From Acetobacter aceti (GTDB taxonomy: Bacteria; Pseudomonadota; Alphaproteobacteria; Acetobacterales; Acetobacteraceae), in contig NZ_CP014692.1 of the NCBI RefSeq assembly GCF_002005445.1, positions 3,224,501 to 3,288,500 on the forward strand: 64,000 nucleotides of DNA, in the 5' to 3' direction. Each line of letters begins with the position of its first letter. Within the stretch, counting starts at the first letter, position 1. The notes beneath the pieces are model-generated. The model saw only the letters and a program-made list of their open reading frames with translations, searched no databases and was not told the DNA's origin. A program made the position numbers and the translations under genes. Shown here piece after piece: positions 1 through 64,000 of the stretch.

Positions 1-1450
1 TCCTGACCGTGCCTGCCGTAATGTTGCGCCCGACCCAGCGACGCGCGCCCTTCGCAGCGAGCGCAGGCCAGTATTTACCGAGTTCCGTGAACGACACCGG
101 CGTCAGCGCAAGATCGGCGGCCCCGCTCATGAGGCCGACATTCGCGACATTACCCCAGTCAAATGACCCGCTGGCCGTCAATTGAGGGGGCGGAAAGGAT
201 ACGGCCGCCTCATGGGACGCAACGTTTTTTGTAGTCCCGTCGCTTTTACCGGCTGAGACGCTGCCGGACATACCCATATCCGGCCCCACATCCGGTGAGG
301 ATGGCGTCCCGCTCCCCGCCGGAACAGGCGGCTCACGAAGCTGCACGGACAGCGCCCGCACATCCAGATGCGCCGGCCAGCCTGTTGCGGTCCTATCCCC
401 GAACGTCATGTGCAGCGCCGCGTTTCCTTCGGCAGGATAGAGCGTGGAGCCGACAGCATCGATCTCTCCGGCGCCAAGGGCAATATTCACCAGCGCATCG
501 CTCGGCAGCATGGACCATGACCGTCCTGCCGCTGTCAGCGTGACGTCTCCCGTCAGTCCCACGGGCGCCCGGGCCGCCGCCAGTTGCGGTGCAAAGCTGG
601 CGAAACCGGACGGCGTCAGTGGATCAAGCGCCACATGCCAGTGCAGCGTCCCCGCCGACGTCAGCGAACCCTGCGCCGCCAGATGCGCCGTGACCGGCGC
701 GCCCGCACTCTCGCCCGCCACACCAGCCGTTATGGAGCCCACCAGCCCGTGTCGGTGCTTCACCACAACCGGGGTCAGTGCGACATCCAGAGGATCGACG
801 GTCCAGGTCCTGTGATCATGGTCATCGACCAGAACCACATGCGTCCCTGCAAGAGCCAGTCGCCGGAGATGCCGGACATCAATATCGGGAAATCCGCCCT
901 TGCCGCCGGAGGGCTGGCCGGGAAGATCGAGATCGACACTACCCTGCGCGTCCCGCCTGAGAGCCAGATGCGCGCCGGTCAAACTGAAATCGGTGATGGC
1001 AAGACGCCCGTGAAACAACGGGAAGGCGTCCAGCGCAATGGCCCCGGCATCAATCCGGTCGGCCACCCTGCCGGTCGCATCGAGGATGGTCACATCGCGG
1101 AGTTCAAGCCGCACCGGTGAGCCGAATCCGTCCAGCAGTCCGGTCCATCGGAGAGAGGCGTGTCCTATATCCAGCCGCCCTCTCGGGGGCTGTCCCTTGA
1201 CGCCGCCCACAATCCTGACCGGCAGCACGAACCGGAGCAGCGGAGAGATGTTGACCGGACCCGCCATCATGGCCGCCATCAGGCCGCCAGCAGCCAGCAG
1301 CGGCACGCCCACCAGAGCGGTCGCCGTCCAGATGACGCCCTTCAGGACACGCCGGCTCGCAGCAGACTTTCGAGCCGATGTGTCCCGAGCGGCTTCAGAT
1401 CGTCCGCGCATCGCCCCGCCCTGAGCTTCGCCTTGACCGGACCCGTCCAT
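1..1450 (-). CDS. AsmA/YhdP-like protein (DUF3971 type), C-terminus outside window
   Basis: A clean minus-strand frame runs from an ATG at 1450 to the left edge without a stop, giving about 483 residues of an incomplete protein. The first ~35 residues are charged, followed by one hydrophobic segment (about residues 37-62) that would anchor it in the inner membrane with the rest in the periplasm. The body alternates beta-rich segments typical of AsmA-like proteins, and a stretch near the edge (YWPALAAKGARRWVGRNI) resembles the YhdP/DUF3971 family. Members of that family are linked to outer-membrane lipid homeostasis; that role is inferred here. It is transcribed divergently from glnE. GTG codons just upstream could also serve as starts. 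Confidence 0.8.
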   Translation of the reverse strand, partial: MDGSGQGEAQGGAMRGRSEAARDTSARKSAASRRVLKGVIWTATALVGVPLLAAGGLMAAMMAGPVNISPLLRFVLPVRIVGGVKGQPPRGRLDIGHASLRWTGLLDGFGSPVRLELRDVTILDATGRVADRIDAGAIALDAFPLFHGRLAITDFSLTGAHLALRRDAQGSVDLDLPGQPSGGKGGFPDIDVRHLRRLALAGTHVVLVDDHDHRTWTVDPLDVALTPVVVKHRHGLVGSITAGVAGESAGAPVTAHLAAQGSLTSAGTLHWHVALDPLTPSGFASFAPQLAAARAPVGLTGDVTLTAAGRSWSMLPSDALVNIALGAGEIDAVGSTLYPAEGNAALHMTFGDRTATGWPAHLDVRALSVQLREPPVPAGSGTPSSPDVGPDMGMSGSVSAGKSDGTTKNVASHEAAVSFPPPQLTASGSFDWGNVANVGLMSGAADLALTPVSFTELGKYWPALAAKGARRWVGRNITAGTVR

Positions 1451-1557
1451 CACCGCCACCCTGTCCGTCCGATCATTCCGTAGAGCCCATGTCGCGACGC
1501 ACCTCTTCTTCCCAGATCCGCTCCCTGACGGACCGCAAGCCTCCAGAAAAGGGGGCA
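1451..1557. promoter_or_regulatory. Divergent intergenic region between AsmA-like gene and glnE
   Basis: About 107 bp separates the two divergent starts if glnE begins at 1558. Promoters for both genes should lie here or inside the 5' ends. An in-frame ATG at 1489 is an alternative glnE start, which would shrink the gap to under 40 bp. No confident -35/-10 pair was recognised. Confidence 0.3.
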
Positions 1558-4500
1558 ATGCGTCCAAACGATGGCACGCCGCAGGAGGTTCCTCCCTCCG
1601 CCGCCGCCAGATCCACCGACCGTGCCGGGAGTGCAGGCTGGCGGGGCCGCAGACGCACGCTCTCCTGGCCGGATCTTGCATGGCCGGATCCCGCTGCCCC
1701 TGAAGCTCTGGCGCGGTTTCTGGACGACCTTTCCGAGCGCTGGCGGGACGCCAAACTCGATGTCGCCCTTCTGGAAAAACCCGGTGTGCCTGCCCTGCTG
1801 GCGGCCATCGGCGGCAACAGTCCCTATCTGACCGAGCTGGCGCTGCGGAATCCCGTCGATGTCGAGACCCTGATTCTCAACGGCCCGGACGCCTTTGCGG
1901 ACACCACCTTTGACGCCCTTGATTCCCTGCCGCCGGATATCGACCATGACACGCTGGCCCGCGCCATGCGCGACGCCAAGAACCGGATCGCCCTGACCTG
2001 CGCGCTGGCCGACATCGGCGATTTCTGGTCTCTGGAAACCGTCACGCAAACGCTGTCGCGCCTCGCCGAAAGCACGCTGGACGCCGCCGTCAGACATCTG
2101 CTGCGCTCCGCATATGACAGGGGACGGCTTTCCCTGAAAGATCCGGCCCGTCCCACACGCGGGAGTGGCTATGTCGTGCTGGCGATGGGGAAACTCGGGG
2201 CGCGCGAACTGAACTTCTCCTCGGACATCGACCTTGTCGTGCTTTTCGACGCGGATCTTCATGCGGACCCCGATACGGCCCGGCAGACTTTCATCCGCAT
2301 GACTAGCGACCTTGTGCGTCTCATGGAAGCACGCGACGCGAATGGTTACGTTTTCCGGACCGATCTGCGCCTGCGCCCGGATCCCTCCGCAACACCTCTC
2401 GCCGTCTCGCTGCCCGCCGCCATCGCCTATTACGAAAGTCTGGGCCAGACATGGGAACGCGCCGCCATGACCAAGGCGCGGCCTGTCGCGGGAAACATCC
2501 GGCTTGGGCGCGAGTTCCTGACCGCCATCCACCCCTTTGTCTGGCGGCGTCATCTCGATTTCGCCCTGATTGACGACATTCACGTCATGAAAGCCAAGAT
2601 CGACCAGCACCGCAAACCGGGCCGCGCCGGGCTGGCGAAGATGGCTGACAAGATGTTGACTGACCCGGATGAAGGCGTCCGCTGGCTGCTCGGTCACAAT
2701 GTCAAACTTGGCGAAGGCGGCATCCGCGAAATCGAGTTTGTCGCGCAGGCGATGCAGCTTGTCTGGGGTGGCCGGACGCCGAGCCTGCGCGATCCGACCA
2801 CGCTCGGCGCGCTGCGGACCCTCGCCCGCTCAGGTCATATGCCGCGGGAGGAAGCCGAAACTCTTGCCCGCGCCTATCGCCTGCTGCGGATTGTCGAGCA
2901 TCGGGTGCAGATGCGGGCCGACCAGCAGACCCATCAGCTTCCGGACACGGAAGAGCGCTTCAACGCGCTGGCGGTCTTCCTCGGTTATGGTAGCGCGGGA
3001 GACTTCGCGCTGGACCTGCTGCCGCAGATGCGGGCGGCCCGGCGGATTTTCGAGAAGCATTTCAGCACCCCGTCTCGTGAGATCCGTCCCGAGGAAGCCC
3101 TGCTCGATCTCGGCTCGGATGAACTGCCCGCGCGTCTCGGGGAACTCGGGTTTCCGCAGGATGGCTGTGACGACGCCGCGACGATCCTCAGCCACTGGGC
3201 CGGCAACAGTCGCCGGGCGCTGCGTTCGGACCGCGCCCACGCGCTGCTGCGGGGGCTGATGTCGGACCTGCTCGCCAGCTTCATCGCCCGACGCGATCCG
3301 CTGGCCTGCCTGCGCCATTTCGACACGCTTCTTTCGCGGCAGCGCGCCGGAGTGCAGCTACTCTCGCTGCTGGAACGCAACCCCGCGCTGATCGACCGGA
3401 TCGCGGCGATTTTCGATGCCTCCCCCTTCCTTGCCAACCATCTGGCGGACAGTCCGTCCGCACTGGAAGGTCTGCTGGAGCTTCAGGAGGAAGAGGAGGT
3501 CAACCTGCCCCCTGCCGCCACCTTCGCTCCGGAACAGGTTCGTCTGCTGGCGGCGGAAAAGCCGGATTCCGAGTTGCTGGTCACCCGCCTGCGTCCTGTC
3601 GTTCGCGCCGAGGAGTTCCGTCTTTCCGTCGCCCGGCTGGAAGGGCGTCTGGACGAGGACACGGCGGCGCAGGAGCGTACGGATGTGGCGGATGCGGTCA
3701 TGACGGCGCTTCTCAACAGCGTGTTCCGGGCCCATCGGGCGCGTCACGGCAAGGTCGAGGGTGGCGGCATCGCCGTCATTGCGCTGGGCAAAGCCGGGTC
3801 GCGGGAAATGATGGCCGGCTCCGATCTCGACCTGATGATGATCTTCGACCATCCTGACCATGTGACCGAAAGCACGGCTCTGTCCAAAGGAGATGGCCGC
3901 ACCCTGACCGTGTCACAATATTATCTCCGCTTGGCGCACAGTTTTATCGGTGCCCTGACCGCGCCGGATTCGGAAGGACCGCTTTATCCGGTGGACATGC
4001 GTCTGCGTCCGTCCGGCGCTGCGGGACCGGTCGCCGTCTCACTCTCCGCCTTCCGCCGTTATCACGCGGAAGAGTCCTGGACATGGGAGCGCATGGCGCT
4101 GACTCGGGCGCGGCTTGTCACCATCACGGGAGAAAACGGCCTCCGGACCCGTCTGAAAAAATCCCTGCGTGAAGAAATCGGGACGGCACTTTCGCCGGAC
4201 GCACGCCGACCGGCAGAGAAGGTCCGGGAAGACGCCGCCGCCATGCGGACCCGCCTTGCCCGCGATCTGCCGCCTTCCAGCCCGTGGGACATCAAACGCC
4301 GACCGGGTGGCCTGATGGAGGTGGAGTTCATCGCGCAGGCGCTTCAGTTGACATCGGCGTCTGCGCGGGTGCGCTCTCCGGTGACCTCACAGGCCTTTGA
4401 ACGGCTGGCCAAAGCCCGTCTGCTGTCTGCGGAACAGGCGACCATTCTGCTTGAAGCGGATGAGCGGTGGCGAAGTCTGCAAAGTGTTCTGCGCCTGTTG

Positions 4501-4680
4501 TGCGGGCCGAAGCCGCCTGTTGATCCGGCTCAGGAACTGCCCGCCGCCACGCTGGACCTGCTGTGTCGGACGATGGATGTGCCGGGGGTCTCGACTCTGC
4601 GGGAGGAAATCGAAGGGCTGGCGGAGACCGTGCGGGGACTGTTCACGCAGTTGATCGGTCCTGTCGCAGACCCGGGCTGA
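1558..4680 (+). CDS. glnE: Bifunctional glutamine synthetase adenylyltransferase / adenylyl-removing enzyme
   Basis: GlnE attaches AMP to, and removes it from, glutamine synthetase in response to PII, tuning nitrogen assimilation in the cytoplasm. The ~1040-residue product has the family's duplicated nucleotidyltransferase architecture. The N-terminal catalytic motif (SSDIDLVVLFD) has Asp at about 223 and 225, the C-terminal one (GSDLDLMMIFD) at about 756 and 758; each follows an 'ALGKxGxRE'-type segment, and each half is followed by an alpha-helical GlnD PII-uridylyltransferase-like domain. I chose the ATG at 1558 because it has a strong purine-rich ribosome site (AAAAGGGGG) just upstream; ATG 1489 would add 23 residues and lacks one. 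Length is slightly above the usual 950-1000. Confidence 0.95.
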   Translation: MRPNDGTPQEVPPSAAARSTDRAGSAGWRGRRRTLSWPDLAWPDPAAPEALARFLDDLSERWRDAKLDVALLEKPGVPALLAAIGGNSPYLTELALRNPVDVETLILNGPDAFADTTFDALDSLPPDIDHDTLARAMRDAKNRIALTCALADIGDFWSLETVTQTLSRLAESTLDAAVRHLLRSAYDRGRLSLKDPARPTRGSGYVVLAMGKLGARELNFSSDIDLVVLFDADLHADPDTARQTFIRMTSDLVRLMEARDANGYVFRTDLRLRPDPSATPLAVSLPAAIAYYESLGQTWERAAMTKARPVAGNIRLGREFLTAIHPFVWRRHLDFALIDDIHVMKAKIDQHRKPGRAGLAKMADKMLTDPDEGVRWLLGHNVKLGEGGIREIEFVAQAMQLVWGGRTPSLRDPTTLGALRTLARSGHMPREEAETLARAYRLLRIVEHRVQMRADQQTHQLPDTEERFNALAVFLGYGSAGDFALDLLPQMRAARRIFEKHFSTPSREIRPEEALLDLGSDELPARLGELGFPQDGCDDAATILSHWAGNSRRALRSDRAHALLRGLMSDLLASFIARRDPLACLRHFDTLLSRQRAGVQLLSLLERNPALIDRIAAIFDASPFLANHLADSPSALEGLLELQEEEEVNLPPAATFAPEQVRLLAAEKPDSELLVTRLRPVVRAEEFRLSVARLEGRLDEDTAAQERTDVADAVMTALLNSVFRAHRARHGKVEGGGIAVIALGKAGSREMMAGSDLDLMMIFDHPDHVTESTALSKGDGRTLTVSQYYLRLAHSFIGALTAPDSEGPLYPVDMRLRPSGAAGPVAVSLSAFRRYHAEESWTWERMALTRARLVTITGENGLRTRLKKSLREEIGTALSPDARRPAEKVREDAAAMRTRLARDLPPSSPWDIKRRPGGLMEVEFIAQALQLTSASARVRSPVTSQAFERLAKARLLSAEQATILLEADERWRSLQSVLRLLCGPKPPVDPAQELPAATLDLLCRTMDVPGVSTLREEIEGLAETVRGLFTQLIGPVADPG

Positions 4681-4780
4681 TCCGGACGATGTCGCGGCCC
4701 CTGAGTCGCCACGCTCCGCAGGAATGGCGTTGTCTCTGAATCAGGTTGCAGCATCTGATCCGCTGAGGCAGGCTTGCTGC

Positions 4781-5260
4781 ATGAGCACAGATTCAATCAA
4801 GGTGGGCGATGCTGCCCCTGATTTCACTCTTGAAGCCAGCAGGGGCCGCAAGGTTTCGAGCGCTGATCTTTCGGGCAAACCTTACCTGCTCTATTTCTAC
4901 CCGAAAGCGGATACGCCCGGCTGCACCACGCAGGCCTGCGGCATTCAGGAAGCCCTTCCCGCTCTGGGAAAGCTGGACCTCACCATCATTGGCGTCAGCC
5001 CCGACCCTGTAGCGAAAATCGACAAGTTCGCGGACAAATACGGTCTGGAATTTCCTCTGGCCAGTGATCCTGAGCACGCGTTGGCGGATCAGTATGGCGT
5101 GTGGGTTGAGAAATCGATGTACGGGCGGACCTATTTCGGCATGGAGCGCAGTTCTTTCCTTGTTGGCGCTGATGGCCGGATCAAGGCTCTTTGGCGTAAG
5201 GTGAAGCCCGCCGAGCATGTGGCGCTTGTTGAAGCCGCTGCGAAGGATCTGCACGGATAG
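4781..5260 (+). CDS. bcp: Thioredoxin-dependent peroxiredoxin, Bcp/PrxQ type
   Basis: A 159-residue cytosolic peroxiredoxin that reduces hydrogen peroxide and organic peroxides using thioredoxin. The active-site segment YPKADTPGCTTQACG has the peroxidatic Cys at 48 and a second Cys five residues later (53), the signature of atypical two-cysteine PrxQ/Bcp enzymes. The ATG at 4781 fits the family N-terminus (IKVGDAAPDFTL); an upstream ATG at 4724 would add 19 residues with no homologous character. It follows glnE by 100 bp on the same strand. Confidence 0.93.
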   Translation: MSTDSIKVGDAAPDFTLEASRGRKVSSADLSGKPYLLYFYPKADTPGCTTQACGIQEALPALGKLDLTIIGVSPDPVAKIDKFADKYGLEFPLASDPEHALADQYGVWVEKSMYGRTYFGMERSSFLVGADGRIKALWRKVKPAEHVALVEAAAKDLHG

Positions 5261-5423
5261 GCGGCACAGAATGATGCAGCCGCCATTACACAGTTTTCAT
5301 GTCGTCGTGTGGCAACGGCAATAAATTCGCCCACAATTCGCCACGAAAACCGGCTTTCATGCGTCTCATAAAAGGATAACCAGCGTGGCTTTCGCGCTCC
5401 GCTCATGATCCGGGACACATGAC

Positions 5424-5822
5424 ATGAACAAGTATTTTCGCTCTTTCGTCGCCATTCCTGCCCTGATCGGCCTTGTAGCCGGCTCCGCCGCGCTGCCTTC
5501 ACCTGCACATGCCCAGCCTTGGGGGGGCGGTGGTCCGCGCGGCGGATGGGGATGGGGTGGTGGCCCTCGTGGTGGTGGCTGGGGCGGCGGCCCCGGTCGT
5601 GAGTGGCGGCATCATGGTGGCGGCTGGGGTGGTGGCGCCCTCGCAGGCGGCATCATCGGTGGCATGGCTCTGGGCGCTGTCGCCGGGATGGCTATGGCGA
5701 ATTCACCGCCACCGCCTCGTGTGATCTACGCGCCGCCTCCGCCGCCAGTCTATGTGGTGCCGGCTCCTTACGCGGTCATGCCCGCCGGACCAGGCTACGG
5801 CGCCTACTACGGCGGCTGGTAG
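5424..5822 (+). CDS. Small secreted Gly/Trp/Pro-rich protein of unknown function
   Basis: A 132-residue protein with a clear signal peptide (Lys/Arg start, hydrophobic core, cleavage near AHA-QP around residue 31). The mature part is almost all low complexity: repeated GGW, GGG and PRGG units, then a glycine-alanine hydrophobic stretch (GGALAGGIIGGMALGAVAGMAMA, about residues 71-92) that resembles glycine-zipper segments of outer-membrane proteins, then proline/tyrosine-rich repeats (PPPP, VYVVPAP, YGAYYGGW). It is probably exported and envelope-associated. No enzymatic motif is visible. The start follows about 160 bp of non-coding sequence. Confidence 0.7.
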   Translation: MNKYFRSFVAIPALIGLVAGSAALPSPAHAQPWGGGGPRGGWGWGGGPRGGGWGGGPGREWRHHGGGWGGGALAGGIIGGMALGAVAGMAMANSPPPPRVIYAPPPPPVYVVPAPYAVMPAGPGYGAYYGGW

Positions 5823-5855
5823 AGGCAATTCGGCGATATGATGCACGCGCCCGTC

Positions 5856-5927
5856 GATCACCGCCGTGATCCATGCGGGCGGGATATTTGCCCGCGTGGC
5901 GGCCTCGGTGACATAGGCATCGAACGG
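5856..5927 (-). pseudogene. Fragment of a lytic transglycosylase (VirB1/TrbN type)
   Basis: On the minus strand the peptide FDAYVTEAATRANIPPAWIT (followed by AVI) matches the start of the SLT lytic transglycosylase fold (an 'A-x-x-x-x-I-P-x-x-W-I-x-A-V-I' pattern that precedes the catalytic Glu). The homology stops right after AVI, where the expected catalytic 'xESxG' is replaced by unrelated sequence. Such transglycosylases open the cell wall for conjugation machines, which agrees with the other conjugation remnants within 2 kb. Very short, so the assignment is tentative. Confidence 0.4.
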
Positions 5928-6301
5928 CGCGGCCCCGCCTCTGTGGTGCGGAGCAGACGCGGCGGCATGGAAGCAGGCAGGTGGATCATGATGATGTCGT
6001 TCTCGTGGAGGCGTCCGACAGGGACGGCCCGACACAGGAAGGCTGTCAGGAAGTGGCACTGCCGGGATGGTCGTTTTTGACCCCCTCTGAAAACGACCAT
6101 TCCCCGATCGTCGCCTCCTGCGCGCTCCGACACGCAGAAGCCACCGTACGTATGATCGAAAAATCTGCGGTAGAATCGAAGGATTTATGTCTTAGGCAGG
6201 ATCACGGGTGAATTTGCGCGTCGATGGCAGTATCGTCGGGTGACCAGCACCCTGTCAGATACGCGGCCTGCGGTTGCCCCCGCCCGCCTGCCACGTCAGA
6301 A

Positions 6302-6490
6302 CCGTATCCTTCTGATATCAGCGATGAAGAATGGTTGTTGATTATCCCGTATCTTCTTCTGATGAAAGAAGACGCGGAACAACGGCATCATGATCTGCGG
6401 GAACTGTTCAACGGTCTTCGGTATGTGATCCGTTACGGTATTGCCTGGCGGGCGATGCCGAACGATCTTCCGCCGTGGACTGCGGTGTAT
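6302..6490 (+). pseudogene. N-terminal remnant of an IS5-family (IS1031-like) transposase
   Basis: The translation YPSDISDEEWLLIIPYLLLM through AWRAMPNDLPPWTAVY is a close relative of the first ~65 residues of the intact transposase at 61199-62008 (YPSDVSDEEWSLVVPYLVLM... AWRAMPNDLPPWSAVY). It ends abruptly near 6485, where minus-strand homology to a VirD4 protein begins. The catalytic DDE residues are absent, so it cannot be active. Confidence 0.8.
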
Positions 6491-6575
6491 CCGACGGCGG
6501 CACCACCAGATACAGCGTCGCCGGGTGGCTGCCGGCGACAAGGTCGCGGATCCGCCAGTCGCAACGACGGGTCAC
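6483..6575 (-). pseudogene. Fragment of a VirD4/TraG-type conjugal coupling protein
   Basis: The minus-strand peptide CDWRIRDLVAGSHPATLYLV (then VPPSD) matches the segment of VirD4/TraG ATPases that reads roughly 'sDfRlxDLxxGxxPvsLYLVxPPsD'. About 31 residues remain; the Walker motifs are not present. It abuts the IS5 remnant, consistent with an IS insertion into a coupling-protein gene followed by deletion. Confidence 0.55.
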
Positions 6576-6707
6576 ACCTGATAATCGCACCCACATTCTG
6601 ATCGTCGTGATGGCATCGAAATTCATCGTCATTGACGACCGCTGCACGCGATTTCACGGGAGATCCTGACTTTACGAGTCAAATATCTGTGGCAAATCCC
6701 GTGCGCC

Positions 6708-6896
6708 ATGAAGCACGCGAACGATACGTACCTCGTCGATCTACCTCATCCGGACACGATCGAACTGGTCCGCGTGAAGGCCGAGCTTGAGGGCGAGCGG
6801 GCACGCCGCGAAGCTGTGGAATCCGACCGCGACCATTGGCGCGAAATCGCGCAAAAATTAGCTCAACCACGGTCTCGGAAATGGTGGTTTTGGTAA
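6708..6896 (+). CDS. Small charged hypothetical protein with Trp-rich C-terminus
   Basis: Sixty-two residues: a short N-terminus, a highly charged predicted coiled coil (AELEGERARREAVESDRDHW), and an ending rich in Arg/Trp (RSRKWWFW). Endings of this kind occur on plasmid-borne DNA-binding or mobilisation proteins, so this may be the tail of a larger deleted gene; the frame is open upstream of the ATG. It lies inside the mobile-DNA graveyard. I do not recognise a function. Confidence 0.4.
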   Translation: MKHANDTYLVDLPHPDTIELVRVKAELEGERARREAVESDRDHWREIAQKLAQPRSRKWWFW

Positions 6897-6998
6897 TTGA
6901 TTTGATACCTATAGTCTGTAGACTCAAAGGCACCTTAATCACACATTTTGCCCCGAATGACTCGCTATCAGGCAAAATATGTCGCCAACAAAGCTTAC

Positions 6999-7469
6999 GG
7001 CGTGTCTTCAGTTAAGTCCTGAGTGTGGCGCGTGAGGGTTGTACTTTCTGTCTGCCTGTGGTGTCTGTTTCCCCGGTTTTGAGGGAGATGGATGAATGCG
7101 GCGATACGGTTTGCGCGACGACCAGTGGAAGCGGATAAAGGATTTTCTTCCCGGTCGGGAAGGTCATGTTGGCGGCACTGCGGCGGACAACCGTCTGTTT
7201 GTGGAAGCCGTGCTGTATCGCTATCGTGCAGGCATCCCCTGGCGTGACCTTCCTGCCCGTTTCGGAGACTGGAAAAACATACATCGCCGTCTGCGCCGCT
7301 GGTGCGAAAGTGGTGTGATTGAAAGGATCTTTCGTCATCTGGCAGCAGATCACGACAACGAATACATGATGATCGACAGCACGATTGTCCGGGCGCCCTG
7401 AAAAAGGGGGCGCAGATCAGGCCATCGGACGGTCACGAGGCGGACTGACAACAAAAATTCATGTCGTCC
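6999..7469 (+). mobile_element. Truncated IS5-family element (IS427 group), left end plus OrfA and start of OrfB
   Basis: The element starts at a terminal sequence GGCGTGTCTTCAGTTAAG, which recurs almost unchanged, in reverse, at about 28123-28140. OrfA (7096-7401, 101 aa: RRYGLRDDQWKRIKDFLPGR... RDLPARFGDWKN... DSTIVRAP) is the N-terminal half of a two-ORF transposase normally joined to OrfB by frameshifting. The OrfB start (RSRGGLTTKIHVV in another frame) is cut at about 7469, where a relaxase fragment begins on the other strand. The DDE core is mostly gone, so it is dead. Confidence 0.75.
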
Positions 7470-7648
7470 AATGACGGGATCGGTGATATTCTCCCCCACC
7501 AGCACCCAGGAGGACGTGGCACGGTCGGTCTTCTGCTCCGTCAGACACCGATGAATGCGCTTGATGATATCATTGCGCTCACTGATCTCCCGCAGCGTGG
7601 CTTCCGCGCTCTCGTCCATTCGCCAGCGATCTGGTCCGACCTGATGCG
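7470..7648 (-). pseudogene. Fragment of a DUF3363 relaxase/mobilisation protein
   Basis: Minus-strand translation AHQVGPDRWRMDESAEATLR continuing to ERNDIIKRIHRCLTEQ and SSWVLVGENITDPVIG is the middle part of DUF3363 (VirD2-like relaxase) proteins. It parallels residues ~80-145 of the fragment at 47085-47584 (TLREMGARGDIIKTMHRAMTE) but is clearly diverged, so the two are not copies of each other. Its upstream edge is exactly the CTAG target (7649-7652) of the IS481 copy; its other edge abuts an IS5 remnant. Confidence 0.65.
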
Positions 7649-7652
7649 CTAG

Positions 7653-8494
7653 TTGTTTAGTCCCGTATTTTGATGGTGCGGGTTATGTATGAACCGTGAT
7701 GGTTCTTTTTCCCACTGCTGGCAAATGAATTCATATGGAGTGAGACCGCGTAGCGTCTTGAGCCTTCGGGCGAAATTGCAGGCCATGACGAAGTCCGCGA
7801 GGTGCTGACGCAACTGGTCATGTGTTTCATAATAGAAGCGTTTGACTGTTGCCTCCCTGATCGTGCGGTTCATCCTCTCAACCTGGCCGTTGGTCCATGG
7901 ATGCTTCACCTTTGTCAGCCGATGCTCGATACCGTTTTCGTCGCACACCCGATCAAAGATAGGGTGGAAGGCGTATTTATGCCGTGTCTGACTGGTGAAC
8001 TGGATGCCGTTGTCGGTCAAAACTGTATGGATGGCATAAGGGACTGCTGCGATCAGGTTCCGCAGAAAACCTGCGGCAATCATTTTTCCGGCTTCCCGGT
8101 GCAGTTCGACAAAGGCGAATTTGCTGGTACGGTCTATCGCGACAAACAGGCGCAGCTTACCCTCCGCAGTCTGCACTTCAGCAATATCAATGTGAAAATA
8201 GCCAATCGGATAAGCCTTGAACTTGCGCCTGGGTTTTTTGTCTCCCGTCACCTCGGGTAGTCGGCTGATCCCGTGTCGTTGCAGGCAGCGATGCAGGGAT
8301 GATCGCGTCAGGTGCGGGATCGTCGCCTGGAGTGCGTAGAGGCAGTCGTCCAGCGGCAGCAGCGTGTGACGGCGGAAAGCAACGATGATCGCCTCATCCT
8401 CAATGCTCAGCACCGTCGAATGCGCGTCTTTGGGGCCGGTCGGCAAATCACCGACCGCAGTGCGCTTCTTCCACTTCGCAACCGTCTTCGGGTT
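7653..8494 (-). mobile_element. 5'-truncated IS481-family element
   Basis: The right terminus TTGTTTAGTCCCGTATTTTG starts right after CTAG at 7649-7652 and the element reads inwards to 8494. The encoded transposase part (from NPKTVAKWKKRTAVGDLPTG to the C-terminus) is residue-for-residue the same as in the complete IS481 copy at 44725-45728, and the DNA appears identical over the shared 842 bp (44887-45728). The first ~43 residues and the other terminus are missing; instead the frame continues into an integrase N-terminus, giving a 336-residue composite reading frame (7649-8659, stop TAG supplied by the CTAG target). Confidence 0.85.
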
Positions 8495-8611
8495 TCCGTC
8501 AATCTGCTTGCGAGCCTGGTATTGCTTTGGACCGCGATAGTAGATTCCTCTTTGCAGAGGTCTGCCTGTCGCTGGGTCTCGATTTTCGGATTTTGAGGTT
8601 GCTTCAGACAT
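8495..8611 (-). pseudogene. N-terminal fragment of a tyrosine recombinase (integrase)
   Basis: From an ATG at 8611, preceded by a purine-rich site (GGTGGGGGTG), the first 39 residues are MSEATSKSENRDPATGRPLQ then GIYYRGPKQYQARKQIDG. The pattern 'RDPATGxPLxRGIYYRGPxQYQAR' is the N-terminal arm-binding region of a family of island and prophage integrases. Homology ends at 8495, where IS481 sequence fuses in frame, so the catalytic domain is missing. It lies 97 bp from a tRNA-Glu 3' end, the usual place for an integrase beside its attachment site. Confidence 0.65.
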
Positions 8612-8707
8612 ATCCAACACCCCCACCATTTTTAGATGGATGGCGCAGAAATAGCGCAAAAAACCTAATTATTAGGTAATGGAAACCAAAAAATCCAATA
8701 AAATCAA

Positions 8708-8755
8708 TGGCGTCCCGTAGGGGATTTGAACCCCTGTTGCCGCCGTGAGAGGGCG
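8708..8755 (-). other. Attachment-site-like 3' segment of tRNA-Glu(CUC)
   Basis: The 48 bases, read on the minus strand, begin CGCC-CTCTCAC-GGCGG, which is the 5' anticodon stem, a seven-base loop with anticodon CTC, and the 3' stem of tRNA-Glu. They continue through the variable loop, a complete T-arm (AGGGG-TTCAAAT-CCCCT) and the 3' acceptor strand ending in CCA. The D-arm and 5' acceptor half are absent: upstream sequence is unrelated. A 3'-terminal tRNA copy next to an integrase is the hallmark of an island or ICE attachment site. Confidence 0.75.
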
Positions 8756-9100
8756 ATAAGTAGTAGCTAAATAGCTGGGTTGTTCTGATCAACATGTTGA
8801 TAACATAGTATTTAATATCACTAACTGTCACTGGATACAACTGGATATCACATCAGGGTGGGCCCACGATGGGCCCAAATAGTTACCGCCCTTTTTGGTT
8901 GTCTAACTACATCTCTGTGAGTTGGCGCTGCTTCAATTGAGGGTGTGAGTGGGGTGCCATCGCTCACCAACACACACATATTCCAATATCCACCGTTTCA
9001 GAATGACGCCACCTCAATCCGGTGCGATCCCGCGCGTCCAAACCACAAAAACCCAAAAATTCACGCAAAATACTCAATCCCGTGAATAAGATGGGTTAGA
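8756..9100. other. Non-coding stretch beside the att site
   Basis: About 345 bp with no convincing reading frame, RNA gene or repeat; AT-rich near the att site and lacking the 5' half of the tRNA. It ends where IS5-type transposase remnants begin. Confidence 0.5.
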
Positions 9101-9412
9101 GGGCCAGACTGCGGGCGCGGTAATCGCCGATAAGGCTTGTGACACCGATTGGTTCCGCGAACAGATTGCTGTCATGAACGCAGAGACTGTCACTCAGGCA
9201 AAACGGAACCGCAAGGTGTTCATCCCGCACGGCCGAGCTCTTTACAACCATTGCAACCGTATCGAGCGATGTTGGACAGCGGAATGCACCGTTGGGGATT
9301 GGCTGAGACGGGCTCAAGCAATTACTCGACGATGGGGATGAGGCTGGCGAATATCGTCTTTAACATGCGCCGCTTGCTGTTTCTTGAGCGGATCAGCGCC
9401 GTGGGCTAGAAA
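9101..9412 (+). pseudogene. Two fused C-terminal remnants of IS5-family transposases
   Basis: The first piece (about 9104-9235) translates as AVIADKACDTDWFREQI and later YNHCNRIERCW, matching the OrfB region that in the intact IS at 43873-44720 reads AVIADKAYDSNALRALI and YRIRNRIERCF. It breaks off after RCW. The second (about 9335-9409, another frame) is MRLANIVFNMRRLLFLERIS, matching the transposase tail at 27232-27591 (LANIVYNMRRFIFLERIS). Both are inactive. Confidence 0.65.
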
Positions 9413-9544
9413 ATCCGAGCGAAATACCCCTCTTTGATGCCAGGCGCAGAGCAAAATTCATCACATAGAAAGCGGAATCATCAGCCGTTGTCTTCAGAAA
9501 TAAGGCTAATCGATTTAAGCAAGAGTTTTTCAATTCTTTCATCT

Positions 9545-10363
9545 TTAAAAATCCGCTGTCATTGGATCAGGACCAATCCGTCCGTTCATTCGGTCCATAC
9601 GCGCGATAACCGCCATATCCTGATCATCAAGTTTGAAGTCGAATACTGCCAGATTTTCGTCCAGACGCGACGGAGTGACAGACTTCGGTATCACAATGAA
9701 TTCGTTTTGAATGTGCCAGCGGATGATAACCTGCGCGGCGGTTCTTTCATGTTTTTTCGCAATGGTCGCTATGACAGGACTGTTCAGTGTCTGACCCTGT
9801 CCAAGAGGACTCCATGCTTCCGTAAGGATTCCATGTTGCTTATGAAAATCCTGCAGGGAATGCTGTTGAAACTCGGGGTGAAGCTCAATCTGGTTGATGG
9901 CGGGTGTAATTCCCGTTTCGGCGATCAGGATTTTGATCTGGTCCGCAGTGAAGTTGGAGACACCGATAGCGCGAATACGACCTTCATCACGCAGACGGAT
10001 CATCGTACGCCAGGTTTCGGCATAAAGGTCTTTCTTTGGAACAGGCCAATGAATCAGGTAAAGATCAATGACATCCCGTCGTAATTTCAGAACGCTCTGG
10101 TCGAACGCTCGCAATGTTGAATCGAAACCCTGATCCGCGTTCCATAACTTGGTGGTCAGGAAAATCTCAGGCCGGTCTGCGAGTGCTTCGCCTACCCCCT
10201 CTTCATTCCCGTAGATTGATGCCGTGTCGACTGCCAGATATCCTGCATTGACGGCGTAATGCACGATCGATGTTGTCTTTTCAGGGGGAGTTTGCCACAC
10301 CCCCAAACCAACCTGCGGCATATCAATGCCCGCGTTGAGGGAAAGAAACGGTTGCTTGACCAT
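9545..10363 (-). CDS. Aldo/keto reductase (2,5-diketo-D-gluconate reductase-like)
   Basis: A 272-residue NADPH-dependent cytosolic oxidoreductase with the (beta/alpha)8 aldo/keto reductase fold. The catalytic tetrad is visible: Asp46 and Tyr51 (AVDTASIYGNEEGVG), Lys72 (LTTKLWN) and His105 (DLYLIHWP). The NADPH-binding tail motif (IPKSVTPSRLDENL, about residues 225-238) is also present. Small AKRs of this group (DkgA/DkgB) reduce aldehydes and alpha-keto compounds, and are abundant in acetic acid bacteria. It stands alone between mobile-element relics and an unannotated 340-bp gap, so context adds little. Substrate not predictable. Confidence 0.9.
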   Translation of the reverse strand: MVKQPFLSLNAGIDMPQVGLGVWQTPPEKTTSIVHYAVNAGYLAVDTASIYGNEEGVGEALADRPEIFLTTKLWNADQGFDSTLRAFDQSVLKLRRDVIDLYLIHWPVPKKDLYAETWRTMIRLRDEGRIRAIGVSNFTADQIKILIAETGITPAINQIELHPEFQQHSLQDFHKQHGILTEAWSPLGQGQTLNSPVIATIAKKHERTAAQVIIRWHIQNEFIVIPKSVTPSRLDENLAVFDFKLDDQDMAVIARMDRMNGRIGPDPMTADF

Positions 10364-10702
10364 GTGGATTGTCTCCTCGATTATTGGGACGATATTATCT
10401 TATCGCCTGTGGTCATGTCGCCATCCGGTTCTGGAATACCTGATATAGCAGATCGACTTTTAGAATAAGATGCGACAGAGTTTGTCATATCAAAAGACAT
10501 AATCAAAAAAAGTCGCTCATGCCGTAGAAATGCATTTACTTACTGTTTCATGATTGTTGGGTTACAGGCATGGTGATATGGAGAGACTGCGGTATTTTTC
10601 TGATGAGACTTGGAAAAGTAATCGCCACACGAAACAGAGGTTAAATTTGCAAAATGGGAAGTATATCGAAAAATTATTGATTTATAAAAATATGGGAGAC
10701 GG
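10364..10702. other. Intergenic gap, nothing recognised
   Basis: About 340 bp between the aldo/keto reductase start and the IclR stop, AT-rich. It must contain the reductase promoter; short open frames on both strands have no protein-like features. Confidence 0.45.
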
Positions 10703-11515
10703 TTACACGTTTTCGGCGATAGAGGTACCGAGTCTCGTGATGAGTAGATGAGCATCGTCTTCGGTCATGGATGCTGTTGGTTTGGAGACCGTGATGGCTG
10801 CGGAGCAACTGCCGTCACTCTCACGGATCGGCATGGAGACCCCCGACACGCCGTTGATGACGGCATTCCGGCGATAATCGTAGCCCAGTTTCTTCACCTG
10901 ATCGATGCATTCATGAATTTTTTCCAGATCCAGCCCGAGCTCGCCATAGCGATGCTGGTTCGCAGCGATGATCGCCATCCGGTTGTCCGGTTCCTGACAG
11001 GCGAGAATCACCATTCCTCCGAGGCCATATCCAAGTGGAAGACGACCACCGAGTCCATCGCTTCCGAGAATTGGCAATGCGCTATCGGTGATGGCCATGT
11101 CGGTGATAATGGCATCAAGTCCTGAACGTTCGAGCAGAAATGCCGAAGCGTGAAACTCCTTGGCCAGTGCGACAAGATACGGCTTCCATTGCTGAATCCG
11201 TTCCACAGGTGTCGTTCTGCGGTGTCCCAGAGAGAAAGCGGCCGGTCCAAGACGGTAACGTCCACGCTGTGTGCTCTGCGTCACGAGCGAGTGCTTGCGG
11301 AGCGCAAGGAGTGTGCGATGAACGGAAGATTTTTCTGCCCCAACGATTTCAGCGAGATCCCTGAGCGCCAGCCCGCGCCTTCCACACTCACCGAGGGCGA
11401 TCAGCACCAATGCGGCACGATCCGAATTTTGCGAGTATTGCCCGATATTATCCACTCGCAGTTTTTCATCCTCGGATTCAGAAAGATTCGCCGAGAGCCG
11501 ATTCTTCAGGATCAT
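10703..11515 (-). CDS. IclR-family transcriptional regulator
   Basis: About 270 residues with the IclR layout: an N-terminal winged helix (AALVLIALGECGRRGLALRD, then SVHRTLLALRKHSLV, roughly residues 33-80) and a C-terminal ligand-binding domain (GLDAIITDMAITDSALPILG; GYDYRRNAVINGVSGVSMPI). IclR proteins control catabolic and transport genes in response to small acids or aromatic metabolites. The ATG at 11515 overlaps the stop of the upstream MFS gene (ATGA, 11512-11515), so the two are translationally coupled and the regulator probably senses the transported compound or a product. An ATG at 11569 is inside the MFS gene and is rejected as the start. Confidence 0.9.
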   Translation of the reverse strand: MILKNRLSANLSESEDEKLRVDNIGQYSQNSDRAALVLIALGECGRRGLALRDLAEIVGAEKSSVHRTLLALRKHSLVTQSTQRGRYRLGPAAFSLGHRRTTPVERIQQWKPYLVALAKEFHASAFLLERSGLDAIITDMAITDSALPILGSDGLGGRLPLGYGLGGMVILACQEPDNRMAIIAANQHRYGELGLDLEKIHECIDQVKKLGYDYRRNAVINGVSGVSMPIRESDGSCSAAITVSKPTASMTEDDAHLLITRLGTSIAENV

Positions 11516-12831
11516 GATCGGGGATTCTCCGCATTGATCGTGCGTTCCGGATGAGTCCAGGCGCAACACAGTGCTCCAATGATACCAGCGACGAGCGGAA
11601 GGCTCAACGCGGCGCTCCAGCTCCCGGTTTGCTTGACGATATAGACCATGGCGATCGGGGCGATACCGCTCGCGGCATTGCCCCAGCAGGTCGTCCAGCC
11701 AGCAAGCATTCCTGTCTGAGTCCGCGTAAGGTCCTGAACGGATGTCCAGATGGAAATCTGGGATAAGCCGGAAAAGGCCAGAGCCAAACTAAAGACCAGA
11801 ATCATCAGGGTTGTGCTGTCAATCAGGTTTCCAACGACTGCCAGTCCACCACAGCACAGTGTCCCTACGATCCCCATCGGCGTGCGGGCCCACCATATGG
11901 AACCCGTGCGTTTGAGGATGTGATCCGCAATCATTCCGCTGACAAAAACCGAAACGTAGAGGAAAAGCCAAGGCATGGAATAGAGCCATCCCATGGAAGT
12001 GTAACTCATATGGCGGTGTTGCATCAAATAGAATGGCATAAGCACCAGAAAAAACGATTGAATCGTCAGCAGGCACATATAATGCAACCCGATGGCCCAG
12101 AACTGGGTGGAGCCGAGCAGGCGGGTAAACTGAAGCCAGCCTTTGTCCTGTTTTCCGGTTAGGTCAGGAGCGGGAAGGGGCGCAGAAGCCGGACGATCCC
12201 GGACAAAGACAAACCACAGAATACTCCAGAGCACACCGGCCACGCCATAGACGAAAAAACTGAGTTTCCAGGAATAGCGTTCTGTAATCTGTGTAGTCAG
12301 CGGTCCACCGACCACGGAGCCCAAGTAAAGAAATGCGAGAAGAACGGAATTTGCTCTGGCGCGGCGTCCGGGAGCAAACCAGTTGTTGATTGTCACGATA
12401 CTTGATGACCAGTCAGGAGACTGGCCCGCTCCCATGAAAAGCCGCACAAGCATGAAACCCAGAAAAGATCCGGCGAAAGGGGTCAGGATCGTCGCGAGAG
12501 ACCATGCGAGGCAGCCTGCGAACAGACAGATACGCGGCCCAAAACGGTTGACCAATATACCGGTCGGAACCTGAAGGACGGCATATGTCCAGAGAACGCA
12601 GGAAATAATCATCGATATTTCGACGAGAGAAAACCCGAACTGCCCCTGAATGCGAGGAGCGGAAAGTGTCATGGCCTGCCTGTCCAGCGACATGAGAAAA
12701 TTGATCGGCGCAATCAGACCAAAAAGAATCAGCCACGATTTTCCCTTCTGGTCTTCCGATGCCCTGGGGAGTTCTTTGGTGCCAGCTACTGTGCTGGGGC
12801 CATGGTCGCATGTTGCCTGCAAAGTCGTCAC
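11512..12831 (-). CDS. MFS transporter, anion:cation symporter-like
   Basis: A 439-residue inner-membrane protein with about 12 hydrophobic segments. The first membrane segment contains the 'R-Q-A/NxxAP' style signature of the anion:cation symporter group (FLMSLDRQAMTLSAPRIQGQ), and the loop 2-3 motif appears as GILVNRFGPR. Relatives import organic anions such as hexuronates, tartrate or phthalate. It heads a two-gene unit with the IclR regulator and is divergent from a TonB-dependent receptor 400 bp away: an outer plus inner membrane uptake pair. Substrate unknown. Confidence 0.88.
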   Translation of the reverse strand: MTTLQATCDHGPSTVAGTKELPRASEDQKGKSWLILFGLIAPINFLMSLDRQAMTLSAPRIQGQFGFSLVEISMIISCVLWTYAVLQVPTGILVNRFGPRICLFAGCLAWSLATILTPFAGSFLGFMLVRLFMGAGQSPDWSSSIVTINNWFAPGRRARANSVLLAFLYLGSVVGGPLTTQITERYSWKLSFFVYGVAGVLWSILWFVFVRDRPASAPLPAPDLTGKQDKGWLQFTRLLGSTQFWAIGLHYMCLLTIQSFFLVLMPFYLMQHRHMSYTSMGWLYSMPWLFLYVSVFVSGMIADHILKRTGSIWWARTPMGIVGTLCCGGLAVVGNLIDSTTLMILVFSLALAFSGLSQISIWTSVQDLTRTQTGMLAGWTTCWGNAASGIAPIAMVYIVKQTGSWSAALSLPLVAGIIGALCCAWTHPERTINAENPRS

Positions 12832-13239
12832 CTTCCAGATCCTTTAATGATGAGGGACCGATTGTTCGCTGGTTGATATCTAATGCCTGGATACGTTGGT
12901 CCCAGGACCGGGGACTGGTTTCGGTCACTACATTACGAACATTCTCTTGGTTCTACACGATCAAATAATTTCGAATTCGATATATCAGCTATCTCGCCTT
13001 AAGGTGCTATCCAAACCGGCATGGCGGGATTTGAAGCTGTCATCGGGTCGGCCCTTCTGAATATCAGTTATATTGTTTCATTAAGCGGCATTATCAGAGA
13101 TATATTTCGGTCACAAAACGACAGTCAGGCTTGCCGACGAGATGTGAACCGCGTCGGCAAATTGGCAGGGCGCGTGCGATAAACTTGAGAAATATCGCTG
13201 GTTAACATTCTATCAGATTTAGAAATGGAGAGATTTTCA
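12832..13239. promoter_or_regulatory. Divergent control region between MFS/IclR unit and TonB receptor
   Basis: About 400 bp with no gene. It contains a perfect 10-bp palindrome TCGAATTCGA at 12971-12980 inside an AT-rich patch, a candidate operator for the IclR regulator, though IclR sites are usually longer. A second AT-rich segment lies near 13060-13110. A ribosome site (GGAGAG, 13227-13232) precedes the receptor start. Confidence 0.35.
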
Positions 13240-15687
13240 ATGAGACTATTACGAAACTCAAGCGGCTTTCCGACTATTTTTCTTCTGCTGGCATCCTGCA
13301 TGCTCACGCCAATGGTCGCCTTGGCCGCGTCCATGAAATCGAAGAGTACTCGAAGTGTTGCGACACACGTTCCTTTGGGTGCCAAAACATCAGCTGTTAC
13401 ACCTCCCCAACCTTCCAAGGCGCGAACGACCAGATCAACGAGGACGGTCATGCAGTCGAATCCTGAGCAGGTTCACGTCACTGGCATGCATCGGATGGCT
13501 GGCGGTCTCATGAAGCGACAGACGGCACCGGAAGCCACCAGCTCCATCACGGCAGAGGCTATTGCCCGGAAATCTTCTATTGCGTCTCCTCTGCAACTCA
13601 TCGCAGCCATGCCAGGCGTCAATTATGGTACGCAGGATGCTTTCGGGTTGAGTATCCGCAACACGATCAGCCTTCGCGGATTCCAGCAGAATCAGTTGGG
13701 TTGGACGATTGAGGGTGCGCCTGGTGTCGATCAGGCCTATTATCTTCCCTATTCGGAAACTTATGCTGATAACGAAAATCTTTCTGACATCACGCTGATT
13801 GCCAGCACCTCGCGCATCAATGATCCCGTGCAGACCGCCTCTGGCGGAGAAATGATCGAGACCGTGCGAGATCCGTCCAAGAAAGCTGGCGGCATGCTGT
13901 CCTATGCCGCCGGGTCTTACCGTTCGCAACGGGTGTTTGGACGTTTGGAGAGCGGCTATCTCGGTCAGTCGGGTGTCCGTGCTTTCGCTTCCGCGTCCTA
14001 CACGGCCGCCGATCTTTTCGCGGGTTCAGGGCGCAGCAACAGAACGCATGTTGACTTCAAGCTGCTCAAGGAATGGAATGGCTGGGGGAAAAGCAGCCTC
14101 TTCGTGTCCTATAATGACTGGAAAAACGCGCGTAGTAACCCGTATACCCTCGCCGCCTATGAGGCTGCGGCTGCCGTCGATAATAATTACTCCGCTGGTA
14201 ATTATTCCTCGACCTATACTGCCGGAAAGACGACGAATTACTGGAAAAACTACATCTATCACCGGAGCAGTGTGCTTATTTCGTTCCAAAACGAGTTTTC
14301 TATCGCAAAAAATCTGAAATTGCATGTTACTCCCTATTTTCACTGGAATTTCTCGAATAGCCCTGGACAGACCTCACTCTCTCCATCCTCGCTTTATGCC
14401 GGTGATCGGAAGGTCACGATCGACACAAATGACGTAACACTGGTCAACGGAAAGTTTGATGCGCTAGCCAATACTGTACAGAAAGAATATGCGGAAGGTG
14501 TAAATGCCTACCTCCAATATGATCCGATCCGAACCAATCATTTGACATTTGGTTACTGGTTCGATCACTGGAATATGGATGCTATTTCCGGTGTGACACC
14601 TCTGGACATTAACGGTAATGCATCAAGCTATGTTGGTGGCGGTCTTCTCCGGGCTACTGACGGCAGTTTCATTGGCGGAACAAAATACAAAGTATCAACA
14701 GACATAAACGAATTTTATATTTCTGATACTCAGACATTTTTGAATGATCGCCTGAAGGTGACGGCTGGGGTCAGGGAAATGATGTTCTATATATCCGGAA
14801 CCAATGGACTGTCCGGTCCGCAAAACCATTTTTCACAGGCAATCACGCAACCTATGCCGCGTGTCGCAATATCCTATCAGATCAACAAAGAAATGCAGGT
14901 CTATATCAACGGCATGACGAATGCGCGTCCGCCTGTTCCGCTTTCGACCTATCCGAACATCTACAACACGTCGACCGGCGCAATCAGTCAGCAGGGCAGG
15001 AACTCCAACCCGATGGAATATACGATTAGTGAGGAAATAGGTTTTCGTTACTATGGCCTCTTCAATCTGGATGTCGCGCTTTTCAATGCTAATCTGACGA
15101 ACCATCAGGTCACCACACAGGCCTTCATCAATGGTGCTTCAACGAATACGTCTATTTCCGCCGGCGGAGAGACCATTCGTGGTGTGACCGCAGAAGTCGC
15201 CCTGCGACCTATGTATGGTCTGACACCTTACATCAATGGGCAGTATCTCCACGCAACGATGGATAATGATTTCAAAACTGCCAATGGATATCTGCCAACA
15301 GCCAGAAAGATAGCTGTCATGAGTCCGAAATTCATGGCAACAATAGGAATGAACTATAATCACGGTCCATTTTTCGCCAATCTCTCGTTCAAATGGGTCG
15401 ATTCCCAATACTCGACTTTTATGAACGATCAGTCGATGCCAGCGTTCAAAACCGTTGACCTTGGATTTGGCTATCGTTTTCCAAAGTGGCTGGTTTTGCA
15501 GGAGCCCACTCTTCGTCTCAATTTTATGAATCTTAACAATGGAGCTTATCTGGGAGGTGTCAGCACTATAACACCCAATGCCAAGGCGACCCGTGCCACA
15601 AATGGCAATACCGTAGCCGCCTCTACACCTGCGTATTTCCTTGCTGCACCTCTGACAGTTGTGATGAGTGTCTCATCATCTTTCTGA
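13240..15687 (+). CDS. TonB-dependent outer-membrane receptor
   Basis: 815 residues starting at the second ATG (13240), which has GGAGAG eight bases upstream; the ATG at 13225 overlaps that site. A signal peptide (hydrophobic FPTIFLLLASCMLTPMVALAA) is followed by a basic Thr/Ser-rich linker and a TonB-box-like element (PEQVHVTG). The plug domain shows ISLRGFQQNQLGWTIEGAPG, and the C-terminal half alternates amphipathic strands typical of a 22-strand barrel, ending in Phe (VVMSVSSSF). There is no STN signalling domain, so no sigma/anti-sigma signalling is expected. The plug is not of the siderophore-receptor subtype seen at 48-64 kb. Beside the MFS/IclR unit it likely imports the block's growth substrate across the outer membrane. 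Confidence 0.9.
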   Translation: MRLLRNSSGFPTIFLLLASCMLTPMVALAASMKSKSTRSVATHVPLGAKTSAVTPPQPSKARTTRSTRTVMQSNPEQVHVTGMHRMAGGLMKRQTAPEATSSITAEAIARKSSIASPLQLIAAMPGVNYGTQDAFGLSIRNTISLRGFQQNQLGWTIEGAPGVDQAYYLPYSETYADNENLSDITLIASTSRINDPVQTASGGEMIETVRDPSKKAGGMLSYAAGSYRSQRVFGRLESGYLGQSGVRAFASASYTAADLFAGSGRSNRTHVDFKLLKEWNGWGKSSLFVSYNDWKNARSNPYTLAAYEAAAAVDNNYSAGNYSSTYTAGKTTNYWKNYIYHRSSVLISFQNEFSIAKNLKLHVTPYFHWNFSNSPGQTSLSPSSLYAGDRKVTIDTNDVTLVNGKFDALANTVQKEYAEGVNAYLQYDPIRTNHLTFGYWFDHWNMDAISGVTPLDINGNASSYVGGGLLRATDGSFIGGTKYKVSTDINEFYISDTQTFLNDRLKVTAGVREMMFYISGTNGLSGPQNHFSQAITQPMPRVAISYQINKEMQVYINGMTNARPPVPLSTYPNIYNTSTGAISQQGRNSNPMEYTISEEIGFRYYGLFNLDVALFNANLTNHQVTTQAFINGASTNTSISAGGETIRGVTAEVALRPMYGLTPYINGQYLHATMDNDFKTANGYLPTARKIAVMSPKFMATIGMNYNHGPFFANLSFKWVDSQYSTFMNDQSMPAFKTVDLGFGYRFPKWLVLQEPTLRLNFMNLNNGAYLGGVSTITPNAKATRATNGNTVAASTPAYFLAAPLTVVMSVSSSF

Positions 15688-16032
15688 GAAGATCTTGAAG
15701 AACATGGACGAAATATTTCATTATTATGAGAATGCCGGACCATGAAACAGAATTTTTTCCTGTTCATACATTAATGTGGCGTTTGTAACCTGACAAAGGG
15801 GTGAAATGAAGAACCATCGATTGATATGTTGGCAATCTGCTTTCAGTTTTGACAGGTAACGATTGATGGTACTCGTCAGCAATAGTCCGTTCGATCCTCA
15901 TGGTGCCGAGGATGGGTTCCATCTGTGATGTTTGGTCGGATAATCATGCGAGCGGAGAAATAGACTATAACTTTTTCAATTATAGAAAATATTTTTCGAA
16001 AACTATTGTTAAGAATGTTCGAACTTATCGGT
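15688..16032. other. Intergenic stretch with possible IS remnant
   Basis: About 345 bp without a gene. On the minus strand 15885-15955 bears a weak resemblance to the IS5-type transposase end at 27300-27390 ('cgatcctcatggt', 'ccatctgtgat', 'tggtcgg/gatcggc'), suggesting a decayed IS. The flank next to 16033 is very AT-rich and is where the aroE-like gene is cut. Confidence 0.35.
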
Positions 16033-16431
16033 TCACGTCAGACGTTTGCGAAACAGCGAGACTGCTCTGATGTCAGACATGTCATCTGAATAATCAGTAT
16101 TATATCCGCTGAGATGTCCATCATTGTTGACGATTGTATTGACAGATCGAATACCAGATGCGGACTCCCTCAGATCGTCAAGGAAAGGGATGCAGCTTTC
16201 CTTGAATGGCATGGAAATTCCCGCGCCACGTATCCCAAGTGCACGAATGCCTTTCACGGCGGCACCAATATCGTCTGTGGTACACGCTTTGTAGAGATAG
16301 TTCAGACCCAGACGGCCATAGAGGTGGTTGTGAAATCGTGTGCCGAAATTACCCGGTCGACCAGCAAGAGAAATGCACAAACGAGTTTCACGATTGATTC
16401 CGTCTCTGTAAGGAAGAACTGCCTCAGCCAT
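16033..16431 (-). CDS. Truncated shikimate dehydrogenase-like protein (N-terminal domain only)
   Basis: About 132 residues matching the substrate-binding domain of the shikimate/quinate dehydrogenase family: LCISLAGRPGNFGTRFHNHL, GIRGAGISMPFKE (the 'xxNVTxPxK' region, here ISMPFKE with the catalytic Lys) and VNTIVNNDGHLSGYNTDY (normally followed by the NAD(P)-binding domain). After NTDY only 15 unrelated residues follow, so the nucleotide-binding half (about 130-140 residues) is missing, probably lost through the decayed mobile sequence downstream. The ATG at 16431 has a GAAGG ribosome site; ATG 16449 and 16473 overlap the upstream gene's end. Last gene of a seven-gene minus-strand run; likely a pseudogene. 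Confidence 0.65.
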   Translation of the reverse strand: MAEAVLPYRDGINRETRLCISLAGRPGNFGTRFHNHLYGRLGLNYLYKACTTDDIGAAVKGIRALGIRGAGISMPFKESCIPFLDDLRESASGIRSVNTIVNNDGHLSGYNTDYSDDMSDIRAVSLFRKRLT

Positions 16432-16438
16432 ACTGCCT

Positions 16439-17584
16439 TCATCTTTCATTCGTGTCTTCCTTTCGATGTTCAAAGCGCCCGATACCGAGTGCGCTCACGG
16501 GCCATTTTTCATGAACAGATGTTTCGCCAACGATCATGTCGGCAATAATGGCGCCGACAACAGGAACAAGAGCGAAGCCGTGTCCTGAGAAACCGTAGCA
16601 GTAGAATATTCCGGGCAATCGTGAGGAGGGGCCTATAATCGGTAGATCGTCTGGGGTTCGTGCCTCGATCCCTGTCCAGCATCGGGCAATCCGTACTCCA
16701 GCGAGTTGTGGAAACAAACGGAGAGGCGTGGTCATGCCAGTCGCCAGTGCGTGAAAATCCACATATGTACGTTCTTTTTCTACATCCGCCTGCCCCTGCA
16801 GGCCTCCGCCAATAAGAAGGCTACCAGTCCGCGTCTGTTTCAGAGAGAGCGCCTCTCCGACACAACCAATGACCGGTCCGGAAAACTCACTGACCTGTTC
16901 GGTCACAGTCATCATTGATGCTTTTACGCCCGCAGGAACTTTCTCCCCAACCAAGCCCGCTAACGCAGCGCTCCAGGTGCCCGCTGCGATGACGACTGAT
17001 GCGGCGACAAAAGTCTCATAATCGGTATCAACACGCCATTCGAGGCTTTCTGAAGCAAGTGCATTCACTCCACGGCCTTCGAGCAGCAATACACCAGCGC
17101 TTTCAGCGGCGCGGCGATACGCGTTGACGGTCAGATGCGGGTCGGCTGACCCGTCATCCCGCGCATAGGAAGCGCCAGAACAGTGAGGGGCAAGCGATGG
17201 CAGCAGCGTGTACAGAGATGCTTTGTCAAGCATCTCTTCGTGTGTGTACCCGGCCTGTTGCAGACTGTTTACACGCTGGGCTTCATGGGCAAGATCAGTT
17301 GGATTTTCAGCGATACGGACCTGCCCGACCTGTTGAAAACCACAATCTTCACCAAGGGAATCAGCCAGACTACGCCACAGTTCCAGAGAGTGGAGTGTCA
17401 GGTCGAGTTCCCGCCGGTCGCGGTTCAGGGCCCGGATACCACCGGCATTGGCGGTGGATGCATGACGTCCGATCCAGCGACGTTCCAGCACGGTGACCGA
17501 AACGCCGCGCCGTGCCAGTTGCAGGGCGCAGGACAGCCCGTGCAGGCCGCCACCAATAACCACGACATCAATTGTGTGGATCAC
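16439..17584 (-). CDS. FAD-dependent oxidoreductase, DAO family; beta subunit of an amino/imino-acid dehydrogenase
   Basis: 381 residues with an N-terminal Rossmann motif (VVVIGGGLHGLSCALQLARR, residues ~8-27), the acidic end of beta-2 (VTVLERR), and a C-terminal FAD motif (ARTPDDLPIIGPSSRLPG; YGFSGHGFALVPVVG). This is the D-amino-acid/sarcosine oxidase fold, close in layout to HcnC, the opine-oxidase B subunit and the beta subunit of D-hydroxyproline dehydrogenase. Its ATG overlaps the stop of the upstream FAD subunit (ATGA), and that gene overlaps a [2Fe-2S] subunit, so the three form one enzyme. The likely reaction is oxidation of a C-N bond in an amino or imino acid with electrons passed to the respiratory chain; substrate not determinable. 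Confidence 0.88.
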   Translation of the reverse strand: MIHTIDVVVIGGGLHGLSCALQLARRGVSVTVLERRWIGRHASTANAGGIRALNRDRRELDLTLHSLELWRSLADSLGEDCGFQQVGQVRIAENPTDLAHEAQRVNSLQQAGYTHEEMLDKASLYTLLPSLAPHCSGASYARDDGSADPHLTVNAYRRAAESAGVLLLEGRGVNALASESLEWRVDTDYETFVAASVVIAAGTWSAALAGLVGEKVPAGVKASMMTVTEQVSEFSGPVIGCVGEALSLKQTRTGSLLIGGGLQGQADVEKERTYVDFHALATGMTTPLRLFPQLAGVRIARCWTGIEARTPDDLPIIGPSSRLPGIFYCYGFSGHGFALVPVVGAIIADMIVGETSVHEKWPVSALGIGRFEHRKEDTNER

Positions 17585-18987
17585 TGGATATCGCTTTCAT
17601 GCGAAAGAGAGGCCAATTCACCAAGTTTCAGAGGTTTGAAAGGTGCGCGTACACGAAACAATCCCAGTTCCGCAATACTTCTGTTGTGAGTCGAAGCAAG
17701 CAGCACTGAAAGCGGCAATGCGCATTGTCGTCCCTGACAAGCGCCCATTCCCGTACGTGTGAATGCTTTCACCTGATCCGGCATGCCGGAGCCGGTAAGG
17801 GCGGCGCGGCGGATTGTCCCGGCATTCACGGACTCGCACCGGCAGATCATGACGTCATCCGCTGGAGAAAGCTGTTCCAGCCGCAAGCGTGAGAGCGTGG
17901 TGACAAGTGGCCGCACGCTCATTGCCTGACGAAACTTCTTCCGATGAAAATGAATTTTCGTAGCCAGAGCTTTCTCGTCAGCATGTCCGGTCTGCATCGC
18001 GATACGCAGGGCGGCAAGAGCTCCGCTGTGCAGTGCCGCATCCGCTCCGCCGATCCGCGCAGCATCCCCGGCAACAAACAGACCCGGTACAGTGGACTCA
18101 CCCCAGTCATCAAGGATGGGCCGGAAACACATCTCCGTTTCGTCCCATTCCACACGTCCACCGGCGGCCAGAACAGGATGTACTCCGGGGATCAGTCCCT
18201 CGTGAACCATCAGAACCGCGGCATCGACATGATGCGTGATGCCTTTGTGATCCGTAAAGGAAACTGCCTCGAGTTTCCCGGAGCCACGCGCCTCGATCTT
18301 TTTGACATCACGGAAGGTCCTGACGTGACAGAAGTGAATTTTTGCCAGCCGGACCAGACCTTTTGCGATCTGTCCGGGACACTGCCATATCGCTTCAGGG
18401 AGGGTCTGCAACACTCTAACCCAGGATACTGGTGCACCGGTTTGTAGAATTCCCGCGATACTGCCACCGGCAGTAAGAAGCTGTGCCGCATACAACGCGA
18501 TCAGCGGCCCCTGTCCCGCGAGCCAGACCGGTTCACGAGGTACGACGCCAGAACTTTTGAGCAGAATCTGTCCTGCCCCGACCGTCATCACGCCGGGAAG
18601 TGTCCAGCCTCTGAAAGGCACGGTCCGTTCCTGCGCTCCCGTGGCGAGTACGATTTTACGTGATGTCAGTGTGAAGGAATTTCCATCGACGTCCGTGATC
18701 AGAACCTGTCCGGAAGATGTGATCTCCCACGCTCGTGATTGAGAGAAAAAATGGATGCCAGAGTGTCGGAAACGAGTCAGAAAGCGCGAGGCCTCGCGTG
18801 CCGTGACGCCGGGAAGCCGCCACCACATCCTTGCTGCCGGCCCGTCGATGCCGCGCCAGACCTGCCCGCCGGGAGCGAAATGCTCTTCAAAAACCGCGAC
18901 GTGCAATCCCGCACTCGAAGCCACAAGGGCTGCACTGATTCCGGCAGGACCAGCACCAATCACGACAAGATCAAAAGACTTAGCCAC
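17581..18987 (-). CDS. Pyridine nucleotide-disulphide-type FAD protein with BFD-like [2Fe-2S] domain; alpha subunit
   Basis: 468 residues. An N-terminal FAD-binding motif (VVIGAGPAGISAALVASSAG), a second dinucleotide-binding region around residues 140-200 and a late FAD motif (VPGLFVAGDAARIGGADAAL) place it with HcnB, opine-oxidase A and hydroxyproline-dehydrogenase alpha subunits. The C-terminus carries four cysteines at about 382, 384, 417 and 422 (ICRC ... ACQGRQC), the BFD-like iron-sulphur pattern. It overlaps the [2Fe-2S] gene upstream by 8 bp and the DAO gene downstream by 4 bp, so the subunits are translationally coupled. The complex probably sits in the cytoplasm or at the inner membrane face. 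Confidence 0.9.
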   Translation of the reverse strand: MAKSFDLVVIGAGPAGISAALVASSAGLHVAVFEEHFAPGGQVWRGIDGPAARMWWRLPGVTAREASRFLTRFRHSGIHFFSQSRAWEITSSGQVLITDVDGNSFTLTSRKIVLATGAQERTVPFRGWTLPGVMTVGAGQILLKSSGVVPREPVWLAGQGPLIALYAAQLLTAGGSIAGILQTGAPVSWVRVLQTLPEAIWQCPGQIAKGLVRLAKIHFCHVRTFRDVKKIEARGSGKLEAVSFTDHKGITHHVDAAVLMVHEGLIPGVHPVLAAGGRVEWDETEMCFRPILDDWGESTVPGLFVAGDAARIGGADAALHSGALAALRIAMQTGHADEKALATKIHFHRKKFRQAMSVRPLVTTLSRLRLEQLSPADDVMICRCESVNAGTIRRAALTGSGMPDQVKAFTRTGMGACQGRQCALPLSVLLASTHNRSIAELGLFRVRAPFKPLKLGELASLSHESDIQ

Positions 18988-19315
18988 TGTTTTTCGCCTG
19001 TCCCTGGCAGGAGATATCCGGTAGAGGACAGGGGCCGTTCTGACGCTGGATACTCATCCCGTCACGTGCGGGGATCAGGCAGGTCCGAAGTGAGGCCGCA
19101 CCATCAATGATCGCCACGCATTCAAAGCAGATGCCCATCATGCAGTAGGGTGCGCGTGGTCGCCCGGCATGGTCGTGTCCTGTCGCTCCGTCACACGTTC
19201 TCAGAAGAATGGCGGCGACACTTTCGTCTGCCAGCGCCGGTACGGTCTGCCCATCGACTATCACCCGGATATTGGTCGGCGGTGCAAATCGGCTCCGTGA
19301 AAAATTCACAATCAT
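18980..19315 (-). CDS. [2Fe-2S]-binding small subunit of the FAD dehydrogenase
   Basis: 111 residues with a plant-ferredoxin-like cluster motif: Cys58, Cys63, Cys66 and Cys79 (YCMMGICFECVAIIDG then RTCL), i.e. C-x4-C-x2-C-x12-C. This matches HcnA and the N-terminal domain of sarcosine oxidase alpha. It would relay electrons between the two FAD subunits encoded immediately downstream. A 25-bp gap separates it from the SDR gene upstream. Confidence 0.9.
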   Translation of the reverse strand: MIVNFSRSRFAPPTNIRVIVDGQTVPALADESVAAILLRTCDGATGHDHAGRPRAPYCMMGICFECVAIIDGAASLRTCLIPARDGMSIQRQNGPCPLPDISCQGQAKNSG

Positions 19316-19340
19316 TGAAAAATCGCCACGTCCATCCTGA

Positions 19341-20054
19341 TCATGCCATATCTTCGTCCTGACAGGTAAAGCAGAGTTCGGAAACGCTGGCGTTGTTGGG
19401 CAGATTGAGCGTAGCCGATACCATGGCGGCGATATCTTCGGGTTGCGTCATGTCTTCAGGACGCCATCCTGCCACCTTGCTGGTCATGTCAGTCGCAACG
19501 TAGCCGGGACAGACCACGATTGAACGAATGCCATCCGCCCACCCCGTGCGTCGCACTGCCGCGGCAAGACCCGTAACGGCGAACTTGGAGATGGCGTAGG
19601 TAGAAGACCGTGGTGACTTCACACGCTTTCCGGACATCGACGACAGAAGCACGACGCGCCCCTGACCGCCTGCCACGAGAGCAGGCCATGCTGCTTTCAC
19701 CAGTCGTGTCGGCGACCGGACATTGATTTGCAGCATCTGTGCAAGATCCTGATCATCGGTCTCCAGTATCGACCCCGGGATCGAGATGCCTGCAGAGGCG
19801 ATCACGGCGTCGATACGATCGAAATGGGTGAGCGTTTCCCGGACCCATGCTGCTTCTGTAGCTGGATCGGTCGCGTCATGAAAACACGCGATATGAGGCG
19901 CTCCCAGAGACGCCATTGCTGTATTTCGCAGTCCTGCGCTGATCAGCCAGCCATCTGCCGCAAGCCGGGATGCGATCGCCGCCCCGATGCCGCGGGACGC
20001 TCCGGAGATCATGACAACACGGCCTGCGGACGGGGAGCGTTTGGCTTGCGACAT
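19341..20054 (-). CDS. SDR-family NAD(P)-dependent oxidoreductase
   Basis: 237 residues with the classical short-chain dehydrogenase features: cofactor loop SGASRGIG (17-24), ASAG (87-89 region, replacing NNAG), a Ser at about 139-141, and Tyr153/Lys157 (STYAISKFA), followed by the PGYVATDM segment. It reduces or oxidises a carbonyl/alcohol in the cytoplasm. Starts at ATG 20054 with AGGGAG about 10 bases upstream, 15 bp after hyuB, and is followed closely by the [2Fe-2S] subunit, so it belongs to the same catabolic operon. Substrate unknown. Confidence 0.9.
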   Translation of the reverse strand: MSQAKRSPSAGRVVMISGASRGIGAAIASRLAADGWLISAGLRNTAMASLGAPHIACFHDATDPATEAAWVRETLTHFDRIDAVIASAGISIPGSILETDDQDLAQMLQINVRSPTRLVKAAWPALVAGGQGRVVLLSSMSGKRVKSPRSSTYAISKFAVTGLAAAVRRTGWADGIRSIVVCPGYVATDMTSKVAGWRPEDMTQPEDIAAMVSATLNLPNNASVSELCFTCQDEDMA

Positions 20055-20069
20055 AATAGAACGTCTCCC

Positions 20070-21623
20070 TCAGGCTGCTTCCGGCTCACCATAACCGCCG
20101 CCGCCGGGCGTTACGATCTCGACGATATCAGACGGAGCCAGCATGGCGTTTCCGGCCGTCAGTGGCGCCGTGCAACGGATCTGTGCGTTTCCGCCTGAGC
20201 CGCCACCGTGCAGACCCCATGGCGCCGTTGTGAGCCGCGACATGCTGATTGCGACCTGACATTCCTCTTCGGCCCGGTAGACCCGGCGAAGTCCCATGCC
20301 GCCCCGGAATTTACCGGCGCCTCCCGAACCATCGACCAGTTCGTAGCGCAGTACTGACAGCGGATATTCCGTCTCCAGCGCCTCGATCGGCAGGTTGGAT
20401 GTATTTGTGAGGTGAACCTGCACGCCGTCCAGACCGTCCTTGTTGTAGCGGGCGCCGTTTCCGCCTCCGATTGTTTCCAGATAAATCCAGAACTTGTTGC
20501 TGCTACGTCGACTGCCACTGAATGTCGCAGACACGACCGAGCCATTGGACGCTGCGGTGATCGTCTTAGGGCAGACCGAAGCAAGAGCCGCAGTAATCAC
20601 GTCCACAACACGCTGACAGGTCGAAATGCGCCCCATCACGGCCGCAGGCAGGGCACAGCACAGGATCGTACCTGATTCCGCCTCGACATGCAGAGGTCGT
20701 GCGAGACCTGAATTGGGCGGAATTGAGGGATCGACGATGGCCTTGATTGCGTAATAGACGGTTGCAAGAAGCGCTGAGCGTGTCATGTTGAAATTCGCGC
20801 GCACCTGCTTCGGACTTTCAAATGAAAGCGTCATTTCGTCGCCGGCGATGGTGATGACGCAGGAGATTTTGATCGGTTCCGGGTGATCAATGGTTTCGAA
20901 AAGATCCCCGGCTGTATAGGTTCCATCCGGAATCGTGGCGATTCCCGCACGCATCTTGCGTTCGGCATAGTCCTGCAATTCGAGTCCGGCGCTGACGACG
21001 ACATCCGATCCATATTTCTCGCACAGGATACCAAACCGGCTCACACCGAGCCGGTTTGCCGCCATCTGGGCTCGCAGGTCGGAAACGCGCTCGTCCGGAA
21101 CCTGACAGTTCAGCAGAATGAGATCCTGAATGTCCTGCTGCAACGTGCCGCAACAATAAAGGCGCACAGGTGGAATGCGGATTCCTTCCTGAAAGATATG
21201 AGCATTGCCGCGATCAGCGAAGTCCGAATGATGCGCCGTGTTGATGGCCCACGCGACAAGCTTTTCTTCAACGAAGATAGGCTCCGCGAGAACGATGTCC
21301 GGCAGATGTGTTCCTCCGCCGAGATAGGCGTCGTTGCCGATAAATACGTCGCCGGGAGCAATGTCCTCCAATGGGTAGCGCGCCATGACAAGAGGAATGA
21401 ACTCGATGAACGAACCGAGATGCATGGGGATATGTTCTGCCTGACACAGCGTATGGCCGAACTGGTCAAAAAGCGCGGTCGAACAGTCCCGCCGTTCCTT
21501 GATGTTCGTGGAATAGCTTGTCCGGACCAGCGCTTCTCCCATTTCGTCAACGACGGAGGAGAGGGCGCTTCCGATGATCTCCACGGTAACGGGATCAAGC
21601 GACTTGCGATCAAAACCTGTCAT
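20070..21623 (-). CDS. hyuB: Hydantoinase B / 5-oxoprolinase beta-type subunit
   Basis: About 517 residues of the HyuB/N-methylhydantoinase B family. Diagnostic stretches are SVVDEMGEALVRTSYSTNIK near the N-terminus, GDVFIGNDAYLGGGTHLPDI around residue 90-110, and the glycine-rich tail (GGMGLRRVYRAEE; APSDIVEIVTPGGGGYGEPE). With HyuA this family hydrolyses cyclic amides (hydantoins, 5-oxoproline) with ATP, or carboxylates ketones in acetone carboxylase relatives. Its natural partner is the divergent hyuA at 23135. The translation start is ATG 21623; a GTG immediately before it is also possible. It follows the DAO gene by 42 bp. Confidence 0.93.
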   Translation of the reverse strand: MTGFDRKSLDPVTVEIIGSALSSVVDEMGEALVRTSYSTNIKERRDCSTALFDQFGHTLCQAEHIPMHLGSFIEFIPLVMARYPLEDIAPGDVFIGNDAYLGGGTHLPDIVLAEPIFVEEKLVAWAINTAHHSDFADRGNAHIFQEGIRIPPVRLYCCGTLQQDIQDLILLNCQVPDERVSDLRAQMAANRLGVSRFGILCEKYGSDVVVSAGLELQDYAERKMRAGIATIPDGTYTAGDLFETIDHPEPIKISCVITIAGDEMTLSFESPKQVRANFNMTRSALLATVYYAIKAIVDPSIPPNSGLARPLHVEAESGTILCCALPAAVMGRISTCQRVVDVITAALASVCPKTITAASNGSVVSATFSGSRRSSNKFWIYLETIGGGNGARYNKDGLDGVQVHLTNTSNLPIEALETEYPLSVLRYELVDGSGGAGKFRGGMGLRRVYRAEEECQVAISMSRLTTAPWGLHGGGSGGNAQIRCTAPLTAGNAMLAPSDIVEIVTPGGGGYGEPEAA

Positions 21624-21665
21624 CACGGGTATTTTCCTGTTTCGTTGTTCATGGGGAGGGATGCG

Positions 21666-22964
21666 CTATCGACCGAAACGTTCGAAAGCGAACGGGGTCG
21701 GATCGACGGAGGTACGTGTGTTCACGACAATTTCGGAAAGCAGCTTTCCTGCGCCGGGTCCGATGCCAAAACCATGCCCGGAAAAGCCGACGCCCAGCAC
21801 CAGTCCGGGAATTCTCTTCGAACGTCCAACGATGGGAACGGCGTCCGGCGTCACATCGATCAGACCTCCCCAGCGTTCCACTTCGCGCATTGTCCGGAAT
21901 GCGGGGAAATCACGCTTGATGATCCGAACTGCCTCATTGAGATATTTGTGCGATGGTTCCGGATCAAGCGTGCGTATCTGTTCGAACGGCGTCACGTTGT
22001 CTGCCGTCCATTTTCTGGCCATACGCCATTCATCAAGAAAACGTCGCCCGACCCGCAGCCGTAGTTCCTTTCGCGTCTGTAGATAGGAACCGATGAATTT
22101 CGTGAACTGGCGCAATGTGTCGGGCGTGATGTCGGACACGCTCACGTTGCGCCTGCTTATATTGTAACCTCCCTGTATATTCTTGCGGAATGCGAAGTCG
22201 CTTCCGCCGACGCTCTCCTCCGGAGCGCCTTCGACATTATCCACTCGCATGACGCTGCCGAGCACGTTGAGGGCAGGGAGGTCGAGTTCCTCATTACCGG
22301 CAAACAGGCGTGACCACGCGCCACCGGCCAGGACGACAGTGTCGCAGGCGATGGAACCTCGTTCAGTGATCACGCCGCAGACTTTGCCACCTTTTCTGTC
22401 CAGCATGCGCACTGCGCAATGTTCCAGAATGACAGCGCCATGTTCACGGGCTGCCTGCGCGATGGCGGGCACCGCTTTCGTGGGTTCCGCGCGTCCGTCC
22501 GTCGGACAGAACAATCCACCCTTGAAGAGGCGCTGGGAGCCGCCCGCCATCTCTGCGGTCTTCGCGCCGTCGGTGACAACCGTGCGGACCTGATAGGTAT
22601 TGGCGATATCTTTCCATGCCAGAAATTCATCGAGCTGCTTCTGATCGTCGCAGGCATAGAGAATTCCGCACTGCCGAAAACCTGTTTCACGTCCGGTCAG
22701 TTCATTCATCTGCCGCCAGAGGTCCAGACTGAGCAGGCCAAGCGGGAGTTCCCTTTCGTCCCGTCCCATGACGCGGGTCCATCCCCAGTTCCGGCTCGAC
22801 TGCTCGCCTGCAATATGCCCCTTTTCGCAAAGTACGACCGGCACACCGGCACGCGCCAGAAAAAATGCCGTGGTTACTCCAATCACACCGCCGCCGATCA
22901 CAACAACCTGTGTAGAACGGGGCATCTGATCGTCTGACTGAATGAGGTCAACCTTAGGCGCCAT
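21666..22964 (-). CDS. FAD-dependent oxidoreductase, DAO/sarcosine-oxidase family
   Basis: 432 residues with an N-terminal dinucleotide motif (VVIGGGVIGVTTAFFLARAG), a conserved SSRNWGW segment near the flavin, and a late FAD motif (VTPDAVPIVGRSKRIPG; GFSGHGFGIGPGAG). It is a second, separate DAO enzyme in the operon and only distantly similar to the beta subunit at 16439. Such enzymes oxidise secondary or primary amino acids (sarcosine, N-methyl amino acids, D-amino acids). As first gene of the minus-strand run, transcribed divergently from hyuA, it may act directly on the product of ring opening. Confidence 0.9.
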   Translation of the reverse strand: MAPKVDLIQSDDQMPRSTQVVVIGGGVIGVTTAFFLARAGVPVVLCEKGHIAGEQSSRNWGWTRVMGRDERELPLGLLSLDLWRQMNELTGRETGFRQCGILYACDDQKQLDEFLAWKDIANTYQVRTVVTDGAKTAEMAGGSQRLFKGGLFCPTDGRAEPTKAVPAIAQAAREHGAVILEHCAVRMLDRKGGKVCGVITERGSIACDTVVLAGGAWSRLFAGNEELDLPALNVLGSVMRVDNVEGAPEESVGGSDFAFRKNIQGGYNISRRNVSVSDITPDTLRQFTKFIGSYLQTRKELRLRVGRRFLDEWRMARKWTADNVTPFEQIRTLDPEPSHKYLNEAVRIIKRDFPAFRTMREVERWGGLIDVTPDAVPIVGRSKRIPGLVLGVGFSGHGFGIGPGAGKLLSEIVVNTRTSVDPTPFAFERFGR

Positions 22965-23134
22965 GATTACCGGTCCCTGAAATTCAGCACGCCACCGTGC
23001 TACATCACAATTCGTGACACGCTCTCCGGCAGTTGTCTCTACATAGCTGATATTTCAAAACCCGTCTTATTACTCATGCTTTCACAGTTGTAGCCTAGGT
23101 CTAGTGTTAATGAATACGAGTTGGAGAGCAGACT
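22965..23134. promoter_or_regulatory. Divergent promoter region between DAO operon and hyuA-ridA
   Basis: 170 bp between two divergent starts. The right half is AT-rich with several short T/A patches, and a purine-rich ribosome site (TTGGAGAG, 23119-23126) precedes hyuA. It must drive a seven-gene unit leftwards and a two-gene unit rightwards, so it is a likely target for the LysR (25929) or IclR (10703) regulator. No precise operator recognised. Confidence 0.45.
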
Positions 23135-25192
23135 ATGGCCTGGAGGCTTGGGGTTGATTCCGGAGGCACCTTTTGTGATGTCTGCCTTTATAATGTAGAT
23201 ACGAAACAATTTTCGATCTGGAAGGTGTCTTCGACTCCTGACGATCCGTCCCGCGGCATTCTTGCCGGTGTAACCGAGGGGCTGGATACGGTTTCGGCCG
23301 GACCGCCCGATGTGAGTTTTCTCGGACATGGGACCACGGTCGGCACCAATGCTGTCATCCAGCATAAAGGCGCGCTGACGGGTCTTATTACGACGGATGG
23401 CTTTCGGGACCTCCTGGAAATCGGTCGTCAGCAGCGACCAAGTCTCTACGATACGCAGGCGGACAAGCCCGAAACACTGGTTGCGCGAGCTTTACGCTTT
23501 GAAGTGCCGGAACGGATTCGGCATGACGGTACCGTTGAGACGGTGCTCGACGAAGAGAGTGTGAGAGAAGCTGCGCGCTCCCTCAAAAAAGCAGGCGTCA
23601 AGGCAGTGGCGATCGGCTTTCTCTACGCTTTTGTAAATCCGGCCCATGAAAAGCGTGCGCTTGAGATCGTTCAGGAGGAGTTTCCGGAAGCCTTTTCGTG
23701 CGCCAGTCATCAGGTGGCACCGGAATTTCGCGAATACGAGCGTCTGTCGACAACGGTGGTCAACACATATCTAGGCCCCGTGATGGAACTCTATATCGCG
23801 CGGCTTGGTGCTCGTCTGAAGGAACTCGGTCTGGCTGTGGCGCCGCGAATCACCCAGTCGAATGGCGGCGTGATCAGTTTTGATCTCGCCCGTGAACTAC
23901 CGGTGCGGACGGTGCTGTCAGGCCCGTCAACGGGTGTCGTCGCAGCACAGGCGATTGGTCAGGCAATCGGTATTCCCAACATCATCACCTTCGACATGGG
24001 AGGCACCAGCACCGATGTCGCACTTCTGAAGGATGGTGTCTGCCGCCTCACGGGCGAGGCGGAAGTTCACGGCTACCCCGTCAAGGCGCCGATGCTCGAT
24101 ATTCACACGGTCGGCGCAGGTGGTGGCTCTCTTGCCTATCGGGACAATGGCGGGCTCCTCAAGGTTGGTCCCCAGAGCTGCGGTGCGTTTCCGGGGCCTG
24201 TCTGCTACGATCAGGGGAACCTCACGCCATCCACCACGGATGCCAACGTCGTGTTGCAGACTCTCAATCCGCTGTTTCTACTGGACGGACGAATGGCGAT
24301 TCGGCGTGATCTGGCTCTGGAGCGCATCCAGATTCTGGCCGACGAGCTTGGCATGGACGTCATGGAAACGGCACAGGGGATTCTCTCGGTCGTGACTGCG
24401 AACATGGCGCGCGCCGTGCGGGTGATCAGCGTCCAGAAGGGACATGATCCCCGGGATTATGCGTTGATGGCGCTCGGCGGTGCAGGTCCGCTTCATGCCG
24501 TGCGCCTTGCGCGGGAACTGGACATGAAGCGCGTGATCGTGCCGCTGACCCCCGGTGTCATGTGTGCTCTTGGCCTTCTTCTGACCGATCTGCGCGCAGA
24601 TTTCTCTGCGACCCGGATTATGACCGCGAATTCCGCTTCACATCGTGCCATGTCGCGGATTTTCGCGACCTTGATGGAGCAGGCGGAAGAGTGGTTTGCG
24701 CAGGAATCCGTGCCCGATGACGACCGACGCATCAAGCTGAGCGCAGACATGCGTTATGTTGGTCAAAACTACGAATTATCGGTGGACGTGCCGGATGCGG
24801 CTACGACCGTTACGGAGCAGTCCGTTGATGTGATGGTTTCGGGATTCGTGACGGCGCACAAGATGCAATATGGTTTCGCATCCGAGACCGATCCTGCGCA
24901 GTTCGTTACGTTTCGCATAGAGGCCAGCGGGAGGGTCGACAAGGCTTCGTTCATTGCGTTCGAGAATGTCGGACCAGATGCGACGGGCGCCATCATCGGG
25001 GAGCGAGATGTCTGGTTCCCGGAAACGAAGGGTTTTGTATCCTGTCCTCTCTATGACAGGAAACTGCTCAAATGCGGCAACCATATCGCCGGTCCTGCCA
25101 TCATCGAACAGATGGACGCAACGACGGTGCTGCCTCCCGGAACCAGGGCGGTGGTTGAACCCCACCTCAATCTGATTGTTGAAATCGGATGA
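23135..25192 (+). CDS. hyuA: Hydantoinase A / 5-oxoprolinase alpha-type subunit
   Basis: 685 residues of the ATP-dependent HyuA family. The ASKHA-type phosphate loop is present near the N-terminus (LGVDSGGTFCDVCLYN), followed by FLGHGTTVGTNAVIQ, the REYERLSTTVVNTYLGPVME block, and the second ATP motif (ITFDMGGTSTDVALL, about residues 285-300) plus HTVGAGGGSLA. It forms a complex with HyuB to phosphorylate and open cyclic amides or lactams. The residue after GGTF in the first motif is Cys rather than the usual Thr. Start ATG 23135 has GGAGAG eight bases upstream. Followed by ridA 84 bp downstream. Confidence 0.93.
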   Translation: MAWRLGVDSGGTFCDVCLYNVDTKQFSIWKVSSTPDDPSRGILAGVTEGLDTVSAGPPDVSFLGHGTTVGTNAVIQHKGALTGLITTDGFRDLLEIGRQQRPSLYDTQADKPETLVARALRFEVPERIRHDGTVETVLDEESVREAARSLKKAGVKAVAIGFLYAFVNPAHEKRALEIVQEEFPEAFSCASHQVAPEFREYERLSTTVVNTYLGPVMELYIARLGARLKELGLAVAPRITQSNGGVISFDLARELPVRTVLSGPSTGVVAAQAIGQAIGIPNIITFDMGGTSTDVALLKDGVCRLTGEAEVHGYPVKAPMLDIHTVGAGGGSLAYRDNGGLLKVGPQSCGAFPGPVCYDQGNLTPSTTDANVVLQTLNPLFLLDGRMAIRRDLALERIQILADELGMDVMETAQGILSVVTANMARAVRVISVQKGHDPRDYALMALGGAGPLHAVRLARELDMKRVIVPLTPGVMCALGLLLTDLRADFSATRIMTANSASHRAMSRIFATLMEQAEEWFAQESVPDDDRRIKLSADMRYVGQNYELSVDVPDAATTVTEQSVDVMVSGFVTAHKMQYGFASETDPAQFVTFRIEASGRVDKASFIAFENVGPDATGAIIGERDVWFPETKGFVSCPLYDRKLLKCGNHIAGPAIIEQMDATTVLPPGTRAVVEPHLNLIVEIG

Positions 25193-25276
25193 CAAGACGA
25201 TGAGGAATATCTGTTATATTGAGACATATATTTCGATATAAGCAAATATCAGGTGTATAAACAGACGGAGGTAGTC

Positions 25277-25696
25277 ATGGTGGAAATTGTCAAGGTTAAA
25301 TCTGGCAGCATGTATGAGGAAAAGGATAGTTATTCCAGAATTGTAATGGTCGGTGACCAGATATTCGTAGCGAATACAGCGGGTATAGATTACAAGACGC
25401 GCGAAATTTCTGCCGATCCGGGAATGCAGGCCCGCAAGGCCCTGCAGAACATCGAAGGTGCTCTGAAAGCAGTGGATGCCTCTCTCGCCGACATCGTCCG
25501 GGTTATCACCCATGTTCCGGACCGGGCAAATGCACCCGCAGTCGCTGCTGTCCTTGGCGAAGTGTTTAAAGATATTGATCCGGCACTTACCTTCGCCAAT
25601 ACGCCGCTGGCGCGGGATGACCTGAAGGTTGAGTTTGAGGTTACAGCGATCCGCGGAGCATCCGGTCAGGCCAAATATATCCGCATCTCACTGTAA
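25277..25696 (+). CDS. ridA: RidA/YjgF-family reactive-imine deaminase-like protein
   Basis: 139 residues with the RidA fold: MVGDQIFVANTAGIDYKT, then ALKAVDASLADIVRVITHV and LARDDLKVEFEVTAI at the end, where the Arg in LARDD corresponds to the carboxylate-binding arginine of the family. RidA enzymes hydrolyse reactive enamine/imine intermediates released by PLP and flavin enzymes, which suits a locus with three flavin-dependent amine oxidising proteins. The ATG at 25277 has an ideal GGAGG site; the ATG at 25253 does not. Co-directional with hyuA. Confidence 0.88.
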   Translation: MVEIVKVKSGSMYEEKDSYSRIVMVGDQIFVANTAGIDYKTREISADPGMQARKALQNIEGALKAVDASLADIVRVITHVPDRANAPAVAAVLGEVFKDIDPALTFANTPLARDDLKVEFEVTAIRGASGQAKYIRISL

Positions 25697-25697
25697 T

Positions 25698-25776
25698 CCT
25701 GTCGGATATTACTGAAATTTTCTCCGAACCTCATGATGGCCTGTTTTCAGCCTGACGGGTTCGGGGAACCGACAGG
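25698..25776. repeat. Nested inverted repeats downstream of ridA
   Basis: Outer arms CCTGTCGG (25698-25705) and CCGACAGG (25769-25776) enclose inner arms CCGAACC (25724-25730) and GGTTCGG (25758-25764). The transcript could fold into a two-level stem just two bases after the ridA stop codon. No U-run follows, so it may stabilise the mRNA 3' end or act as a weak terminator. Confidence 0.5.
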
Positions 25777-25851
25777 CTTCTGCGTGTGCCAGAGCATGAT
25801 GTGATCGGTTGGCTTGCCCGGTTACATAAACATACTGAAAACAAAATATTG

Positions 25852-25890
25852 TGGCATGTTATGATCACATTCTCTGGTCGTAACATGCCA
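25852..25890. terminator. Hairpin between convergent ridA and lysR-type gene
   Basis: Arms TGGCATGTTATGA (25852-25864) and TCGTAACATGCCA (25878-25890) pair over 13 bases with one G-U wobble and a 13-base loop. Read on the minus strand the hairpin is followed by a T-rich tail (CAATATTTTGTTTTC), so it can terminate the LysR gene, and it may block read-through from ridA in the other direction. Confidence 0.55.
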
Positions 25891-25928
25891 ATAATGATTG
25901 TCTGTCAGAAAAAGTGCTGATTGAAGAC

Positions 25929-26918
25929 CTATGTCACTGGTCTGATCTCATCAAGGGCCATCCGCACAGATACGTTCCGGGGTATTGGATTGTCAGTTAT
26001 CGCATTCTGTGGCCAGAGGAATTCGTCCTTGAGGCTCGCGACCGACTGCTTTATCAATCCCACAAGGGATGCATTCACAGGCTTGCTCTGCGATGTCGCC
26101 AGAGAAATCGTGCGATAAACAGCAGGTTTTGTGATCAGCCGTGCCCTGAACTGTCCGGACAATATCTCCCGTTGCAGTGAAGCGGCCGGGAGAAGCGTCG
26201 CGGCAAGACCGGATGCGACGACTTGCAGAATAGCGGAATAGGAATCGCATTCAAACTGCACATGCGGTTCAAGGTTATTGCGGCTTGCCCATGCATCCAC
26301 GATCTGGCGCAGTCCGTGACGACGGCCTGGCAGTACGAGCTGGATGTTTTCAAGTTCAGCCGCTTCAACATCGTCACCGAATTCTAGCACTTCACTGTCG
26401 GGGGAGTGCCGTTCGATCAGATAGAGAGGTTGGCTGAACAGGGCTTCAAGATTCTGATGTGTTGTTCCCGGCGCATCATAGATTAGAGCGATGTCCAGCG
26501 ACCCGCCGCCGAGCGCCAGAAGAAGATCGCCGTTGCAACCATCAAGAAAACGCAGTTCAGCCTGAGCGTGGGCTGTGCGCAGGGAGCGTGCCAGAGGCGC
26601 AAGCAGAATGGCGCTGACGCTTGCTGGCATACCGATGGCTGCGGAGCCTAGCTGATCCGATGAGAAGTCACGAACTTTTTCGCGTGCATCATGTATCTGA
26701 CGGATGATTGCCCAGCCGAGATGCTGCAATAGTTCTCCCGCCTGAGTGACGACGACGCCTCTTCCGTTTCTGTACAGCAGAGGAACACGTAAATCTGTTT
26801 CCAGATCGCGGATGTGGCGACTCAACGCCGGCTGGGGCCGGCCAAGCTTCACAGATGCTCTCGAAAACGAACCACATTCCGCAACCGCAATGAAATATTC
26901 CAGATCCCTCACATTCAT
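25929..26918 (-). CDS. LysR-family transcriptional regulator
   Basis: 329 residues with the LysR N-terminal helix-turn-helix (MNVRDLEYFIAVAECGSFSR, then LGRPQPALSRHIRDLETDLR, residues 1-45) and a C-terminal periplasmic-binding-protein-like effector domain. LysR proteins usually activate nearby divergent genes on binding a pathway metabolite. It is convergent with hyuA-ridA and separated from it by a hairpin, so its target may be the 22965-23134 promoter region or its own. A remote target in block 2 is also possible. Confidence 0.92.
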   Translation of the reverse strand: MNVRDLEYFIAVAECGSFSRASVKLGRPQPALSRHIRDLETDLRVPLLYRNGRGVVVTQAGELLQHLGWAIIRQIHDAREKVRDFSSDQLGSAAIGMPASVSAILLAPLARSLRTAHAQAELRFLDGCNGDLLLALGGGSLDIALIYDAPGTTHQNLEALFSQPLYLIERHSPDSEVLEFGDDVEAAELENIQLVLPGRRHGLRQIVDAWASRNNLEPHVQFECDSYSAILQVVASGLAATLLPAASLQREILSGQFRARLITKPAVYRTISLATSQSKPVNASLVGLIKQSVASLKDEFLWPQNAITDNPIPRNVSVRMALDEIRPVT

Positions 26919-27231
26919 AGCAACAGCCTCGTTTGCATGATGAACAGCACGCCATCAGATCGAATATGGTGGAAAACACAGGGGAAATTGTCTTAACGGC
27001 AACTTCTATGACAAATTAGGATAAAAAAGTGAATTTATGTCAAGTTAATTTCGTTATTAAAAACATTATATAATTTAGTTTCAATTATAGGAATAAGTTG
27101 GAGGGATGGAAGAACCGTTTTTTTGAACTCCTGTTTCCTGATTTCAGGGCTATGACGATTTGATTGATGGTTGTCAGGGTAACTTTTTCTCTGCGTTTTG
27201 ATCCGTGTGGAGATATTGCCCCGCTGAGCTG
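26919..27231. other. AT-rich intergenic region before IS scar
   Basis: About 310 bp. The first ~190 bp are AT-rich (near 27030-27090) and must contain the LysR gene's promoter. 27110-27230 probably belongs to the end of the adjoining IS remnant, but I could not define a terminal repeat. Confidence 0.4.
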
Positions 27232-27591
27232 CTACGCGGTCGCACTGATCCGTTCCAGGAAGATAAAGCGGCGCATGTTGTAGACGATATTGGCTAGCCC
27301 GATCCTCATGGTGGTCCGTGTGATGTCGACGGTGCGTATGAACAATCCCATCTGTGATTTCTGATCGGCAAAGACATGCTCAACGCGAGACCAGATAACG
27401 GACTTGCCCGCATTGGATCGCTGGATATGACAGGGCATGGGCTTGAGACGCGGCTTTTTCCTATGAACCCTGGAGACAAAGCCCTGCTTTTCCATGAAGG
27501 CTTCATTGGCTTTTGAGCGGTAGGCGGTGTTGGCCCAGACATCAGACGCGGTATTGCTGCGGTCGAGTGACCCTGCCCAGAACATGCCCAC
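27232..27591 (-). pseudogene. C-terminal part of an IS5-family transposase
   Basis: Translation ending SRVEHVFADQKSQMGLFIRT then MRIGLANIVYNMRRFIFLER is the last third of an IS5-type DDE transposase: the glutamate of the catalytic triad lies in RVEHVFA, and DVWANTAYRSKAN contains the region after the second Asp. The N-terminal two thirds are missing and the upstream edge meets a different IS. A second copy of the last ~25 residues occurs at about 9335-9409. Confidence 0.7.
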
Positions 27592-27595
27592 GGAT

Positions 27596-28039
27596 TTAAG
27601 TTGGGGTCTGTGCGTTGCTATATGCCGTTATGGCATGTTGAGCGAAAGCCTCTGGCGTCATGCCATTGAGGCTGGTGTGGGGCCTGACGGCGTTATAGTC
27701 GGCACGCCAGGCGTCGATGACCGTCCGAGCGTGGGCGATGTTGCGGAACAAATGCTCGTTGATCATCATGTATTCGTTATCGTGATCGGCGGCCAGATGA
27801 TGAAAGATCTTCTCAATAACACCGCTTTCGCACCAGCGACGCAGACGGCGATGCACGTTTTTCCAGCCCCCGAACCGGGCCGGAAGGTCACGCCATGGAA
27901 TGCCCGTGCGATAGCGATACAGAACGATCTCCACAAACAGACGGTTGTCCGCTGCCGTGCCGCCAAGATGACCTTCACGACCGGGGAGAAGATCCTTTAT
28001 CCGCTCCCACTGGTCGTCGCGCAAACCGTATCGCCGCAT
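27596..28039 (-). pseudogene. Chimeric transposase ORF: IS5-type OrfA fused in frame to IS3-type OrfB tail
   Basis: A continuous 147-residue frame. Residues 1-93 (28039 down to 27761) are an IS427-group OrfA nearly identical to that at 7096 (RRYGLRDDQW ... HLAADHDNEYMMI). From 27760 the frame runs straight into NEHLFRNIAHARTVIDAWRA and YNAVRPHTSLNGMTPEAFAQ, the C-terminal end of an IS3-family integrase-core transposase. The junction is exactly between ATGATGATC and AACGAGCAT. The element's left terminus (GGCGTGTCGTCAGTTAAG on the minus strand) lies at about 28138. The chimera lacks a catalytic core. Confidence 0.75.
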
Positions 28040-28140
28040 TTGTCTGTCTCCACCAAAATCGGGGAAACAATCCGCACACGCAGACACAAAGTACAACCCT
28101 CACGTGCCACACTCAGGGCTTAACTGACGACACGCCGTAG

Positions 28141-28372
28141 GTGTTTAGTCCCGTGTTTTGATGGGTTGGGTTGATGATGAATCGTTCTGGTTCTGAAGTT
28201 TCTGTCTTGCAGATGTATTCGTAGGACGCGAGACCGTCGAGGGTCTTGAGCCTTCATTCGGGTTATACGCGACGATAAAGTCATTGAGGTGCGTCCTCAA
28301 CTGCTCATGGCTGTCATAATGGAATCGTTTAACGGTTGTTTCCTTGATCGTTCGGTTCATTCGCTCGTCCCA
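28141..28372 (-). pseudogene. 3' end of a second IS481-type element
   Basis: Begins with the IS481 terminus TGTTTAGTCCCGTGTTTTGA and encodes MNRTIKETTVKRFHYDSHEQ then LRTHLNDFIVAYN, closely related to but different from the IS481 transposase tail at 45505-45600 (MNRTIREATVKRFYYETHDQ). The frame is broken after AYN, and the element ends near 28372. A diverged relic. Confidence 0.7.
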
Positions 28373-28508
28373 TCAGGCTACCAGCCTGCACTCAACCAGT
28401 GATCCCGCCCTGCGATTTGTGCAACAGAGCCGCTCCTGAGCCTAAAACCGGGGGAGTTTTTCGAACCTTTCGGATGCTTGATCGAAACGTATTATGTTGC
28501 GAATCCGG

Positions 28509-28531
28509 AATATATATGATTTATATATATT
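28509..28531. promoter_or_regulatory. AT-only inverted repeat upstream of a TonB receptor
   Basis: Perfect inverted repeat AATATATAT (28509-28517), spacer GATTT, ATATATATT (28523-28531), ending about 60 bp before the receptor start at 28592. It could be an operator or simply a -10-like AT patch. No regulator can be assigned. Confidence 0.35.
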
Positions 28532-28591
28532 ATAAACACGTGATCATATGGAACACCAGCGCAGCTGGATTTCAGAGTGCGAGGTCGATAA

Positions 28592-31093
28592 ATGACTCGA
28601 CGTATCGGTTTTAAGGCTATCCTCTTTTGTAATATGAGCCTTGCCAGTTCTGCGCTCATATCAGCAGCATTCGGTGCTGCGCCAGTAAGGCACGTTGGCC
28701 ATAAGGCGACCGGTAAGCATGCTTCGCAGGCCGCAATATCGGCCTCGGAGATGAGCCACGCACGAGCCCCGGTCCAGTCAAGGCGGAGCGCCTTGCGTGC
28801 TGTTTCCTCACCTGAGCAAATCAGTGTTACCGGACAGACGTCGCGCACCTCCGTACTCTCGCCGTCGACGCCAGTACACAGCACCTCCCAGGTCACGGTG
28901 ATTTCCGGCGCTCAATTGCTGAGCACCGGGCAGACCAATGTGATGAGTGCGCTGGCTCAGGCTTCCGCTGCCATCACGGCGCCTCCACAGCCGGGTGTCG
29001 GTAACAACGCATTCGTGCAGACCATGCAGCTTCGCGGACAATCCGCTGATGATACGTTGATTCTTGTCAATGGACACCGTCGTCACCTTGGTGCCAATTT
29101 CAATGCGAATGCCGGACCAAACTGGGGAACTGAGCCGGCTGACATTTCGCTTATCCCTATTTCCGCAATTGATCATATTGAAGTCATCACCGAAGGAGCA
29201 TCGGCTTTGTATGGTGCGGATGCCATTGCCGGCGCGGTTAATATCGTCTTGAAAAACCGTGACCATGGCGGGTCCGTCAATTTTCAGAATAGTGGCTTCT
29301 ATGCTGGTGATGGGCAGGCCGTGAATGGATATGCTGATTATGGTACGAGTTTTGGAAAGTTGGGTGGATATCTGAATCTCGCAGCGCAGGTGACGCATCA
29401 GCAACCGAGCAACAGAAGTGGAGATTTTATTGGGCAGCTTTATCCTGTAGGGGACTCACGTAATGAAACGGCAAGCCGTGACGTTAACCGTATGCTGGGC
29501 GTTCCGAAGTCGACCATGGAAACGCTCAGTGAAAACATGCAGATTCCATTGGCACATAACGTAAACTTTTACAGCACCACGACATTCGGTCACCGTCGTG
29601 TTGATGTCGCTGAAACTTACCGTAGTGCAGCCAACAGTCTGACCAATAACGTGCTTTGGCCGAATGGCGCCATCCCCTACATCGACATGGATCAGTATGA
29701 TTTTGAAACGGATAATGGAATCAAGGCCCGTGCATTCGGTTTTTCATGGGATACGTATCTGAATTACGGGCGTGACAATCAAAGCTACTCCACGGTTCAT
29801 AGCAACAACATTTCACTCGGTAACAACAGCCCGCGCAATTTCTATGACGGCAAAGCCATTTCTTCCGAATTGTCGACTGGCCTGCGTGGCTCCCGTGAAT
29901 TCCATGTGGGCTGGCTACCGAAACCGATAGGATTACGGTTTGGCGGCGAATATCGTCACGATACATTCCAGATGACGGAAGGTGAAGAAGCCTCCTGGTA
30001 TGGTCTCGGCGCAACTGACCATGCTGGTAACGTGCCGCTCGCCGTAACTGACCGAAACCGTGACGTTTATGAGGGTAATGTCAATCTTGATTTCTTTGTC
30101 ACTAAAAATTGGGAATGGACAATTGGTGGACGTGCCACGAGCTATGCTCATCTAGCGACGGTTGAAACCGGAAGTATTGGCACGCGCTATAATTTCAATC
30201 GTAAATGGGCAATCCGTGCCAGTATCAACAACGGGTATCGTCCGCCGACCCTTGGACAGACTTATTATTTCTATAATGCCCCGTTCGCGACTTATTCGGT
30301 CGATCAGTTGCCTAATAGCAGCATCGCTGCACAGGCATTGGGGGCAGGAAAAATCAAGGGAGAGTCCTCCCGTAGTTACAGCATAGGCGTCGATGCCACG
30401 CCACTGGAAAACTGGCATCTTACAGGTAATCTTTACTATATTGCGATTAATGATCGCCTGGCCAGCACGACCACTCTGGGAGGTAATGCGGTCGCGGATA
30501 TTCTCGCGGCGTCTGGGTTGCAGAATGTGACCTATGCATCCTATTATACCAACCCGCTAAATACGCAGACCTATGGCGGTGATATTAGCACTGACTACAC
30601 GCTACACGTGCAGCGTGCCGGAACGTTCAAGTTCGCTTTCAGCTTCAATTATTCCGATAACGAAGTTCGAAGCTATAATAAGACACCTGCTATATTAGCC
30701 CAGTATGGTCTCACAAGTTACAATAAATATGCTGAAGAGATGCTGTTGCATTCGGCTCCTAAAAACCGGGAAAGTCTTTCGGTCAACTGGAATCTCGGAC
30801 GATGGAATGTCTTTGTGCAGGAACAGCGTTATGGCTCAACCCTATTTTTGGCAAGTCCAACCGCCGCTGGCGTGACACAGCGTCCGGCCTTCCTGACCAA
30901 CCTTGAGGTGTCCTACAAGATCCTCCCTCAATGGAGTCTGGCTGTTGGCGCCAACAATCTTGGCAACAAATACCCTACCCGTATCCCGAAATCCGTCTCG
31001 GGCCCGCTGTTTGGCGCTTACAAATATTCCTATTATTCGCCCTATGGTTTCAATGGTGGAATGTATTACGTCAGAACAAATTTCACATTCTGA
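28592..31093 (+). CDS. TonB-dependent outer-membrane receptor
   Basis: 833 residues: an N-terminal signal-like segment (IGFKAILFCNMSLASSALIS), a variable Ser/Ala/His-rich linker, a TonB-box-like element (PEQISVTG, about residue 73), then the plug with MQLRGQSADDTLILVNGHRR and the highly conserved IEVITEGASALYGADAIAGA (family signature 'IEVlrGpaSalYGadAigGviNI'). The rest is barrel, ending in Phe (YYVRTNFTF). No STN domain. The MFS gene follows 31 bp after the stop, so outer- and inner-membrane transport steps are probably co-transcribed with the 5-oxoprolinase genes. Substrate likely a cyclic amide or short peptide; this is inference from neighbours. Confidence 0.92.
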   Translation: MTRRIGFKAILFCNMSLASSALISAAFGAAPVRHVGHKATGKHASQAAISASEMSHARAPVQSRRSALRAVSSPEQISVTGQTSRTSVLSPSTPVHSTSQVTVISGAQLLSTGQTNVMSALAQASAAITAPPQPGVGNNAFVQTMQLRGQSADDTLILVNGHRRHLGANFNANAGPNWGTEPADISLIPISAIDHIEVITEGASALYGADAIAGAVNIVLKNRDHGGSVNFQNSGFYAGDGQAVNGYADYGTSFGKLGGYLNLAAQVTHQQPSNRSGDFIGQLYPVGDSRNETASRDVNRMLGVPKSTMETLSENMQIPLAHNVNFYSTTTFGHRRVDVAETYRSAANSLTNNVLWPNGAIPYIDMDQYDFETDNGIKARAFGFSWDTYLNYGRDNQSYSTVHSNNISLGNNSPRNFYDGKAISSELSTGLRGSREFHVGWLPKPIGLRFGGEYRHDTFQMTEGEEASWYGLGATDHAGNVPLAVTDRNRDVYEGNVNLDFFVTKNWEWTIGGRATSYAHLATVETGSIGTRYNFNRKWAIRASINNGYRPPTLGQTYYFYNAPFATYSVDQLPNSSIAAQALGAGKIKGESSRSYSIGVDATPLENWHLTGNLYYIAINDRLASTTTLGGNAVADILAASGLQNVTYASYYTNPLNTQTYGGDISTDYTLHVQRAGTFKFAFSFNYSDNEVRSYNKTPAILAQYGLTSYNKYAEEMLLHSAPKNRESLSVNWNLGRWNVFVQEQRYGSTLFLASPTAAGVTQRPAFLTNLEVSYKILPQWSLAVGANNLGNKYPTRIPKSVSGPLFGAYKYSYYSPYGFNGGMYYVRTNFTF

Positions 31094-31124
31094 TTGTTCT
31101 CTCCCTTTCTGTGAGGTGACTGTA

Positions 31125-32384
31125 TTGCCGTCCTCAGACATATCTGGAGTCAGCACCTCACCGTGTTCACTCCGTTTCCTAATTTACGTGATGACGATCG
31201 CCATGTGCATTATCTGCTATGGTGATCGCGCGGCGCTCTCTGTCTCCATGCCGCGCATCTCCAAAGAGTTCGGGCTGACGCCGGGTGAAACAGGTTGGGT
31301 TTTATCCAGTTTTCTGTGGTCGTATTTCTTTCTGAATTTGCCCAGCGCTATCATACTGGACAGAAAGGGGGCGCGTTTCGTGGGTGCTGCCGCAGTGACG
31401 CTTTGGTCCTGCGCCATGATTTTTGGTAGCCTTGCGACAACTGTGCCTGCCTTTATTGCGACACGTATTCTGCTCGGTGTGGGAGAAGCTCCGACTTTTG
31501 CACTTGGAAACAAGGTCATGCGTTATTGGTCGCGTCCTGGCGAACGCGGCTTGATGATGACAGCTTTCATCTGTGGCATCCCCATCGGTCTTGCGGTTGG
31601 AGCGGTAGCCAGCGCGTGGCTTGTAGAAGTGTTTGGCTGGCGTTCAACATTTGTGATCCTGGGGGCGTGTGGTCTGCTCTGGTCTCTGGTGTGGCTTTGG
31701 ATTTATCCTTCCCGTCTGGCGCTTCATCCTTCCACCCAACGCGGGACGTTCGTGGTCATTTCACTTCCAACACTGTTCGGATCCCGTGATTTCTGGGGTG
31801 TCGTGATTCCGCAATGCTGTGCCAATTACGCCAATTTCCTTTTAATGTCCTGGCTACCAATCATCCTGCGTGACACATTCCATGTTTCGCTGGTGCAATC
31901 AGGACTTTATACGGCGTACAGCTATCTGGGGGCCGCTATCCTGTCTCTCGTATTCGGCAAAGTCGGTGAACGCGCGGTCCGCGACGTCGAGAGAACACCT
32001 TCCGGCCGCCGTCATGCTGTAAGTTTCTTTTTGCTCATGGCGTCCACGCTTGGAATATTTCCTTTCTGCCACTCGCCGCTTGCCGCCATCTCCTTGCTTA
32101 TTTTCGCCATTGCCTGCGTGACTGCGGGGACAGGAGCCAATATGGCCCTGCTGGCTGATCTGGTTGCGGAACGGGAAAGTCTGGGGTCGGTGACTGGGTT
32201 GACCCTAACATTCAGCAATGGTCTGGGAATCGCTGCTCCGGTACTTACTGGCTATCTTCTTCAAGAGACTGGTAATTTCCATACAGTTTTCTACATTACG
32301 GCTGTCATTATCCTTCTCGGCGCCGGCGTCGTATTCCTGATGCCGCGTCATCCCATTCACGCTTACAGGATCACCGTATCATGA
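31125..32384 (+). CDS. MFS transporter, anion:cation symporter-like
   Basis: About 419 residues and 12 predicted membrane segments. The first has the motif YGDRAALSVSMPRISKEFGL, which is typical of the anion:cation symporter group (R-x-x-L/NVAxPxI), and the later GVGEAPTFALGNKVMRYWSR segment is equally characteristic. I place the start at TTG 31125, with AGGTG about eight bases upstream; GTG 31116 is an alternative. The longer frame back to 30903 overlaps the receptor gene and is rejected. The stop overlaps pxpB (ATGA), so it is coupled with 5-oxoprolinase. It may import 5-oxoproline or a related carboxylated lactam. Confidence 0.85.
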   Translation: MPSSDISGVSTSPCSLRFLIYVMTIAMCIICYGDRAALSVSMPRISKEFGLTPGETGWVLSSFLWSYFFLNLPSAIILDRKGARFVGAAAVTLWSCAMIFGSLATTVPAFIATRILLGVGEAPTFALGNKVMRYWSRPGERGLMMTAFICGIPIGLAVGAVASAWLVEVFGWRSTFVILGACGLLWSLVWLWIYPSRLALHPSTQRGTFVVISLPTLFGSRDFWGVVIPQCCANYANFLLMSWLPIILRDTFHVSLVQSGLYTAYSYLGAAILSLVFGKVGERAVRDVERTPSGRRHAVSFFLLMASTLGIFPFCHSPLAAISLLIFAIACVTAGTGANMALLADLVAERESLGSVTGLTLTFSNGLGIAAPVLTGYLLQETGNFHTVFYITAVIILLGAGVVFLMPRHPIHAYRITVS

Positions 32385-33022
32385 TCCGGATCAGCATCGC
32401 GGGGACTGGCGCCCTGCTGCTTGACGCCGCGCACGGCTCGTTTGACCAGTATGTGCAGGAACGTGTCTGGTCAGTCGCCCGCTGCTTGGCTACCCAGCCG
32501 GACATTCTTCAAGCCTTGCCGGGCGTGAACAATCTTCTGGTAATGTTCAATGTTATCGAGCAGGATGCGGTCACAATTGAACGCCGTTTGCGAGCATTGT
32601 GGGATGATACGTTCCCTGAGTCCCTCCCTGTCCGGACCATTGAGATTCCCGTGACATATGGTGGGACAGTTGGTGAGGATTTATCCGAAATAGCATATTT
32701 CGCGAATTTGACTGAAGAAGAAGTGATCGCGATTCATGTGGGCGGTGAATATCGCGTTGCCGCAATTGGGGCGATGCCGGGCTTTCCGTACCTGACCGGT
32801 CTTGACTCGCGTCTGGCGATACCGAGGCGGGCATCGCCTCGTGTAAGCGTTGAGCGGGGCGCAGTCTCGATCGGCGGGGGACAGGCCGGGATCATGCCCT
32901 GCACATCGCCAACAGGCTGGCACATTCTCGGTAAAACAGATGAAATTCTGTTCGACACGCATCGCGCTGAACCGTGCCTCTTCCGTCTGGGTGATCGCGT
33001 GCGGTTCAGGAGGATCGGATGA
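32381..33022 (+). CDS. pxpB: 5-oxoprolinase subunit B (KipI / allophanate-hydrolase subunit 1 family)
   Basis: 213 residues matching the PxpB/KipI family: a beta-rich N-terminus with NNLLVMFN, the central VTYGG (residues ~91-95), IGAMPGFPYLTGLDSRLAIP and SIGGGQAGIMPCTSPTGWHI, all hallmark segments. With PxpC and PxpA it forms the bacterial ATP-dependent 5-oxoprolinase that opens 5-oxo-L-proline (pyroglutamate) to glutamate. It overlaps the MFS stop and the pxpC start by four bases each (ATGA), so the three genes are tightly coupled. Confidence 0.93.
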   Translation: MIRISIAGTGALLLDAAHGSFDQYVQERVWSVARCLATQPDILQALPGVNNLLVMFNVIEQDAVTIERRLRALWDDTFPESLPVRTIEIPVTYGGTVGEDLSEIAYFANLTEEEVIAIHVGGEYRVAAIGAMPGFPYLTGLDSRLAIPRRASPRVSVERGAVSIGGGQAGIMPCTSPTGWHILGKTDEILFDTHRAEPCLFRLGDRVRFRRIG

Positions 33023-33993
33023 TTGAAATCCTGACAGGGTCACCGCTTAACACCATCCAGGATCTTGGTCGGCCACGAATGATGACATTGGGTGTGTCCC
33101 GCGGCGGGAGCATGGACCCCCTGGCTCTGATGGCGGGCAATCTGCTGCTTGGAAACAGTCTGGATGATGCGGGCATCGAGGTCGCATTCTTTCCTTTTAA
33201 GATAAGGTTTCTTTCCGATCAGACTGTTGCGGTAACTGGCGCACATGGACCTGCGCGTCTTGACGACATTCCTTTACCACCGGACTGGGCAGTACGCGCG
33301 AGGAAAGGACAAATCCTGACTCTTCAGGCCCCCACGCAAGGCGCGCGGAGGTATGTGACGTTTGGTGGTGGTCTGGATGTCCCGGTCATTCTGGCGTCCC
33401 GGTCCACGGACATGAAAGGCGGCTTCGGAGGGTTCGATGGTCGTCCGCTGCAAACAGGAGATCGATTGTCCGTGTTTGTCTCTGATGATTGTGCTGTCCC
33501 CGATTATGGTTATGGGCTGGCTCATCCATGTGACCTGCCGGAGACCTCCATTACTTACGTGCGCTGCCTCCCCGCCGCAGAATTCGATACATTCACGGAG
33601 GAATCACAGCAGTTGTTTTTCGGGCAGTTATGGACGGTAAGTCGAACGGCGAACCGTGTTGGGTATCGGCTGGAAGGCGAGCATCCTCTCAGTCTTCGCG
33701 TGCCACTGGAACTGCTGTCACATGGCATCGTCCCCGGTACGGTTCAGGTACCATCTTCCGGGATGCCTATTGTTCAGATGGCTGACGCCAACACCTGTGG
33801 CGGCTATCCGAAAATAGTCAACGTGATTGAACCGGACCTTCGTCTTCTGGCCCAGACCCAGACCGGACAGGAGATTCGCTTTGTGCGTGTTGAACTGGAC
33901 GACGCAGTCGTCGCCATTCGCAGGGAAGCCGAGCGGATGCGCGAACTCGGCCCCGCCCTGCTTACAGCGCGTAAAACGCTTCTTGCCAAATAA
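33019..33993 (+). CDS. pxpC: 5-oxoprolinase subunit C (KipA / biotin-dependent carboxyltransferase-like family)
   Basis: 324 residues of the PxpC/KipA family: an N-terminal TIQDLGRPRMMTLGVSRGGS segment, MDPLALMAGNLLLGN, a central YVTFGGGLDVPVILASRSTD, and GTVQVPSSGMPIVQMADANT toward the end. PxpC pairs with PxpB; both are homologous to domains of urea amidolyase and other biotin-dependent carboxylases, notable because accB and accC follow in the same operon. Separated from pxpA by 25 bp. Confidence 0.93.
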   Translation: MIEILTGSPLNTIQDLGRPRMMTLGVSRGGSMDPLALMAGNLLLGNSLDDAGIEVAFFPFKIRFLSDQTVAVTGAHGPARLDDIPLPPDWAVRARKGQILTLQAPTQGARRYVTFGGGLDVPVILASRSTDMKGGFGGFDGRPLQTGDRLSVFVSDDCAVPDYGYGLAHPCDLPETSITYVRCLPAAEFDTFTEESQQLFFGQLWTVSRTANRVGYRLEGEHPLSLRVPLELLSHGIVPGTVQVPSSGMPIVQMADANTCGGYPKIVNVIEPDLRLLAQTQTGQEIRFVRVELDDAVVAIRREAERMRELGPALLTARKTLLAK

Positions 33994-34018
33994 TGTGTGT
34001 CAATAAGGACTTCCTGAT

Positions 34019-34783
34019 ATGCCTGCTCTGACTGTCGATTTGAACGCGGATCTTGGCGAAAGTTTCGGTCATTATGTCATCGGCAGCGATTCCGAGATGC
34101 TTGATATCGTCACTTCGGCCAACGTCGCCTGCGGCTTCCATGGAGGTGACCCTGAAGTCATGGCTACGACATTCGCCACGGCGCGCGCGAAAGGCGTCGC
34201 CGTTGGCGCGCATCCGGGTTTCCCAGATCTGTGGGGCTTCGGGCGCCGTGTCATGCCGTTCAGTGTGGGTGAAATCGAACGCATCATTGCCTACCAGCTT
34301 GGCGCGGCGCAGGCTCTGGCCACTTATGCCGGATACCGCATTACCTATTTGAAAACTCACGGCGCCCTCGGGAATCTGACCGAGCGGGACGAAGCCGTGG
34401 CTACGGCTGTCGCCAACGCGGTTCAAAGTGTCGATCCGACGCTGCCCATCATGGCCATTGCGCTCAGCCATCTCGAACGGATTGGGCGTGAACGCGGAAT
34501 GGTTGTATTTTCGGAAATCTTTGCGGATCGTACCTACACGGAGGATGGCCATCTTGTATCCCGCAAGGAAGCTGATGCTGTTCTTCACGACGCTGATTTC
34601 GCGGCTGAGCGAGCTGTCCGCATGATTTCCAATGGTGCTATCGAAACCCGTTCCGGCGCGATGCTGCCAACTCAGATTGATTCTATCTGCGTGCATGGAG
34701 ATAACGCCCATTCAGTTGATGTCGCCCGTAAGGTAAGGGCCAGTCTCGAAAAATCCGGAATTTTTGTAAAAGCCCTGAGATAA
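34019..34783 (+). CDS. pxpA: 5-oxoprolinase subunit A (LamB/YcsF family)
   Basis: 254 residues with the LamB/YcsF signature at the N-terminus (VDLNADLGESFGHYVIGSDS), then ANVACGFHGGDPEVM with conserved His and Asp, GAHPGFPDLWGFGRR, and LKTHGALGN in the middle. PxpA is the third subunit of the 5-oxoprolinase complex. Order here is B-C-A. Length is the family's usual ~250. Confidence 0.95.
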   Translation: MPALTVDLNADLGESFGHYVIGSDSEMLDIVTSANVACGFHGGDPEVMATTFATARAKGVAVGAHPGFPDLWGFGRRVMPFSVGEIERIIAYQLGAAQALATYAGYRITYLKTHGALGNLTERDEAVATAVANAVQSVDPTLPIMAIALSHLERIGRERGMVVFSEIFADRTYTEDGHLVSRKEADAVLHDADFAAERAVRMISNGAIETRSGAMLPTQIDSICVHGDNAHSVDVARKVRASLEKSGIFVKALR

Positions 34784-34802
34784 CAAGAAGGAAACGACGT
34801 CA

Positions 34803-35252
34803 ATGACGATCGATCCGAAACGCGCTGAAGAGTTGATGGCGCGAATGCAAAAACTGGGCATTGCGGAACTTGAAGTCAGGCAGGGGGCGGAACGCTATCG
34901 GCTGGTTCGTTATACCCCTTCGTCGGAAGGTGAGGAGACCGCGCTTCGGCATGAGGCTGCCCCGTCATTCATGGTAACAGAAACACCAGCAGAAGGTGCG
35001 TCAACAACACGAATTGTGGCGGCGTCCATGCATGGTGTTTTCTATCAGGCTGCGGGACCGGGTCAGACTCCTTTCGTTAATGAAGGCACAACCGTGCAGG
35101 AAGGGGACACGCTTTATATTCTGGAAGTCATGAAGACCCTTTCTCGGGTCGAAGCCGAATTCCCGTGCAGGATCATTGAGATCATGGTGAGAGATGGACA
35201 GCCCGTGGAGCCCGGTATGCCACTGTTCACGGTGGAGGCCGCAAATGCGTGA
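34803..35252 (+). CDS. accB: Biotin carboxyl carrier protein
   Basis: 149 residues: an N-terminal region resembling acetyl-CoA carboxylase AccB, an acidic linker with Pro/Ala, and a C-terminal biotinyl domain with the attachment motif EVMKT (biotinylated Lys111) and GxP-turn segment (VEPGMPLF). It carries the carboxyl group made by AccC. Sitting in an oxoprolinase operon rather than next to the housekeeping acc genes, it is probably a paralogue for a dedicated carboxylation. It starts 19 bp after pxpA and overlaps accC by 8 bp. Confidence 0.9.
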   Translation: MTIDPKRAEELMARMQKLGIAELEVRQGAERYRLVRYTPSSEGEETALRHEAAPSFMVTETPAEGASTTRIVAASMHGVFYQAAGPGQTPFVNEGTTVQEGDTLYILEVMKTLSRVEAEFPCRIIEIMVRDGQPVEPGMPLFTVEAANA

Positions 35253-36600
35253 CATCCGGACTGTTCTTATTGCCAACCGGGGAGAAATAGCCCTGCGCAT
35301 CGTGCGCGCATGCAGGCTGCTTGGTCTGCGTACGGTAGGTATCTATTCTGAAGCTGATGTTGGTCTGGCCCATTTGCAACTGGTGGACCAGGCCCTGTGT
35401 ATTGGTCCTGCAATGGCTACGCAAAGTTATCTGGATGGTGAACGCATCCTACGTGCTGCTGATCTGACCGATGCAGACGCCATTCATCCGGGTTATGGTT
35501 TTCTTTCAGAAAATCCGGATTTTGCAGAAGCGGTCGAACGGGCGGGACGTGTTCTCATCGGTCCGACATCATCTGTCATGCGTCTGATGGGCGACAAGAT
35601 CAGTGCGCGATGCGCCATGCAGGCCAACAACGTTCCCTGTCTGCCGGGATCAGATACGGCGCTACCGGCCGATCCTGACGGAATTTACGCAGTTTGTGAT
35701 GCGATCGGGTATCCATTGATTGTGAAGGCGGCGGGTGGCGGTGGCGGTAGAGGGATGCGCGTCGTGCAAGAAGCTGATGAGCTATTCGATGCGGTTGCAA
35801 ACGCCAGCAAGGAAGCGGGTGTCGCTTTTGGAAATCCGGCTGTCTATGCTGAGCGTTTTCTTGAGGCGCCGCGGCATGTGGAAATTCAGATTCTCGCAGA
35901 CTCTTACGGCAATGCTGTTTGGCTGGGTGCGCGTGACTGTTCGGTGCAGAGACGTCATCAGAAATTGATTGAGGAGGCACCGCCCCCGGGTATTCCTGAA
36001 GATCAAATCATGGATCTTGGTGTCGCTTGTGCCAGCGCCGCCGCACGGATCGGCTACACGGGTGCGGGTACATTCGAATTTCTTTATGAAGACGGATCCT
36101 TCCATTTTATCGAGATGAATACCCGTATTCAAGTTGAGCACCCGGTGACCGAGATGACGACCGGCATCGATATTGTTCGCGAACAAATCCTGATTGCGAC
36201 AGGGGCACGGTTGTCTTTCACTCAGAATGATATCCAGAGCAGCGGTCATGCGATTGAATGTAGAATAAACGCGGAAGATCCGGAAACATTCAGACCTGCA
36301 CCGGGTTCTATCAAAACATGGCGACCACCCGGTGGACCCGGTGTTCGGGTGGATACCCATATCCATGATGGTTATGTCGTTCCGCCATATTATGATTCCC
36401 TGATCGCTAAAGTGATCGTGCATGGTTCTGACAGGAACGATGCCATCCATCGAATGGAGGCTGCTCTGATGGAAATGCGGGTGGAGGGGATTCTGACGAC
36501 GGCGTCCCAGCAGATACTCCTTCTGAATGACCCGGTTTTCCGTGAGGGGGTATTCACCGTTCATGCCCTCGACAGGCGTCGGGATGGAGGAGCGGCATGA
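35245..36600 (+). CDS. accC: Biotin carboxylase subunit
   Basis: 451 residues with the full biotin carboxylase architecture: N-terminal domain (VLIANRGEIALRIVRACRLL), ATP-grasp glycine-rich loop (KAAGGGGGRGM, about residues 159-169), catalytic segment EMNTRIQVEHPVTEM (residues ~290-304) and biotin-carboxylase C-terminal domain (RPAPGSIKTW). It uses ATP and bicarbonate to carboxylate the biotin on the preceding BCCP. Start ATG 35245 overlaps accB's end; an ATG at 35194 lies inside accB. No acyl-CoA carboxyltransferase follows, unlike normal Acc systems, so the acceptor may be handled by PxpB/PxpC. Confidence 0.95.
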   Translation: MRDIRTVLIANRGEIALRIVRACRLLGLRTVGIYSEADVGLAHLQLVDQALCIGPAMATQSYLDGERILRAADLTDADAIHPGYGFLSENPDFAEAVERAGRVLIGPTSSVMRLMGDKISARCAMQANNVPCLPGSDTALPADPDGIYAVCDAIGYPLIVKAAGGGGGRGMRVVQEADELFDAVANASKEAGVAFGNPAVYAERFLEAPRHVEIQILADSYGNAVWLGARDCSVQRRHQKLIEEAPPPGIPEDQIMDLGVACASAAARIGYTGAGTFEFLYEDGSFHFIEMNTRIQVEHPVTEMTTGIDIVREQILIATGARLSFTQNDIQSSGHAIECRINAEDPETFRPAPGSIKTWRPPGGPGVRVDTHIHDGYVVPPYYDSLIAKVIVHGSDRNDAIHRMEAALMEMRVEGILTTASQQILLLNDPVFREGVFTVHALDRRRDGGAA

Positions 36601-37031
36601 CCCGGCGGGAAAAGGAAGACACGGACATTATGGGAGAAGACTTCCTTGACCGTCTTGTGACTGCGATGCGTCGCTATGAGGTGAAGGAGGCCGAATTTGA
36701 ATACGAAGGCACTGTCCTTTCTGTCAAGCTGTTCCCTGCAAAGACGGGCAGTGCACAAGACAAGTTCGTATCCGTGGACAAGACCGATCCCGAAACTACG
36801 TCTGATATCCTTGTAAGGAGCCCTGAACTCGGATGTTTCGCAAGCGCGGGTAAAAAAGTCGGTGACGCGGTCATGTCCGATGATGTGATCGGTTTTGTGC
36901 GTGTCGGCGTTTTACGGCTTGCGATCAGGGCTCCAAAAACTGGTTTTCTTGCTGAAAAGTTCATCAACGATGGTGAACCGATTGGGTATCATGCGCCTGT
37001 CTTTCGTATTCAGATCACGCCTGTGACATGA
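36597..37031 (+). CDS. BCCP-like protein lacking the biotin-attachment lysine
   Basis: 144 residues overlapping accC by four bases (ATGA); an internal ATG at 36630 is another possible start. Residues 72-140 align with the biotinyl domain of the neighbouring AccB (hydrophobic beta strands, a Gly in the turn at 116, and the PIGYHAPVFRI ending parallel to PVEPGMPLFTV). Where AccB has EVMKT, this protein has RVGVL: Gly104-Val105 replaces Met-Lys, so it cannot carry biotin in the normal way. The N-terminal half resembles the AccB N-terminal region (FLDRLVTAMRRYEVKEAEFE against LMARMQKLGIAELEVRQ). It may be a structural or regulatory subunit of the unusual carboxylase. Confidence 0.75.
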   Translation: MTRREKEDTDIMGEDFLDRLVTAMRRYEVKEAEFEYEGTVLSVKLFPAKTGSAQDKFVSVDKTDPETTSDILVRSPELGCFASAGKKVGDAVMSDDVIGFVRVGVLRLAIRAPKTGFLAEKFINDGEPIGYHAPVFRIQITPVT

Positions 37032-37057
37032 AAGATATGGCAAACTGGCTATCCAGG

Positions 37058-37603
37058 CTACAGGGACGATACGGAGCGGGACGCCTGCTCATAAAATCCA
37101 TTGATGATACGAAGAGCCTTTGCGACTTCAGCAATTGTGATGCCGCCGACGCAATGGTCATCGGGCACGAGTTCCAGCAGGCAGACGTTGCGCAGGCGAG
37201 CGTACTCCTCACAGTAGGCCACACCTTTGGCGGACGTCCAGACGAAAACCTCCTTGCCCTGCTTGCGTCGCTCGATCAGTCCCCGCTCATCGAGCTTTTT
37301 CATCGCGTAATTCAGGTAATGGCGTTCGGAGATGTTCAGAGCAAACATCAGGCTTGGGATGCTCTTCTCCTTGGAACGGTGATTGATGTGATGAAGGAGG
37401 AGAGTTTCAAGTGCCGACAATTCGGGCAGACCGGCAGCCGTCATACAGCGGACGATCCAGTGCTGAAATGCATTGTTCATAACTGTCAGGGAAAATTCAA
37501 ATTCGCTCAGATCTTCGCTTCCCGGCGTCGCAAGATGAGAGGACGACACAATGAACGGTCGCTGGTCCTGTCTGCGCGTCTTCGTCCCGACGGTCGCCTT
37601 CAT
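37058..37603 (-). CDS. MarR-like winged-helix transcriptional regulator
   Basis: About 181 residues starting from ATG 37603 with a GGTGGAG site; an upstream in-frame ATG at 37699 would overlap the divergent hyuA start. The central part (SALETLLLHHINHRSKEKSI, then LNISERHYLNYAMKKLDERG and LIERRKQGKEVFVW) is a winged helix with a wing, of the MarR/HTH_27 type. It lies between two metabolic units, convergent with the pxp-acc operon and divergent from hyuA-hyuB, so it is the natural local regulator of the second HyuAB unit. Confidence 0.8.
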   Translation of the reverse strand: MKATVGTKTRRQDQRPFIVSSSHLATPGSEDLSEFEFSLTVMNNAFQHWIVRCMTAAGLPELSALETLLLHHINHRSKEKSIPSLMFALNISERHYLNYAMKKLDERGLIERRKQGKEVFVWTSAKGVAYCEEYARLRNVCLLELVPDDHCVGGITIAEVAKALRIINGFYEQASRSVSSL

Positions 37604-37701
37604 TTTCTTAGCTCCACCCTGTGTCACCGTTACCTCTCTTCCGCATTTCCTGTTTGTCGTAGCTTCCGCGCCACGCGAGCCTAACATCTTTGAGGACATC
37701 G

Positions 37702-39810
37702 ATGAACACCACGACAGATTGCACCGCCATCCGCCTTGCTGTCGATATTGGCGGCACCTTTACTGATGTTGTGCTCGATACTCTCGAAAGGCGTTATACC
37801 CGTAAAGTGCTCACTACGCCGTTCGCACCAGAAGAGGGCGTAATGAACGGTGCTGCGCTGGTGTTACAGGACGCACAGCTCTGTCTGTCGGATATCGGAG
37901 AATTCGTCCACGGCACCACTCTTGCGACCAATGCGATCATTGAGCGACGGGGCGCCAACACAGCCCTGATCGGCACGGATGGATTTCGTGATGTTCTGGA
38001 AATCGGCACGGAAAGTCGCTTTGACCAGTATGATCTGATGATCCGCAAGCCTGTGCCACTTGTGCCGCGCACCCTGCGTTTCACCGTCCCGGAACGCATG
38101 GATGCGAGAGGAAAGGTCAGGTTGCCGCTTGATGAAGCGGTCCTGGCTGAAATCGCGGACAGTCTGCGGCGTGGCGGTGTCGAAAGTGTCGCCATAGCCT
38201 TCCTGCATGCTTATGCCAATGATGCGCACGAAACGCACGCACGAGATTTCCTCGCAAGAATGCTACCGGACGTTGCGATTTCGATTTCCAGCGAAGTGTG
38301 CCCAGAAATTCGGGAATACGAGCGTACATCCACCACAGTCGCCAATGCCTATGTTCAGCCTTTGATGGCAGGATATCTCGGTCGCCTGCGTGACGGTCTG
38401 TCGCGCGACGAATTCCGGGGCGCATTCTATCTGGTCACGTCGAGCGGTGCGTTGACTTCCCTTGAAACCGCCAGTTTGTTTCCCGTCCGTCTTGTGGAAT
38501 CTGGTCCGGCGGGCGGTGCGATATTTGCCGCGCAATGCGCAGAGAGGATGAAAGAGACTCAGGTGCTGTCTTTCGATATGGGCGGCACAACGGCCAAGGT
38601 CTGTCTTGTCGAGCACTTTCGTCCTACTTCGTCACGCACCTTCGAGGTCGATCGTACGGCCCGCTTCATGAAGGGATCGGGCCTGCCCCTACGTATTCCA
38701 GTTATCGAAATGGTGGAGATCGGCGCTGGCGGTGGTTCGATCGCCCATCTGGATGCGATGAAACGGGTAACTGTCGGGCCGGAAAGCGCATCCTCGGTGC
38801 CCGGACCGGCCTGCTATGGTCTCGGCGGCACGCGACCTGCTGTTACGGACGCCGATATCGCACTGGGCCTGTTGCGGCCCGACGGGTTCGCGGGGGGGAG
38901 TATGACGTTAAGTCAGGAACTCGCGAAACAGGCTTTGCTTACGGATATCGGGGAGCCTCTTGGTCTTACAGCAGAAATGGCGGCGCATGCGGTTTATGAA
39001 ATGGTGTGCGAAAACATGGCTAGCGCCGCGCGCGTCCATGCTGTGGAGCGGGGTGTGGCCATTGGTGAGCACACGATGATCGCCTTCGGTGGAGCAGCCC
39101 CGCTTCACGCTGTCCGGGTCGCGGAAAAGCTGGGTATCCGCCGTTTGGTGATTCCGTCCAACGCTGGTGTCGGCTCGGCTGTTGGTTTCCTCACCGCGCC
39201 TCTGGCCTTCGAGGTCGTCCATTCATATCCGGCACGTATTGATGACAGTTTCGATACCGCAGGCGTTGCCGCTCTGCTCGAAGGCATGACGGAATCCATC
39301 ATGAGTGTGCTGGCGCAGGGCGCCCCCCGGGCGGATACTTTTCGTGTCGAACGCCGCGCCTTCATGCGTTATGTGGGACAGGGCCACGAAATCGCAATCC
39401 ATCTGCCGCCGGGAGAGAAAGCGGGTCCACTTGATGTGACGGCCCTGCGTGCGGCCTTCGAGCAGGATTACGCACGGCAGTTCTCACGCGCTATTCCGGG
39501 GGCGGTCGTCGAGGTCATGAACTGGTCCGTCACCGTTTCCGCTCCGGCGGTGTCGCCGCCGCCCTATGCGCCTACTCCGCCGCTGCGACCGGTGCAGTCC
39601 GATCAGCGCTGTGCCTTTTTCTCCGGTGATGTCGAAGGTGTTGTTGAGCTGGCAGTGCATTATCGCAAGGCCATGCAGCCGGGTGATGTCCTGACCGGTC
39701 CTGCCCTGATCCGTGAAGATGAAACCACAACGTATGTGTCGGCCCGGTATGATGCTCATATAGACGGCAGCGAGAACATTGTTCTGACGATGAAGGAAAC
39801 TGCGTCATGA
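37702..39810 (+). CDS. hyuA: Hydantoinase A / 5-oxoprolinase alpha-type subunit (second copy)
   Basis: 702 residues. The ATP-binding motif LAVDIGGTFTDVVLDT at residues ~12-27 is canonical (GGTFTD), followed by FVHGTTLATNAIIERRGANT, REYERTSTTVANAYVQPLMA, and LSFDMGGTTAKVCLV (second phosphate motif, about residues 290-305) with EIGAGGGSIAHLD. It is only moderately similar to the copy at 23135, so it probably has a different substrate. Start ATG 37702 has GAGG seven bases upstream. Overlaps hyuB by four bases, so the pair is coupled. Confidence 0.95.
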   Translation: MNTTTDCTAIRLAVDIGGTFTDVVLDTLERRYTRKVLTTPFAPEEGVMNGAALVLQDAQLCLSDIGEFVHGTTLATNAIIERRGANTALIGTDGFRDVLEIGTESRFDQYDLMIRKPVPLVPRTLRFTVPERMDARGKVRLPLDEAVLAEIADSLRRGGVESVAIAFLHAYANDAHETHARDFLARMLPDVAISISSEVCPEIREYERTSTTVANAYVQPLMAGYLGRLRDGLSRDEFRGAFYLVTSSGALTSLETASLFPVRLVESGPAGGAIFAAQCAERMKETQVLSFDMGGTTAKVCLVEHFRPTSSRTFEVDRTARFMKGSGLPLRIPVIEMVEIGAGGGSIAHLDAMKRVTVGPESASSVPGPACYGLGGTRPAVTDADIALGLLRPDGFAGGSMTLSQELAKQALLTDIGEPLGLTAEMAAHAVYEMVCENMASAARVHAVERGVAIGEHTMIAFGGAAPLHAVRVAEKLGIRRLVIPSNAGVGSAVGFLTAPLAFEVVHSYPARIDDSFDTAGVAALLEGMTESIMSVLAQGAPRADTFRVERRAFMRYVGQGHEIAIHLPPGEKAGPLDVTALRAAFEQDYARQFSRAIPGAVVEVMNWSVTVSAPAVSPPPYAPTPPLRPVQSDQRCAFFSGDVEGVVELAVHYRKAMQPGDVLTGPALIREDETTTYVSARYDAHIDGSENIVLTMKETAS

Positions 39811-41393
39811 CGACAAATGCTCTTCTTACAGACGCGCAGCAGGAAATCCATTTCCAGATCATGTGGAATCGTCTGATCGCTGTTGTCGGCGAACAGGCTC
39901 GCGTCCTGATCCGCACCGCCTTTAGTCCGATCGTCCGCGAATGCGAAGATATCTCTGCCGGTGTTTTCGATCCCCATGGGCGCATGGTGGCGCAGGCTGT
40001 CACGGGCACTCCGGGCCATGTGAATTCCATGGCGGAATCTGTCGGTCATTTTCTTCGTCATTTTCCCATTGAGTCGATGAAGGAAGGTGACGCGTACATC
40101 ACCAACGATCCCTGGATGGGCACGGGTCACCTGAATGACTTCGTTATCACGACCCCGGCTTTTTATCGTGGAAAGCTGGTTGCCCTGTTTTCCTGTACTG
40201 GTCATCTGATGGATATTGGCGGCTTGGGGAATGGCCCGGACGCCACTGATGTATTTATGGAAGGCCTGTCGATCCCCATGCTCAAGCTGGTCGATCAGGG
40301 CAGGGTGAACGAGACACTGATGGCCATGATCTGTGCCAATACGCGTTTGCCCGTGGATACGGAGGGCGACACCTATTCCCTCATCGCCTGCAATGATGCT
40401 GGTGTTGAGGCGCTGTGCTCCATGATGGATGAATTCGGTATTGAGACAATCGAACCGCTGACGGATTATATCATTGATCGTTCCCGGAGAGCCGTTCTCG
40501 AAAAAATCGCGGCTCTGCCGAAAGGCAGCTGGTCCTACACGATGACGGTGGATGGGTATGACGCTCCTCTCGACCTGAAGGCGGCGCTGACGATTGCCGA
40601 GGATGGCGTAAGCGTCTCCTATGCAGGCTCTCCCCCTGCCATTAAACGGGGGATCAATGTGCCACTGGCCTATACGAAAGCGTACACGGTCTTTGGTCTG
40701 GCCTGCGCCATTTCTCCCGATATTCCGAACAATGCTGGCTCGTTCGCGCTCTATCGCGTGGATGCGCCCGTCGGATCGGTGCTGAACGCCCAGCGCCCTG
40801 CTCCGGTCTCCTCCCGTCATATCATCGGGCAGATGCTGCCTGACATGGTGTTTGGTTGCCTGCGCACACCTCTACCAGATCGCGTTCCTGCCGAGGGTAC
40901 ATCCTGTCTGTGGAACATCACCGTTCGAGGACGCTGGAAGCCCGATGATGGCGCGCGCGAGACGCAAGTCTTCGCTCTGGCAATCACGACCAATGGGGGG
41001 ACTGGCGCGCGGCCAAAGCTGGATGGCCTGTCAGCTACGGCGTTTCCGTCTGGCGTTCGCGGTACTCCTGTCGAAATTGCAGAGAATCAGTGTCCACTGA
41101 TTTTCTGGAAGAAAGAACTACGTGAAGGAAGCGGTGGTTCTGGCCAGACATGCGGCGGCGATGGGCAGGTGATGGAAATCGGCACGACCAACGATGACGC
41201 CTTCGAATTGCTGGCGGCTTTCGATCGCGTCAAATACCCTCCACGCGGTGCGCTGGGGGGAGGGGATGGCGCGGCTGGCATCGTGAAAACCTCGAAAGGC
41301 CGGTCTCTCTCATCAAAGGGATTGCATATTATCGCCCCGGATGAACGGCTGCACTTACTGACACCGGGCGGCGGCGGTCTCGGCACACCCTGA
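39807..41393 (+). CDS. hyuB: Hydantoinase B / 5-oxoprolinase beta-type subunit (second copy)
   Basis: 528 residues of the HyuB family: LIAVVGEQARVLIRTAFSPI near the N-terminus, GVFDPHGRMVAQAVTGTPGH, GDAYITNDPWMGTGHLNDFV (GDxxxxNDPxxGxxHxxDxx signature) and the C-terminal glycine-rich LTPGGGGLGTP. It forms the ATP-dependent ring-opening enzyme with the preceding HyuA. The gene order hyuA-hyuB-2-hydroxyacid dehydrogenase-MFS suggests a product processed as a keto or hydroxy acid. Confidence 0.95.
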   Translation: MTTNALLTDAQQEIHFQIMWNRLIAVVGEQARVLIRTAFSPIVRECEDISAGVFDPHGRMVAQAVTGTPGHVNSMAESVGHFLRHFPIESMKEGDAYITNDPWMGTGHLNDFVITTPAFYRGKLVALFSCTGHLMDIGGLGNGPDATDVFMEGLSIPMLKLVDQGRVNETLMAMICANTRLPVDTEGDTYSLIACNDAGVEALCSMMDEFGIETIEPLTDYIIDRSRRAVLEKIAALPKGSWSYTMTVDGYDAPLDLKAALTIAEDGVSVSYAGSPPAIKRGINVPLAYTKAYTVFGLACAISPDIPNNAGSFALYRVDAPVGSVLNAQRPAPVSSRHIIGQMLPDMVFGCLRTPLPDRVPAEGTSCLWNITVRGRWKPDDGARETQVFALAITTNGGTGARPKLDGLSATAFPSGVRGTPVEIAENQCPLIFWKKELREGSGGSGQTCGGDGQVMEIGTTNDDAFELLAAFDRVKYPPRGALGGGDGAAGIVKTSKGRSLSSKGLHIIAPDERLHLLTPGGGGLGTP

Positions 41394-41447
41394 ACGCGCG
41401 TCAGGCTTTTATCTCTCCTCGTTTTTCCGGTTCGGAGCACCGATCTC

Positions 41448-42398
41448 ATGCCAGCCTGCTTTATCACCCAGCCTATTGCCAAGGAGGCGGTCGCCTTTCT
41501 GCGCCAGCAGAATGTGACAGTCCGCTTTGCTTCCTCAATGACGATGGCAACCGTCATCAAGGAAGTCGGTGCAGCGGACGCCGTCATTACGCGCGATCTG
41601 GGCTTTAGCGCTGCAGCCGTCGCCGCTGCCCCTGCCTTGCGCCTCATTGCCTGTCATGGTTCCGGCACCGACCGGATTGCTGTGGATGCCGCCAAAACTC
41701 GTGGAATCGTGGTCACGCGGGCTCTTGGCAGCAATAGCCGCTCGGTTGCTGAACTGACGATTGGACTGATGCTGACGGTGGCGCGTCGTATCTGCGAAGC
41801 GGACCGGGCTGTGCGCGCAAATGACTGGGTCTTTCGCTATCGCGGTGCAGGAATGGAACTGCACGGCAAAACACTGGGGCTTGTTGGATTTGGCGCCATC
41901 GCGCGCGAAGTGGCGCGGATTGCCGCTGCGGGATTTGGAATGAATGTGCGGGCCTGGTCATCCAGTGTGGAGGCATCAGTATTTGCTGAGCATGGTGTGA
42001 CAATGATGTCTGATCTTCCATCGCTCCTGCGTTCCTCGGATGTCATCTCTCTCCATCGTCCAGCCGGTCGGGGTGGTGACGTATCGCCGGTGATTTCGGA
42101 TGAGACGATTCGTGACCTGCGTTCCGGATCGATTTTGCTGAATACCAGTCGAGGAGTCGCCGTGGATCGTGATGCGCTTTTAGCAGCGCTCCAGTCCGGT
42201 CGACTGGCTGGTGCGGGACTTGATGTGCTGGCGGAGGAGCCACCGGAACCAGATGATCGGCTTCTTCAATGTGAAGGCGTTGTCTTCACTCCGCATGTCG
42301 GTGCGGCGACGACGGACGCTCTGGTCCGAACAGCCATGATGTGTGCCCATCAGGTTATGGACGTATTTGCGGGCCGTATTCCGCCGCACGCCTTATGA
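41448..42398 (+). CDS. D-isomer-specific 2-hydroxyacid dehydrogenase family protein
   Basis: 316 residues. The NAD-binding fingerprint is GLVGFGAIAREVARIA (Gly147, Gly149), and the catalytic residues are Arg235 (LLNTSRGVAVD), Glu264 (LDVLAEEPPEPD) and His283 (FTPHVGAA), as in D-3-phosphoglycerate and D-lactate dehydrogenases. It interconverts a 2-keto acid and a D-2-hydroxy acid with NAD(P)H in the cytoplasm. It lies 54 bp after hyuB and probably belongs to the same unit. Substrate uncertain. Confidence 0.92.
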   Translation: MPACFITQPIAKEAVAFLRQQNVTVRFASSMTMATVIKEVGAADAVITRDLGFSAAAVAAAPALRLIACHGSGTDRIAVDAAKTRGIVVTRALGSNSRSVAELTIGLMLTVARRICEADRAVRANDWVFRYRGAGMELHGKTLGLVGFGAIAREVARIAAAGFGMNVRAWSSSVEASVFAEHGVTMMSDLPSLLRSSDVISLHRPAGRGGDVSPVISDETIRDLRSGSILLNTSRGVAVDRDALLAALQSGRLAGAGLDVLAEEPPEPDDRLLQCEGVVFTPHVGAATTDALVRTAMMCAHQVMDVFAGRIPPHAL

Positions 42399-42498
42399 CA
42401 GGTCTTCATAACGCCCGCTTTTCCGTCATGACCACACCCTCTTTCCTGATCTTTTCCCTGCTCCATGCCAGACGGGGTATGATTCAGGGACGAACATC

Positions 42499-43872
42499 AT
42501 GACATCCTCTGCCTTCCCGGAGCCAGGATTGCACGGCTTGGCGCGGATATCGGCCATGAGCGCTGTGGCGCTTGGCCTGCTGCTCGCGGTTCTCGATTAT
42601 TCGGCGGCCAATGTGGCGTTGCCGACGATCGGTCATGACCTCCATGTCCCGTCCTCCGACTCAATCTGGGTCGTCAACGCCTATCAGTTCGCGTCGCTTG
42701 TTACGCTGCTGCCTCTCGCGGCCTTGGGATCGCGTGTGGGGTTTGCCCGCATGTATCTTATCGGCACCACCATCTTCATTGTTGCGTCTGCCCTCTGTGC
42801 CTTATCACACACCCTGACCGAAATTTCTCTGGCGCGCATTCTGCAGGGGCTGGGCAGCGCCTGCATTCTGAGTGTCAATCTTGCGCTTATCCGTTTCATT
42901 TATCCCCCGAAGGAACTCGGCAAGGGAATTGGTCTTAACGGGCTGGTGGTCGGGCTGGGCGTCGCGCTTGGTCCCTCCATCGGCGCAGCCATGCTCAGTG
43001 TGGCGAGTTGGCCGTGGATCTTCTGGCTGAACGTGCCTCTGGGAGGAACTGCGCTACTGTTGGGCTTTTTCGCACTCCCCGCTACCCCGCGTTCTTCAGC
43101 GCCCTATGACATGCCCCACACGTTGTTGTCTGTTCTCGCATTGGGCGGTATCGCGCTGGGTCTGGACGAGTTCGCCCATGGTCATCTCGGTCTGAAAGGA
43201 TTTGGACCACTTGCAATCGGGTGTGCTGCGATTTGTATACTCTGGTATCGCCAGCATGATCACGCCGCTCCGATCTTTCCAGCTGACCTACTGAAACATA
43301 GGCCATTCCGCACAGCTTTTCTGGTCAGTGTGATGAGTTTCATGTCCTCCAACCTCTTCATGATCTCAATCCCGTTCACTCTGCAAACTGTACTCGCAAA
43401 GAGCGCATCCCTTACAGGGCTACTGATCACTGCATGGCCAATCGGCGTTACAATTGCGTCACCCATTTCGGGCAGGTTGGCGGATAGGCTGCCTGTAGGG
43501 CTGGTCTCTTCCTGTGGGCTATTACTAACTGGTTGCGGGTTCGTGATTTTGTGCTGTCTGTCTCCAACGGCGTCCGATCCGATGATCGCCGTTGCTATTT
43601 TGATCGCCGGCATAGGTTTTGGCATATTTCAGCCGCTGAATAACCGCGCCATGATGGCCAACACCCGCGCAGGACGGGAAGGCGGGGCCAGCGGCATGGT
43701 CTCACTCTCCCGCCTGAGTGGGCAAACGCTGGGTGCCACGTCCACCGCCTCTATATTTATGTATGTCCCGTCACGCGCCTCTCTGCTCTGCCTCATTCTG
43801 GCCGCGTTCTGCGCCTTGATTGCGGCGGTGATCAGCGGTAGCCGTCTGTTGACGGTCCGAACTGCACGCTAG
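42499..43872 (+). CDS. MFS transporter, DHA2 (EmrB/QacA) type, C-terminus at an IS insertion
   Basis: 457 residues with the drug:H+ antiporter-2 pattern: motif 'LDYSAANVALPTIGHDL' in the first membrane helix (the family's LDxTIVNVALP), SDSIWVVNAYQFASLVTLLP next, and ARILQGLGSACILSVNLALI. About 13-14 hydrophobic segments. The stop codon TAG lies inside the CTAG target duplicated by the IS5-type element that begins at 43873, so the original C-terminus may have been longer or the same by chance. Drug or metabolite export at the end of the hyuAB unit. Confidence 0.88.
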   Translation: MTSSAFPEPGLHGLARISAMSAVALGLLLAVLDYSAANVALPTIGHDLHVPSSDSIWVVNAYQFASLVTLLPLAALGSRVGFARMYLIGTTIFIVASALCALSHTLTEISLARILQGLGSACILSVNLALIRFIYPPKELGKGIGLNGLVVGLGVALGPSIGAAMLSVASWPWIFWLNVPLGGTALLLGFFALPATPRSSAPYDMPHTLLSVLALGGIALGLDEFAHGHLGLKGFGPLAIGCAAICILWYRQHDHAAPIFPADLLKHRPFRTAFLVSVMSFMSSNLFMISIPFTLQTVLAKSASLTGLLITAWPIGVTIASPISGRLADRLPVGLVSSCGLLLTGCGFVILCCLSPTASDPMIAVAILIAGIGFGIFQPLNNRAMMANTRAGREGGASGMVSLSRLSGQTLGATSTASIFMYVPSRASLLCLILAAFCALIAAVISGSRLLTVRTAR

Positions 43873-43949
43873 GACCGATCGACATTCAGGATTCCCTTTT
43901 TTTGGAATGAGTGATTCATAGAGCACCGTGTTGGAACACGGAGCGTGGG

Positions 43950-44324
43950 ATGGGGATCAAGCGTTACGAGTTGACCGAGGTGCAATGGCAGAGGATTGCG
44001 CCTTTGCTACCCGGCAAGGTCGGTGATGCAGGCCGTAGCGGGACGGATAACCGCATGTTCGTGAATGGCTGTCTTTGGGTTCTGCGCTCCGGCGCGCATT
44101 GGAAAGACCTGCCTGAGCGGTATGGCAAATGGAAGACGGTACATCGTCGGTTCAGCCGATGGTGCCATGCCGGGGTGTGGGAAAAGGTTTTCGAGACGCT
44201 GACGGCCGATCGGAACAATCAGTATCTGATGCTCGATTCAACCATCGTTCGCACCCATCAGCAGGCCGCGAGCGGAAAAGGGGGGCCAAAGATCAGGCGC
44301 TGGGGCGTTCTCGAGGTGGTCTGA
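43950..44324 (+). CDS. IS5-family transposase OrfA
   Basis: 124 residues (YELTEVQWQRIAPLLPGKVG ... GAHWKDLPERYGKW ... LMLDSTIVRTHQQA) containing the N-terminal DUF4096-type domain and the first catalytic Asp in LDSTIVRTH. The run AAAAGGGGGG at 44276-44285 is a strong frameshift site that would fuse OrfA with OrfB to give the full DDE transposase. A GTGGG-rich site precedes the ATG. Confidence 0.88.
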   Translation: MGIKRYELTEVQWQRIAPLLPGKVGDAGRSGTDNRMFVNGCLWVLRSGAHWKDLPERYGKWKTVHRRFSRWCHAGVWEKVFETLTADRNNQYLMLDSTIVRTHQQAASGKGGPKIRRWGVLEVV

Positions 44325-44707
44325 CGACCAAGATTCATATGCTGGCCGATGCGCTGGGCCGCCCGCTGTGCTTCGTGGTCACGGCTGGTCAGGTTGGCGA
44401 CGTCACCCAGGCGCCGGCCCTGCTCGCGGGTCAGGAGGGGGCTGCCGTCATTGCCGACAAAGCCTATGACAGCAATGCGTTACGTGCCCTCATCGCTCAG
44501 ATGGGTGCAGAAGCCGTCATTCCTTGTAACCCGACCCGCAAGATTATCATCTCCCACGATGCCATCGCCTACAGGATACGTAATCGTATCGAGCGGTGCT
44601 TCAACCGCCTCAAGCACTTCCGACGCTTCGCTACCAGATATGATCGACGCACCATCCATTTCCTCGGCTTCGTTCACCTCGCCTCAGCCATGATCTGGAT
44701 GATCTGA
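44283..44707 (+). CDS. IS5-family transposase OrfB (reached by frameshift)
   Basis: Read in the frame entered after the A4G6 run: RSRGGLTTKIHMLADALGRP, then AVIADKAYDSNALRALI with the second catalytic Asp, and YRIRNRIERCFNRLKHFRRF with the Glu of the DDE triad in RIERCF. It has no good start of its own; the start coordinate marks the slippage point. The frame stays open to TGA at 44705-44707, 13 bp inside the right terminal repeat. Confidence 0.85.
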
Positions 44708-44724
44708 ATGTCGATCCGTCCTAG

Positions 44725-45728
44725 CTGTTTAGTCCCGTGTTTTGATGGTGCATTATTCAGTCAGGAATGGAGGGATGCACTGTGGGACAGATTTTACACG
44801 GGAGCGCCCGCACGACAGAGGCGGTCCGTCGAGCGATACACGATAGTCAAGAGAGCCTGAGGGTTCTGGCCAGGCGTTATGGGATCAACCCGAAGACGGT
44901 TGCGAAGTGGAAGAAGCGCACTGCGGTCGGTGATTTGCCGACCGGCCCCAAAGACGCGCATTCGACGGTGCTGAGCATTGAGGATGAGGCGATCATCGTT
45001 GCTTTCCGCCGTCACACGCTGCTGCCGCTGGACGACTGCCTCTACGCACTCCAGGCGACGATCCCGCACCTGACGCGATCATCCCTGCATCGCTGCCTGC
45101 AACGACACGGGATCAGCCGACTACCCGAGGTGACGGGAGACAAAAAACCCAGGCGCAAGTTCAAGGCTTATCCGATTGGCTATTTTCACATTGATATTGC
45201 TGAAGTGCAGACTGCGGAGGGTAAGCTGCGCCTGTTTGTCGCGATAGACCGTACCAGCAAATTCGCCTTTGTCGAACTGCACCGGGAAGCCGGAAAAATG
45301 ATTGCCGCAGGTTTTCTGCGGAACCTGATCGCAGCAGTCCCTTATGCCATCCATACAGTTTTGACCGACAACGGCATCCAGTTCACCAGTCAGACACGGC
45401 ATAAATACGCCTTCCACCCTATCTTTGATCGGGTGTGCGACGAAAACGGTATCGAGCATCGGCTGACAAAGGTGAAGCATCCATGGACCAACGGCCAGGT
45501 TGAGAGGATGAACCGCACGATCAGGGAGGCAACAGTCAAACGCTTCTATTATGAAACACATGACCAGTTGCGTCAGCACCTCGCGGACTTCGTCATGGCC
45601 TGCAATTTCGCCCGAAGGCTCAAGACGCTACGCGGTCTCACTCCATATGAATTCATTTGCCAGCAGTGGGAAAAAGAACCATCACGGTTCATACATAACC
45701 CGCACCATCAAAATACGGGACTAAACAA
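44725..45728 (+). mobile_element. Complete IS481-family insertion sequence
   Basis: 1004 bp with termini CTGTTTAGTCCCGTGTTTTG (left) and the reverse complement TTGTTTAGTCCCGTATTTTG (right), flanked by CTAG at 44721-44724 and 45729-45732. Its left CTAG is the same one that ends the preceding IS, so the two abut without spacer. Positions 44887-45728 are repeated, in inverted orientation, at 7653-8494. Confidence 0.9.
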
Positions 45729-45732
45729 CTAG
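44767..45732 (+). CDS. IS481-family transposase (integrase core)
   Basis: 321 residues: an N-terminal helix-turn-helix (AVRRAIHDSQESLRVLARRY, NPKTVAKWKKR), then the rve integrase core with the DDE residues in GYFHIDIAEVQTAEG, HTVLTDNGIQFT and NGQVERMNRTIRE, and the closing LRGLTPYEFIC. The stop codon TAG is provided by the flanking CTAG. Full length, probably functional. Confidence 0.92.
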   Translation: MEGCTVGQILHGSARTTEAVRRAIHDSQESLRVLARRYGINPKTVAKWKKRTAVGDLPTGPKDAHSTVLSIEDEAIIVAFRRHTLLPLDDCLYALQATIPHLTRSSLHRCLQRHGISRLPEVTGDKKPRRKFKAYPIGYFHIDIAEVQTAEGKLRLFVAIDRTSKFAFVELHREAGKMIAAGFLRNLIAAVPYAIHTVLTDNGIQFTSQTRHKYAFHPIFDRVCDENGIEHRLTKVKHPWTNGQVERMNRTIREATVKRFYYETHDQLRQHLADFVMACNFARRLKTLRGLTPYEFICQQWEKEPSRFIHNPHHQNTGLNN

Positions 45733-46659
45733 AGCCTGATCCGAAAGTTTTTGAACAGTACCAGCATGTTGTGATTCATCCGTCTTTGCGAAGAGATGGA
45801 GTGAATGGTGGCATGGACTGGTATTGCCCGACACGAACATAGCCGGGAGGGATTGCGATATCCATCGGATATGACGGATGCCGAGTGGGCTTTGATTATG
45901 CCGTTCGTGCCCCCGGCGAAACGGGGCGGACGACCTCGCACGGCGGATATGCGCGAGGTTGTAAATGCGATACTCTATATCGCCTCGGGTGGGTGTGCGT
46001 GGCGTCTGCTGCCGAAATGCTTTCCGCCGGTCTCGACCGTCAGGCGCAACTTTTACGCATGGCGTGATGCCGGACTGTTCGAAGCGATGAACACGGTACT
46101 GGTCATGAACCTGCGGGAGATCGAAGGGCGTGAGGCCTCCCCGAGCGCGGGCGTGATTGATAGCCAGTCGGTGAAAACCACGGAAAGTGGGGAATTTGCG
46201 GTTATGACGCTGGAAAGAAGGTCAAAGGTCGCAAGCGCCATATTCTGACGGATACCTGCGGCTTCCTGATCTTCCCCCTTGTTCATGCCGCTGACATTCA
46301 GGATCGTAACGGGGCTGTCGATGTCCTGGCGGCAATACGCAGACACTTTCCATGGCTTCGCCACATCTTCGCCGATGGCGGCTATGCCGGTAATAAACTG
46401 CGATCCGCGCTCGCCAGCATGGGAAAATGGACGGTCGAAATCATCAGGCGATCAGACACAGCCAGGGGCTTTGAAATCCTGCCTCGCCGCTGGGTGGTCG
46501 AACGAACATTCGCCTGGCTCGGTCGCTGCAGGCGGCTCGCTAAAGACTGGGAAAGTCCATAGCCTCGTCAACAGCGTGGACTTTGACCGCCTCAATCCGC
46601 ATGCTGACCCGCAGAACCGCAAGGCACTGTCAGTCCTGAAAAACTTTCGAATCAGGCTC
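45732..46659 (+). mobile_element. IS1031/IS5-type insertion sequence with frameshifted transposase
   Basis: Termini GAGCCTGATCCGAAAGTTTT (left) and its near-complement ending at 46659 (right, GAGCCTGATTCGAAAGTTTT when reversed) define a ~928-bp element directly abutting IS481. Flanking triplets CTA and TGA do not match, so no target duplication is preserved and the element may have been rearranged. Confidence 0.8.
45805..46560 (+). pseudogene. IS5/IS1031-type transposase, frameshifted
   Basis: The first part (YPSDMTDAEWALIMPFVPPA ... GVIDSQSVKTTESG) contains the first catalytic Asp, then the frame breaks at about 46189-46192 where one base is missing from GGGG; after it the other frame continues GICGYDAGKKVKGRKRHILT, HIFADGGYAGNK and RRWVVERTFAWLGRCRRLAK with the remaining DDE residues. 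The C-terminus after WES is also disturbed. Normally this is a single-ORF transposase of about 270 residues, so the copy is inactive. Confidence 0.82.
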
Positions 46660-47084
46660 TGAGGAACATCGAAGATTATATAAAATTCATAAGCACTAGA
46701 AATGAAAAAATGACTCATTCCTGCGCGCGTTTGATATACCATGGAGTGAACGAAATAATGCTCTGAATGATTTACGGAGTATGGGTGTAACGGCTTCTTC
46801 CATATTCCCCGGCCTGGATGGTATTTGCGAGGATGTTAGGACACGTCTTTTTTATGAATAGATATATTCTTATTTTCTAATCTAACGCATCTTCAATTTA
46901 CCTCTCTTGCATAAGCATAAATCAGCTTCAACGCAGCTTAATTTCAGGTCAATGAAGGACACCTCACAATGGGTATCCCCTCCCTCTTTTCTGCAATTTC
47001 ATTTTTTTCTTTTCCAAACTCATATAACGACTATGTCGTATTGTGACGCCATAACCTCCCGCAGAATGTCTGCAATACTGATTA
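46660..47084. other. Intergenic region, nothing recognised
   Basis: About 425 bp, AT-rich in the first and last thirds. A short imperfect inverted repeat (GGAGTATGG ... CCATATTCC, about 46778-46810) is present. No gene, RNA or promoter can be supported. Confidence 0.45.
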
Positions 47085-47584
47085 TTGGCAGATCAAACCG
47101 TTGAGAAAACACGTCCACGCGCCGAACACGAGATCGAGGCCGCGTTGCGCCAAGATGTCACGGCGGAACGCTGGACTCGGCTTGATGCCGAGTTGCAGCG
47201 CCATGCCGACGATCTGGGGATCGTGGACCTGCGGGCTGACGCCACTACAGGCTTCGGCCAGGATGCGACGCATCGCGCGCTGCTAACCGGCAGGGCACAG
47301 ACACTGGAACGCATGGGACTGACCACGCCGGAAGGACCAGGCCGATGGTCACTCACGCCCGACATGGCGGACACGCTGCGCGAGATGGGCGCACGGGGCG
47401 ACATCATCAAAACCATGCACCGCGCCATGACGGAACGAAGCCGGGATCTGATGATGTCTTCCGGTGATTACGTGATCTCGGGAGAACATCACCCTACCAA
47501 ACTGACCGGCCGCCTACTGGACCGTGGACTGCACAACGAACTGACGGGCGAAGCCTATGCCGTGTCTTTCTGGACGAAGGAGTA
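47085..47584 (+). pseudogene. Fragment of a DUF3363 relaxase/mobilisation protein
   Basis: An open frame of 166 residues (PRAEHEIEAALRQDVTAERW, THRALLTGRAQTLERMGLTT, TLREMGARGDIIKTMHRAMT, YVISGEHHPTKLTGRLLDRG) corresponds to the middle of DUF3363 VirD2-like relaxases. Both ends of the normal ~600-700 residue protein are missing, including the N-terminal relaxase catalytic domain. It joins an integrase fragment at about 47570. Similar to, but diverged from, the opposite-strand fragment at 7470-7648. Confidence 0.65.
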
Positions 47585-47983
47585 ATCAGGTTACCCGACA
47601 GCAAAAATGGCGCTCGCACCGTGCAGTTGGGCGAGAGTGCAGTGGACCTGCTGAAACGCATTCCCATGATCGCGGGCAACCCGCATGTCATCACCGGACG
47701 GAAGGACGGTGGTCATCTGACCGATCTGGAGAAGCCGTGGCGACGCATCCGAAAGGAAGCCGGGCTGGAGGACGTCCGCATTCACGATCTTCGTCATTCC
47801 TTTGCATCCGATGCGCTTGAACTCGGCGAGGATCTGATCATGATCGGAAAACTTCTGGGCCATCGCGATCTTAAATCGACCGCACGTTACGCCCACCTCA
47901 AGAAGGAGCCTATCCAGCGTGCGGTCAAAGGAATCGACCTCAAAATTTCATCGGCTCTTGCTGCAACGAAGCTCCAGTCATGA
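47585..47983 (+). pseudogene. C-terminal part of a tyrosine recombinase (phage-type integrase)
   Basis: About 130 residues from LPDSKNGARTVQLGESAVDL to the stop. The conserved box II of tyrosine recombinases is clear: VRIHDLRHSFASDALELGED (His-x-x-Arg), LLGHRDLKSTARYAHL (second His/Gly-His and catalytic Tyr). The first catalytic Arg and the N-terminal DNA-binding part are missing. It differs in family features from the integrase N-terminus at 8495-8611. Relic of a mobile element. Confidence 0.75.
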
Positions 47984-48216
47984 AGTGCAATTGATCAAGG
48001 TGCTTTCAACTGGAAGATTGAATTGAATACATTCACTTCGACTGTCCACGACACACAACAAGCCCCCCCTCTATTCACAATATCATAAAGTGCCCCCAAA
48101 TTGCATTTGTTTAAGAAACATACAGCGTATCCATTTTGCTTTTGGGGCAATTATTCAGCAACGCTCAAATTACAGAACCACACAGTTCATTCTTAGATAG
48201 CCAAAAAAGTAACTCC

Positions 48217-50796
48217 TCACCAACTGTAGCTCAGATTTCCATAAACACGCCGACCTTGCCCAATATAACAAGAATAAGTTCCACCACAGGAAGCAATATA
48301 ATATTTATTCGTTAGATTTGAAATTGAAAGCTGTGCTCGTAGTCCTTTGAGAGAAGCAAATGCTTGCCCAAAATCATAATGAGCGCCAATGTCGAACAGC
48401 ACGTAGGCAGGAACTTTATAACTGTTAACAGCATCGGAATAGGTAAAACCCTTATATCGTACGCCACCGTTAATTCCGAAACCCTTCAGGAAACGGGATG
48501 GAGGTGTGTAGTCCAGAAATGCTGACACCATGTTACGTGGAATACTTTCCACGTATTTTCCTTTCTCAGCTACAACACTTCCTGTACTACCATCGGCATA
48601 ATCTTGAGTATCGGAAAGATTGCTGTCCAGATAAGTCGCCTCATCATAAGTATAGGATGCATTAAATCGCAGGTCACGTGTGATGTTCGCATTGGCGGAA
48701 ATTTCGAACCCTTGGGAACGAGCCTTTCCAGCGTCACTGGAAAAATTATCATGCTCGGGGTCATTAACCAGAAAATGATTTTCATCAATCCTGAACGCAG
48801 CAGCAGAGATAAAGATGTTATGGTCAGGAGATTCATATTTCATCCCGGCCTCCAACTGTTTTCCAGTCAATGGAGGAAACAGTCTCCCCTCCCAGTCTCT
48901 CTGCCCGAAACTCTGCGGAACGAAAGATGTCGAATAACTAAAATAAGGAGCAAGCCCGAACGAAAATTTATAAACCAAACCAGCCCGCCATGTGAAAGCG
49001 CTCTGTGGTCTTGGAAGAGCATGGCTTCTTGTGACGATGTAAGTATGGTCCGAATTCTGATTTGAACCCTGATCTGTATATCCGTGATAATTGACCCAGT
49101 CCTGGCGTCCTCCCAGAGTTACAGATAGATTCTTCCATTTTATTTGGTCCTGAAAATAGACACCTTCCTGAAAATATGAGTTGTTTCCGCTATAGCTTGT
49201 GTTTCTGCATGTTTTTGAATGAACATTGATGCACGGAACATAATTGCTATGAGGGTCATAAACATTAACAAACGAATAACCGTTTGAACCAGGAAATCCG
49301 TCATAACCCATGGTGTGATCAGAAGTTGTTCCATTTTTGTCGTTGTACTGCCGAAAATCAGTACCAATAAGCCATGTATTATGGACGTTTTTGATTGAAA
49401 ATTTCCCGCTAACTCTCGTATCAAGCCCGACAGTGGAGTCTAATCCACCACCTTCATAAGCAGCACGACCATACTGATCTGGAAGTATTATCCGACCACG
49501 AGTAAGTCTCTTCTCGAAGCTTTCTGATCGCTCCCATCTCAAATTCTGACTGAAATCGATCCATTTATTGAATTTGTGCTGAAACTGATATTCAATAAAT
49601 GCGTCTTTCTGACCAGAAACATTCCATCTCGGGTCTCCTAGAAAACGGCTTCGGGGAATGAGGCCGTTATGATTGGTGTTCAAAAGTATCTGAGGTGGCA
49701 ATTGGGTCCAGTTTGTTCCGTCACCAGGCGTATACATGTAGGATCCCACGAATGCTACATTGGTTTTTTCATCAATGTTCCATGAAATCGAAGGCAAAAC
49801 ACCTACACGATGATAATTCACATGATCTGTCTGGGAGCCCTGCGTTACGCCAATGGCCGAAATACGGTACTTTACACTTCCTGATTTATTAAGCTTATCA
49901 CTGACATCAACAGTTGCTTCGTACCGCCCCCAGTTTCCAAAACCAACCGTTGCATTATGTAACGGTGTTTCTGTCGGTTTTTTCAAACTCATGTTGATCA
50001 TGCCACCCGGGGTACTCTGCCCGTACATTACAGAAGAAGGCCCGTTCATGACCTCTATTCGTTCAAGAAAAGCGGTCTCTCCTGCACTATTAGAGTAGGA
50101 ACGCAAACCATCCACAAACTGCGAAGTATTAAATCCACGTTGCTGGATAGCACCTGGATTTAATCCACTGGCTGGACCGTTACCGAAAGCTCCAAATGCT
50201 TCGACACTGACCCCCGGCATGTATCGCAGAGCCTCCATGACGTTCTGAGGCTGTTGATCAATCATTTGCTGTTTAGTAATGACATGAATAGAATTTGGGA
50301 TTTCAATGATTGGCGTATCTGTTTTTGACCCTGTCATAGTGCGTGTCGCAACATAGTCCACACCTGGCCCGGAAGGATCCTGCTGATGGCTTATATTTCC
50401 GCCAACACGTACAGGACCAAGCATGATGGCGGACGATGTTTTCTGTATAAGAATGTTTTTTGAGCTGGTATGATGAGCGACAAGCCCGGTTCCCGCCAAC
50501 AGATGTGTGAGCGCCGCATCGGGAGTCATTCCTCCCGATACTCCTCCCGATCTGATACTGCGAGCAAGGTCACCGTTGACCGATATCTGTATACCTGCCT
50601 GACGTCCAAAACGAGTTAGCGCATCAGCCAGCGATCCTGCCGGAATGGCAAATTCCATTTCCGTAGATGCTGATGCTTGCGCGCTATAAGCAGGATTGAT
50701 TGTCAGCCATGATAACCCTGCCGTAGAAACTCCCAGCGCCAGTCGTTTGGCTAATCTAATTTTTTTCCAAGTTCTGTTATCGACATCCACGAACAC
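48217..50796 (-). CDS. TonB-dependent siderophore receptor with N-terminal signalling (STN) domain
   Basis: About 859 residues. After the signal peptide (LALGVSTAGLSWLTINPAYSAQ) comes an STN domain (MEFAIPAGSLADALTRFGRQ, AGIQISVNGDLARS, ALTHLLAGTGLVA), which talks to the anti-sigma factor FecR in the periplasm. The TonB-box region is LGPVRVGG. The plug has IPNSIHVITKQQMIDQQPQN, RGFNTSQFVDGLRS and IEVMNGPSSVMYGQSTPGGM, the siderophore-receptor signature, and the barrel ends in Trp (YGNLSYSW). I take the GTG at 50796, near an AGGGG site; TTG 50835 and GTG 50790 are alternatives. It is the target gene of the FecI-FecR pair upstream. The gene is noticeably AT-richer than the RND/Exb operon nearby. 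Confidence 0.9.
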   Translation of the reverse strand: MFVDVDNRTWKKIRLAKRLALGVSTAGLSWLTINPAYSAQASASTEMEFAIPAGSLADALTRFGRQAGIQISVNGDLARSIRSGGVSGGMTPDAALTHLLAGTGLVAHHTSSKNILIQKTSSAIMLGPVRVGGNISHQQDPSGPGVDYVATRTMTGSKTDTPIIEIPNSIHVITKQQMIDQQPQNVMEALRYMPGVSVEAFGAFGNGPASGLNPGAIQQRGFNTSQFVDGLRSYSNSAGETAFLERIEVMNGPSSVMYGQSTPGGMINMSLKKPTETPLHNATVGFGNWGRYEATVDVSDKLNKSGSVKYRISAIGVTQGSQTDHVNYHRVGVLPSISWNIDEKTNVAFVGSYMYTPGDGTNWTQLPPQILLNTNHNGLIPRSRFLGDPRWNVSGQKDAFIEYQFQHKFNKWIDFSQNLRWERSESFEKRLTRGRIILPDQYGRAAYEGGGLDSTVGLDTRVSGKFSIKNVHNTWLIGTDFRQYNDKNGTTSDHTMGYDGFPGSNGYSFVNVYDPHSNYVPCINVHSKTCRNTSYSGNNSYFQEGVYFQDQIKWKNLSVTLGGRQDWVNYHGYTDQGSNQNSDHTYIVTRSHALPRPQSAFTWRAGLVYKFSFGLAPYFSYSTSFVPQSFGQRDWEGRLFPPLTGKQLEAGMKYESPDHNIFISAAAFRIDENHFLVNDPEHDNFSSDAGKARSQGFEISANANITRDLRFNASYTYDEATYLDSNLSDTQDYADGSTGSVVAEKGKYVESIPRNMVSAFLDYTPPSRFLKGFGINGGVRYKGFTYSDAVNSYKVPAYVLFDIGAHYDFGQAFASLKGLRAQLSISNLTNKYYIASCGGTYSCYIGQGRRVYGNLSYSW

Positions 50797-50938
50797 AACA
50801 CCCCTACTCCAACCTCGCTCGACATCCAGAAGCAAAAATGCATTTGCGTTGCATTATTAATTAACTTCTCAGAGAAAGAACGATGCAAAGGGATCTTTTT
50901 TCGGTCGCGATATTCAGATTTTTTGATTTTTCTGAAAA

Positions 50939-51907
50939 TCAATAGGAAACAACGATAATCCAAGGGGTTATGTGGTAAAGCTTCGCACCCTGCGTGTCAG
51001 CCATGGCTTTGAGAGCGCTTTCAGGCGTCGACAGGTTATAAACTCCTGTCACCTTTCCAGCGCTCAGATGCCGGTTGGCGACAAAAATTCTGCCATTGTA
51101 ATATGGATTGATTTGAGTAACTGCATCACCAAAGGAACTATCTTCCAAAACAAGCTGGCCGCTGGTCGCCCATGCTCCGATATTCTCAGCGTCTTCGTGA
51201 CTGGCCGACACGATGCCTCGGCCTCGCCTCTCAATCCGCTGACCGGAATGGAGGTCTGTCGAAAGATGATTGTCTCCATCAACATGCACCTCGCCCGATC
51301 TCACAGCAACAGCGGATGCTTTCTGAGACACCCGCACGTCAAACTCGGTGCCAATGTCGGTCACGCTGATTTTTCCTGCCGTCACCCTGAACGGGCGCCC
51401 AGGATTATGGGAGACCTTAAAGAATCCCTCTCCACGGAGAAGATGGATTTCCCGCCCCCCCTCACGCCGAAAAACGACATCAATTGCACTTTTTGGGGCC
51501 AGGCTAACCTCGCTACCATCTGCCAGCTTGACTGTCATTTGCTGTGCCTTACCAGTCGAGTAGTCGGCTGTCAGTCTGTAATAATAGTCCGGAACAAGCA
51601 TAAAATTCGCCACTGCAGCAGCTAATGCGATCGGAACTCCATATAGAATCCGTTTAGAAACGCTCCTGTGACGCCAACCAGACTTGCAAGACTGTGTGCC
51701 GGATGAATATCTCTCTTTCGCGAACAGAGGCCCCATGAGATCGTAGATACCCGAGGTGGCAGCCCACGCCTCACGATGAGTTGGGTCTTCAGAAAGCCAG
51801 CGTTCAAATTCATCTTTCAGCTTTTGATCGTCAGGACTTTCCTCAAGGGAAACCAGCCAGCGCGCTGCTTCAAGAGAGGTATGTTCATATGTTTCATCGC
51901 TGCTCAT
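50939..51907 (-). CDS. fecR: FecR-family anti-sigma factor / signal transducer
   Basis: 322 residues: an N-terminal cytoplasmic DUF4880 domain (AARWLVSLEES, EFERWLSEDPTHREAWA), one membrane helix (YGVPIALAAAVANFMLV, about residues 95-112) and the periplasmic FecR domain (VKLADGSEVSLAPKSAIDVV; LLRGEGFFKVSHNPGRPFRV; VTDIGTEFDVRV). The C-terminus contacts the receptor's STN domain and the N-terminus holds the sigma factor. I start it at ATG 51907 (GGGGAGTGGAG site); the longer frame to 52054 would overlap fecI. Confidence 0.92.
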   Translation of the reverse strand: MSSDETYEHTSLEAARWLVSLEESPDDQKLKDEFERWLSEDPTHREAWAATSGIYDLMGPLFAKERYSSGTQSCKSGWRHRSVSKRILYGVPIALAAAVANFMLVPDYYYRLTADYSTGKAQQMTVKLADGSEVSLAPKSAIDVVFRREGGREIHLLRGEGFFKVSHNPGRPFRVTAGKISVTDIGTEFDVRVSQKASAVAVRSGEVHVDGDNHLSTDLHSGQRIERRGRGIVSASHEDAENIGAWATSGQLVLEDSSFGDAVTQINPYYNGRIFVANRHLSAGKVTGVYNLSTPESALKAMADTQGAKLYHITPWIIVVSY

Positions 51908-52010
51908 ACTCCACTCCCCATTAGGCGTTGCGCAGCACCCGAAATAACCTCTTTCCGCCAGAACAGACGATACAAGACTCTCTTTTTTCGGTCGAAACAG
52001 AAATTCGATG

Positions 52011-52520
52011 TCATTCCGGAGGAAGAACCCGACTACGACAGTGCGCGATACCACGCGCTATGATTTCATGCGTCACAGCAATAGAGATATCGAAATGGGC
52101 AGCAATATCCTTAAGTTTGTATTTGCCTGAACGACGCATTTCAAGAGCGATACGCGTTCGTTCCGGTAGTTCATCCATAGCTTCGCTTAACAGGCGCATT
52201 TGCTCACTGACCAGCACATCCGCTTCGGGCGAGTTCGATGCGACGACATTTCCCATCTCTTGTGGGGATGCGTCACAGGTGCTTTGTGCCTCCCTTCCGA
52301 TTTTGCGTTTTACGTCAATCGCCAGATTGCGAACGACACGGAAAAGATAGGAGTCAGGCGAAACAATTTCGACCGTCGCGGTCACCGTCTGATTGATACG
52401 GAACCATGCTTCCTGCACGACATCGTCACCATGATTCGGCGCGATCGTTTCCGCATATTTTATAAGATCATTCCGCCGCGAGATGAAAACTTGCAGGACC
52501 AGAGAAGGCGATCGCACCAT
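52011..52520 (-). CDS. fecI: ECF sigma factor, FecI type
   Basis: About 169 residues with region 2 (ETIAPNHGDDVVQEAWFRIN; YLFRVVRNLAIDVKRK) and region 4 (MDELPERTRIALEMRRSGKY; KDIAAHFDISIAVTHEIIAR). The DDVVQE/AWxR and 'lfRvvrNlaiD' patterns are typical of iron-starvation sigma factors. It directs transcription of the receptor downstream when FecR signals. ATG 52520 is preferred because the Fur-box candidate at 52555-52569 would otherwise lie inside the coding region starting at 52583. Confidence 0.92.
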   Translation of the reverse strand: MVRSPSLVLQVFISRRNDLIKYAETIAPNHGDDVVQEAWFRINQTVTATVEIVSPDSYLFRVVRNLAIDVKRKIGREAQSTCDASPQEMGNVVASNSPEADVLVSEQMRLLSEAMDELPERTRIALEMRRSGKYKLKDIAAHFDISIAVTHEIIARGIAHCRSRVLPPE

Positions 52521-52554
52521 TTGTTCGTTCCGTAGTGCGCCTGTCAGACAAGGA

Positions 52555-52569
52555 TAAGAATGATTCTTA
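52555..52569. promoter_or_regulatory. Candidate Fur box upstream of the sigma factor
   Basis: TAAGAATGATTCTTA is a perfect 7-1-7 palindrome, the spacing used by Fur dimers on the consensus TGATAATNATTATCA, here centred about 42 bp before the sigma factor's ATG. It matches expected iron repression of FecI-type sigma genes. Identity to the textbook box is partial. Confidence 0.5.
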
Positions 52570-52658
52570 GTTACTCCAGACACAAAGTAGATACAAGAGC
52601 GCTCTGCGTGAATGATGGTGATACCTGCCAGTCACCTCCTCCGAAGAGCGAAAGACAC

Positions 52659-55600
52659 CTATCGTTTTCGTGAACGAAACCGAAACCAGTCGCCTCCGAC
52701 GTTCGCCACTAGCAGATAAAGCGCCGGCGTGGTGAACATGGTCTGGGCCTGGCTCACCAACAGACCGCCAATGAGAGCTATGCCCAGCGGCTGGCGTAGC
52801 TCCATTCCGTAACCGCCCATCAGCACTAGTGGCAACGCGCCGAGGGCAGCGGCAAAGGTGGTCATTGCTATCGGCCGCAGGCGCAGCAGGCACGCCTCCC
52901 GGATGGCGCCCCGCGGCGTCATGCCCCGTTCGCGTTCGGCATGGATGGCGAAATCCACCAGCAGGATGGCGTTTTTCAGCGAGATGCCCGTCAGCAGCAG
53001 CATAGCGATCACCGCCATGCCAGAAAATGGCAGGCCGAACAGGTCCAGCGCCATCACCGCCCCGATCCCGGCCGAGGGAATGGTGGAAAGAATGGTGAGT
53101 GGATGCCACACGCTTTCATAGAGCATCCCCAATGACAGATAGACGGCGAGCACAGCACCGATAATCAGGATCTCGCTGTCATGCGTGCTTCTGCCCAGAT
53201 CACCTTCGTCACTCTGCAGTTCACCGTTGATGGTCTCCGGCAGATGCTGGTTCCGCCACTCCTGATCGATGATCGCCTGCGCCTGTGACAGGCTGACGCC
53301 GGGAGCCAGTTCCAGCGCCAGCGAGGCGGAACTGGCGTAACCGATATGGGTGACGGCTACCGGATCGAGACTGGGGGTGATGTGGGCCACGACGGAGAGT
53401 GGCACCAGCGTCTCCGCCCCGGTCGCCACGGCTGATCCGGTCGAGGCATTCGCCCCGCCAGCCAGCGAGTTGGCAATCTGGTTTCGAAACGCCGTCGTAC
53501 CGGTCGACACCGTGGCGCTGGCCGCAGCCGATGTCACCACCCGGATGGTGTTGGACACCGAACTGCCCGAGGCGGATCCACCGGACGGGCTGACCCAGAA
53601 CTGCTTCAGGATTTCCGGATCACGCTGGAAACGGTTTTCCACTGTCAGCACCACGTTATACTGCCCATGTGCGGTGTAGACGACCGAGGCCGTGGTCTGG
53701 CCAAGCGCATCGGACAGGGTGTTGCCGATGACCTGTGGCGTGACCCCGACACGGGCGGCGGTATCGCGGTCGATGGCCAGCGTGATGCCCTGTCCGGGCG
53801 GATCGACGTCCGGGTCCACATCCGCGAATTCCGGGTGATGCCGCAGGGCTTTCGCCAGCCTGCGTGTCGCCGGTCCCAGCAGCCGGTCATCCTCGCTGCG
53901 CAGGATGTAGCTGACCCCGCTGCTGTTCGAGCCGACCCGCATCATGATGTTGCCGGGCGCCTGCGCGTGATATTCGGCGTGAATGTCTTTCCCCATCCGG
54001 GCCACCACACGGGCCGCCACTTCCGTTCCCGATGCCCGCCCGGTGGACAGATCGCGCAACGAGGCGAACACCATGCCATGGCTGGAACCTTCGCTGGTAT
54101 CCAGATAGGCTATCACATGCGTGACGGCTGGATCATCCAGCAGCACCCTGCTGAACCTCTCAAGCCGGGCTCTGGTCTGCGCCAGCGAACTGCCACTCCC
54201 GCGCGACCCGCCCGACACAATACCAATATCCTGCCGGGGGAACACGGTCTTTGGCATGCAGAGGAACAGAAAGCCCGTCGCCAGCAGAGTCAGCGGCAAT
54301 AACAGCGCCGTCTTGCCGGGGTGAGTGAGGCAGATTTCCAGAATGCGGCGATACAGGCTGCCATTCTGTTTCTCCTGTGCCAGAAAATCAGAGGTGGCGA
54401 TGTCACCCATCGCGGTCTTCGTCCCTCTGCCCTCCACAAACCGCATGAAGACCGCTGTCAGGCAGGGCGTGACGACACAGGACAGAACCAGCGAGACGAT
54501 GACCGCAATGCCCACCGTCCCGGCAAACTCCCGGAAGAGCCGTCCCGTCAGACCGGGGGCAAAACCGATCGGCAGGAACACCGCCAGCACCGAGACGGTG
54601 ATGGACAGCAGCGTAAACGCCACCTCACTCGCCCCGGCAATGGCGGCCTCGTCAACGGACAGACCGCGCTCACGCATGCGGATGATGTTCTCGATCACCA
54701 CGATGGCATCATCCACCACCAGACCCGTCACCACCGTCAGCGCCATGAGCGAGAGATTATCCAGCCCGAACCCCGCCAGATGCATCGGCCCGAGGCTGGC
54801 GATCAGGCAGCATGGCACGATGATCGCCGCCGCGATGGAGGCGGTCCATGAGCGCAGGAATACCCAGACCACGGCCAGCGCCAGAATGCAGGCGGCAAGG
54901 AGTGTCACCAGCGTATGGTGCAAGGAAGAGCGGATCACGTCCGAACCATCCCGCGCCACGGCGATATCCGCGCCAGGTGGCATCAGTGTCCGCAGTTGCG
55001 GGAGGCGCGCCTTCACCGCATCGACGATGCCGACCAGATTGGCTCCCGGCTGGGCGCGCACCATCAGGGTCAGGGCCGGTCTGCCATCAAAGAAGGCGGC
55101 GGCGTTCACGTCCTGCATGCTGTCGGTGACAGTCGCGACATCCCGCAGCCGGATGGGGCGTCCGTTCTTGTAGGCGATCACCAGATCCCGGTAGGCTGCG
55201 GCATGGTCAGCCTGATCGTTCACGGCCAACTGATAGCGCTGCCCGGCCATATCGATCACACCCTTCGGTGTATGCGCATTGGCCGAAGCGAGTGCCGCGC
55301 GCAGGTTCTCGAACCCCATACCGTATTTGAAGAACAGCAGCGGGTTCATCTCCACCCGCACGGCAGGGGCTGAACTACCCATGAGAATGACATCCCCTAC
55401 CCCCGGCACCTGCAACAGCATGGGACGCAGCGTGGTGTTCACCAGATCATAGAGATGGGACATGGGCTGCATCCCCGGCGTCACTGCAAGGATCAGCACC
55501 GGTGTCGCGTTGGGATTGGCCCGGTGATATTGCGGGTCCGATCCCGGCGTGGTCGGCAGATCGTGCCGGGCAGCGCGGATCGCCGCTTCCACGTCCCGCG

Positions 55601-55913
55601 CGGCCCCATTGAGATCACGCCCCAGTTCAAACCCCAGAGAAATGGAGGTCTCGCCCCGCGTGGAGGTGGACTCCATCTGCGTCACACCCGCGATATTGCC
55701 CAGATGCCGCTCCAAGGGTGCTGCCACCGTGCGGGCCATGACCTCGGGCGAGCCACCGGCATTCGACGCGGAGACCGAGATCACCGGCAGATCGACATCA
55801 GGCAGGTCCGAGACCGGCAGATGGGGCAGCGCCATCAGCCCCGACAGCACGGCGGAGACCAGCAGCAGCGTTGTCGCCACCGGGCGATGGACAAACCAGG
55901 CGATGAATTTCAA
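52659..55913 (-). CDS. RND-family efflux permease (MdtB/MdtC-like)
   Basis: 1084 residues. N-terminal FIAWFVHRPVATTLLLVSAV membrane helix, PDVDLPVISVSASNAGGSPE (the porter-domain start common to MdtB/MdtC), two large periplasmic loops, and TM4 with the proton-relay acidic pair LVVDDAIVVIENI. The C-terminal half has the repeat TGISLKNAILLVDFAIHAER. It exports drugs, bile-like compounds or siderophores with proton antiport, normally with a membrane-fusion protein and an outer-membrane channel; neither partner gene is nearby. The start codon is TTG at 55913, as no ATG fits. Last gene of the TonB/Exb unit; export of a siderophore is possible but inferred only. Confidence 0.9.
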   Translation of the reverse strand: MKFIAWFVHRPVATTLLLVSAVLSGLMALPHLPVSDLPDVDLPVISVSASNAGGSPEVMARTVAAPLERHLGNIAGVTQMESTSTRGETSISLGFELGRDLNGAARDVEAAIRAARHDLPTTPGSDPQYHRANPNATPVLILAVTPGMQPMSHLYDLVNTTLRPMLLQVPGVGDVILMGSSAPAVRVEMNPLLFFKYGMGFENLRAALASANAHTPKGVIDMAGQRYQLAVNDQADHAAAYRDLVIAYKNGRPIRLRDVATVTDSMQDVNAAAFFDGRPALTLMVRAQPGANLVGIVDAVKARLPQLRTLMPPGADIAVARDGSDVIRSSLHHTLVTLLAACILALAVVWVFLRSWTASIAAAIIVPCCLIASLGPMHLAGFGLDNLSLMALTVVTGLVVDDAIVVIENIIRMRERGLSVDEAAIAGASEVAFTLLSITVSVLAVFLPIGFAPGLTGRLFREFAGTVGIAVIVSLVLSCVVTPCLTAVFMRFVEGRGTKTAMGDIATSDFLAQEKQNGSLYRRILEICLTHPGKTALLLPLTLLATGFLFLCMPKTVFPRQDIGIVSGGSRGSGSSLAQTRARLERFSRVLLDDPAVTHVIAYLDTSEGSSHGMVFASLRDLSTGRASGTEVAARVVARMGKDIHAEYHAQAPGNIMMRVGSNSSGVSYILRSEDDRLLGPATRRLAKALRHHPEFADVDPDVDPPGQGITLAIDRDTAARVGVTPQVIGNTLSDALGQTTASVVYTAHGQYNVVLTVENRFQRDPEILKQFWVSPSGGSASGSSVSNTIRVVTSAAASATVSTGTTAFRNQIANSLAGGANASTGSAVATGAETLVPLSVVAHITPSLDPVAVTHIGYASSASLALELAPGVSLSQAQAIIDQEWRNQHLPETINGELQSDEGDLGRSTHDSEILIIGAVLAVYLSLGMLYESVWHPLTILSTIPSAGIGAVMALDLFGLPFSGMAVIAMLLLTGISLKNAILLVDFAIHAERERGMTPRGAIREACLLRLRPIAMTTFAAALGALPLVLMGGYGMELRQPLGIALIGGLLVSQAQTMFTTPALYLLVANVGGDWFRFRSRKR

Positions 55914-56025
55914 GGACGATGTCCCGTCCCTGCGGGAGGGCTCACTCTATAAGACGATTGATGCGGGTATTTTTTCAAAGGAAAGGCGAAAAAATATTCT
56001 CCTTCTTTCAGCGGGCTTTCAAATC

Positions 56026-56526
56026 TTACCCGGATGACGACGTGACCGTGATGGCCGCACCCTGCACGGCCAGTCCATGCTCGGCGGCTACCCGGCGCAG
56101 CAGGGTCGCCACTTCCGGTGCGTGACACGCGATCTTCCGTCCCGTCCCGGCTTCCACAAAGGTAATCGCGAGCGCTGCCCTCGGCTCCGGAACCACACTG
56201 TAGAGCCATTGTCGGTCGGACGTTACATCGCGGCGCAGGATGCCCCGCTCCAGAAACAGATTCAGATTGCGCTGGATCGACCCCTGTGAAGGAACGTGTC
56301 CCTGCTCCATGATCCGGCCGAGCGTTTTCCAGATTTCCACCGCCGTCGCACGTGGTCCGGCTTCCAGAATGCCATGAAACAGGATGCGCCTTAGATCGGT
56401 CATTTTGATGCCGACCTCTTCGCTGCGTTCTTCCAGACTGCGCACGGCGCTACGGCTGGCGCCCATGCCGGGGCGGATTTCATTCAGGGACGGTGAAGAA
56501 CGACGATGTTCGGAGAAGGCGGGCAT
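56026..56526 (-). CDS. Fur-family regulator with degenerate metal sites
   Basis: 166 residues with Fur layout: a winged helix (TDLRRILFHGILEAGPRATA, then VPSQGSIQRNLNLFLERGIL) and a C-terminal dimerisation domain (ITFVEAGTGRKIACHAPEVA and LLRRVAAEHGLAVQGAAIT). Canonical Fur features are absent: there is no HHHxH sequence and no CxxC zinc site, with just one cysteine. Late His residues (CHAPE, EHGL) sit near positions of the Fur regulatory site. It may sense metal poorly or by another route. It sits between tonB and the RND gene on the same strand. Confidence 0.75.
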   Translation of the reverse strand: MPAFSEHRRSSPSLNEIRPGMGASRSAVRSLEERSEEVGIKMTDLRRILFHGILEAGPRATAVEIWKTLGRIMEQGHVPSQGSIQRNLNLFLERGILRRDVTSDRQWLYSVVPEPRAALAITFVEAGTGRKIACHAPEVATLLRRVAAEHGLAVQGAAITVTSSSG

Positions 56527-56571
56527 GGGTTTGATCCTGTCACGATCAGAAATAAGGAAACGGCGGAAATC

Positions 56572-57444
56572 TCAGTTCCCACCGGCATGGATGTAGAACT
56601 CGACGGGAACCGTCAGGGTGATGGGATCCCCCGCGACACTATCCGGCGGGATGGGCAGCGGCTGGGCGCGTTTGGGTAGAGCAATGGCTTCCTGATCCAG
56701 CAATGGATGTCCGGAAGAGCTTGCCAGTGTCACCGAGAGCACATGCCCTTTGCGGTCCATGGAGAACGTCACGGTCGGCACGCCTTCCTGATGGTCGGCC
56801 ATGGCGTCGGACGGATAGCGCTTGAATTTTTCAAGCTGCGCCAGCAACGCGCCCTGCCAGGTCACTGGATCATGCGATGCCTTGGACGACGAAGCACCCG
56901 GTGCAGGTGCTGCCTGTGCGGGTGCTGGAGGCGCTTCCGAAGAAGGCGGCGCTGTCGTCGCCTCGGCTGGTGGCGTCTTGTCCGGGATCGGCTTTTTCAG
57001 CATCGGCGCCGGCTTGTGCTTCTTCACCAGTTTCTTTGGCTTCTCAGGTTTGGGCACCGGGATCGGCGGATTGGGCGCGGGTGAAGGTGGCGCCGTGATC
57101 TTTGGCGGTTCGACGGGTGCCGGATCCGGAATGGACTGGGTCTGCTGCGGTCCCGGCGGCAGATCGGTAGGCGGGGTCGGCGTAGACACCGGTTCCGGGG
57201 CCATATCGATTGCGATCGCAGCCGGTGGCGGTTCAGGCACGGCCATGACTGGCGGGGGCAGCCGCATGATCCACCAGACCGCCCCACCACTGACGGCGAG
57301 CACGGCGAGGAACGACAGGCCCCACCTTATCGTGTCCTCACGCCTGGACTGCCGCAACTGCCCGCGCTGCCAGTCGGCAAAGGACATGGAGGAGCTTTCG
57401 ACCGCCTCACCCTGCCCCTGCACCATATCCGCGGTGCTGCTCAC
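56572..57444 (-). CDS. tonB: TonB energy-transducing protein
   Basis: 290 residues: a short cytoplasmic N-terminus, one membrane helix (WGLSFLAVLAVSGGAVWWIM), a long Pro-rich/Lys-Pro periplasmic spacer (residues ~65-195), and a C-terminal TonB domain (KRYPSDAMADHQEGVPTVTF, GHPLLDQEAIALPKRAQPLP). It transfers inner-membrane proton energy to the outer-membrane receptors, including those at 13, 28, 48 and 61-64 kb, if shared. Its start overlaps the end of exbD (ATGA). Confidence 0.95.
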   Translation of the reverse strand: MSSTADMVQGQGEAVESSSMSFADWQRGQLRQSRREDTIRWGLSFLAVLAVSGGAVWWIMRLPPPVMAVPEPPPAAIAIDMAPEPVSTPTPPTDLPPGPQQTQSIPDPAPVEPPKITAPPSPAPNPPIPVPKPEKPKKLVKKHKPAPMLKKPIPDKTPPAEATTAPPSSEAPPAPAQAAPAPGASSSKASHDPVTWQGALLAQLEKFKRYPSDAMADHQEGVPTVTFSMDRKGHVLSVTLASSSGHPLLDQEAIALPKRAQPLPIPPDSVAGDPITLTVPVEFYIHAGGN

Positions 57445-57929
57445 GGTGTTTTCCCAGATGCTGGCGCAGCAGCGTTGCCGGATGGCTCAGGCGTCGAACC
57501 AGCCTCGCTGCCTTCTTCCTGCCCCTGCAGATTGACCAGGGCGACCTTGAGATAACCAGCGGACCGCAATTTATCCATCACGCCCATCAGCGTGCCGTAA
57601 TCGACCGTCTTGTCGGCACGCAGGAAGATGCGCTCGTCCTTGTTGCCCTTGGTCGCGGTTTCCAGCGCTCCGGGAAGAGCGTCGGTGCTGATGTCATCCT
57701 CGCCCAGCGCCAGACCATGATCGGCCTTGACGGTCAGGAATACCGGATCATCCGGGCGCGGCGTCGGTTTTTCGGACGAGGAGGGCAGATCCACCGGCAC
57801 ATTCACCGTTGTCAGCGGGGCGGTGACCATGAAGATCACCAGCAGGACCAGCATCACGTCGATGAACGGTGTGACATTGATCTCACTCGCCTCATGCGGG
57901 CTTTCATCGGTGTGGCGGATGCGGATCAT
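57441..57929 (-). CDS. exbD: ExbD biopolymer transport protein
   Basis: 162 residues: cytoplasmic start, one membrane helix with the essential Asp (NVTPFIDVMLVLLVIFMVTA) and a periplasmic domain. The C-terminal ~25 residues (GQEEGSEAGSTPEPSGNAAA) are an unusual low-complexity extension. It works with ExbB to energise TonB. It begins 5 bp after exbB and overlaps tonB. Confidence 0.95.
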   Translation of the reverse strand: MIRIRHTDESPHEASEINVTPFIDVMLVLLVIFMVTAPLTTVNVPVDLPSSSEKPTPRPDDPVFLTVKADHGLALGEDDISTDALPGALETATKGNKDERIFLRADKTVDYGTLMGVMDKLRSAGYLKVALVNLQGQEEGSEAGSTPEPSGNAAAPASGKTP

Positions 57930-57934
57930 GCTGC

Positions 57935-58684
57935 TTACTCCCCGGCCACCGAGCGGCTGTCGCGCGATGCGCCAAGCCGCACGACCTGTCCGCTGGCGGT
58001 CAGGGCCTGCATGCGCCCCAGATCACGCGAGACAAGACGCATGACCAGCGCGGTAAGGTCCGCCACCTGTGCGCGGCACGAGGCGGTCTGGCGGGCGAGA
58101 TGGTTGTAGATCACCACGGCCGGGATGGCGGCCACCAGACCCAACGCCGTTGCCAGAAGGGCTTCAGCAATGCCGGGAGCGACCACGGCGAGGCTGGTCG
58201 CCTTGCTGGCAGCGATGCCGGTGAATGAGGTCATGATGCCCCAGACGGTGCCGAACAGGCCGATGAAGGGGGAGGTCGCGCCAATGGTGGCCAGCACGCC
58301 CGTGCCACGCATGAGCCTGCGGCCCTCCGCTGCCTCCAGCCGTTCAAGATGCAGGACAACACGCTCCTTCAGGCCCTCGCTATCATCAGGGATATCCTGA
58401 GAGCGTTTGCGTTCCGTCTCGGCAGCCATGACCAGCGTATGGGCAATGGAGGACGTGCCGCGCGTCCACTCTTCCCCCAGATCCAGTGTGTTGGCCTCTT
58501 CCAGTGCTTTCTCTGCTTTTGTCAGCTTTATCCGCACGCGCAGCAGTTCGACAGACTTGGCGATGAAGATGGTCCAGGTCAGCAGCGAAGCCATGGCCAG
58601 CAGGATCATGACGCAGCGAACCACGGGACCGGCGTTGAAAAACATCTCCCACGGAGAAAAGGAAACAGGAGCAAGATCGGTCAT
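57935..58684 (-). CDS. exbB: ExbB / TolQ-family proton channel
   Basis: 249 residues of the MotA/TolQ/ExbB family with three membrane helices: one near the N-terminus (VVRCVMILLAMASLLTWTIF) and two in the second half (GTGVLATIGATSPFIGLFGT; GIAEALLATALGLVAAIPAV). With ExbD it forms the proton-driven motor for TonB. Its start overlaps the stop of the small membrane-protein gene by ATGA. Confidence 0.95.
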   Translation of the reverse strand: MTDLAPVSFSPWEMFFNAGPVVRCVMILLAMASLLTWTIFIAKSVELLRVRIKLTKAEKALEEANTLDLGEEWTRGTSSIAHTLVMAAETERKRSQDIPDDSEGLKERVVLHLERLEAAEGRRLMRGTGVLATIGATSPFIGLFGTVWGIMTSFTGIAASKATSLAVVAPGIAEALLATALGLVAAIPAVVIYNHLARQTASCRAQVADLTALVMRLVSRDLGRMQALTASGQVVRLGASRDSRSVAGE

Positions 58685-58935
58685 GAGAGACCTCCTTTGG
58701 AAGACGGTCTACGCCACGCCCGGATCAGGCAGATGACCGTAACGATAAGGGGAATGGAAAGGGCGGCCCAGGACAGGGCCAGCCAGACGCCGTGCTGGCC
58801 CAGCAGGGCGGACAGCAGGCCGAAGGTGGTGAGTAGTCCCAGGCCGATCGGCCATGGCCAGACGGCGACGGAAGAACGTGGTGCCGAAACAGTAGGAAAT
58901 GACATGGGTTTTTCGGGAGAGACGGCGTTCATCAT
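58681..58935 (-). CDS. Small two-helix membrane protein of unknown function
   Basis: 84 residues with two hydrophobic segments (WPIGLGLLTTFGLLSALLGQ and LALSWAALSIPLIVTVICLI) and a basic end (RAWRRPSSKG). It begins inside the PepSY gene's stop (ATGATGA overlap at 58932-58935) and ends overlapping exbB, so it is clearly part of the operon. Small membrane proteins occur beside PepSY proteins in iron-uptake loci. Function unknown. Confidence 0.8.
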   Translation of the reverse strand: MMNAVSPEKPMSFPTVSAPRSSVAVWPWPIGLGLLTTFGLLSALLGQHGVWLALSWAALSIPLIVTVICLIRAWRRPSSKGGLS

Positions 58936-60167
58936 GCGTGCTCCGCCAAAGCAGCCACGCCGTCCGTATCGTCCAGATCGTAACCCAGCGCGCGCAGGCG
59001 GGCGTCGGCGGTGATCTTCCGTTTGCCCGCCCACAGCACCAGACCGCTGACCAGCACCCCGATCACAATGATATCGAGCAGCGCCCACAGGATGCGCAGC
59101 GGCATTCCGCCGTAATCGCCGAAATGCAGGGGGCGGGAGATTTCTAGGAAGCGTAGATACCACGGCATCGGATACGCTCCGGTCAGTTCGCCGGTGCGGG
59201 CATCGATCAGCACCGGGGTGAACAGCCGGGCGCGCAACGGTGTCGCGCCTCGTGTCCACAGCACATAATGCACCGGGCTGCCGAAGGAGGCACCAGGGAA
59301 GGACAGGCCGGTCACCTCGTTGCCAGGGGTTGCCTTGGCCGCCGTGTCAAAGGCGGCCTGCACGGAAGACAGATGGTCCTGCGATGGCACCGGCAGGTTG
59401 GCATAAGGCTTGAGGATCTGCCGCACATCGGTCACGCGCCACAGGCCGAACAGCGGCGTCTGGAGTTCGTTGACCAGCCCGGTAAAGCCCACCACCGTCG
59501 CCCAGATCAGCGTGGCGGCTCCCAGCAGGTTGTGCAGGTCCAGCCACGTCAGACGTGAGGCCCGGTCACGCCTGACCGAGCCGAACGGCAGGCGCTTCAT
59601 GAAGCGACCATACAGCACCGTGCCGGAAATCAGGGATACGACAAAGACGCCGCCCATGAGGCCAAGAAACAGGCGACCCGGCAATCCCGCAAAGAGACTG
59701 GTATGAAGCTGATTGCAGGTCCCCATGATGATGCCGGTCCAGGTGCGCGGCTCTTTGGGCGCATCCGCTGGATGAGACTGTTCCAGAACCTTAGCCGTGC
59801 GGGCATCGAACTTGATCCAGTGGCCGGAATTGCGATCCGGATAACTCTCGTCATCCTTCAGCGCCTGCCAGCTTGGCGCCATCGAGATCAGAACAGCCGG
59901 TTCATCATCATCTGGTGAAACATTGGTGATGATCTGGCCGGGGTAAAGTGCCCTCGCCTTCTCCACGATAACGTCCAGACTGGCTTTGGGCGTGCCGGGC
60001 GGGAGAACCTCATATGGTGGGTCATCATCGCCGACGAACGTGTCCCAGATCTGCTCGGAGAACAGCAGTGGCAGTCCGGTCACGCAGATGATCAGCAGGA
60101 ACAGTGTGCAGACCAGGCTCGTCCATTTATGGACCACAAACCAGCGGCGAAGGGTGCGGGTAGTCAT
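58932..60167 (-). CDS. PepSY-domain membrane protein (siderophore-utilisation type)
   Basis: 411 residues with four main hydrophobic segments: the first (FVVHKWTSLVCTLFLLIICV, residues ~10-29) carries the characteristic 'hkWxsLv' of PepSY-associated membrane proteins, later ones include LFLGLMGGVFVVSLISGTVL, TWLDLHNLLGAATLIWATVV and LLDIIVIGVLVSGLVLWAGK. Conserved histidines in LHNLLG, HFGDYGG and VHKW may hold haem. Such proteins are thought to reduce ferric siderophores or haem-bound iron in the inner membrane. ATG 60167 is taken as start; a longer frame to 60281 lacks homologous character. First gene of the operon with exbB-exbD-tonB. Confidence 0.88.
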   Translation of the reverse strand: MTTRTLRRWFVVHKWTSLVCTLFLLIICVTGLPLLFSEQIWDTFVGDDDPPYEVLPPGTPKASLDVIVEKARALYPGQIITNVSPDDDEPAVLISMAPSWQALKDDESYPDRNSGHWIKFDARTAKVLEQSHPADAPKEPRTWTGIIMGTCNQLHTSLFAGLPGRLFLGLMGGVFVVSLISGTVLYGRFMKRLPFGSVRRDRASRLTWLDLHNLLGAATLIWATVVGFTGLVNELQTPLFGLWRVTDVRQILKPYANLPVPSQDHLSSVQAAFDTAAKATPGNEVTGLSFPGASFGSPVHYVLWTRGATPLRARLFTPVLIDARTGELTGAYPMPWYLRFLEISRPLHFGDYGGMPLRILWALLDIIVIGVLVSGLVLWAGKRKITADARLRALGYDLDDTDGVAALAEHA

Positions 60168-60553
60168 GAAAACCGCACGCTCACAAATGCGTGTAAGAGT
60201 GAGTCGCAGTTGATGAAACGATAAACGCCCACATACCCTCCTTTCCGGAAAACCCACTTTCTGTCGGCAACGGCAGGACACAGCGTCCTGCTCTTCCGCC
60301 AGAAGGCGTGCCCTTATTTACTAAGACGATCTGGGAAGGAATTTTCAGTAACAAAAACTCAAAAAAATCGACATGCCACTTATGCGCATCTGAACTGGCA
60401 GGAGAACAGCTTTCCCGTGACAGCCCACGTAACTTGCAGGGATTTGCCCCATGGAAATTGCAGTGAGGCTACCCCTCGACTTTGGCATAGAGACGAGGGG
60501 AAAAATACTGAATTTAATAGGCAAAAGAGGTTGTATTTCGGGGCGGTAAAATT
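60168..60553. other. Intergenic region before the PepSY-exb-tonB operon
   Basis: About 385 bp. It holds the operon promoter and an inverted repeat CCCCTCG (60472-60478) / CGAGGGG (60494-60500). Read on the minus strand the T-run precedes rather than follows the hairpin, so it is not a classical terminator for the receptor remnant. No Fur-box-like palindrome was found. Confidence 0.45.
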
Positions 60554-61192
60554 TCACCACCTGTACGCTAGATTCCCGTAAACTTTCCGTCCCTCACCTA
60601 AATAACATACATTGCTATAACAACTGGCCTCATAATATTTATTAGTTAGGTTCGACATCGATAATTGAGCCGTCAACCCCTTTAGTGTCGGAAAAACTTT
60701 CTCAAAATTATAACGAGCGCCAACATCAAATAATATATAGGACGGAACTTTATAAGAACTAACTTCATCTCCATATGTATACCCTACATATCTCATACCC
60801 CAATTAATCCCCAAACCTTTAAATATACCCGATGGAATACTATAATCAGCAAATATTGAAAACATATTCCGAGGAGTTTGCTCTACAGGCTTCCCTTTTT
60901 CTGAGACGTTAGGCCCATATCCCCAGTCTGTATATGGATCATATTTCTGCTCCGTGCGATTGGAGTTTGCATAACGAATATCATTAAAACTATAGGATGC
61001 AACAAGACGCAAATCTTTGGTCACATTGGCATTAGCCGACACTTCAAAGCCTTGAGAACGAACACGCCCTGCATCTTGCTGGCCGCCATGGATGAGATCA
61101 GTAATGAGATAATGATCCTCATCGATATGATAAGCGGCTGCGGTGAGAAGAATATCTTTTCCTGGGACCTTATATTTAAGGCCAGCCTCTAG
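60554..61192 (-). pseudogene. C-terminal part of a disrupted TonB-dependent siderophore receptor
   Basis: About 210 residues of barrel: GLKYKVPGKDILLTAAAYHI, then NANVTKDLRLVASYSFNDIR, and the last strand ending in Trp (VYGNLAYRW). It is the continuation of the N-terminal part at 62053-63982; removing the 860-bp IS and one CTAG joins the two halves in frame (CAA CTA GAG GCT), giving an 854-residue receptor. Close paralogue of the receptor at 48217. Confidence 0.9.
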
Positions 61193-62052
61193 AAGGTGTT
61201 ATGCACCTTGAGCGAGTATAGCGGCGTTTCTGAGCATGAAGCATGCGAAAGCGACGACATGGAGACTTGCGAGTGTTGAGGCATAGCGCTCGTAATCCTT
61301 GACGAGCCTACGGCATCGCGTGGCCCATGCGAAAGATCTTTCGACGACCCAGCGACGAGGTAGCAGAACAAAACCGCGCTTGGCCTCGGGCAATTTGACG
61401 ACCTCAAGGGCGATACCGTGAGCCCGCGCTGCCTCTGCCGGCCTCTCACCCGTATATCCCTGATCGACATAGGCCAGTTCGACGCTTTCGTCCGTCACTT
61501 CCTGAATGGCGGCAGCGAGGCGTCCGACCTCGGCGCGATCGTCCCGATTGGCTGGCGTGACGTGCAGGGCCAGCAGATGGCCAAACGTGTCCACGGCCAT
61601 ATGCAGTTTCGAGCCCTTTTTGCGTTTGGCCCCATCATATCCGGCGCGTGCCCCGCTCTCCGGCGTCGAACGCAAGGTTCGGCTGTCAAGAATAGCCGCC
61701 GTGGGTTCCGCCTTGCGGCCTGAGGCCATGCGCAGCACAGCACGCAGGTCAGACGCCAGCGCTTCGAAGCAGCCTGCCTCCATCCAGCGACGGGATTGCT
61801 GATAGACCGCCGACCAGGGCGGCAGATCGTTCGGCATGGCGCGCCAGGCGATCCCGTAGCGGATCACGTAGCGCAACCCGTTGAACAGTTCGCGCAGATC
61901 ATGCCGCCGCTGTTCCGCGTCCTCTCGCATCAGAACCAGATACGGAACAACCAACGACCATTCTTCGTCTGACACGTCAGAGGGATACGGCTTGCGAGCT
62001 TGCTTCATTCAGCATTACTGAAACAATCACGCGCGAAAGTACATAACACCCT
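61193..62052 (-). mobile_element. IS5-family insertion sequence (860 bp), complete, inside a receptor gene
   Basis: Bounded by AAGGTGTTATG (left) and CATAACACCCT (right), inverted repeats with one mismatch in 11. The target CTAG is duplicated exactly (61189-61192 and 62053-62056). The single transposase gene lies on the minus strand, same direction as the receptor. Confidence 0.93.
61199..62008 (-). CDS. IS5-family transposase, single ORF
   Basis: 269 residues: YPSDVSDEEWSLVVPYLVLM at the start, first catalytic Asp in AILDSRTLRSTPESG, second in YVDQGYTGERPAE, and Glu in RRWVVERSFAWATRCRRLVK. No frameshift or stop interrupts it, so it should be functional. Related to the dead fragment at 6302-6490. 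Confidence 0.93.
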   Translation of the reverse strand: MKQARKPYPSDVSDEEWSLVVPYLVLMREDAEQRRHDLRELFNGLRYVIRYGIAWRAMPNDLPPWSAVYQQSRRWMEAGCFEALASDLRAVLRMASGRKAEPTAAILDSRTLRSTPESGARAGYDGAKRKKGSKLHMAVDTFGHLLALHVTPANRDDRAEVGRLAAAIQEVTDESVELAYVDQGYTGERPAEAARAHGIALEVVKLPEAKRGFVLLPRRWVVERSFAWATRCRRLVKDYERYASTLASLHVVAFACFMLRNAAILAQGA

Positions 62053-63982
62053 CTAGTTGCTTGCCGGCTAAAGGTGCAAATGGCTGACCGAGATAATTCG
62101 TTGAAATTTGTGGAACGAAAGAAGTGGAATAACTGAAATATGGCGCAAGGCCAAAATCAAACTGATAAATTAACCCGCCTCTCCACGTGAATGCGGAATG
62201 AGGTTGAGGAGGATCTTTCTCTGAAGATGAACTCACATTACCTTCACCGTCACTCGTGTAAGTGGTGGAATGAGAGTTATAATTTACCCAATCCTGCCGA
62301 CCTCCTAGCAGTACAGACAATCCTTTCCATTTAATTTGGTCCTGAAAATACACCCCTTCCTGAAAAAAACCATACGGTGTAACAGTATCTCTCCCAGCAC
62401 ACCGTCCTGAGCGAATATCAAAACAGGGCGTATAATCGGGCTGTGGATTATAAGCATTGACGGCGATCGGAACATCGCTCTGTTGATCAAATACAGAATC
62501 TGTATTATAATTATAATCTCTAAAGTCGCTTCCCACTACCCATGTATTTTGGATACTGCCAATTTTAAATTTCCCACTAAAACGAGTATCAAACTGAATA
62601 GTGTTAGCAACCTGCTTTGACAGTTCGGGTCGTATATGTATTGATTCAGTATCTATAGCAGAACCAAAATATGAGTATTCTGTATTTTGCGTTGAATGAT
62701 CCCAACGAAATGTCTGATCAAAGTTGATAAATCTATTAAATTTATGATGAAATTGTGATTCTAACATAGCGTCAGTGTTATTGTAGGAGTTAAAATTAGG
62801 CAAACCAAGGAACGTACTACGTGCAATTCGTGGAATCTCTGAATTTGTAATCAACGTACCCAAAATCGGGCGTGCAATATCAACACCATTGTTAGGGGTG
62901 TATTTGTACATTCCAAGTAGAGTCCACGACGTGTCTTTATCAATATCCCAAGTCAAGGAAGGCAGAATTCCTACGCGTTGATACTGGACATGATCGGTCT
63001 GGGTTCCTTGCGTTACACCTATTCCAGCCACTCGGAATCGGACAGTGCCAGATTTATTTACTTTATCACTATAATCAAAAGTTCCTTCATAACGTCCCCA
63101 ATTACCGAAACCGACGGAAATTTCACGAAGTGGAGTTTTTGTGGGTTTTTTTAGGGTTATGCCAATCATACCCCCAGGAGTTGTTTGCCCGTACATAACT
63201 GATGCCGGCCCATTAACAGCTTCAATTCTCTCTACAAAGGCGGTTTCCCCAGATGCTCCAGATGTTCCCATCAGTCCGTCGACAAACTGTTCAGTGCTAA
63301 AACCACGTTGCTTAATTGAACCTTGACCATCTTGAGCCGCGCCCGTGTCGTGCGTGCCATAACTTTCTGCGTAAATGCCGGGCACATAACGGAGCGCTTG
63401 TGCAATTGTTTGCGGTTGTTGATCGATTATCAACTGTTTGGTAACGACGTGAATGGAGTTCGGTATCTCCATAATAGATGTGTTCGTTTTAGTTGCAGAC
63501 ATCGTGTTTTCCGCAACGTAACCGACGCCCGGGCCAGTGGGGTCCTGATGTGTGACAGTCCCGCCTACACGCACCGGGCCAAGTGTGATATTGGCGGAAG
63601 CCGGAACAAGCGAGATTTTATTGCCAGCTCTCGAAAAACTATAGCCACTACCAGACAACATACGAGATAGGGCCTGGTCCGCCGTCATCGTTCCCGAAAC
63701 GGCGTTGGCATGTAGCCCTTTCACTTTATCCATATCATAAAAAATCTGGAGATGAGCGGTCTGACTGAGAGTCAGAAGAGCGTGGTTGAGTTCGCCGGCC
63801 GGGATATTCACCGAGAGGGTCAGCACTGACGCCGGAGCGACCGCCCCCTGCGCCATTGCAGGAGATGGACAAAGCTCAACGGCGCACCAGGTCAAGGCGC
63901 TCCCCGCCATTAACTGACGAATCAATACGCCACATCGGTTCCGATTTTTTGTCCTGCGCGGTGCATCCCCACGTTCCATCAT
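62053..63982 (-). pseudogene. N-terminal part of a disrupted TonB-dependent siderophore receptor
   Basis: About 645 residues of native sequence. A signal peptide (LIRQLMAGSALTWCAVELCP...SPAMAQ), an STN domain (VNIPAGELNHALLTLSQTAH, LQIFYDMDKVKG, LSRMLSGSGYSFS), TonB-box region LGPVRVGG, and plug motifs IPNSIHVVTKQLIIDQQPQT, RGFSTEQFVDGLMG and IEAVNGPASVMYGQTTPGGM, matching the receptor at 48217. The frame continues a few codons into the IS (GVMYFRA) and stops. The STN domain suggests it once signalled through a FecR-type anti-sigma factor, but none is adjacent inside the window. The start (ATG 63982 or 63979) is just inside the right edge. Confidence 0.9.
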
Positions 63983-64000
63983 CGCCTCATTTCATCCATC

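Follow-up and report, generated by a model that had tools for sequence, protein, structure and literature searches.

Two gene cassettes carrying TonB-dependent receptors, MFS carriers and ATP-dependent ring-opening hydrolases lie side by side in Acetobacter aceti

Gene content of the region

The window analysed in this work is a stretch of 64,000 nucleotides from Acetobacter aceti, in which a sequence-only reading had delimited an accessory region at positions 10703 to 43872. Searches with Pfam and NCBIfam confirmed its gene content, every family named being found in its place: two TonB receptor/MFS pairs (the second MFS gene running from about 31.1 kb to 32384), two HyuAB pairs, one PxpB-PxpC-PxpA set (32381-34783), a biotin carboxyl carrier protein (BCCP) with a biotin carboxylase (34803-36600), a RidA protein, IclR, LysR and winged-helix regulators, and a multi-subunit FAD dehydrogenase, which comprises three subunits (OoxG, OoxA and OoxB). 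Block 1 extends beyond the proposed limits, to an aldo/keto reductase gene. The features are as follows.

Block 1 (9544-27100)
9545..10363, minus: aldo/keto reductase (PF00248; 96% identity in Acetobacter genome G220)
10703..11569, minus: IclR-family regulator (PF01614 and PF09339)
11512..12831, minus: MFS carrier MFS1 (PF07690; best NCBIfam model TIGR00893, below cut-off)
13225..15687, plus: TonB-dependent receptor TBDR1 (PF07715 plug)
16033..16473, minus: truncated shikimate-dehydrogenase-like gene (PF08501 only)
16439..17584, minus: FAD (DAO) subunit of the opine-oxidase-like dehydrogenase, OoxB-like (PF01266)
17581..18987, minus: FAD/BFD-[2Fe-2S] subunit, OoxA-like (PF07992, PF17806 and PF04324)
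18980..19315, minus: small 2Fe-2S subunit OoxG (PF13510)
19341..20054, minus: SDR oxidoreductase (PF00106)
20070..21626, minus: HyuB1 (PF02538; metal tetrad D47/H107/D110/H132 complete)
21666..22964, minus: single-subunit FAD amine oxidase DAO2, distinct from the three-subunit dehydrogenase (PF01266)
23135..25192, plus: HyuA1 (PF05378, PF01968 and PF19278; ATP motifs)
25253..25696, plus: RidA-family protein (PF01042)
25929..26918, minus: LysR regulator (PF03466 and PF00126)
Spacer
27101..28480, no strand: mosaic of genome repeats, partly transposase-derived, joining the blocks
Block 2 (28481-43852)
28592..31093, plus: TonB-dependent receptor TBDR2 (PF00593 and PF07715)
30903..32384, plus: MFS carrier MFS2, likely to begin at about 31.1 kb (PF07690)
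32381..33022, plus: PxpB (PF02682; TIGR00370 over cut-off)
33019..33993, plus: PxpC-like carboxyltransferase-domain protein (PF02626; TIGR00724 over cut-off)
34019..34783, plus: PxpA (PF03746; NF003814 over cut-off)
34803..35252, plus: BCCP with EVMKT biotinyl motif (PF00364)
35194..36600, plus: biotin carboxylase, extra copy (NF006367 over cut-off)
36597..37031, plus: lysine-less BCCP paralogue (PF00364 just below cut-off; biotinyl Lys replaced by Val)
37058..37699, minus: winged-helix (MarR-like) regulator (PF13463)
37690..39810, plus: HyuA2 (PF05378, PF01968 and PF19278)
39807..41393, plus: HyuB2 (PF02538; metal tetrad D48/H108/D111/H133 complete)
41448..42398, plus: D-2-hydroxyacid dehydrogenase (PF02826 and PF00389; best NCBIfam models PGDH and glyoxylate reductase, below cut-off)
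42499..43872, plus: DHA2-like MFS protein MFS3 (PF07690; best model TIGR00711, below cut-off)
Right-hand mobile elements
44767..46248, plus: rve integrase (44767-45732) and IS4/5-type transposase (45805-46248) (PF00665 and PF13340)

The HyuB tetrad residues were defined from an excerpt of PMC8453981. The adenosine motif of HyuA2 reads SSVPGP instead of GxxPGP. The relative of the shikimate-dehydrogenase-like gene in G220 encodes 298 aa; in the window, 108 bp stand in place of 816 bp of the relative. The PxpC-like protein does not reach the cut-off of the NCBIfam PxpC equivalog model. The likely housekeeping AccC, encoded elsewhere in the genome, is 56% identical to the block 2 biotin carboxylase, and the AlphaFold model of the lysine-less paralogue superimposes on the BCCP domain 1bdo with a TM score of 0.83 (by target length). 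The models nearest to MFS3, below cut-off, are of the DHA2/EmrB type, so that it possibly does not import. The winged-helix regulator shares 85% identity with its counterpart in Acetobacter sp. DsW_063 (L039) and 61% with that in G210; a plus-strand ORF at 37028-37684, conserved at 48% versus 85% for the regulator, was rejected as its shadow.

Cassette boundaries and distribution

The region consists of two cassettes with different closest relatives. Positions 9544-27100 are 94% identical to one locus in G220, where homology begins at 9544, and 88% identical to one locus in G217, also an Acetobacter. Homology of block 1 to its relatives ends at 27100, and that of block 2 resumes at 28481; positions 28481-43852 match a single locus in each of three other Acetobacter at 75%. 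Because gene order is conserved in two other Acetobacter genomes for block 1 and in three for block 2, the clustering is not due to chance. The 1.4-kb stretch between the blocks, made up of remnants of repeats and transposases, matches, in pieces, 42 places in the genome itself (window copy counted), and its last part is 72% identical to the rve integrase genes at 7649-8659 and 44767-45732. Such debris lies between the blocks as well as outside the region, where mobile-element scars had been noted.

The proposal of a single dedicated system was not supported: each block is a cassette of its own, and the two differ in closest relatives and in distribution. Among 49 Acetobacter genomes, both whole blocks occur together only in that of the window, and three Acetobacter contain the whole of block 2 but gave no hit to HyuA1 at E ≤ 1e-200 (one of these genomes, apparently that of DsW_063, has a completeness of just 68%). 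In G220, some 155 kb separate block 1 from the block-2-like operon, which has no HyuAB2, and each block of the window has its own receptor, MFS carrier and regulators. Three searched genomes from outside the Acetobacteraceae with HyuA2 at 60% gave no HyuA1 at that threshold. These results argue against a single integrated pathway in which one compound passes through both blocks in succession (HyuAB1 and the block 1 oxidases could act on a substituted lactam, and PxpABC/HyuAB2 could open the freed lactam), mobile elements having only separated one unit. We consider this unlikely, with several observations in its favour. The HyuAB1 and HyuAB2 lineages do co-occur in one cluster of about 14 kb at five Roseomonas-type loci, containing HyuA1, HyuB1, SBP, SDR, OoxA, OoxB, a phosphotransferase and HyuA2-HyuB2 (the SBP and the phosphotransferase were recognised in locus L042), which leaves room for a functional link, but these loci are close relatives and may represent one event. 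Complete absence of co-occurrence, which would have spoken against a single system, is not seen for the enzymes, though it is nearly seen for the whole blocks. All 12 Roseomonas-type genomes searched that have HyuA2 at 59% or above also contain HyuA1, versus 32 of 160 sampled family genomes that have HyuA1 at 60% or more, own genome included; among all searched HyuA2-bearing genomes HyuA1 is found in 14 of 22. A Terrarubrum plasmid bears HyuAB1 and HyuAB2 about 24 kb apart. Lastly, all three Acetobacter with block 1 have the closer type of Pxp operon (P = 0.0065 against 10/49, relatedness ignored; P = 0.11 when all 24 PxpA genomes are counted).

The explanation that we favour, as reasonably probable when taken as a whole, is that two cassettes were independently acquired and came to lie together beside mobile elements, block 1 serving the use of N-substituted lactams and block 2 being an enlarged TonB receptor-MFS-PxpBCA-biotin carboxylase system. 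IS action may have joined them. On this view, old mobile elements brought together two sets of scavenging genes in this acetic acid bacterium: the first resembles those that let crown-gall bacteria feed on sugar-amino-acid compounds of plants, and the second enlarges on a receptor and ring-opening system found in many Acetobacter.

The suggested tie between TonB uptake and ATP-dependent ring opening was supported. A TBDR2 homologue lies within 12 kb of PxpA at 22 of 27 Acetobacter PxpA loci, and in the 49 Acetobacter genomes TBDR1 is found at 92% identity or more only in the block 1 relatives G217 and G220, the next best among the matches listed being at 47%. Both distributions make it highly improbable that the receptors and MFS proteins take up siderophores or metals independently of the enzymes, even though the top NCBIfam hits of TBDR2, all far below cut-off, are receptors for siderophores, haem and B12. 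Within 9 kb of the 35 HyuA1-clade loci, neither TBDR1 nor TBDR2 had a homologue at E ≤ 1e-15, so that TBDR1 is tied to block 1 by three Acetobacter genomes.

Relatives and putative function of block 1

The core of block 1 (SDR, FAD amine oxidase, HyuA, HyuB and RidA) recurs on opine-type plasmids. The hydantoinase module of pTi_CFBP2692, an Agrobacterium-type Ti plasmid, has the same gene set, at 40, 49, 64, 61 and 55% identity, respectively. On Ti plasmid NC_002377.1, whose record has generic gene names only, FAD oxidase, HyuA and HyuB genes lie in a row, accompanied by RidA and an ABC importer (50% to DAO2, 63% to HyuA1, 63% to HyuB1 and 55% to RidA); an SDR near this module is only 24% identical to that of block 1, and an adjacent SDR at 38-40% is found on pAoF64/95, pTi_CFBP2692 and Martelella pMM593. 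Over four opine-type or related plasmids, HyuB1 is 61-63% identical to its counterparts and RidA 55-57% to the RidA near hyuAB. We take the NC_002377.1 and pTi_CFBP2692 regions to be those of agropinic/mannopinic acid opine catabolism (aga/mot), where the hyuAB homologues presumably open agropinic acid (AgaF/AgaG, AgaE), DAO2 being, by our naming, AgaE-like. These plasmids and their relatives use an ABC importer, whereas block 1 has a TonB receptor and an MFS carrier. A trio on pTiBo542, presumably a three-subunit opine oxidase of the Oox/Nox type, matches OoxG, OoxA and OoxB at 49, 42 and 50% with identical order of the 2Fe-2S, FAD/BFD and DAO subunits; it adjoins an octopine/nopaline-dehydrogenase-family gene and an ABC importer, neither of which adjoins the block 1 trio.

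In the HyuA tree, 35 genomic and 5 plasmid loci form the HyuA1 clade (support 0.989, no intruder), and HyuA2 falls in a separate clade. The neighbours of the 35 genomic loci were compared with those of 20 paralogue control loci. DAO2 (15/35 versus 0/20), SDR (12/35 versus 0/20) and an SBP family-5 protein (25/35 versus 1/20) are more frequent near the clade loci, the excess of OoxA (9/35 versus 1/20, p = 0.075) and of an FrlB/FrlD-like pair (4/35 versus 0/20, p = 0.28) is not significant, and RidA and the 2Fe-2S subunit are found at one locus each. Many of the neighbours match at low identity (OoxA 29-38%, SDR 42-50%), so some may be different enzymes. On the Terrarubrum plasmid, SIS, PfkB, RidA, FAD oxidase and SDR genes precede HyuAB1, the best models for the kinase and SIS proteins being fructoselysine 6-kinase and deglycase, below cut-off. 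Although the Terrarubrum stretch includes a gene annotated as shikimate-dehydrogenase-like, nothing in it matches the block 1 gene of that type at E ≤ 1e-5. The FrlB/FrlD-like genes beside some HyuAB1 orthologues resemble those of fructoselysine-type Amadori catabolism, but block 1 has neither gene and would use oxidases instead.

These neighbourhoods suggest that block 1 lets the cell take up and degrade N-substituted pyroglutamate lactams of the opine or Amadori type, agropinic acid or deoxyfructosyl-oxoproline being candidates. TBDR1 and MFS1 would import the compound, and HyuAB1 would open the lactam at the expense of ATP. DAO2 or OoxABG may then oxidise the secondary amine to an imine, with release of glutamate along with a sugar or keto fragment; the imine would be cleared by RidA, and the SDR and the aldo/keto reductase could reduce the carbonyl product. 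Overall, the sequence-only reading is partly supported. The lactam class of substrates is supported, opine- or Amadori-type lactams fitting block 1 better, and nothing found favours cyclic dipeptides or pyroglutamyl peptides, the Pfam hits of the blocks including no peptidase.

Alternatively, HyuAB1 might open a cyclic ureide in a hydantoin or N-methylhydantoin/creatinine-type pathway, with OoxABG or DAO2 oxidising the N-methyl amino acid. The closest solved structure to HyuA1/HyuB1 is indeed N-methylhydantoinase, and for both DAO proteins the top NCBIfam model is glycine oxidase ThiO, closely followed by sarcosine oxidase models, all below cut-off. Nevertheless we regard this pathway as very unlikely, given that the block 1 Pfam hits include no carbamoylase, amidohydrolase or creatinine deaminase and that closer HyuA relatives (63-66%) lie in opine-plasmid and FrlB/FrlD-containing clusters. 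N-methylhydantoinase and caprolactamase CapAB share the HyuA/HyuB architecture, ATP motifs and metal tetrad with the window proteins, but with the NCBIfam caprolactamase models HyuA1 reaches no more than 588, and HyuB1 no more than 236, of 1000 bits.

The Pxp and biotin carboxylase genes of block 2

Block 2 appears to expand on a system that is widespread in Acetobacter and probably acts on 5-oxoproline-like rings, HyuAB2 and the 2-hydroxyacid dehydrogenase being likely additions to it. The biotin carboxylase and BCCP would probably feed the carboxyltransferase-type PxpBC, a putative biotin dependence, and the lysine-less paralogue may be a structural part of this assembly. Biotin carboxylase, BCCP and CT_A_B/CT_C_D domains are all those of urea carboxylase/urea amidolyase, but in block 2 they are on separate proteins, with no allophanate hydrolase and the urea carboxylase model far below cut-off.

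It is also conceivable, if doubtful, that block 2 merely scavenges free 5-oxoproline through PxpABC, the biotin carboxylase pair being an unrelated, hitch-hiking acetyl-CoA carboxylase copy. According to an excerpt of PMC13274462, PxpABC and a transporter support growth of Corynebacterium on 5-oxoproline, PxpA, PxpB, PxpC and uptake genes (PxpT) forming one operon as in block 2; the system described there differs from block 2, which has a TonB receptor, an MFS carrier, biotin carboxylase, BCCP and the lysine-less paralogue. PxpB and PxpA score above their model cut-offs, the biotin carboxylase gene lies in a divergent operon in one set of Acetobacter clusters, and among 26 Pxp loci scanned five have neither biotin carboxylase nor BCCP and two more the carrier only. 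On the other hand, PxpC shares homology with a portion of urea amidolyase, where the carboxyltransferase works with biotin carboxylase and BCCP domains, and the three biotin-related genes travel together beside Pxp. The lysine-less carrier is present at 18 of 19 Pxp loci with a biotin carboxylase match (the lone miss, L246, runs off the end of the examined stretch), at both loci with BCCP but no such match and at none of the five with neither; of these 20 hits, 14 had gone into the profile and 6 had not. Biotin carboxylase, BCCP and the lysine-less paralogue were found beside Pxp in Acetobacter, in another Acetobacteraceae genome and on Mesorhizobium plasmids.

Layout and co-occurrence of the two blocks

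The host genome is a single contig of 3.73 Mb, of which the window covers bases 3224501-3288500, and its syntenic relatives include Acetobacter sp. DsW_063, A. sacchari and A. nitrogenifigens. Selected proteins were scanned with NCBIfam and Pfam models, which bore out the gene content described in the sequence-only reading and extended it. The genes lie in two blocks, in the following order:

Block 1, 9544-27100: aldo/keto reductase, IclR, MFS, TonB receptor, truncated shikimate-dehydrogenase-like gene, three-subunit FAD/2Fe-2S dehydrogenase, SDR, HyuB, second FAD oxidase, HyuA, RidA, LysR (Pfam, NCBIfam)
Block 2, 28481-43852: TonB receptor, MFS, PxpB, PxpC, PxpA, BCCP, biotin carboxylase, second BCCP-like protein, winged-helix regulator (opposite strand), HyuA, HyuB, 2-hydroxyacid dehydrogenase, DHA2-like MFS (Pfam, NCBIfam)

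An open reading frame on the plus strand (37028-37684) was rejected as a gene in favor of the winged-helix regulator on the opposite strand. A tRNA scan gave no hit.

In nucleotide comparisons with sharp edges, positions 9544-27100 matched one locus of the Acetobacter genome G220 at 94% and one of G217 at 88%, the gene order of block 1 being kept in both. The flanks of the G220 locus, 14 kb leftward and 21.6 kb rightward, contained no match to the window in the same kind of comparison. Positions 28481-43852 matched three other Acetobacter at 75%, at a single locus in every case. The 1.4 kb between the blocks consists of pieces that match 42 places in the host genome, the window copy included, and its final part is 72% identical to two rve integrase genes of the window. 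The sharp edges of homology and the spacer matches indicate that each block has its own closest relatives and that mobile-element debris marks their junction. The region thus combines an opine/Amadori-lactam-like module with a Pxp-biotin module, joined at such debris; both belong to known kinds, carry a TonB-type receptor and have predicted substrates. The shikimate-dehydrogenase-like gene (16033-16473), truncated in the window, is full length in G220; a gene annotated as shikimate dehydrogenase directly before HyuA2, the block 2 type of HyuA, on a Terrarubrum plasmid did not match the G220 gene at E<=1e-5.

HyuA1 (the HyuA of block 1) reached 95% identity or more in three of 49 Acetobacter genomes, and PxpA reached 90% or more in four; the host is included in both counts and alone had both. 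No HyuA1 match at E<=1e-200 was obtained in three Acetobacter that have all of block 2, one of these genomes being 68% complete. The other two genomes with block 1, G220 and G217, also have a block-2-like operon (34-73% identity) at a separate site, without HyuAB2; in G220 it is about 155 kb from block 1. Block 1 as half of an indivisible system was rejected, since the whole of block 2 occurs without a HyuA1 match in three Acetobacter and the blocks have separate closest relatives.

Beyond Acetobacter, the two Hyu lineages are found together. Five Roseomonas-type loci have a single cluster, HyuA1-HyuB1-SBP-SDR-OoxA-OoxB-phosphotransferase-HyuA2-HyuB2 (SBP, substrate-binding protein; OoxA and OoxB, FAD/BFD and DAO subunits of the dehydrogenase), and the Terrarubrum plasmid bears both lineages about 24 kb apart. 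Of the searched genomes with HyuA2, all 12 of Roseomonas type (HyuA2 at 59% or more) also had HyuA1, three from outside the Acetobacteraceae (HyuA2 at 60%) did not, and 14 of 22 did overall (22 of 24 loci being covered). The background for HyuA1 at 60% or more was 32 of 160 family genomes, as counted from the matches listed, with the own genome included and one partial match (G120, 61%) excluded. In Maritimibacter and Pseudooceanicola, with no HyuA1, the neighbors of HyuAB2 are Pxp genes and a gene with 31-32% identity to the 2-hydroxyacid dehydrogenase. The proposal that both blocks form one system is only partly supported: among the 49 Acetobacter the whole blocks occur together in the host alone, but the Hyu lineages meet beyond the genus. 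On a Pseudoroseomonas contig, ethanolamine ammonia-lyase EutBC genes lie about 4 kb downstream of HyuAB2 (L045, 17603-19829).

Block 1 and the opine modules of Ti plasmids

The best matches in plasmid searches with HyuA1 and with DAO2, the single-subunit FAD oxidase of block 1, included Ti plasmids of Agrobacterium and plasmids related to them; the block 1 DNA itself had no megablast match among 72,556 plasmid records. On NC_002377.1, genes for an FAD oxidase, HyuA and HyuB follow one another, and those for RidA and an ABC importer are close by; the oxidase, HyuA, HyuB and RidA are 50, 63, 63 and 55% identical, respectively, to their block 1 counterparts. No close SDR was found on this plasmid and none lies directly before the oxidase; three other plasmids, including pTi_CFBP2692, carry in that position an SDR 38-40% identical to that of block 1. 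One comparison locus (L214) reproduces the Ti arrangement, ABC importer included, at 73-81%. On pTiBo542 a trio matching OoxG, OoxA and OoxB adjoins an octopine/nopaline-dehydrogenase-family gene and an ABC importer, and in block 1 the corresponding 2Fe-2S, FAD/BFD and DAO subunits are encoded consecutively, as required for a three-subunit opine-oxidase-like FAD dehydrogenase. In a midpoint-rooted FastTree phylogeny, HyuA1 fell within the plasmid-HyuA clade (support 0.989), whose 41 members are the window HyuA1, 35 genomic loci (34 from Acetobacteraceae, one from Chelatococcus) and five plasmid loci, with no intruder and with 20 paralogue controls outside.

The neighbors of HyuA1 orthologues were counted at 35 loci in 34 genomes (34 loci of Acetobacteraceae and one of Chelatococcus, L178), a set from which Acetobacter loci were left out, in which seven loci were reached through HyuA2-bearing genomes and some were cut by contig ends. 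Twenty HyuA paralogues of about 41-47% identity, from 19 genomes, served as controls. A family-5 binding protein was encoded nearby at 25 of the 35 loci versus one of the 20 controls (p=1e-6), DAO2 at 15 versus none (p=0.00035) and an SDR at 12 versus none (p=0.0022). The counts were nine versus one for OoxA (p=0.075), four versus none for a pair resembling the fructoselysine-type deglycase FrlB and kinase FrlD (p=0.28), and one versus none for RidA and likewise for OoxG. Homologues of the TonB receptors of either block (TBDR1, TBDR2) were near none of the 35 loci and none of the 20 controls. HyuAB1 of the Terrarubrum plasmid is preceded by genes for SIS and PfkB proteins, RidA, an FAD oxidase and an SDR; fructoselysine 6-phosphate deglycase was the best model for the SIS product and fructoselysine 6-kinase that for the PfkB product, both below cut-off.

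By definition, an aga-type module converts agropinic acid, a lactam, into its open form, mannopinic acid; AgaE, AgaF and AgaG reportedly act in agropinic acid breakdown. Glutamine-type Amadori compounds can likewise cyclise, to oxoproline derivatives. Together with the Ti-type relatives, this chemistry leads us to read HyuAB1 best as a predicted lactam opener for opine/Amadori-type oxoproline compounds, and the FAD enzymes of block 1 would then split the sugar or keto acid from glutamate. The cluster contains the FAD oxidase, HyuB, RidA and SDR of an aga-type module. Such a module has an ABC importer with a family-5 binding protein, whereas the block 1 cluster has none and carries instead TBDR1 and the carrier MFS1. 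Our claim is therefore that block 1 may work like an aga module, by analogy, and not that it is the aga operon itself. What is new in block 1 is delivery, by a TonB receptor and an MFS carrier where relatives use ABC importers. Apart from the host, G220 and G217 alone had TBDR1 orthologues at 92% or more, the next best among the matches listed being at 47%. We also considered that block 1 might serve creatinine/N-methylhydantoin, ergothioneine-type thiohydantoin, hydroxypyroglutamate or allantoin routes, which leave the Ti-plasmid and FrlB/FrlD neighbors unexplained.

The active-site residues of the Hyu proteins were checked in alignments. HyuA1 has both phosphate motifs, the first reading DSGGTFCD, and the adenosine motif GAFPGP; HyuA2 has the phosphate motifs, and SSVPGP in place of GxxPGP at the adenosine motif. 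The Asp-His-Asp-His metal tetrad is intact in HyuB1 and HyuB2. A study on caprolactamase describes the phosphate motifs and this tetrad, which that enzyme needs (PMC8453981). HyuAB1 as a caprolactamase, or as an acetone/acetophenone carboxylase, was rejected: the NCBIfam equivalog cut-offs for the caprolactamase CapAB were not reached (HyuA1, 588 of 1000 bits; HyuB1, 236 of 1000).

Biotin carboxylase and a lysine-less carrier beside the Pxp genes

PxpB and PxpA of block 2 passed their models (TIGR00370, 191.6 against a cut-off of 145.55; NF003814, 351.9 against 226). PxpC did not reach its equivalog (NF045499, 271.3 against 500) and passed only the broader TIGR00724; neither PxpC (136.7) nor the biotin carboxylase, BC (453.9), reached the urea carboxylase model TIGR02712 (1303.85). 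PxpA loci were present in 24 of the 49 Acetobacter genomes, and three genomes beyond the host had PxpA at E<=1e-88 in a class-wide search of 385 genomes. Among the matches listed (37 rows, the two broken PxpA pieces of G183 counting as one locus), a TBDR2 homologue lay within 12 kb of PxpA at 22 of 27 Acetobacter loci, and of the 27 contigs with a TBDR2 homologue of at least 58% identity, 21 carried it near PxpA. The five loci without one were a different TonB receptor beside Pxp (G210, contig C206), two contigs of 14.8 and 12.6 kb (G217, G221), a partial receptor match on another contig (G208) and one plain miss (G191, C39).

The carrier at 34803-35252 has the biotinyl lysine (EVMKT). A BC paralogue is encoded elsewhere in the host genome at 56%, so that the block 2 BC is an extra copy. 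BC and its carrier might simply be a copy of acetyl-CoA carboxylase, separate from Pxp, and such a pair is so treated in PMC12427679. The relationship of PxpC to part of urea amidolyase makes a carboxybiotin-using ring-opening enzyme plausible but unproven. If PxpBC can use carboxybiotin, enzymology would gain a biotin-dependent type of ring opening; if it cannot, BC has been kept beside Pxp for some other reason.

The second carrier-like protein was found at the following locations:

Window, 36597-37031: lysine-less BCCP paralogue
L183, 8552-8947: lysine-less BCCP paralogue
L037, 8416-8841: lysine-less BCCP paralogue
L161, 13409-13855: lysine-less BCCP paralogue

The window protein is predicted to fold as a BCCP domain: its AlphaFold model (mean pLDDT 76, pTM 0.50) matches 1bdo with a TM score of 0.83 by target length. 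In the column of the biotinyl lysine, all 15 lysine-less members have V, P, L, S, T or E, and two true BCCPs have K. In the two Mesorhizobium members a lysine occurs three positions further on, outside an MK context, and those of L244 and L245 have IMK close to the C-terminal end, at a distance from the biotinyl site. The paralogue lies beside BC, BCCP and Pxp in Acetobacter, in another Acetobacteraceae genome and in Mesorhizobium; on plasmids its sole annotation is 'biotin attachment protein'. A search of 160 family genomes gave one weak match beyond the window, and a later profile found more members in the scanned loci. With this profile, built from 15 members of which 14 were in the scanned loci, themselves not a random sample, the paralogue was detected at 18 of 19 Pxp loci with a BC match, at both loci with a BCCP-like match and no BC, and at none of five with neither; six of these 20 finds lay outside the profile set. 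L050 and L051 (Maritimibacter, Pseudooceanicola) are Pxp loci with BCCP-like and lysine-less matches and no BC match in the stretch examined.

Proposed pathway and gene neighbors of block 2

It is possible, though doubtful, that block 2 and its relatives in the genus represent a new TonB-fed, biotin-dependent lactam/ureide hydrolase, joined here to a Ti-plasmid-like opine/Amadori-lactam pathway. In such a pathway the TonB receptor would supply the substrate, the extra biotin carboxylase would make carboxybiotin, PxpBC, a carboxyltransferase relative, would use it to activate the ring nitrogen, and PxpA would hydrolyse the activated ring, the lysine-less paralogue being a conserved structural subunit. 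Its joining in the host strain, next to mobile elements, to the Ti-plasmid-like pathway would result in TonB-driven scavenging of sugar-amino-acid lactams by an acetic acid bacterium. If the lactam readings of the two blocks are right, acetic acid bacteria would be fed through TonB receptors by compounds best known from crown galls and decaying plant matter, and many plasmid and chromosomal 'hydantoinase/oxoprolinase' genes with generic names only would gain a substrate hypothesis. A single library search gave no paper in which the terms TonB-dependent, opine and Amadori occur together. The combination of TonB receptor, PxpABC, biotin carboxylase and lysine-less carrier, repeated across Acetobacter, leads to a directly testable claim on the use of carboxybiotin by PxpBC.

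Seven further clusters share the TonB receptor, MFS and Pxp genes. All of them have a carrier, six have BC and five an aminotransferase; L243 and L246 end at the edge of the stretch. The common cluster of these seven Acetobacter genomes (L242-L248) comprises aminotransferase, lysine-less BCCP, BC, BCCP and SDR, then PxpB-PxpC-PxpA, a DMT-type transporter, MFS2 and TBDR2; gene order varies, four have an aspartase-like gene, and the aspartase-like and DMT-type genes were named by eye. This gene set suggests an aspartate- or glutamate-like product. On two Mesorhizobium plasmids (L183, L184), Pxp and BC lie among genes for an aminotransferase, an FAD oxidase, an Ldh-family oxidoreductase and an RraA-family protein, and one plasmid has a proline-racemase-family gene, neighbors that hint at a hydroxylated proline or oxoproline substrate. 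Beside the block-2-like operon of G220 (L154, 14404-17987) are genes for an M20 hydrolase of the carbamoylase family, which passes TIGR01879, for a PGA_cap protein closest to the model of the lasso-peptide epimerase MslH, though below its cut-off, and for an FAH-family protein; such an M20 hydrolase and PGA_cap protein recur in G201, G191 and G217.
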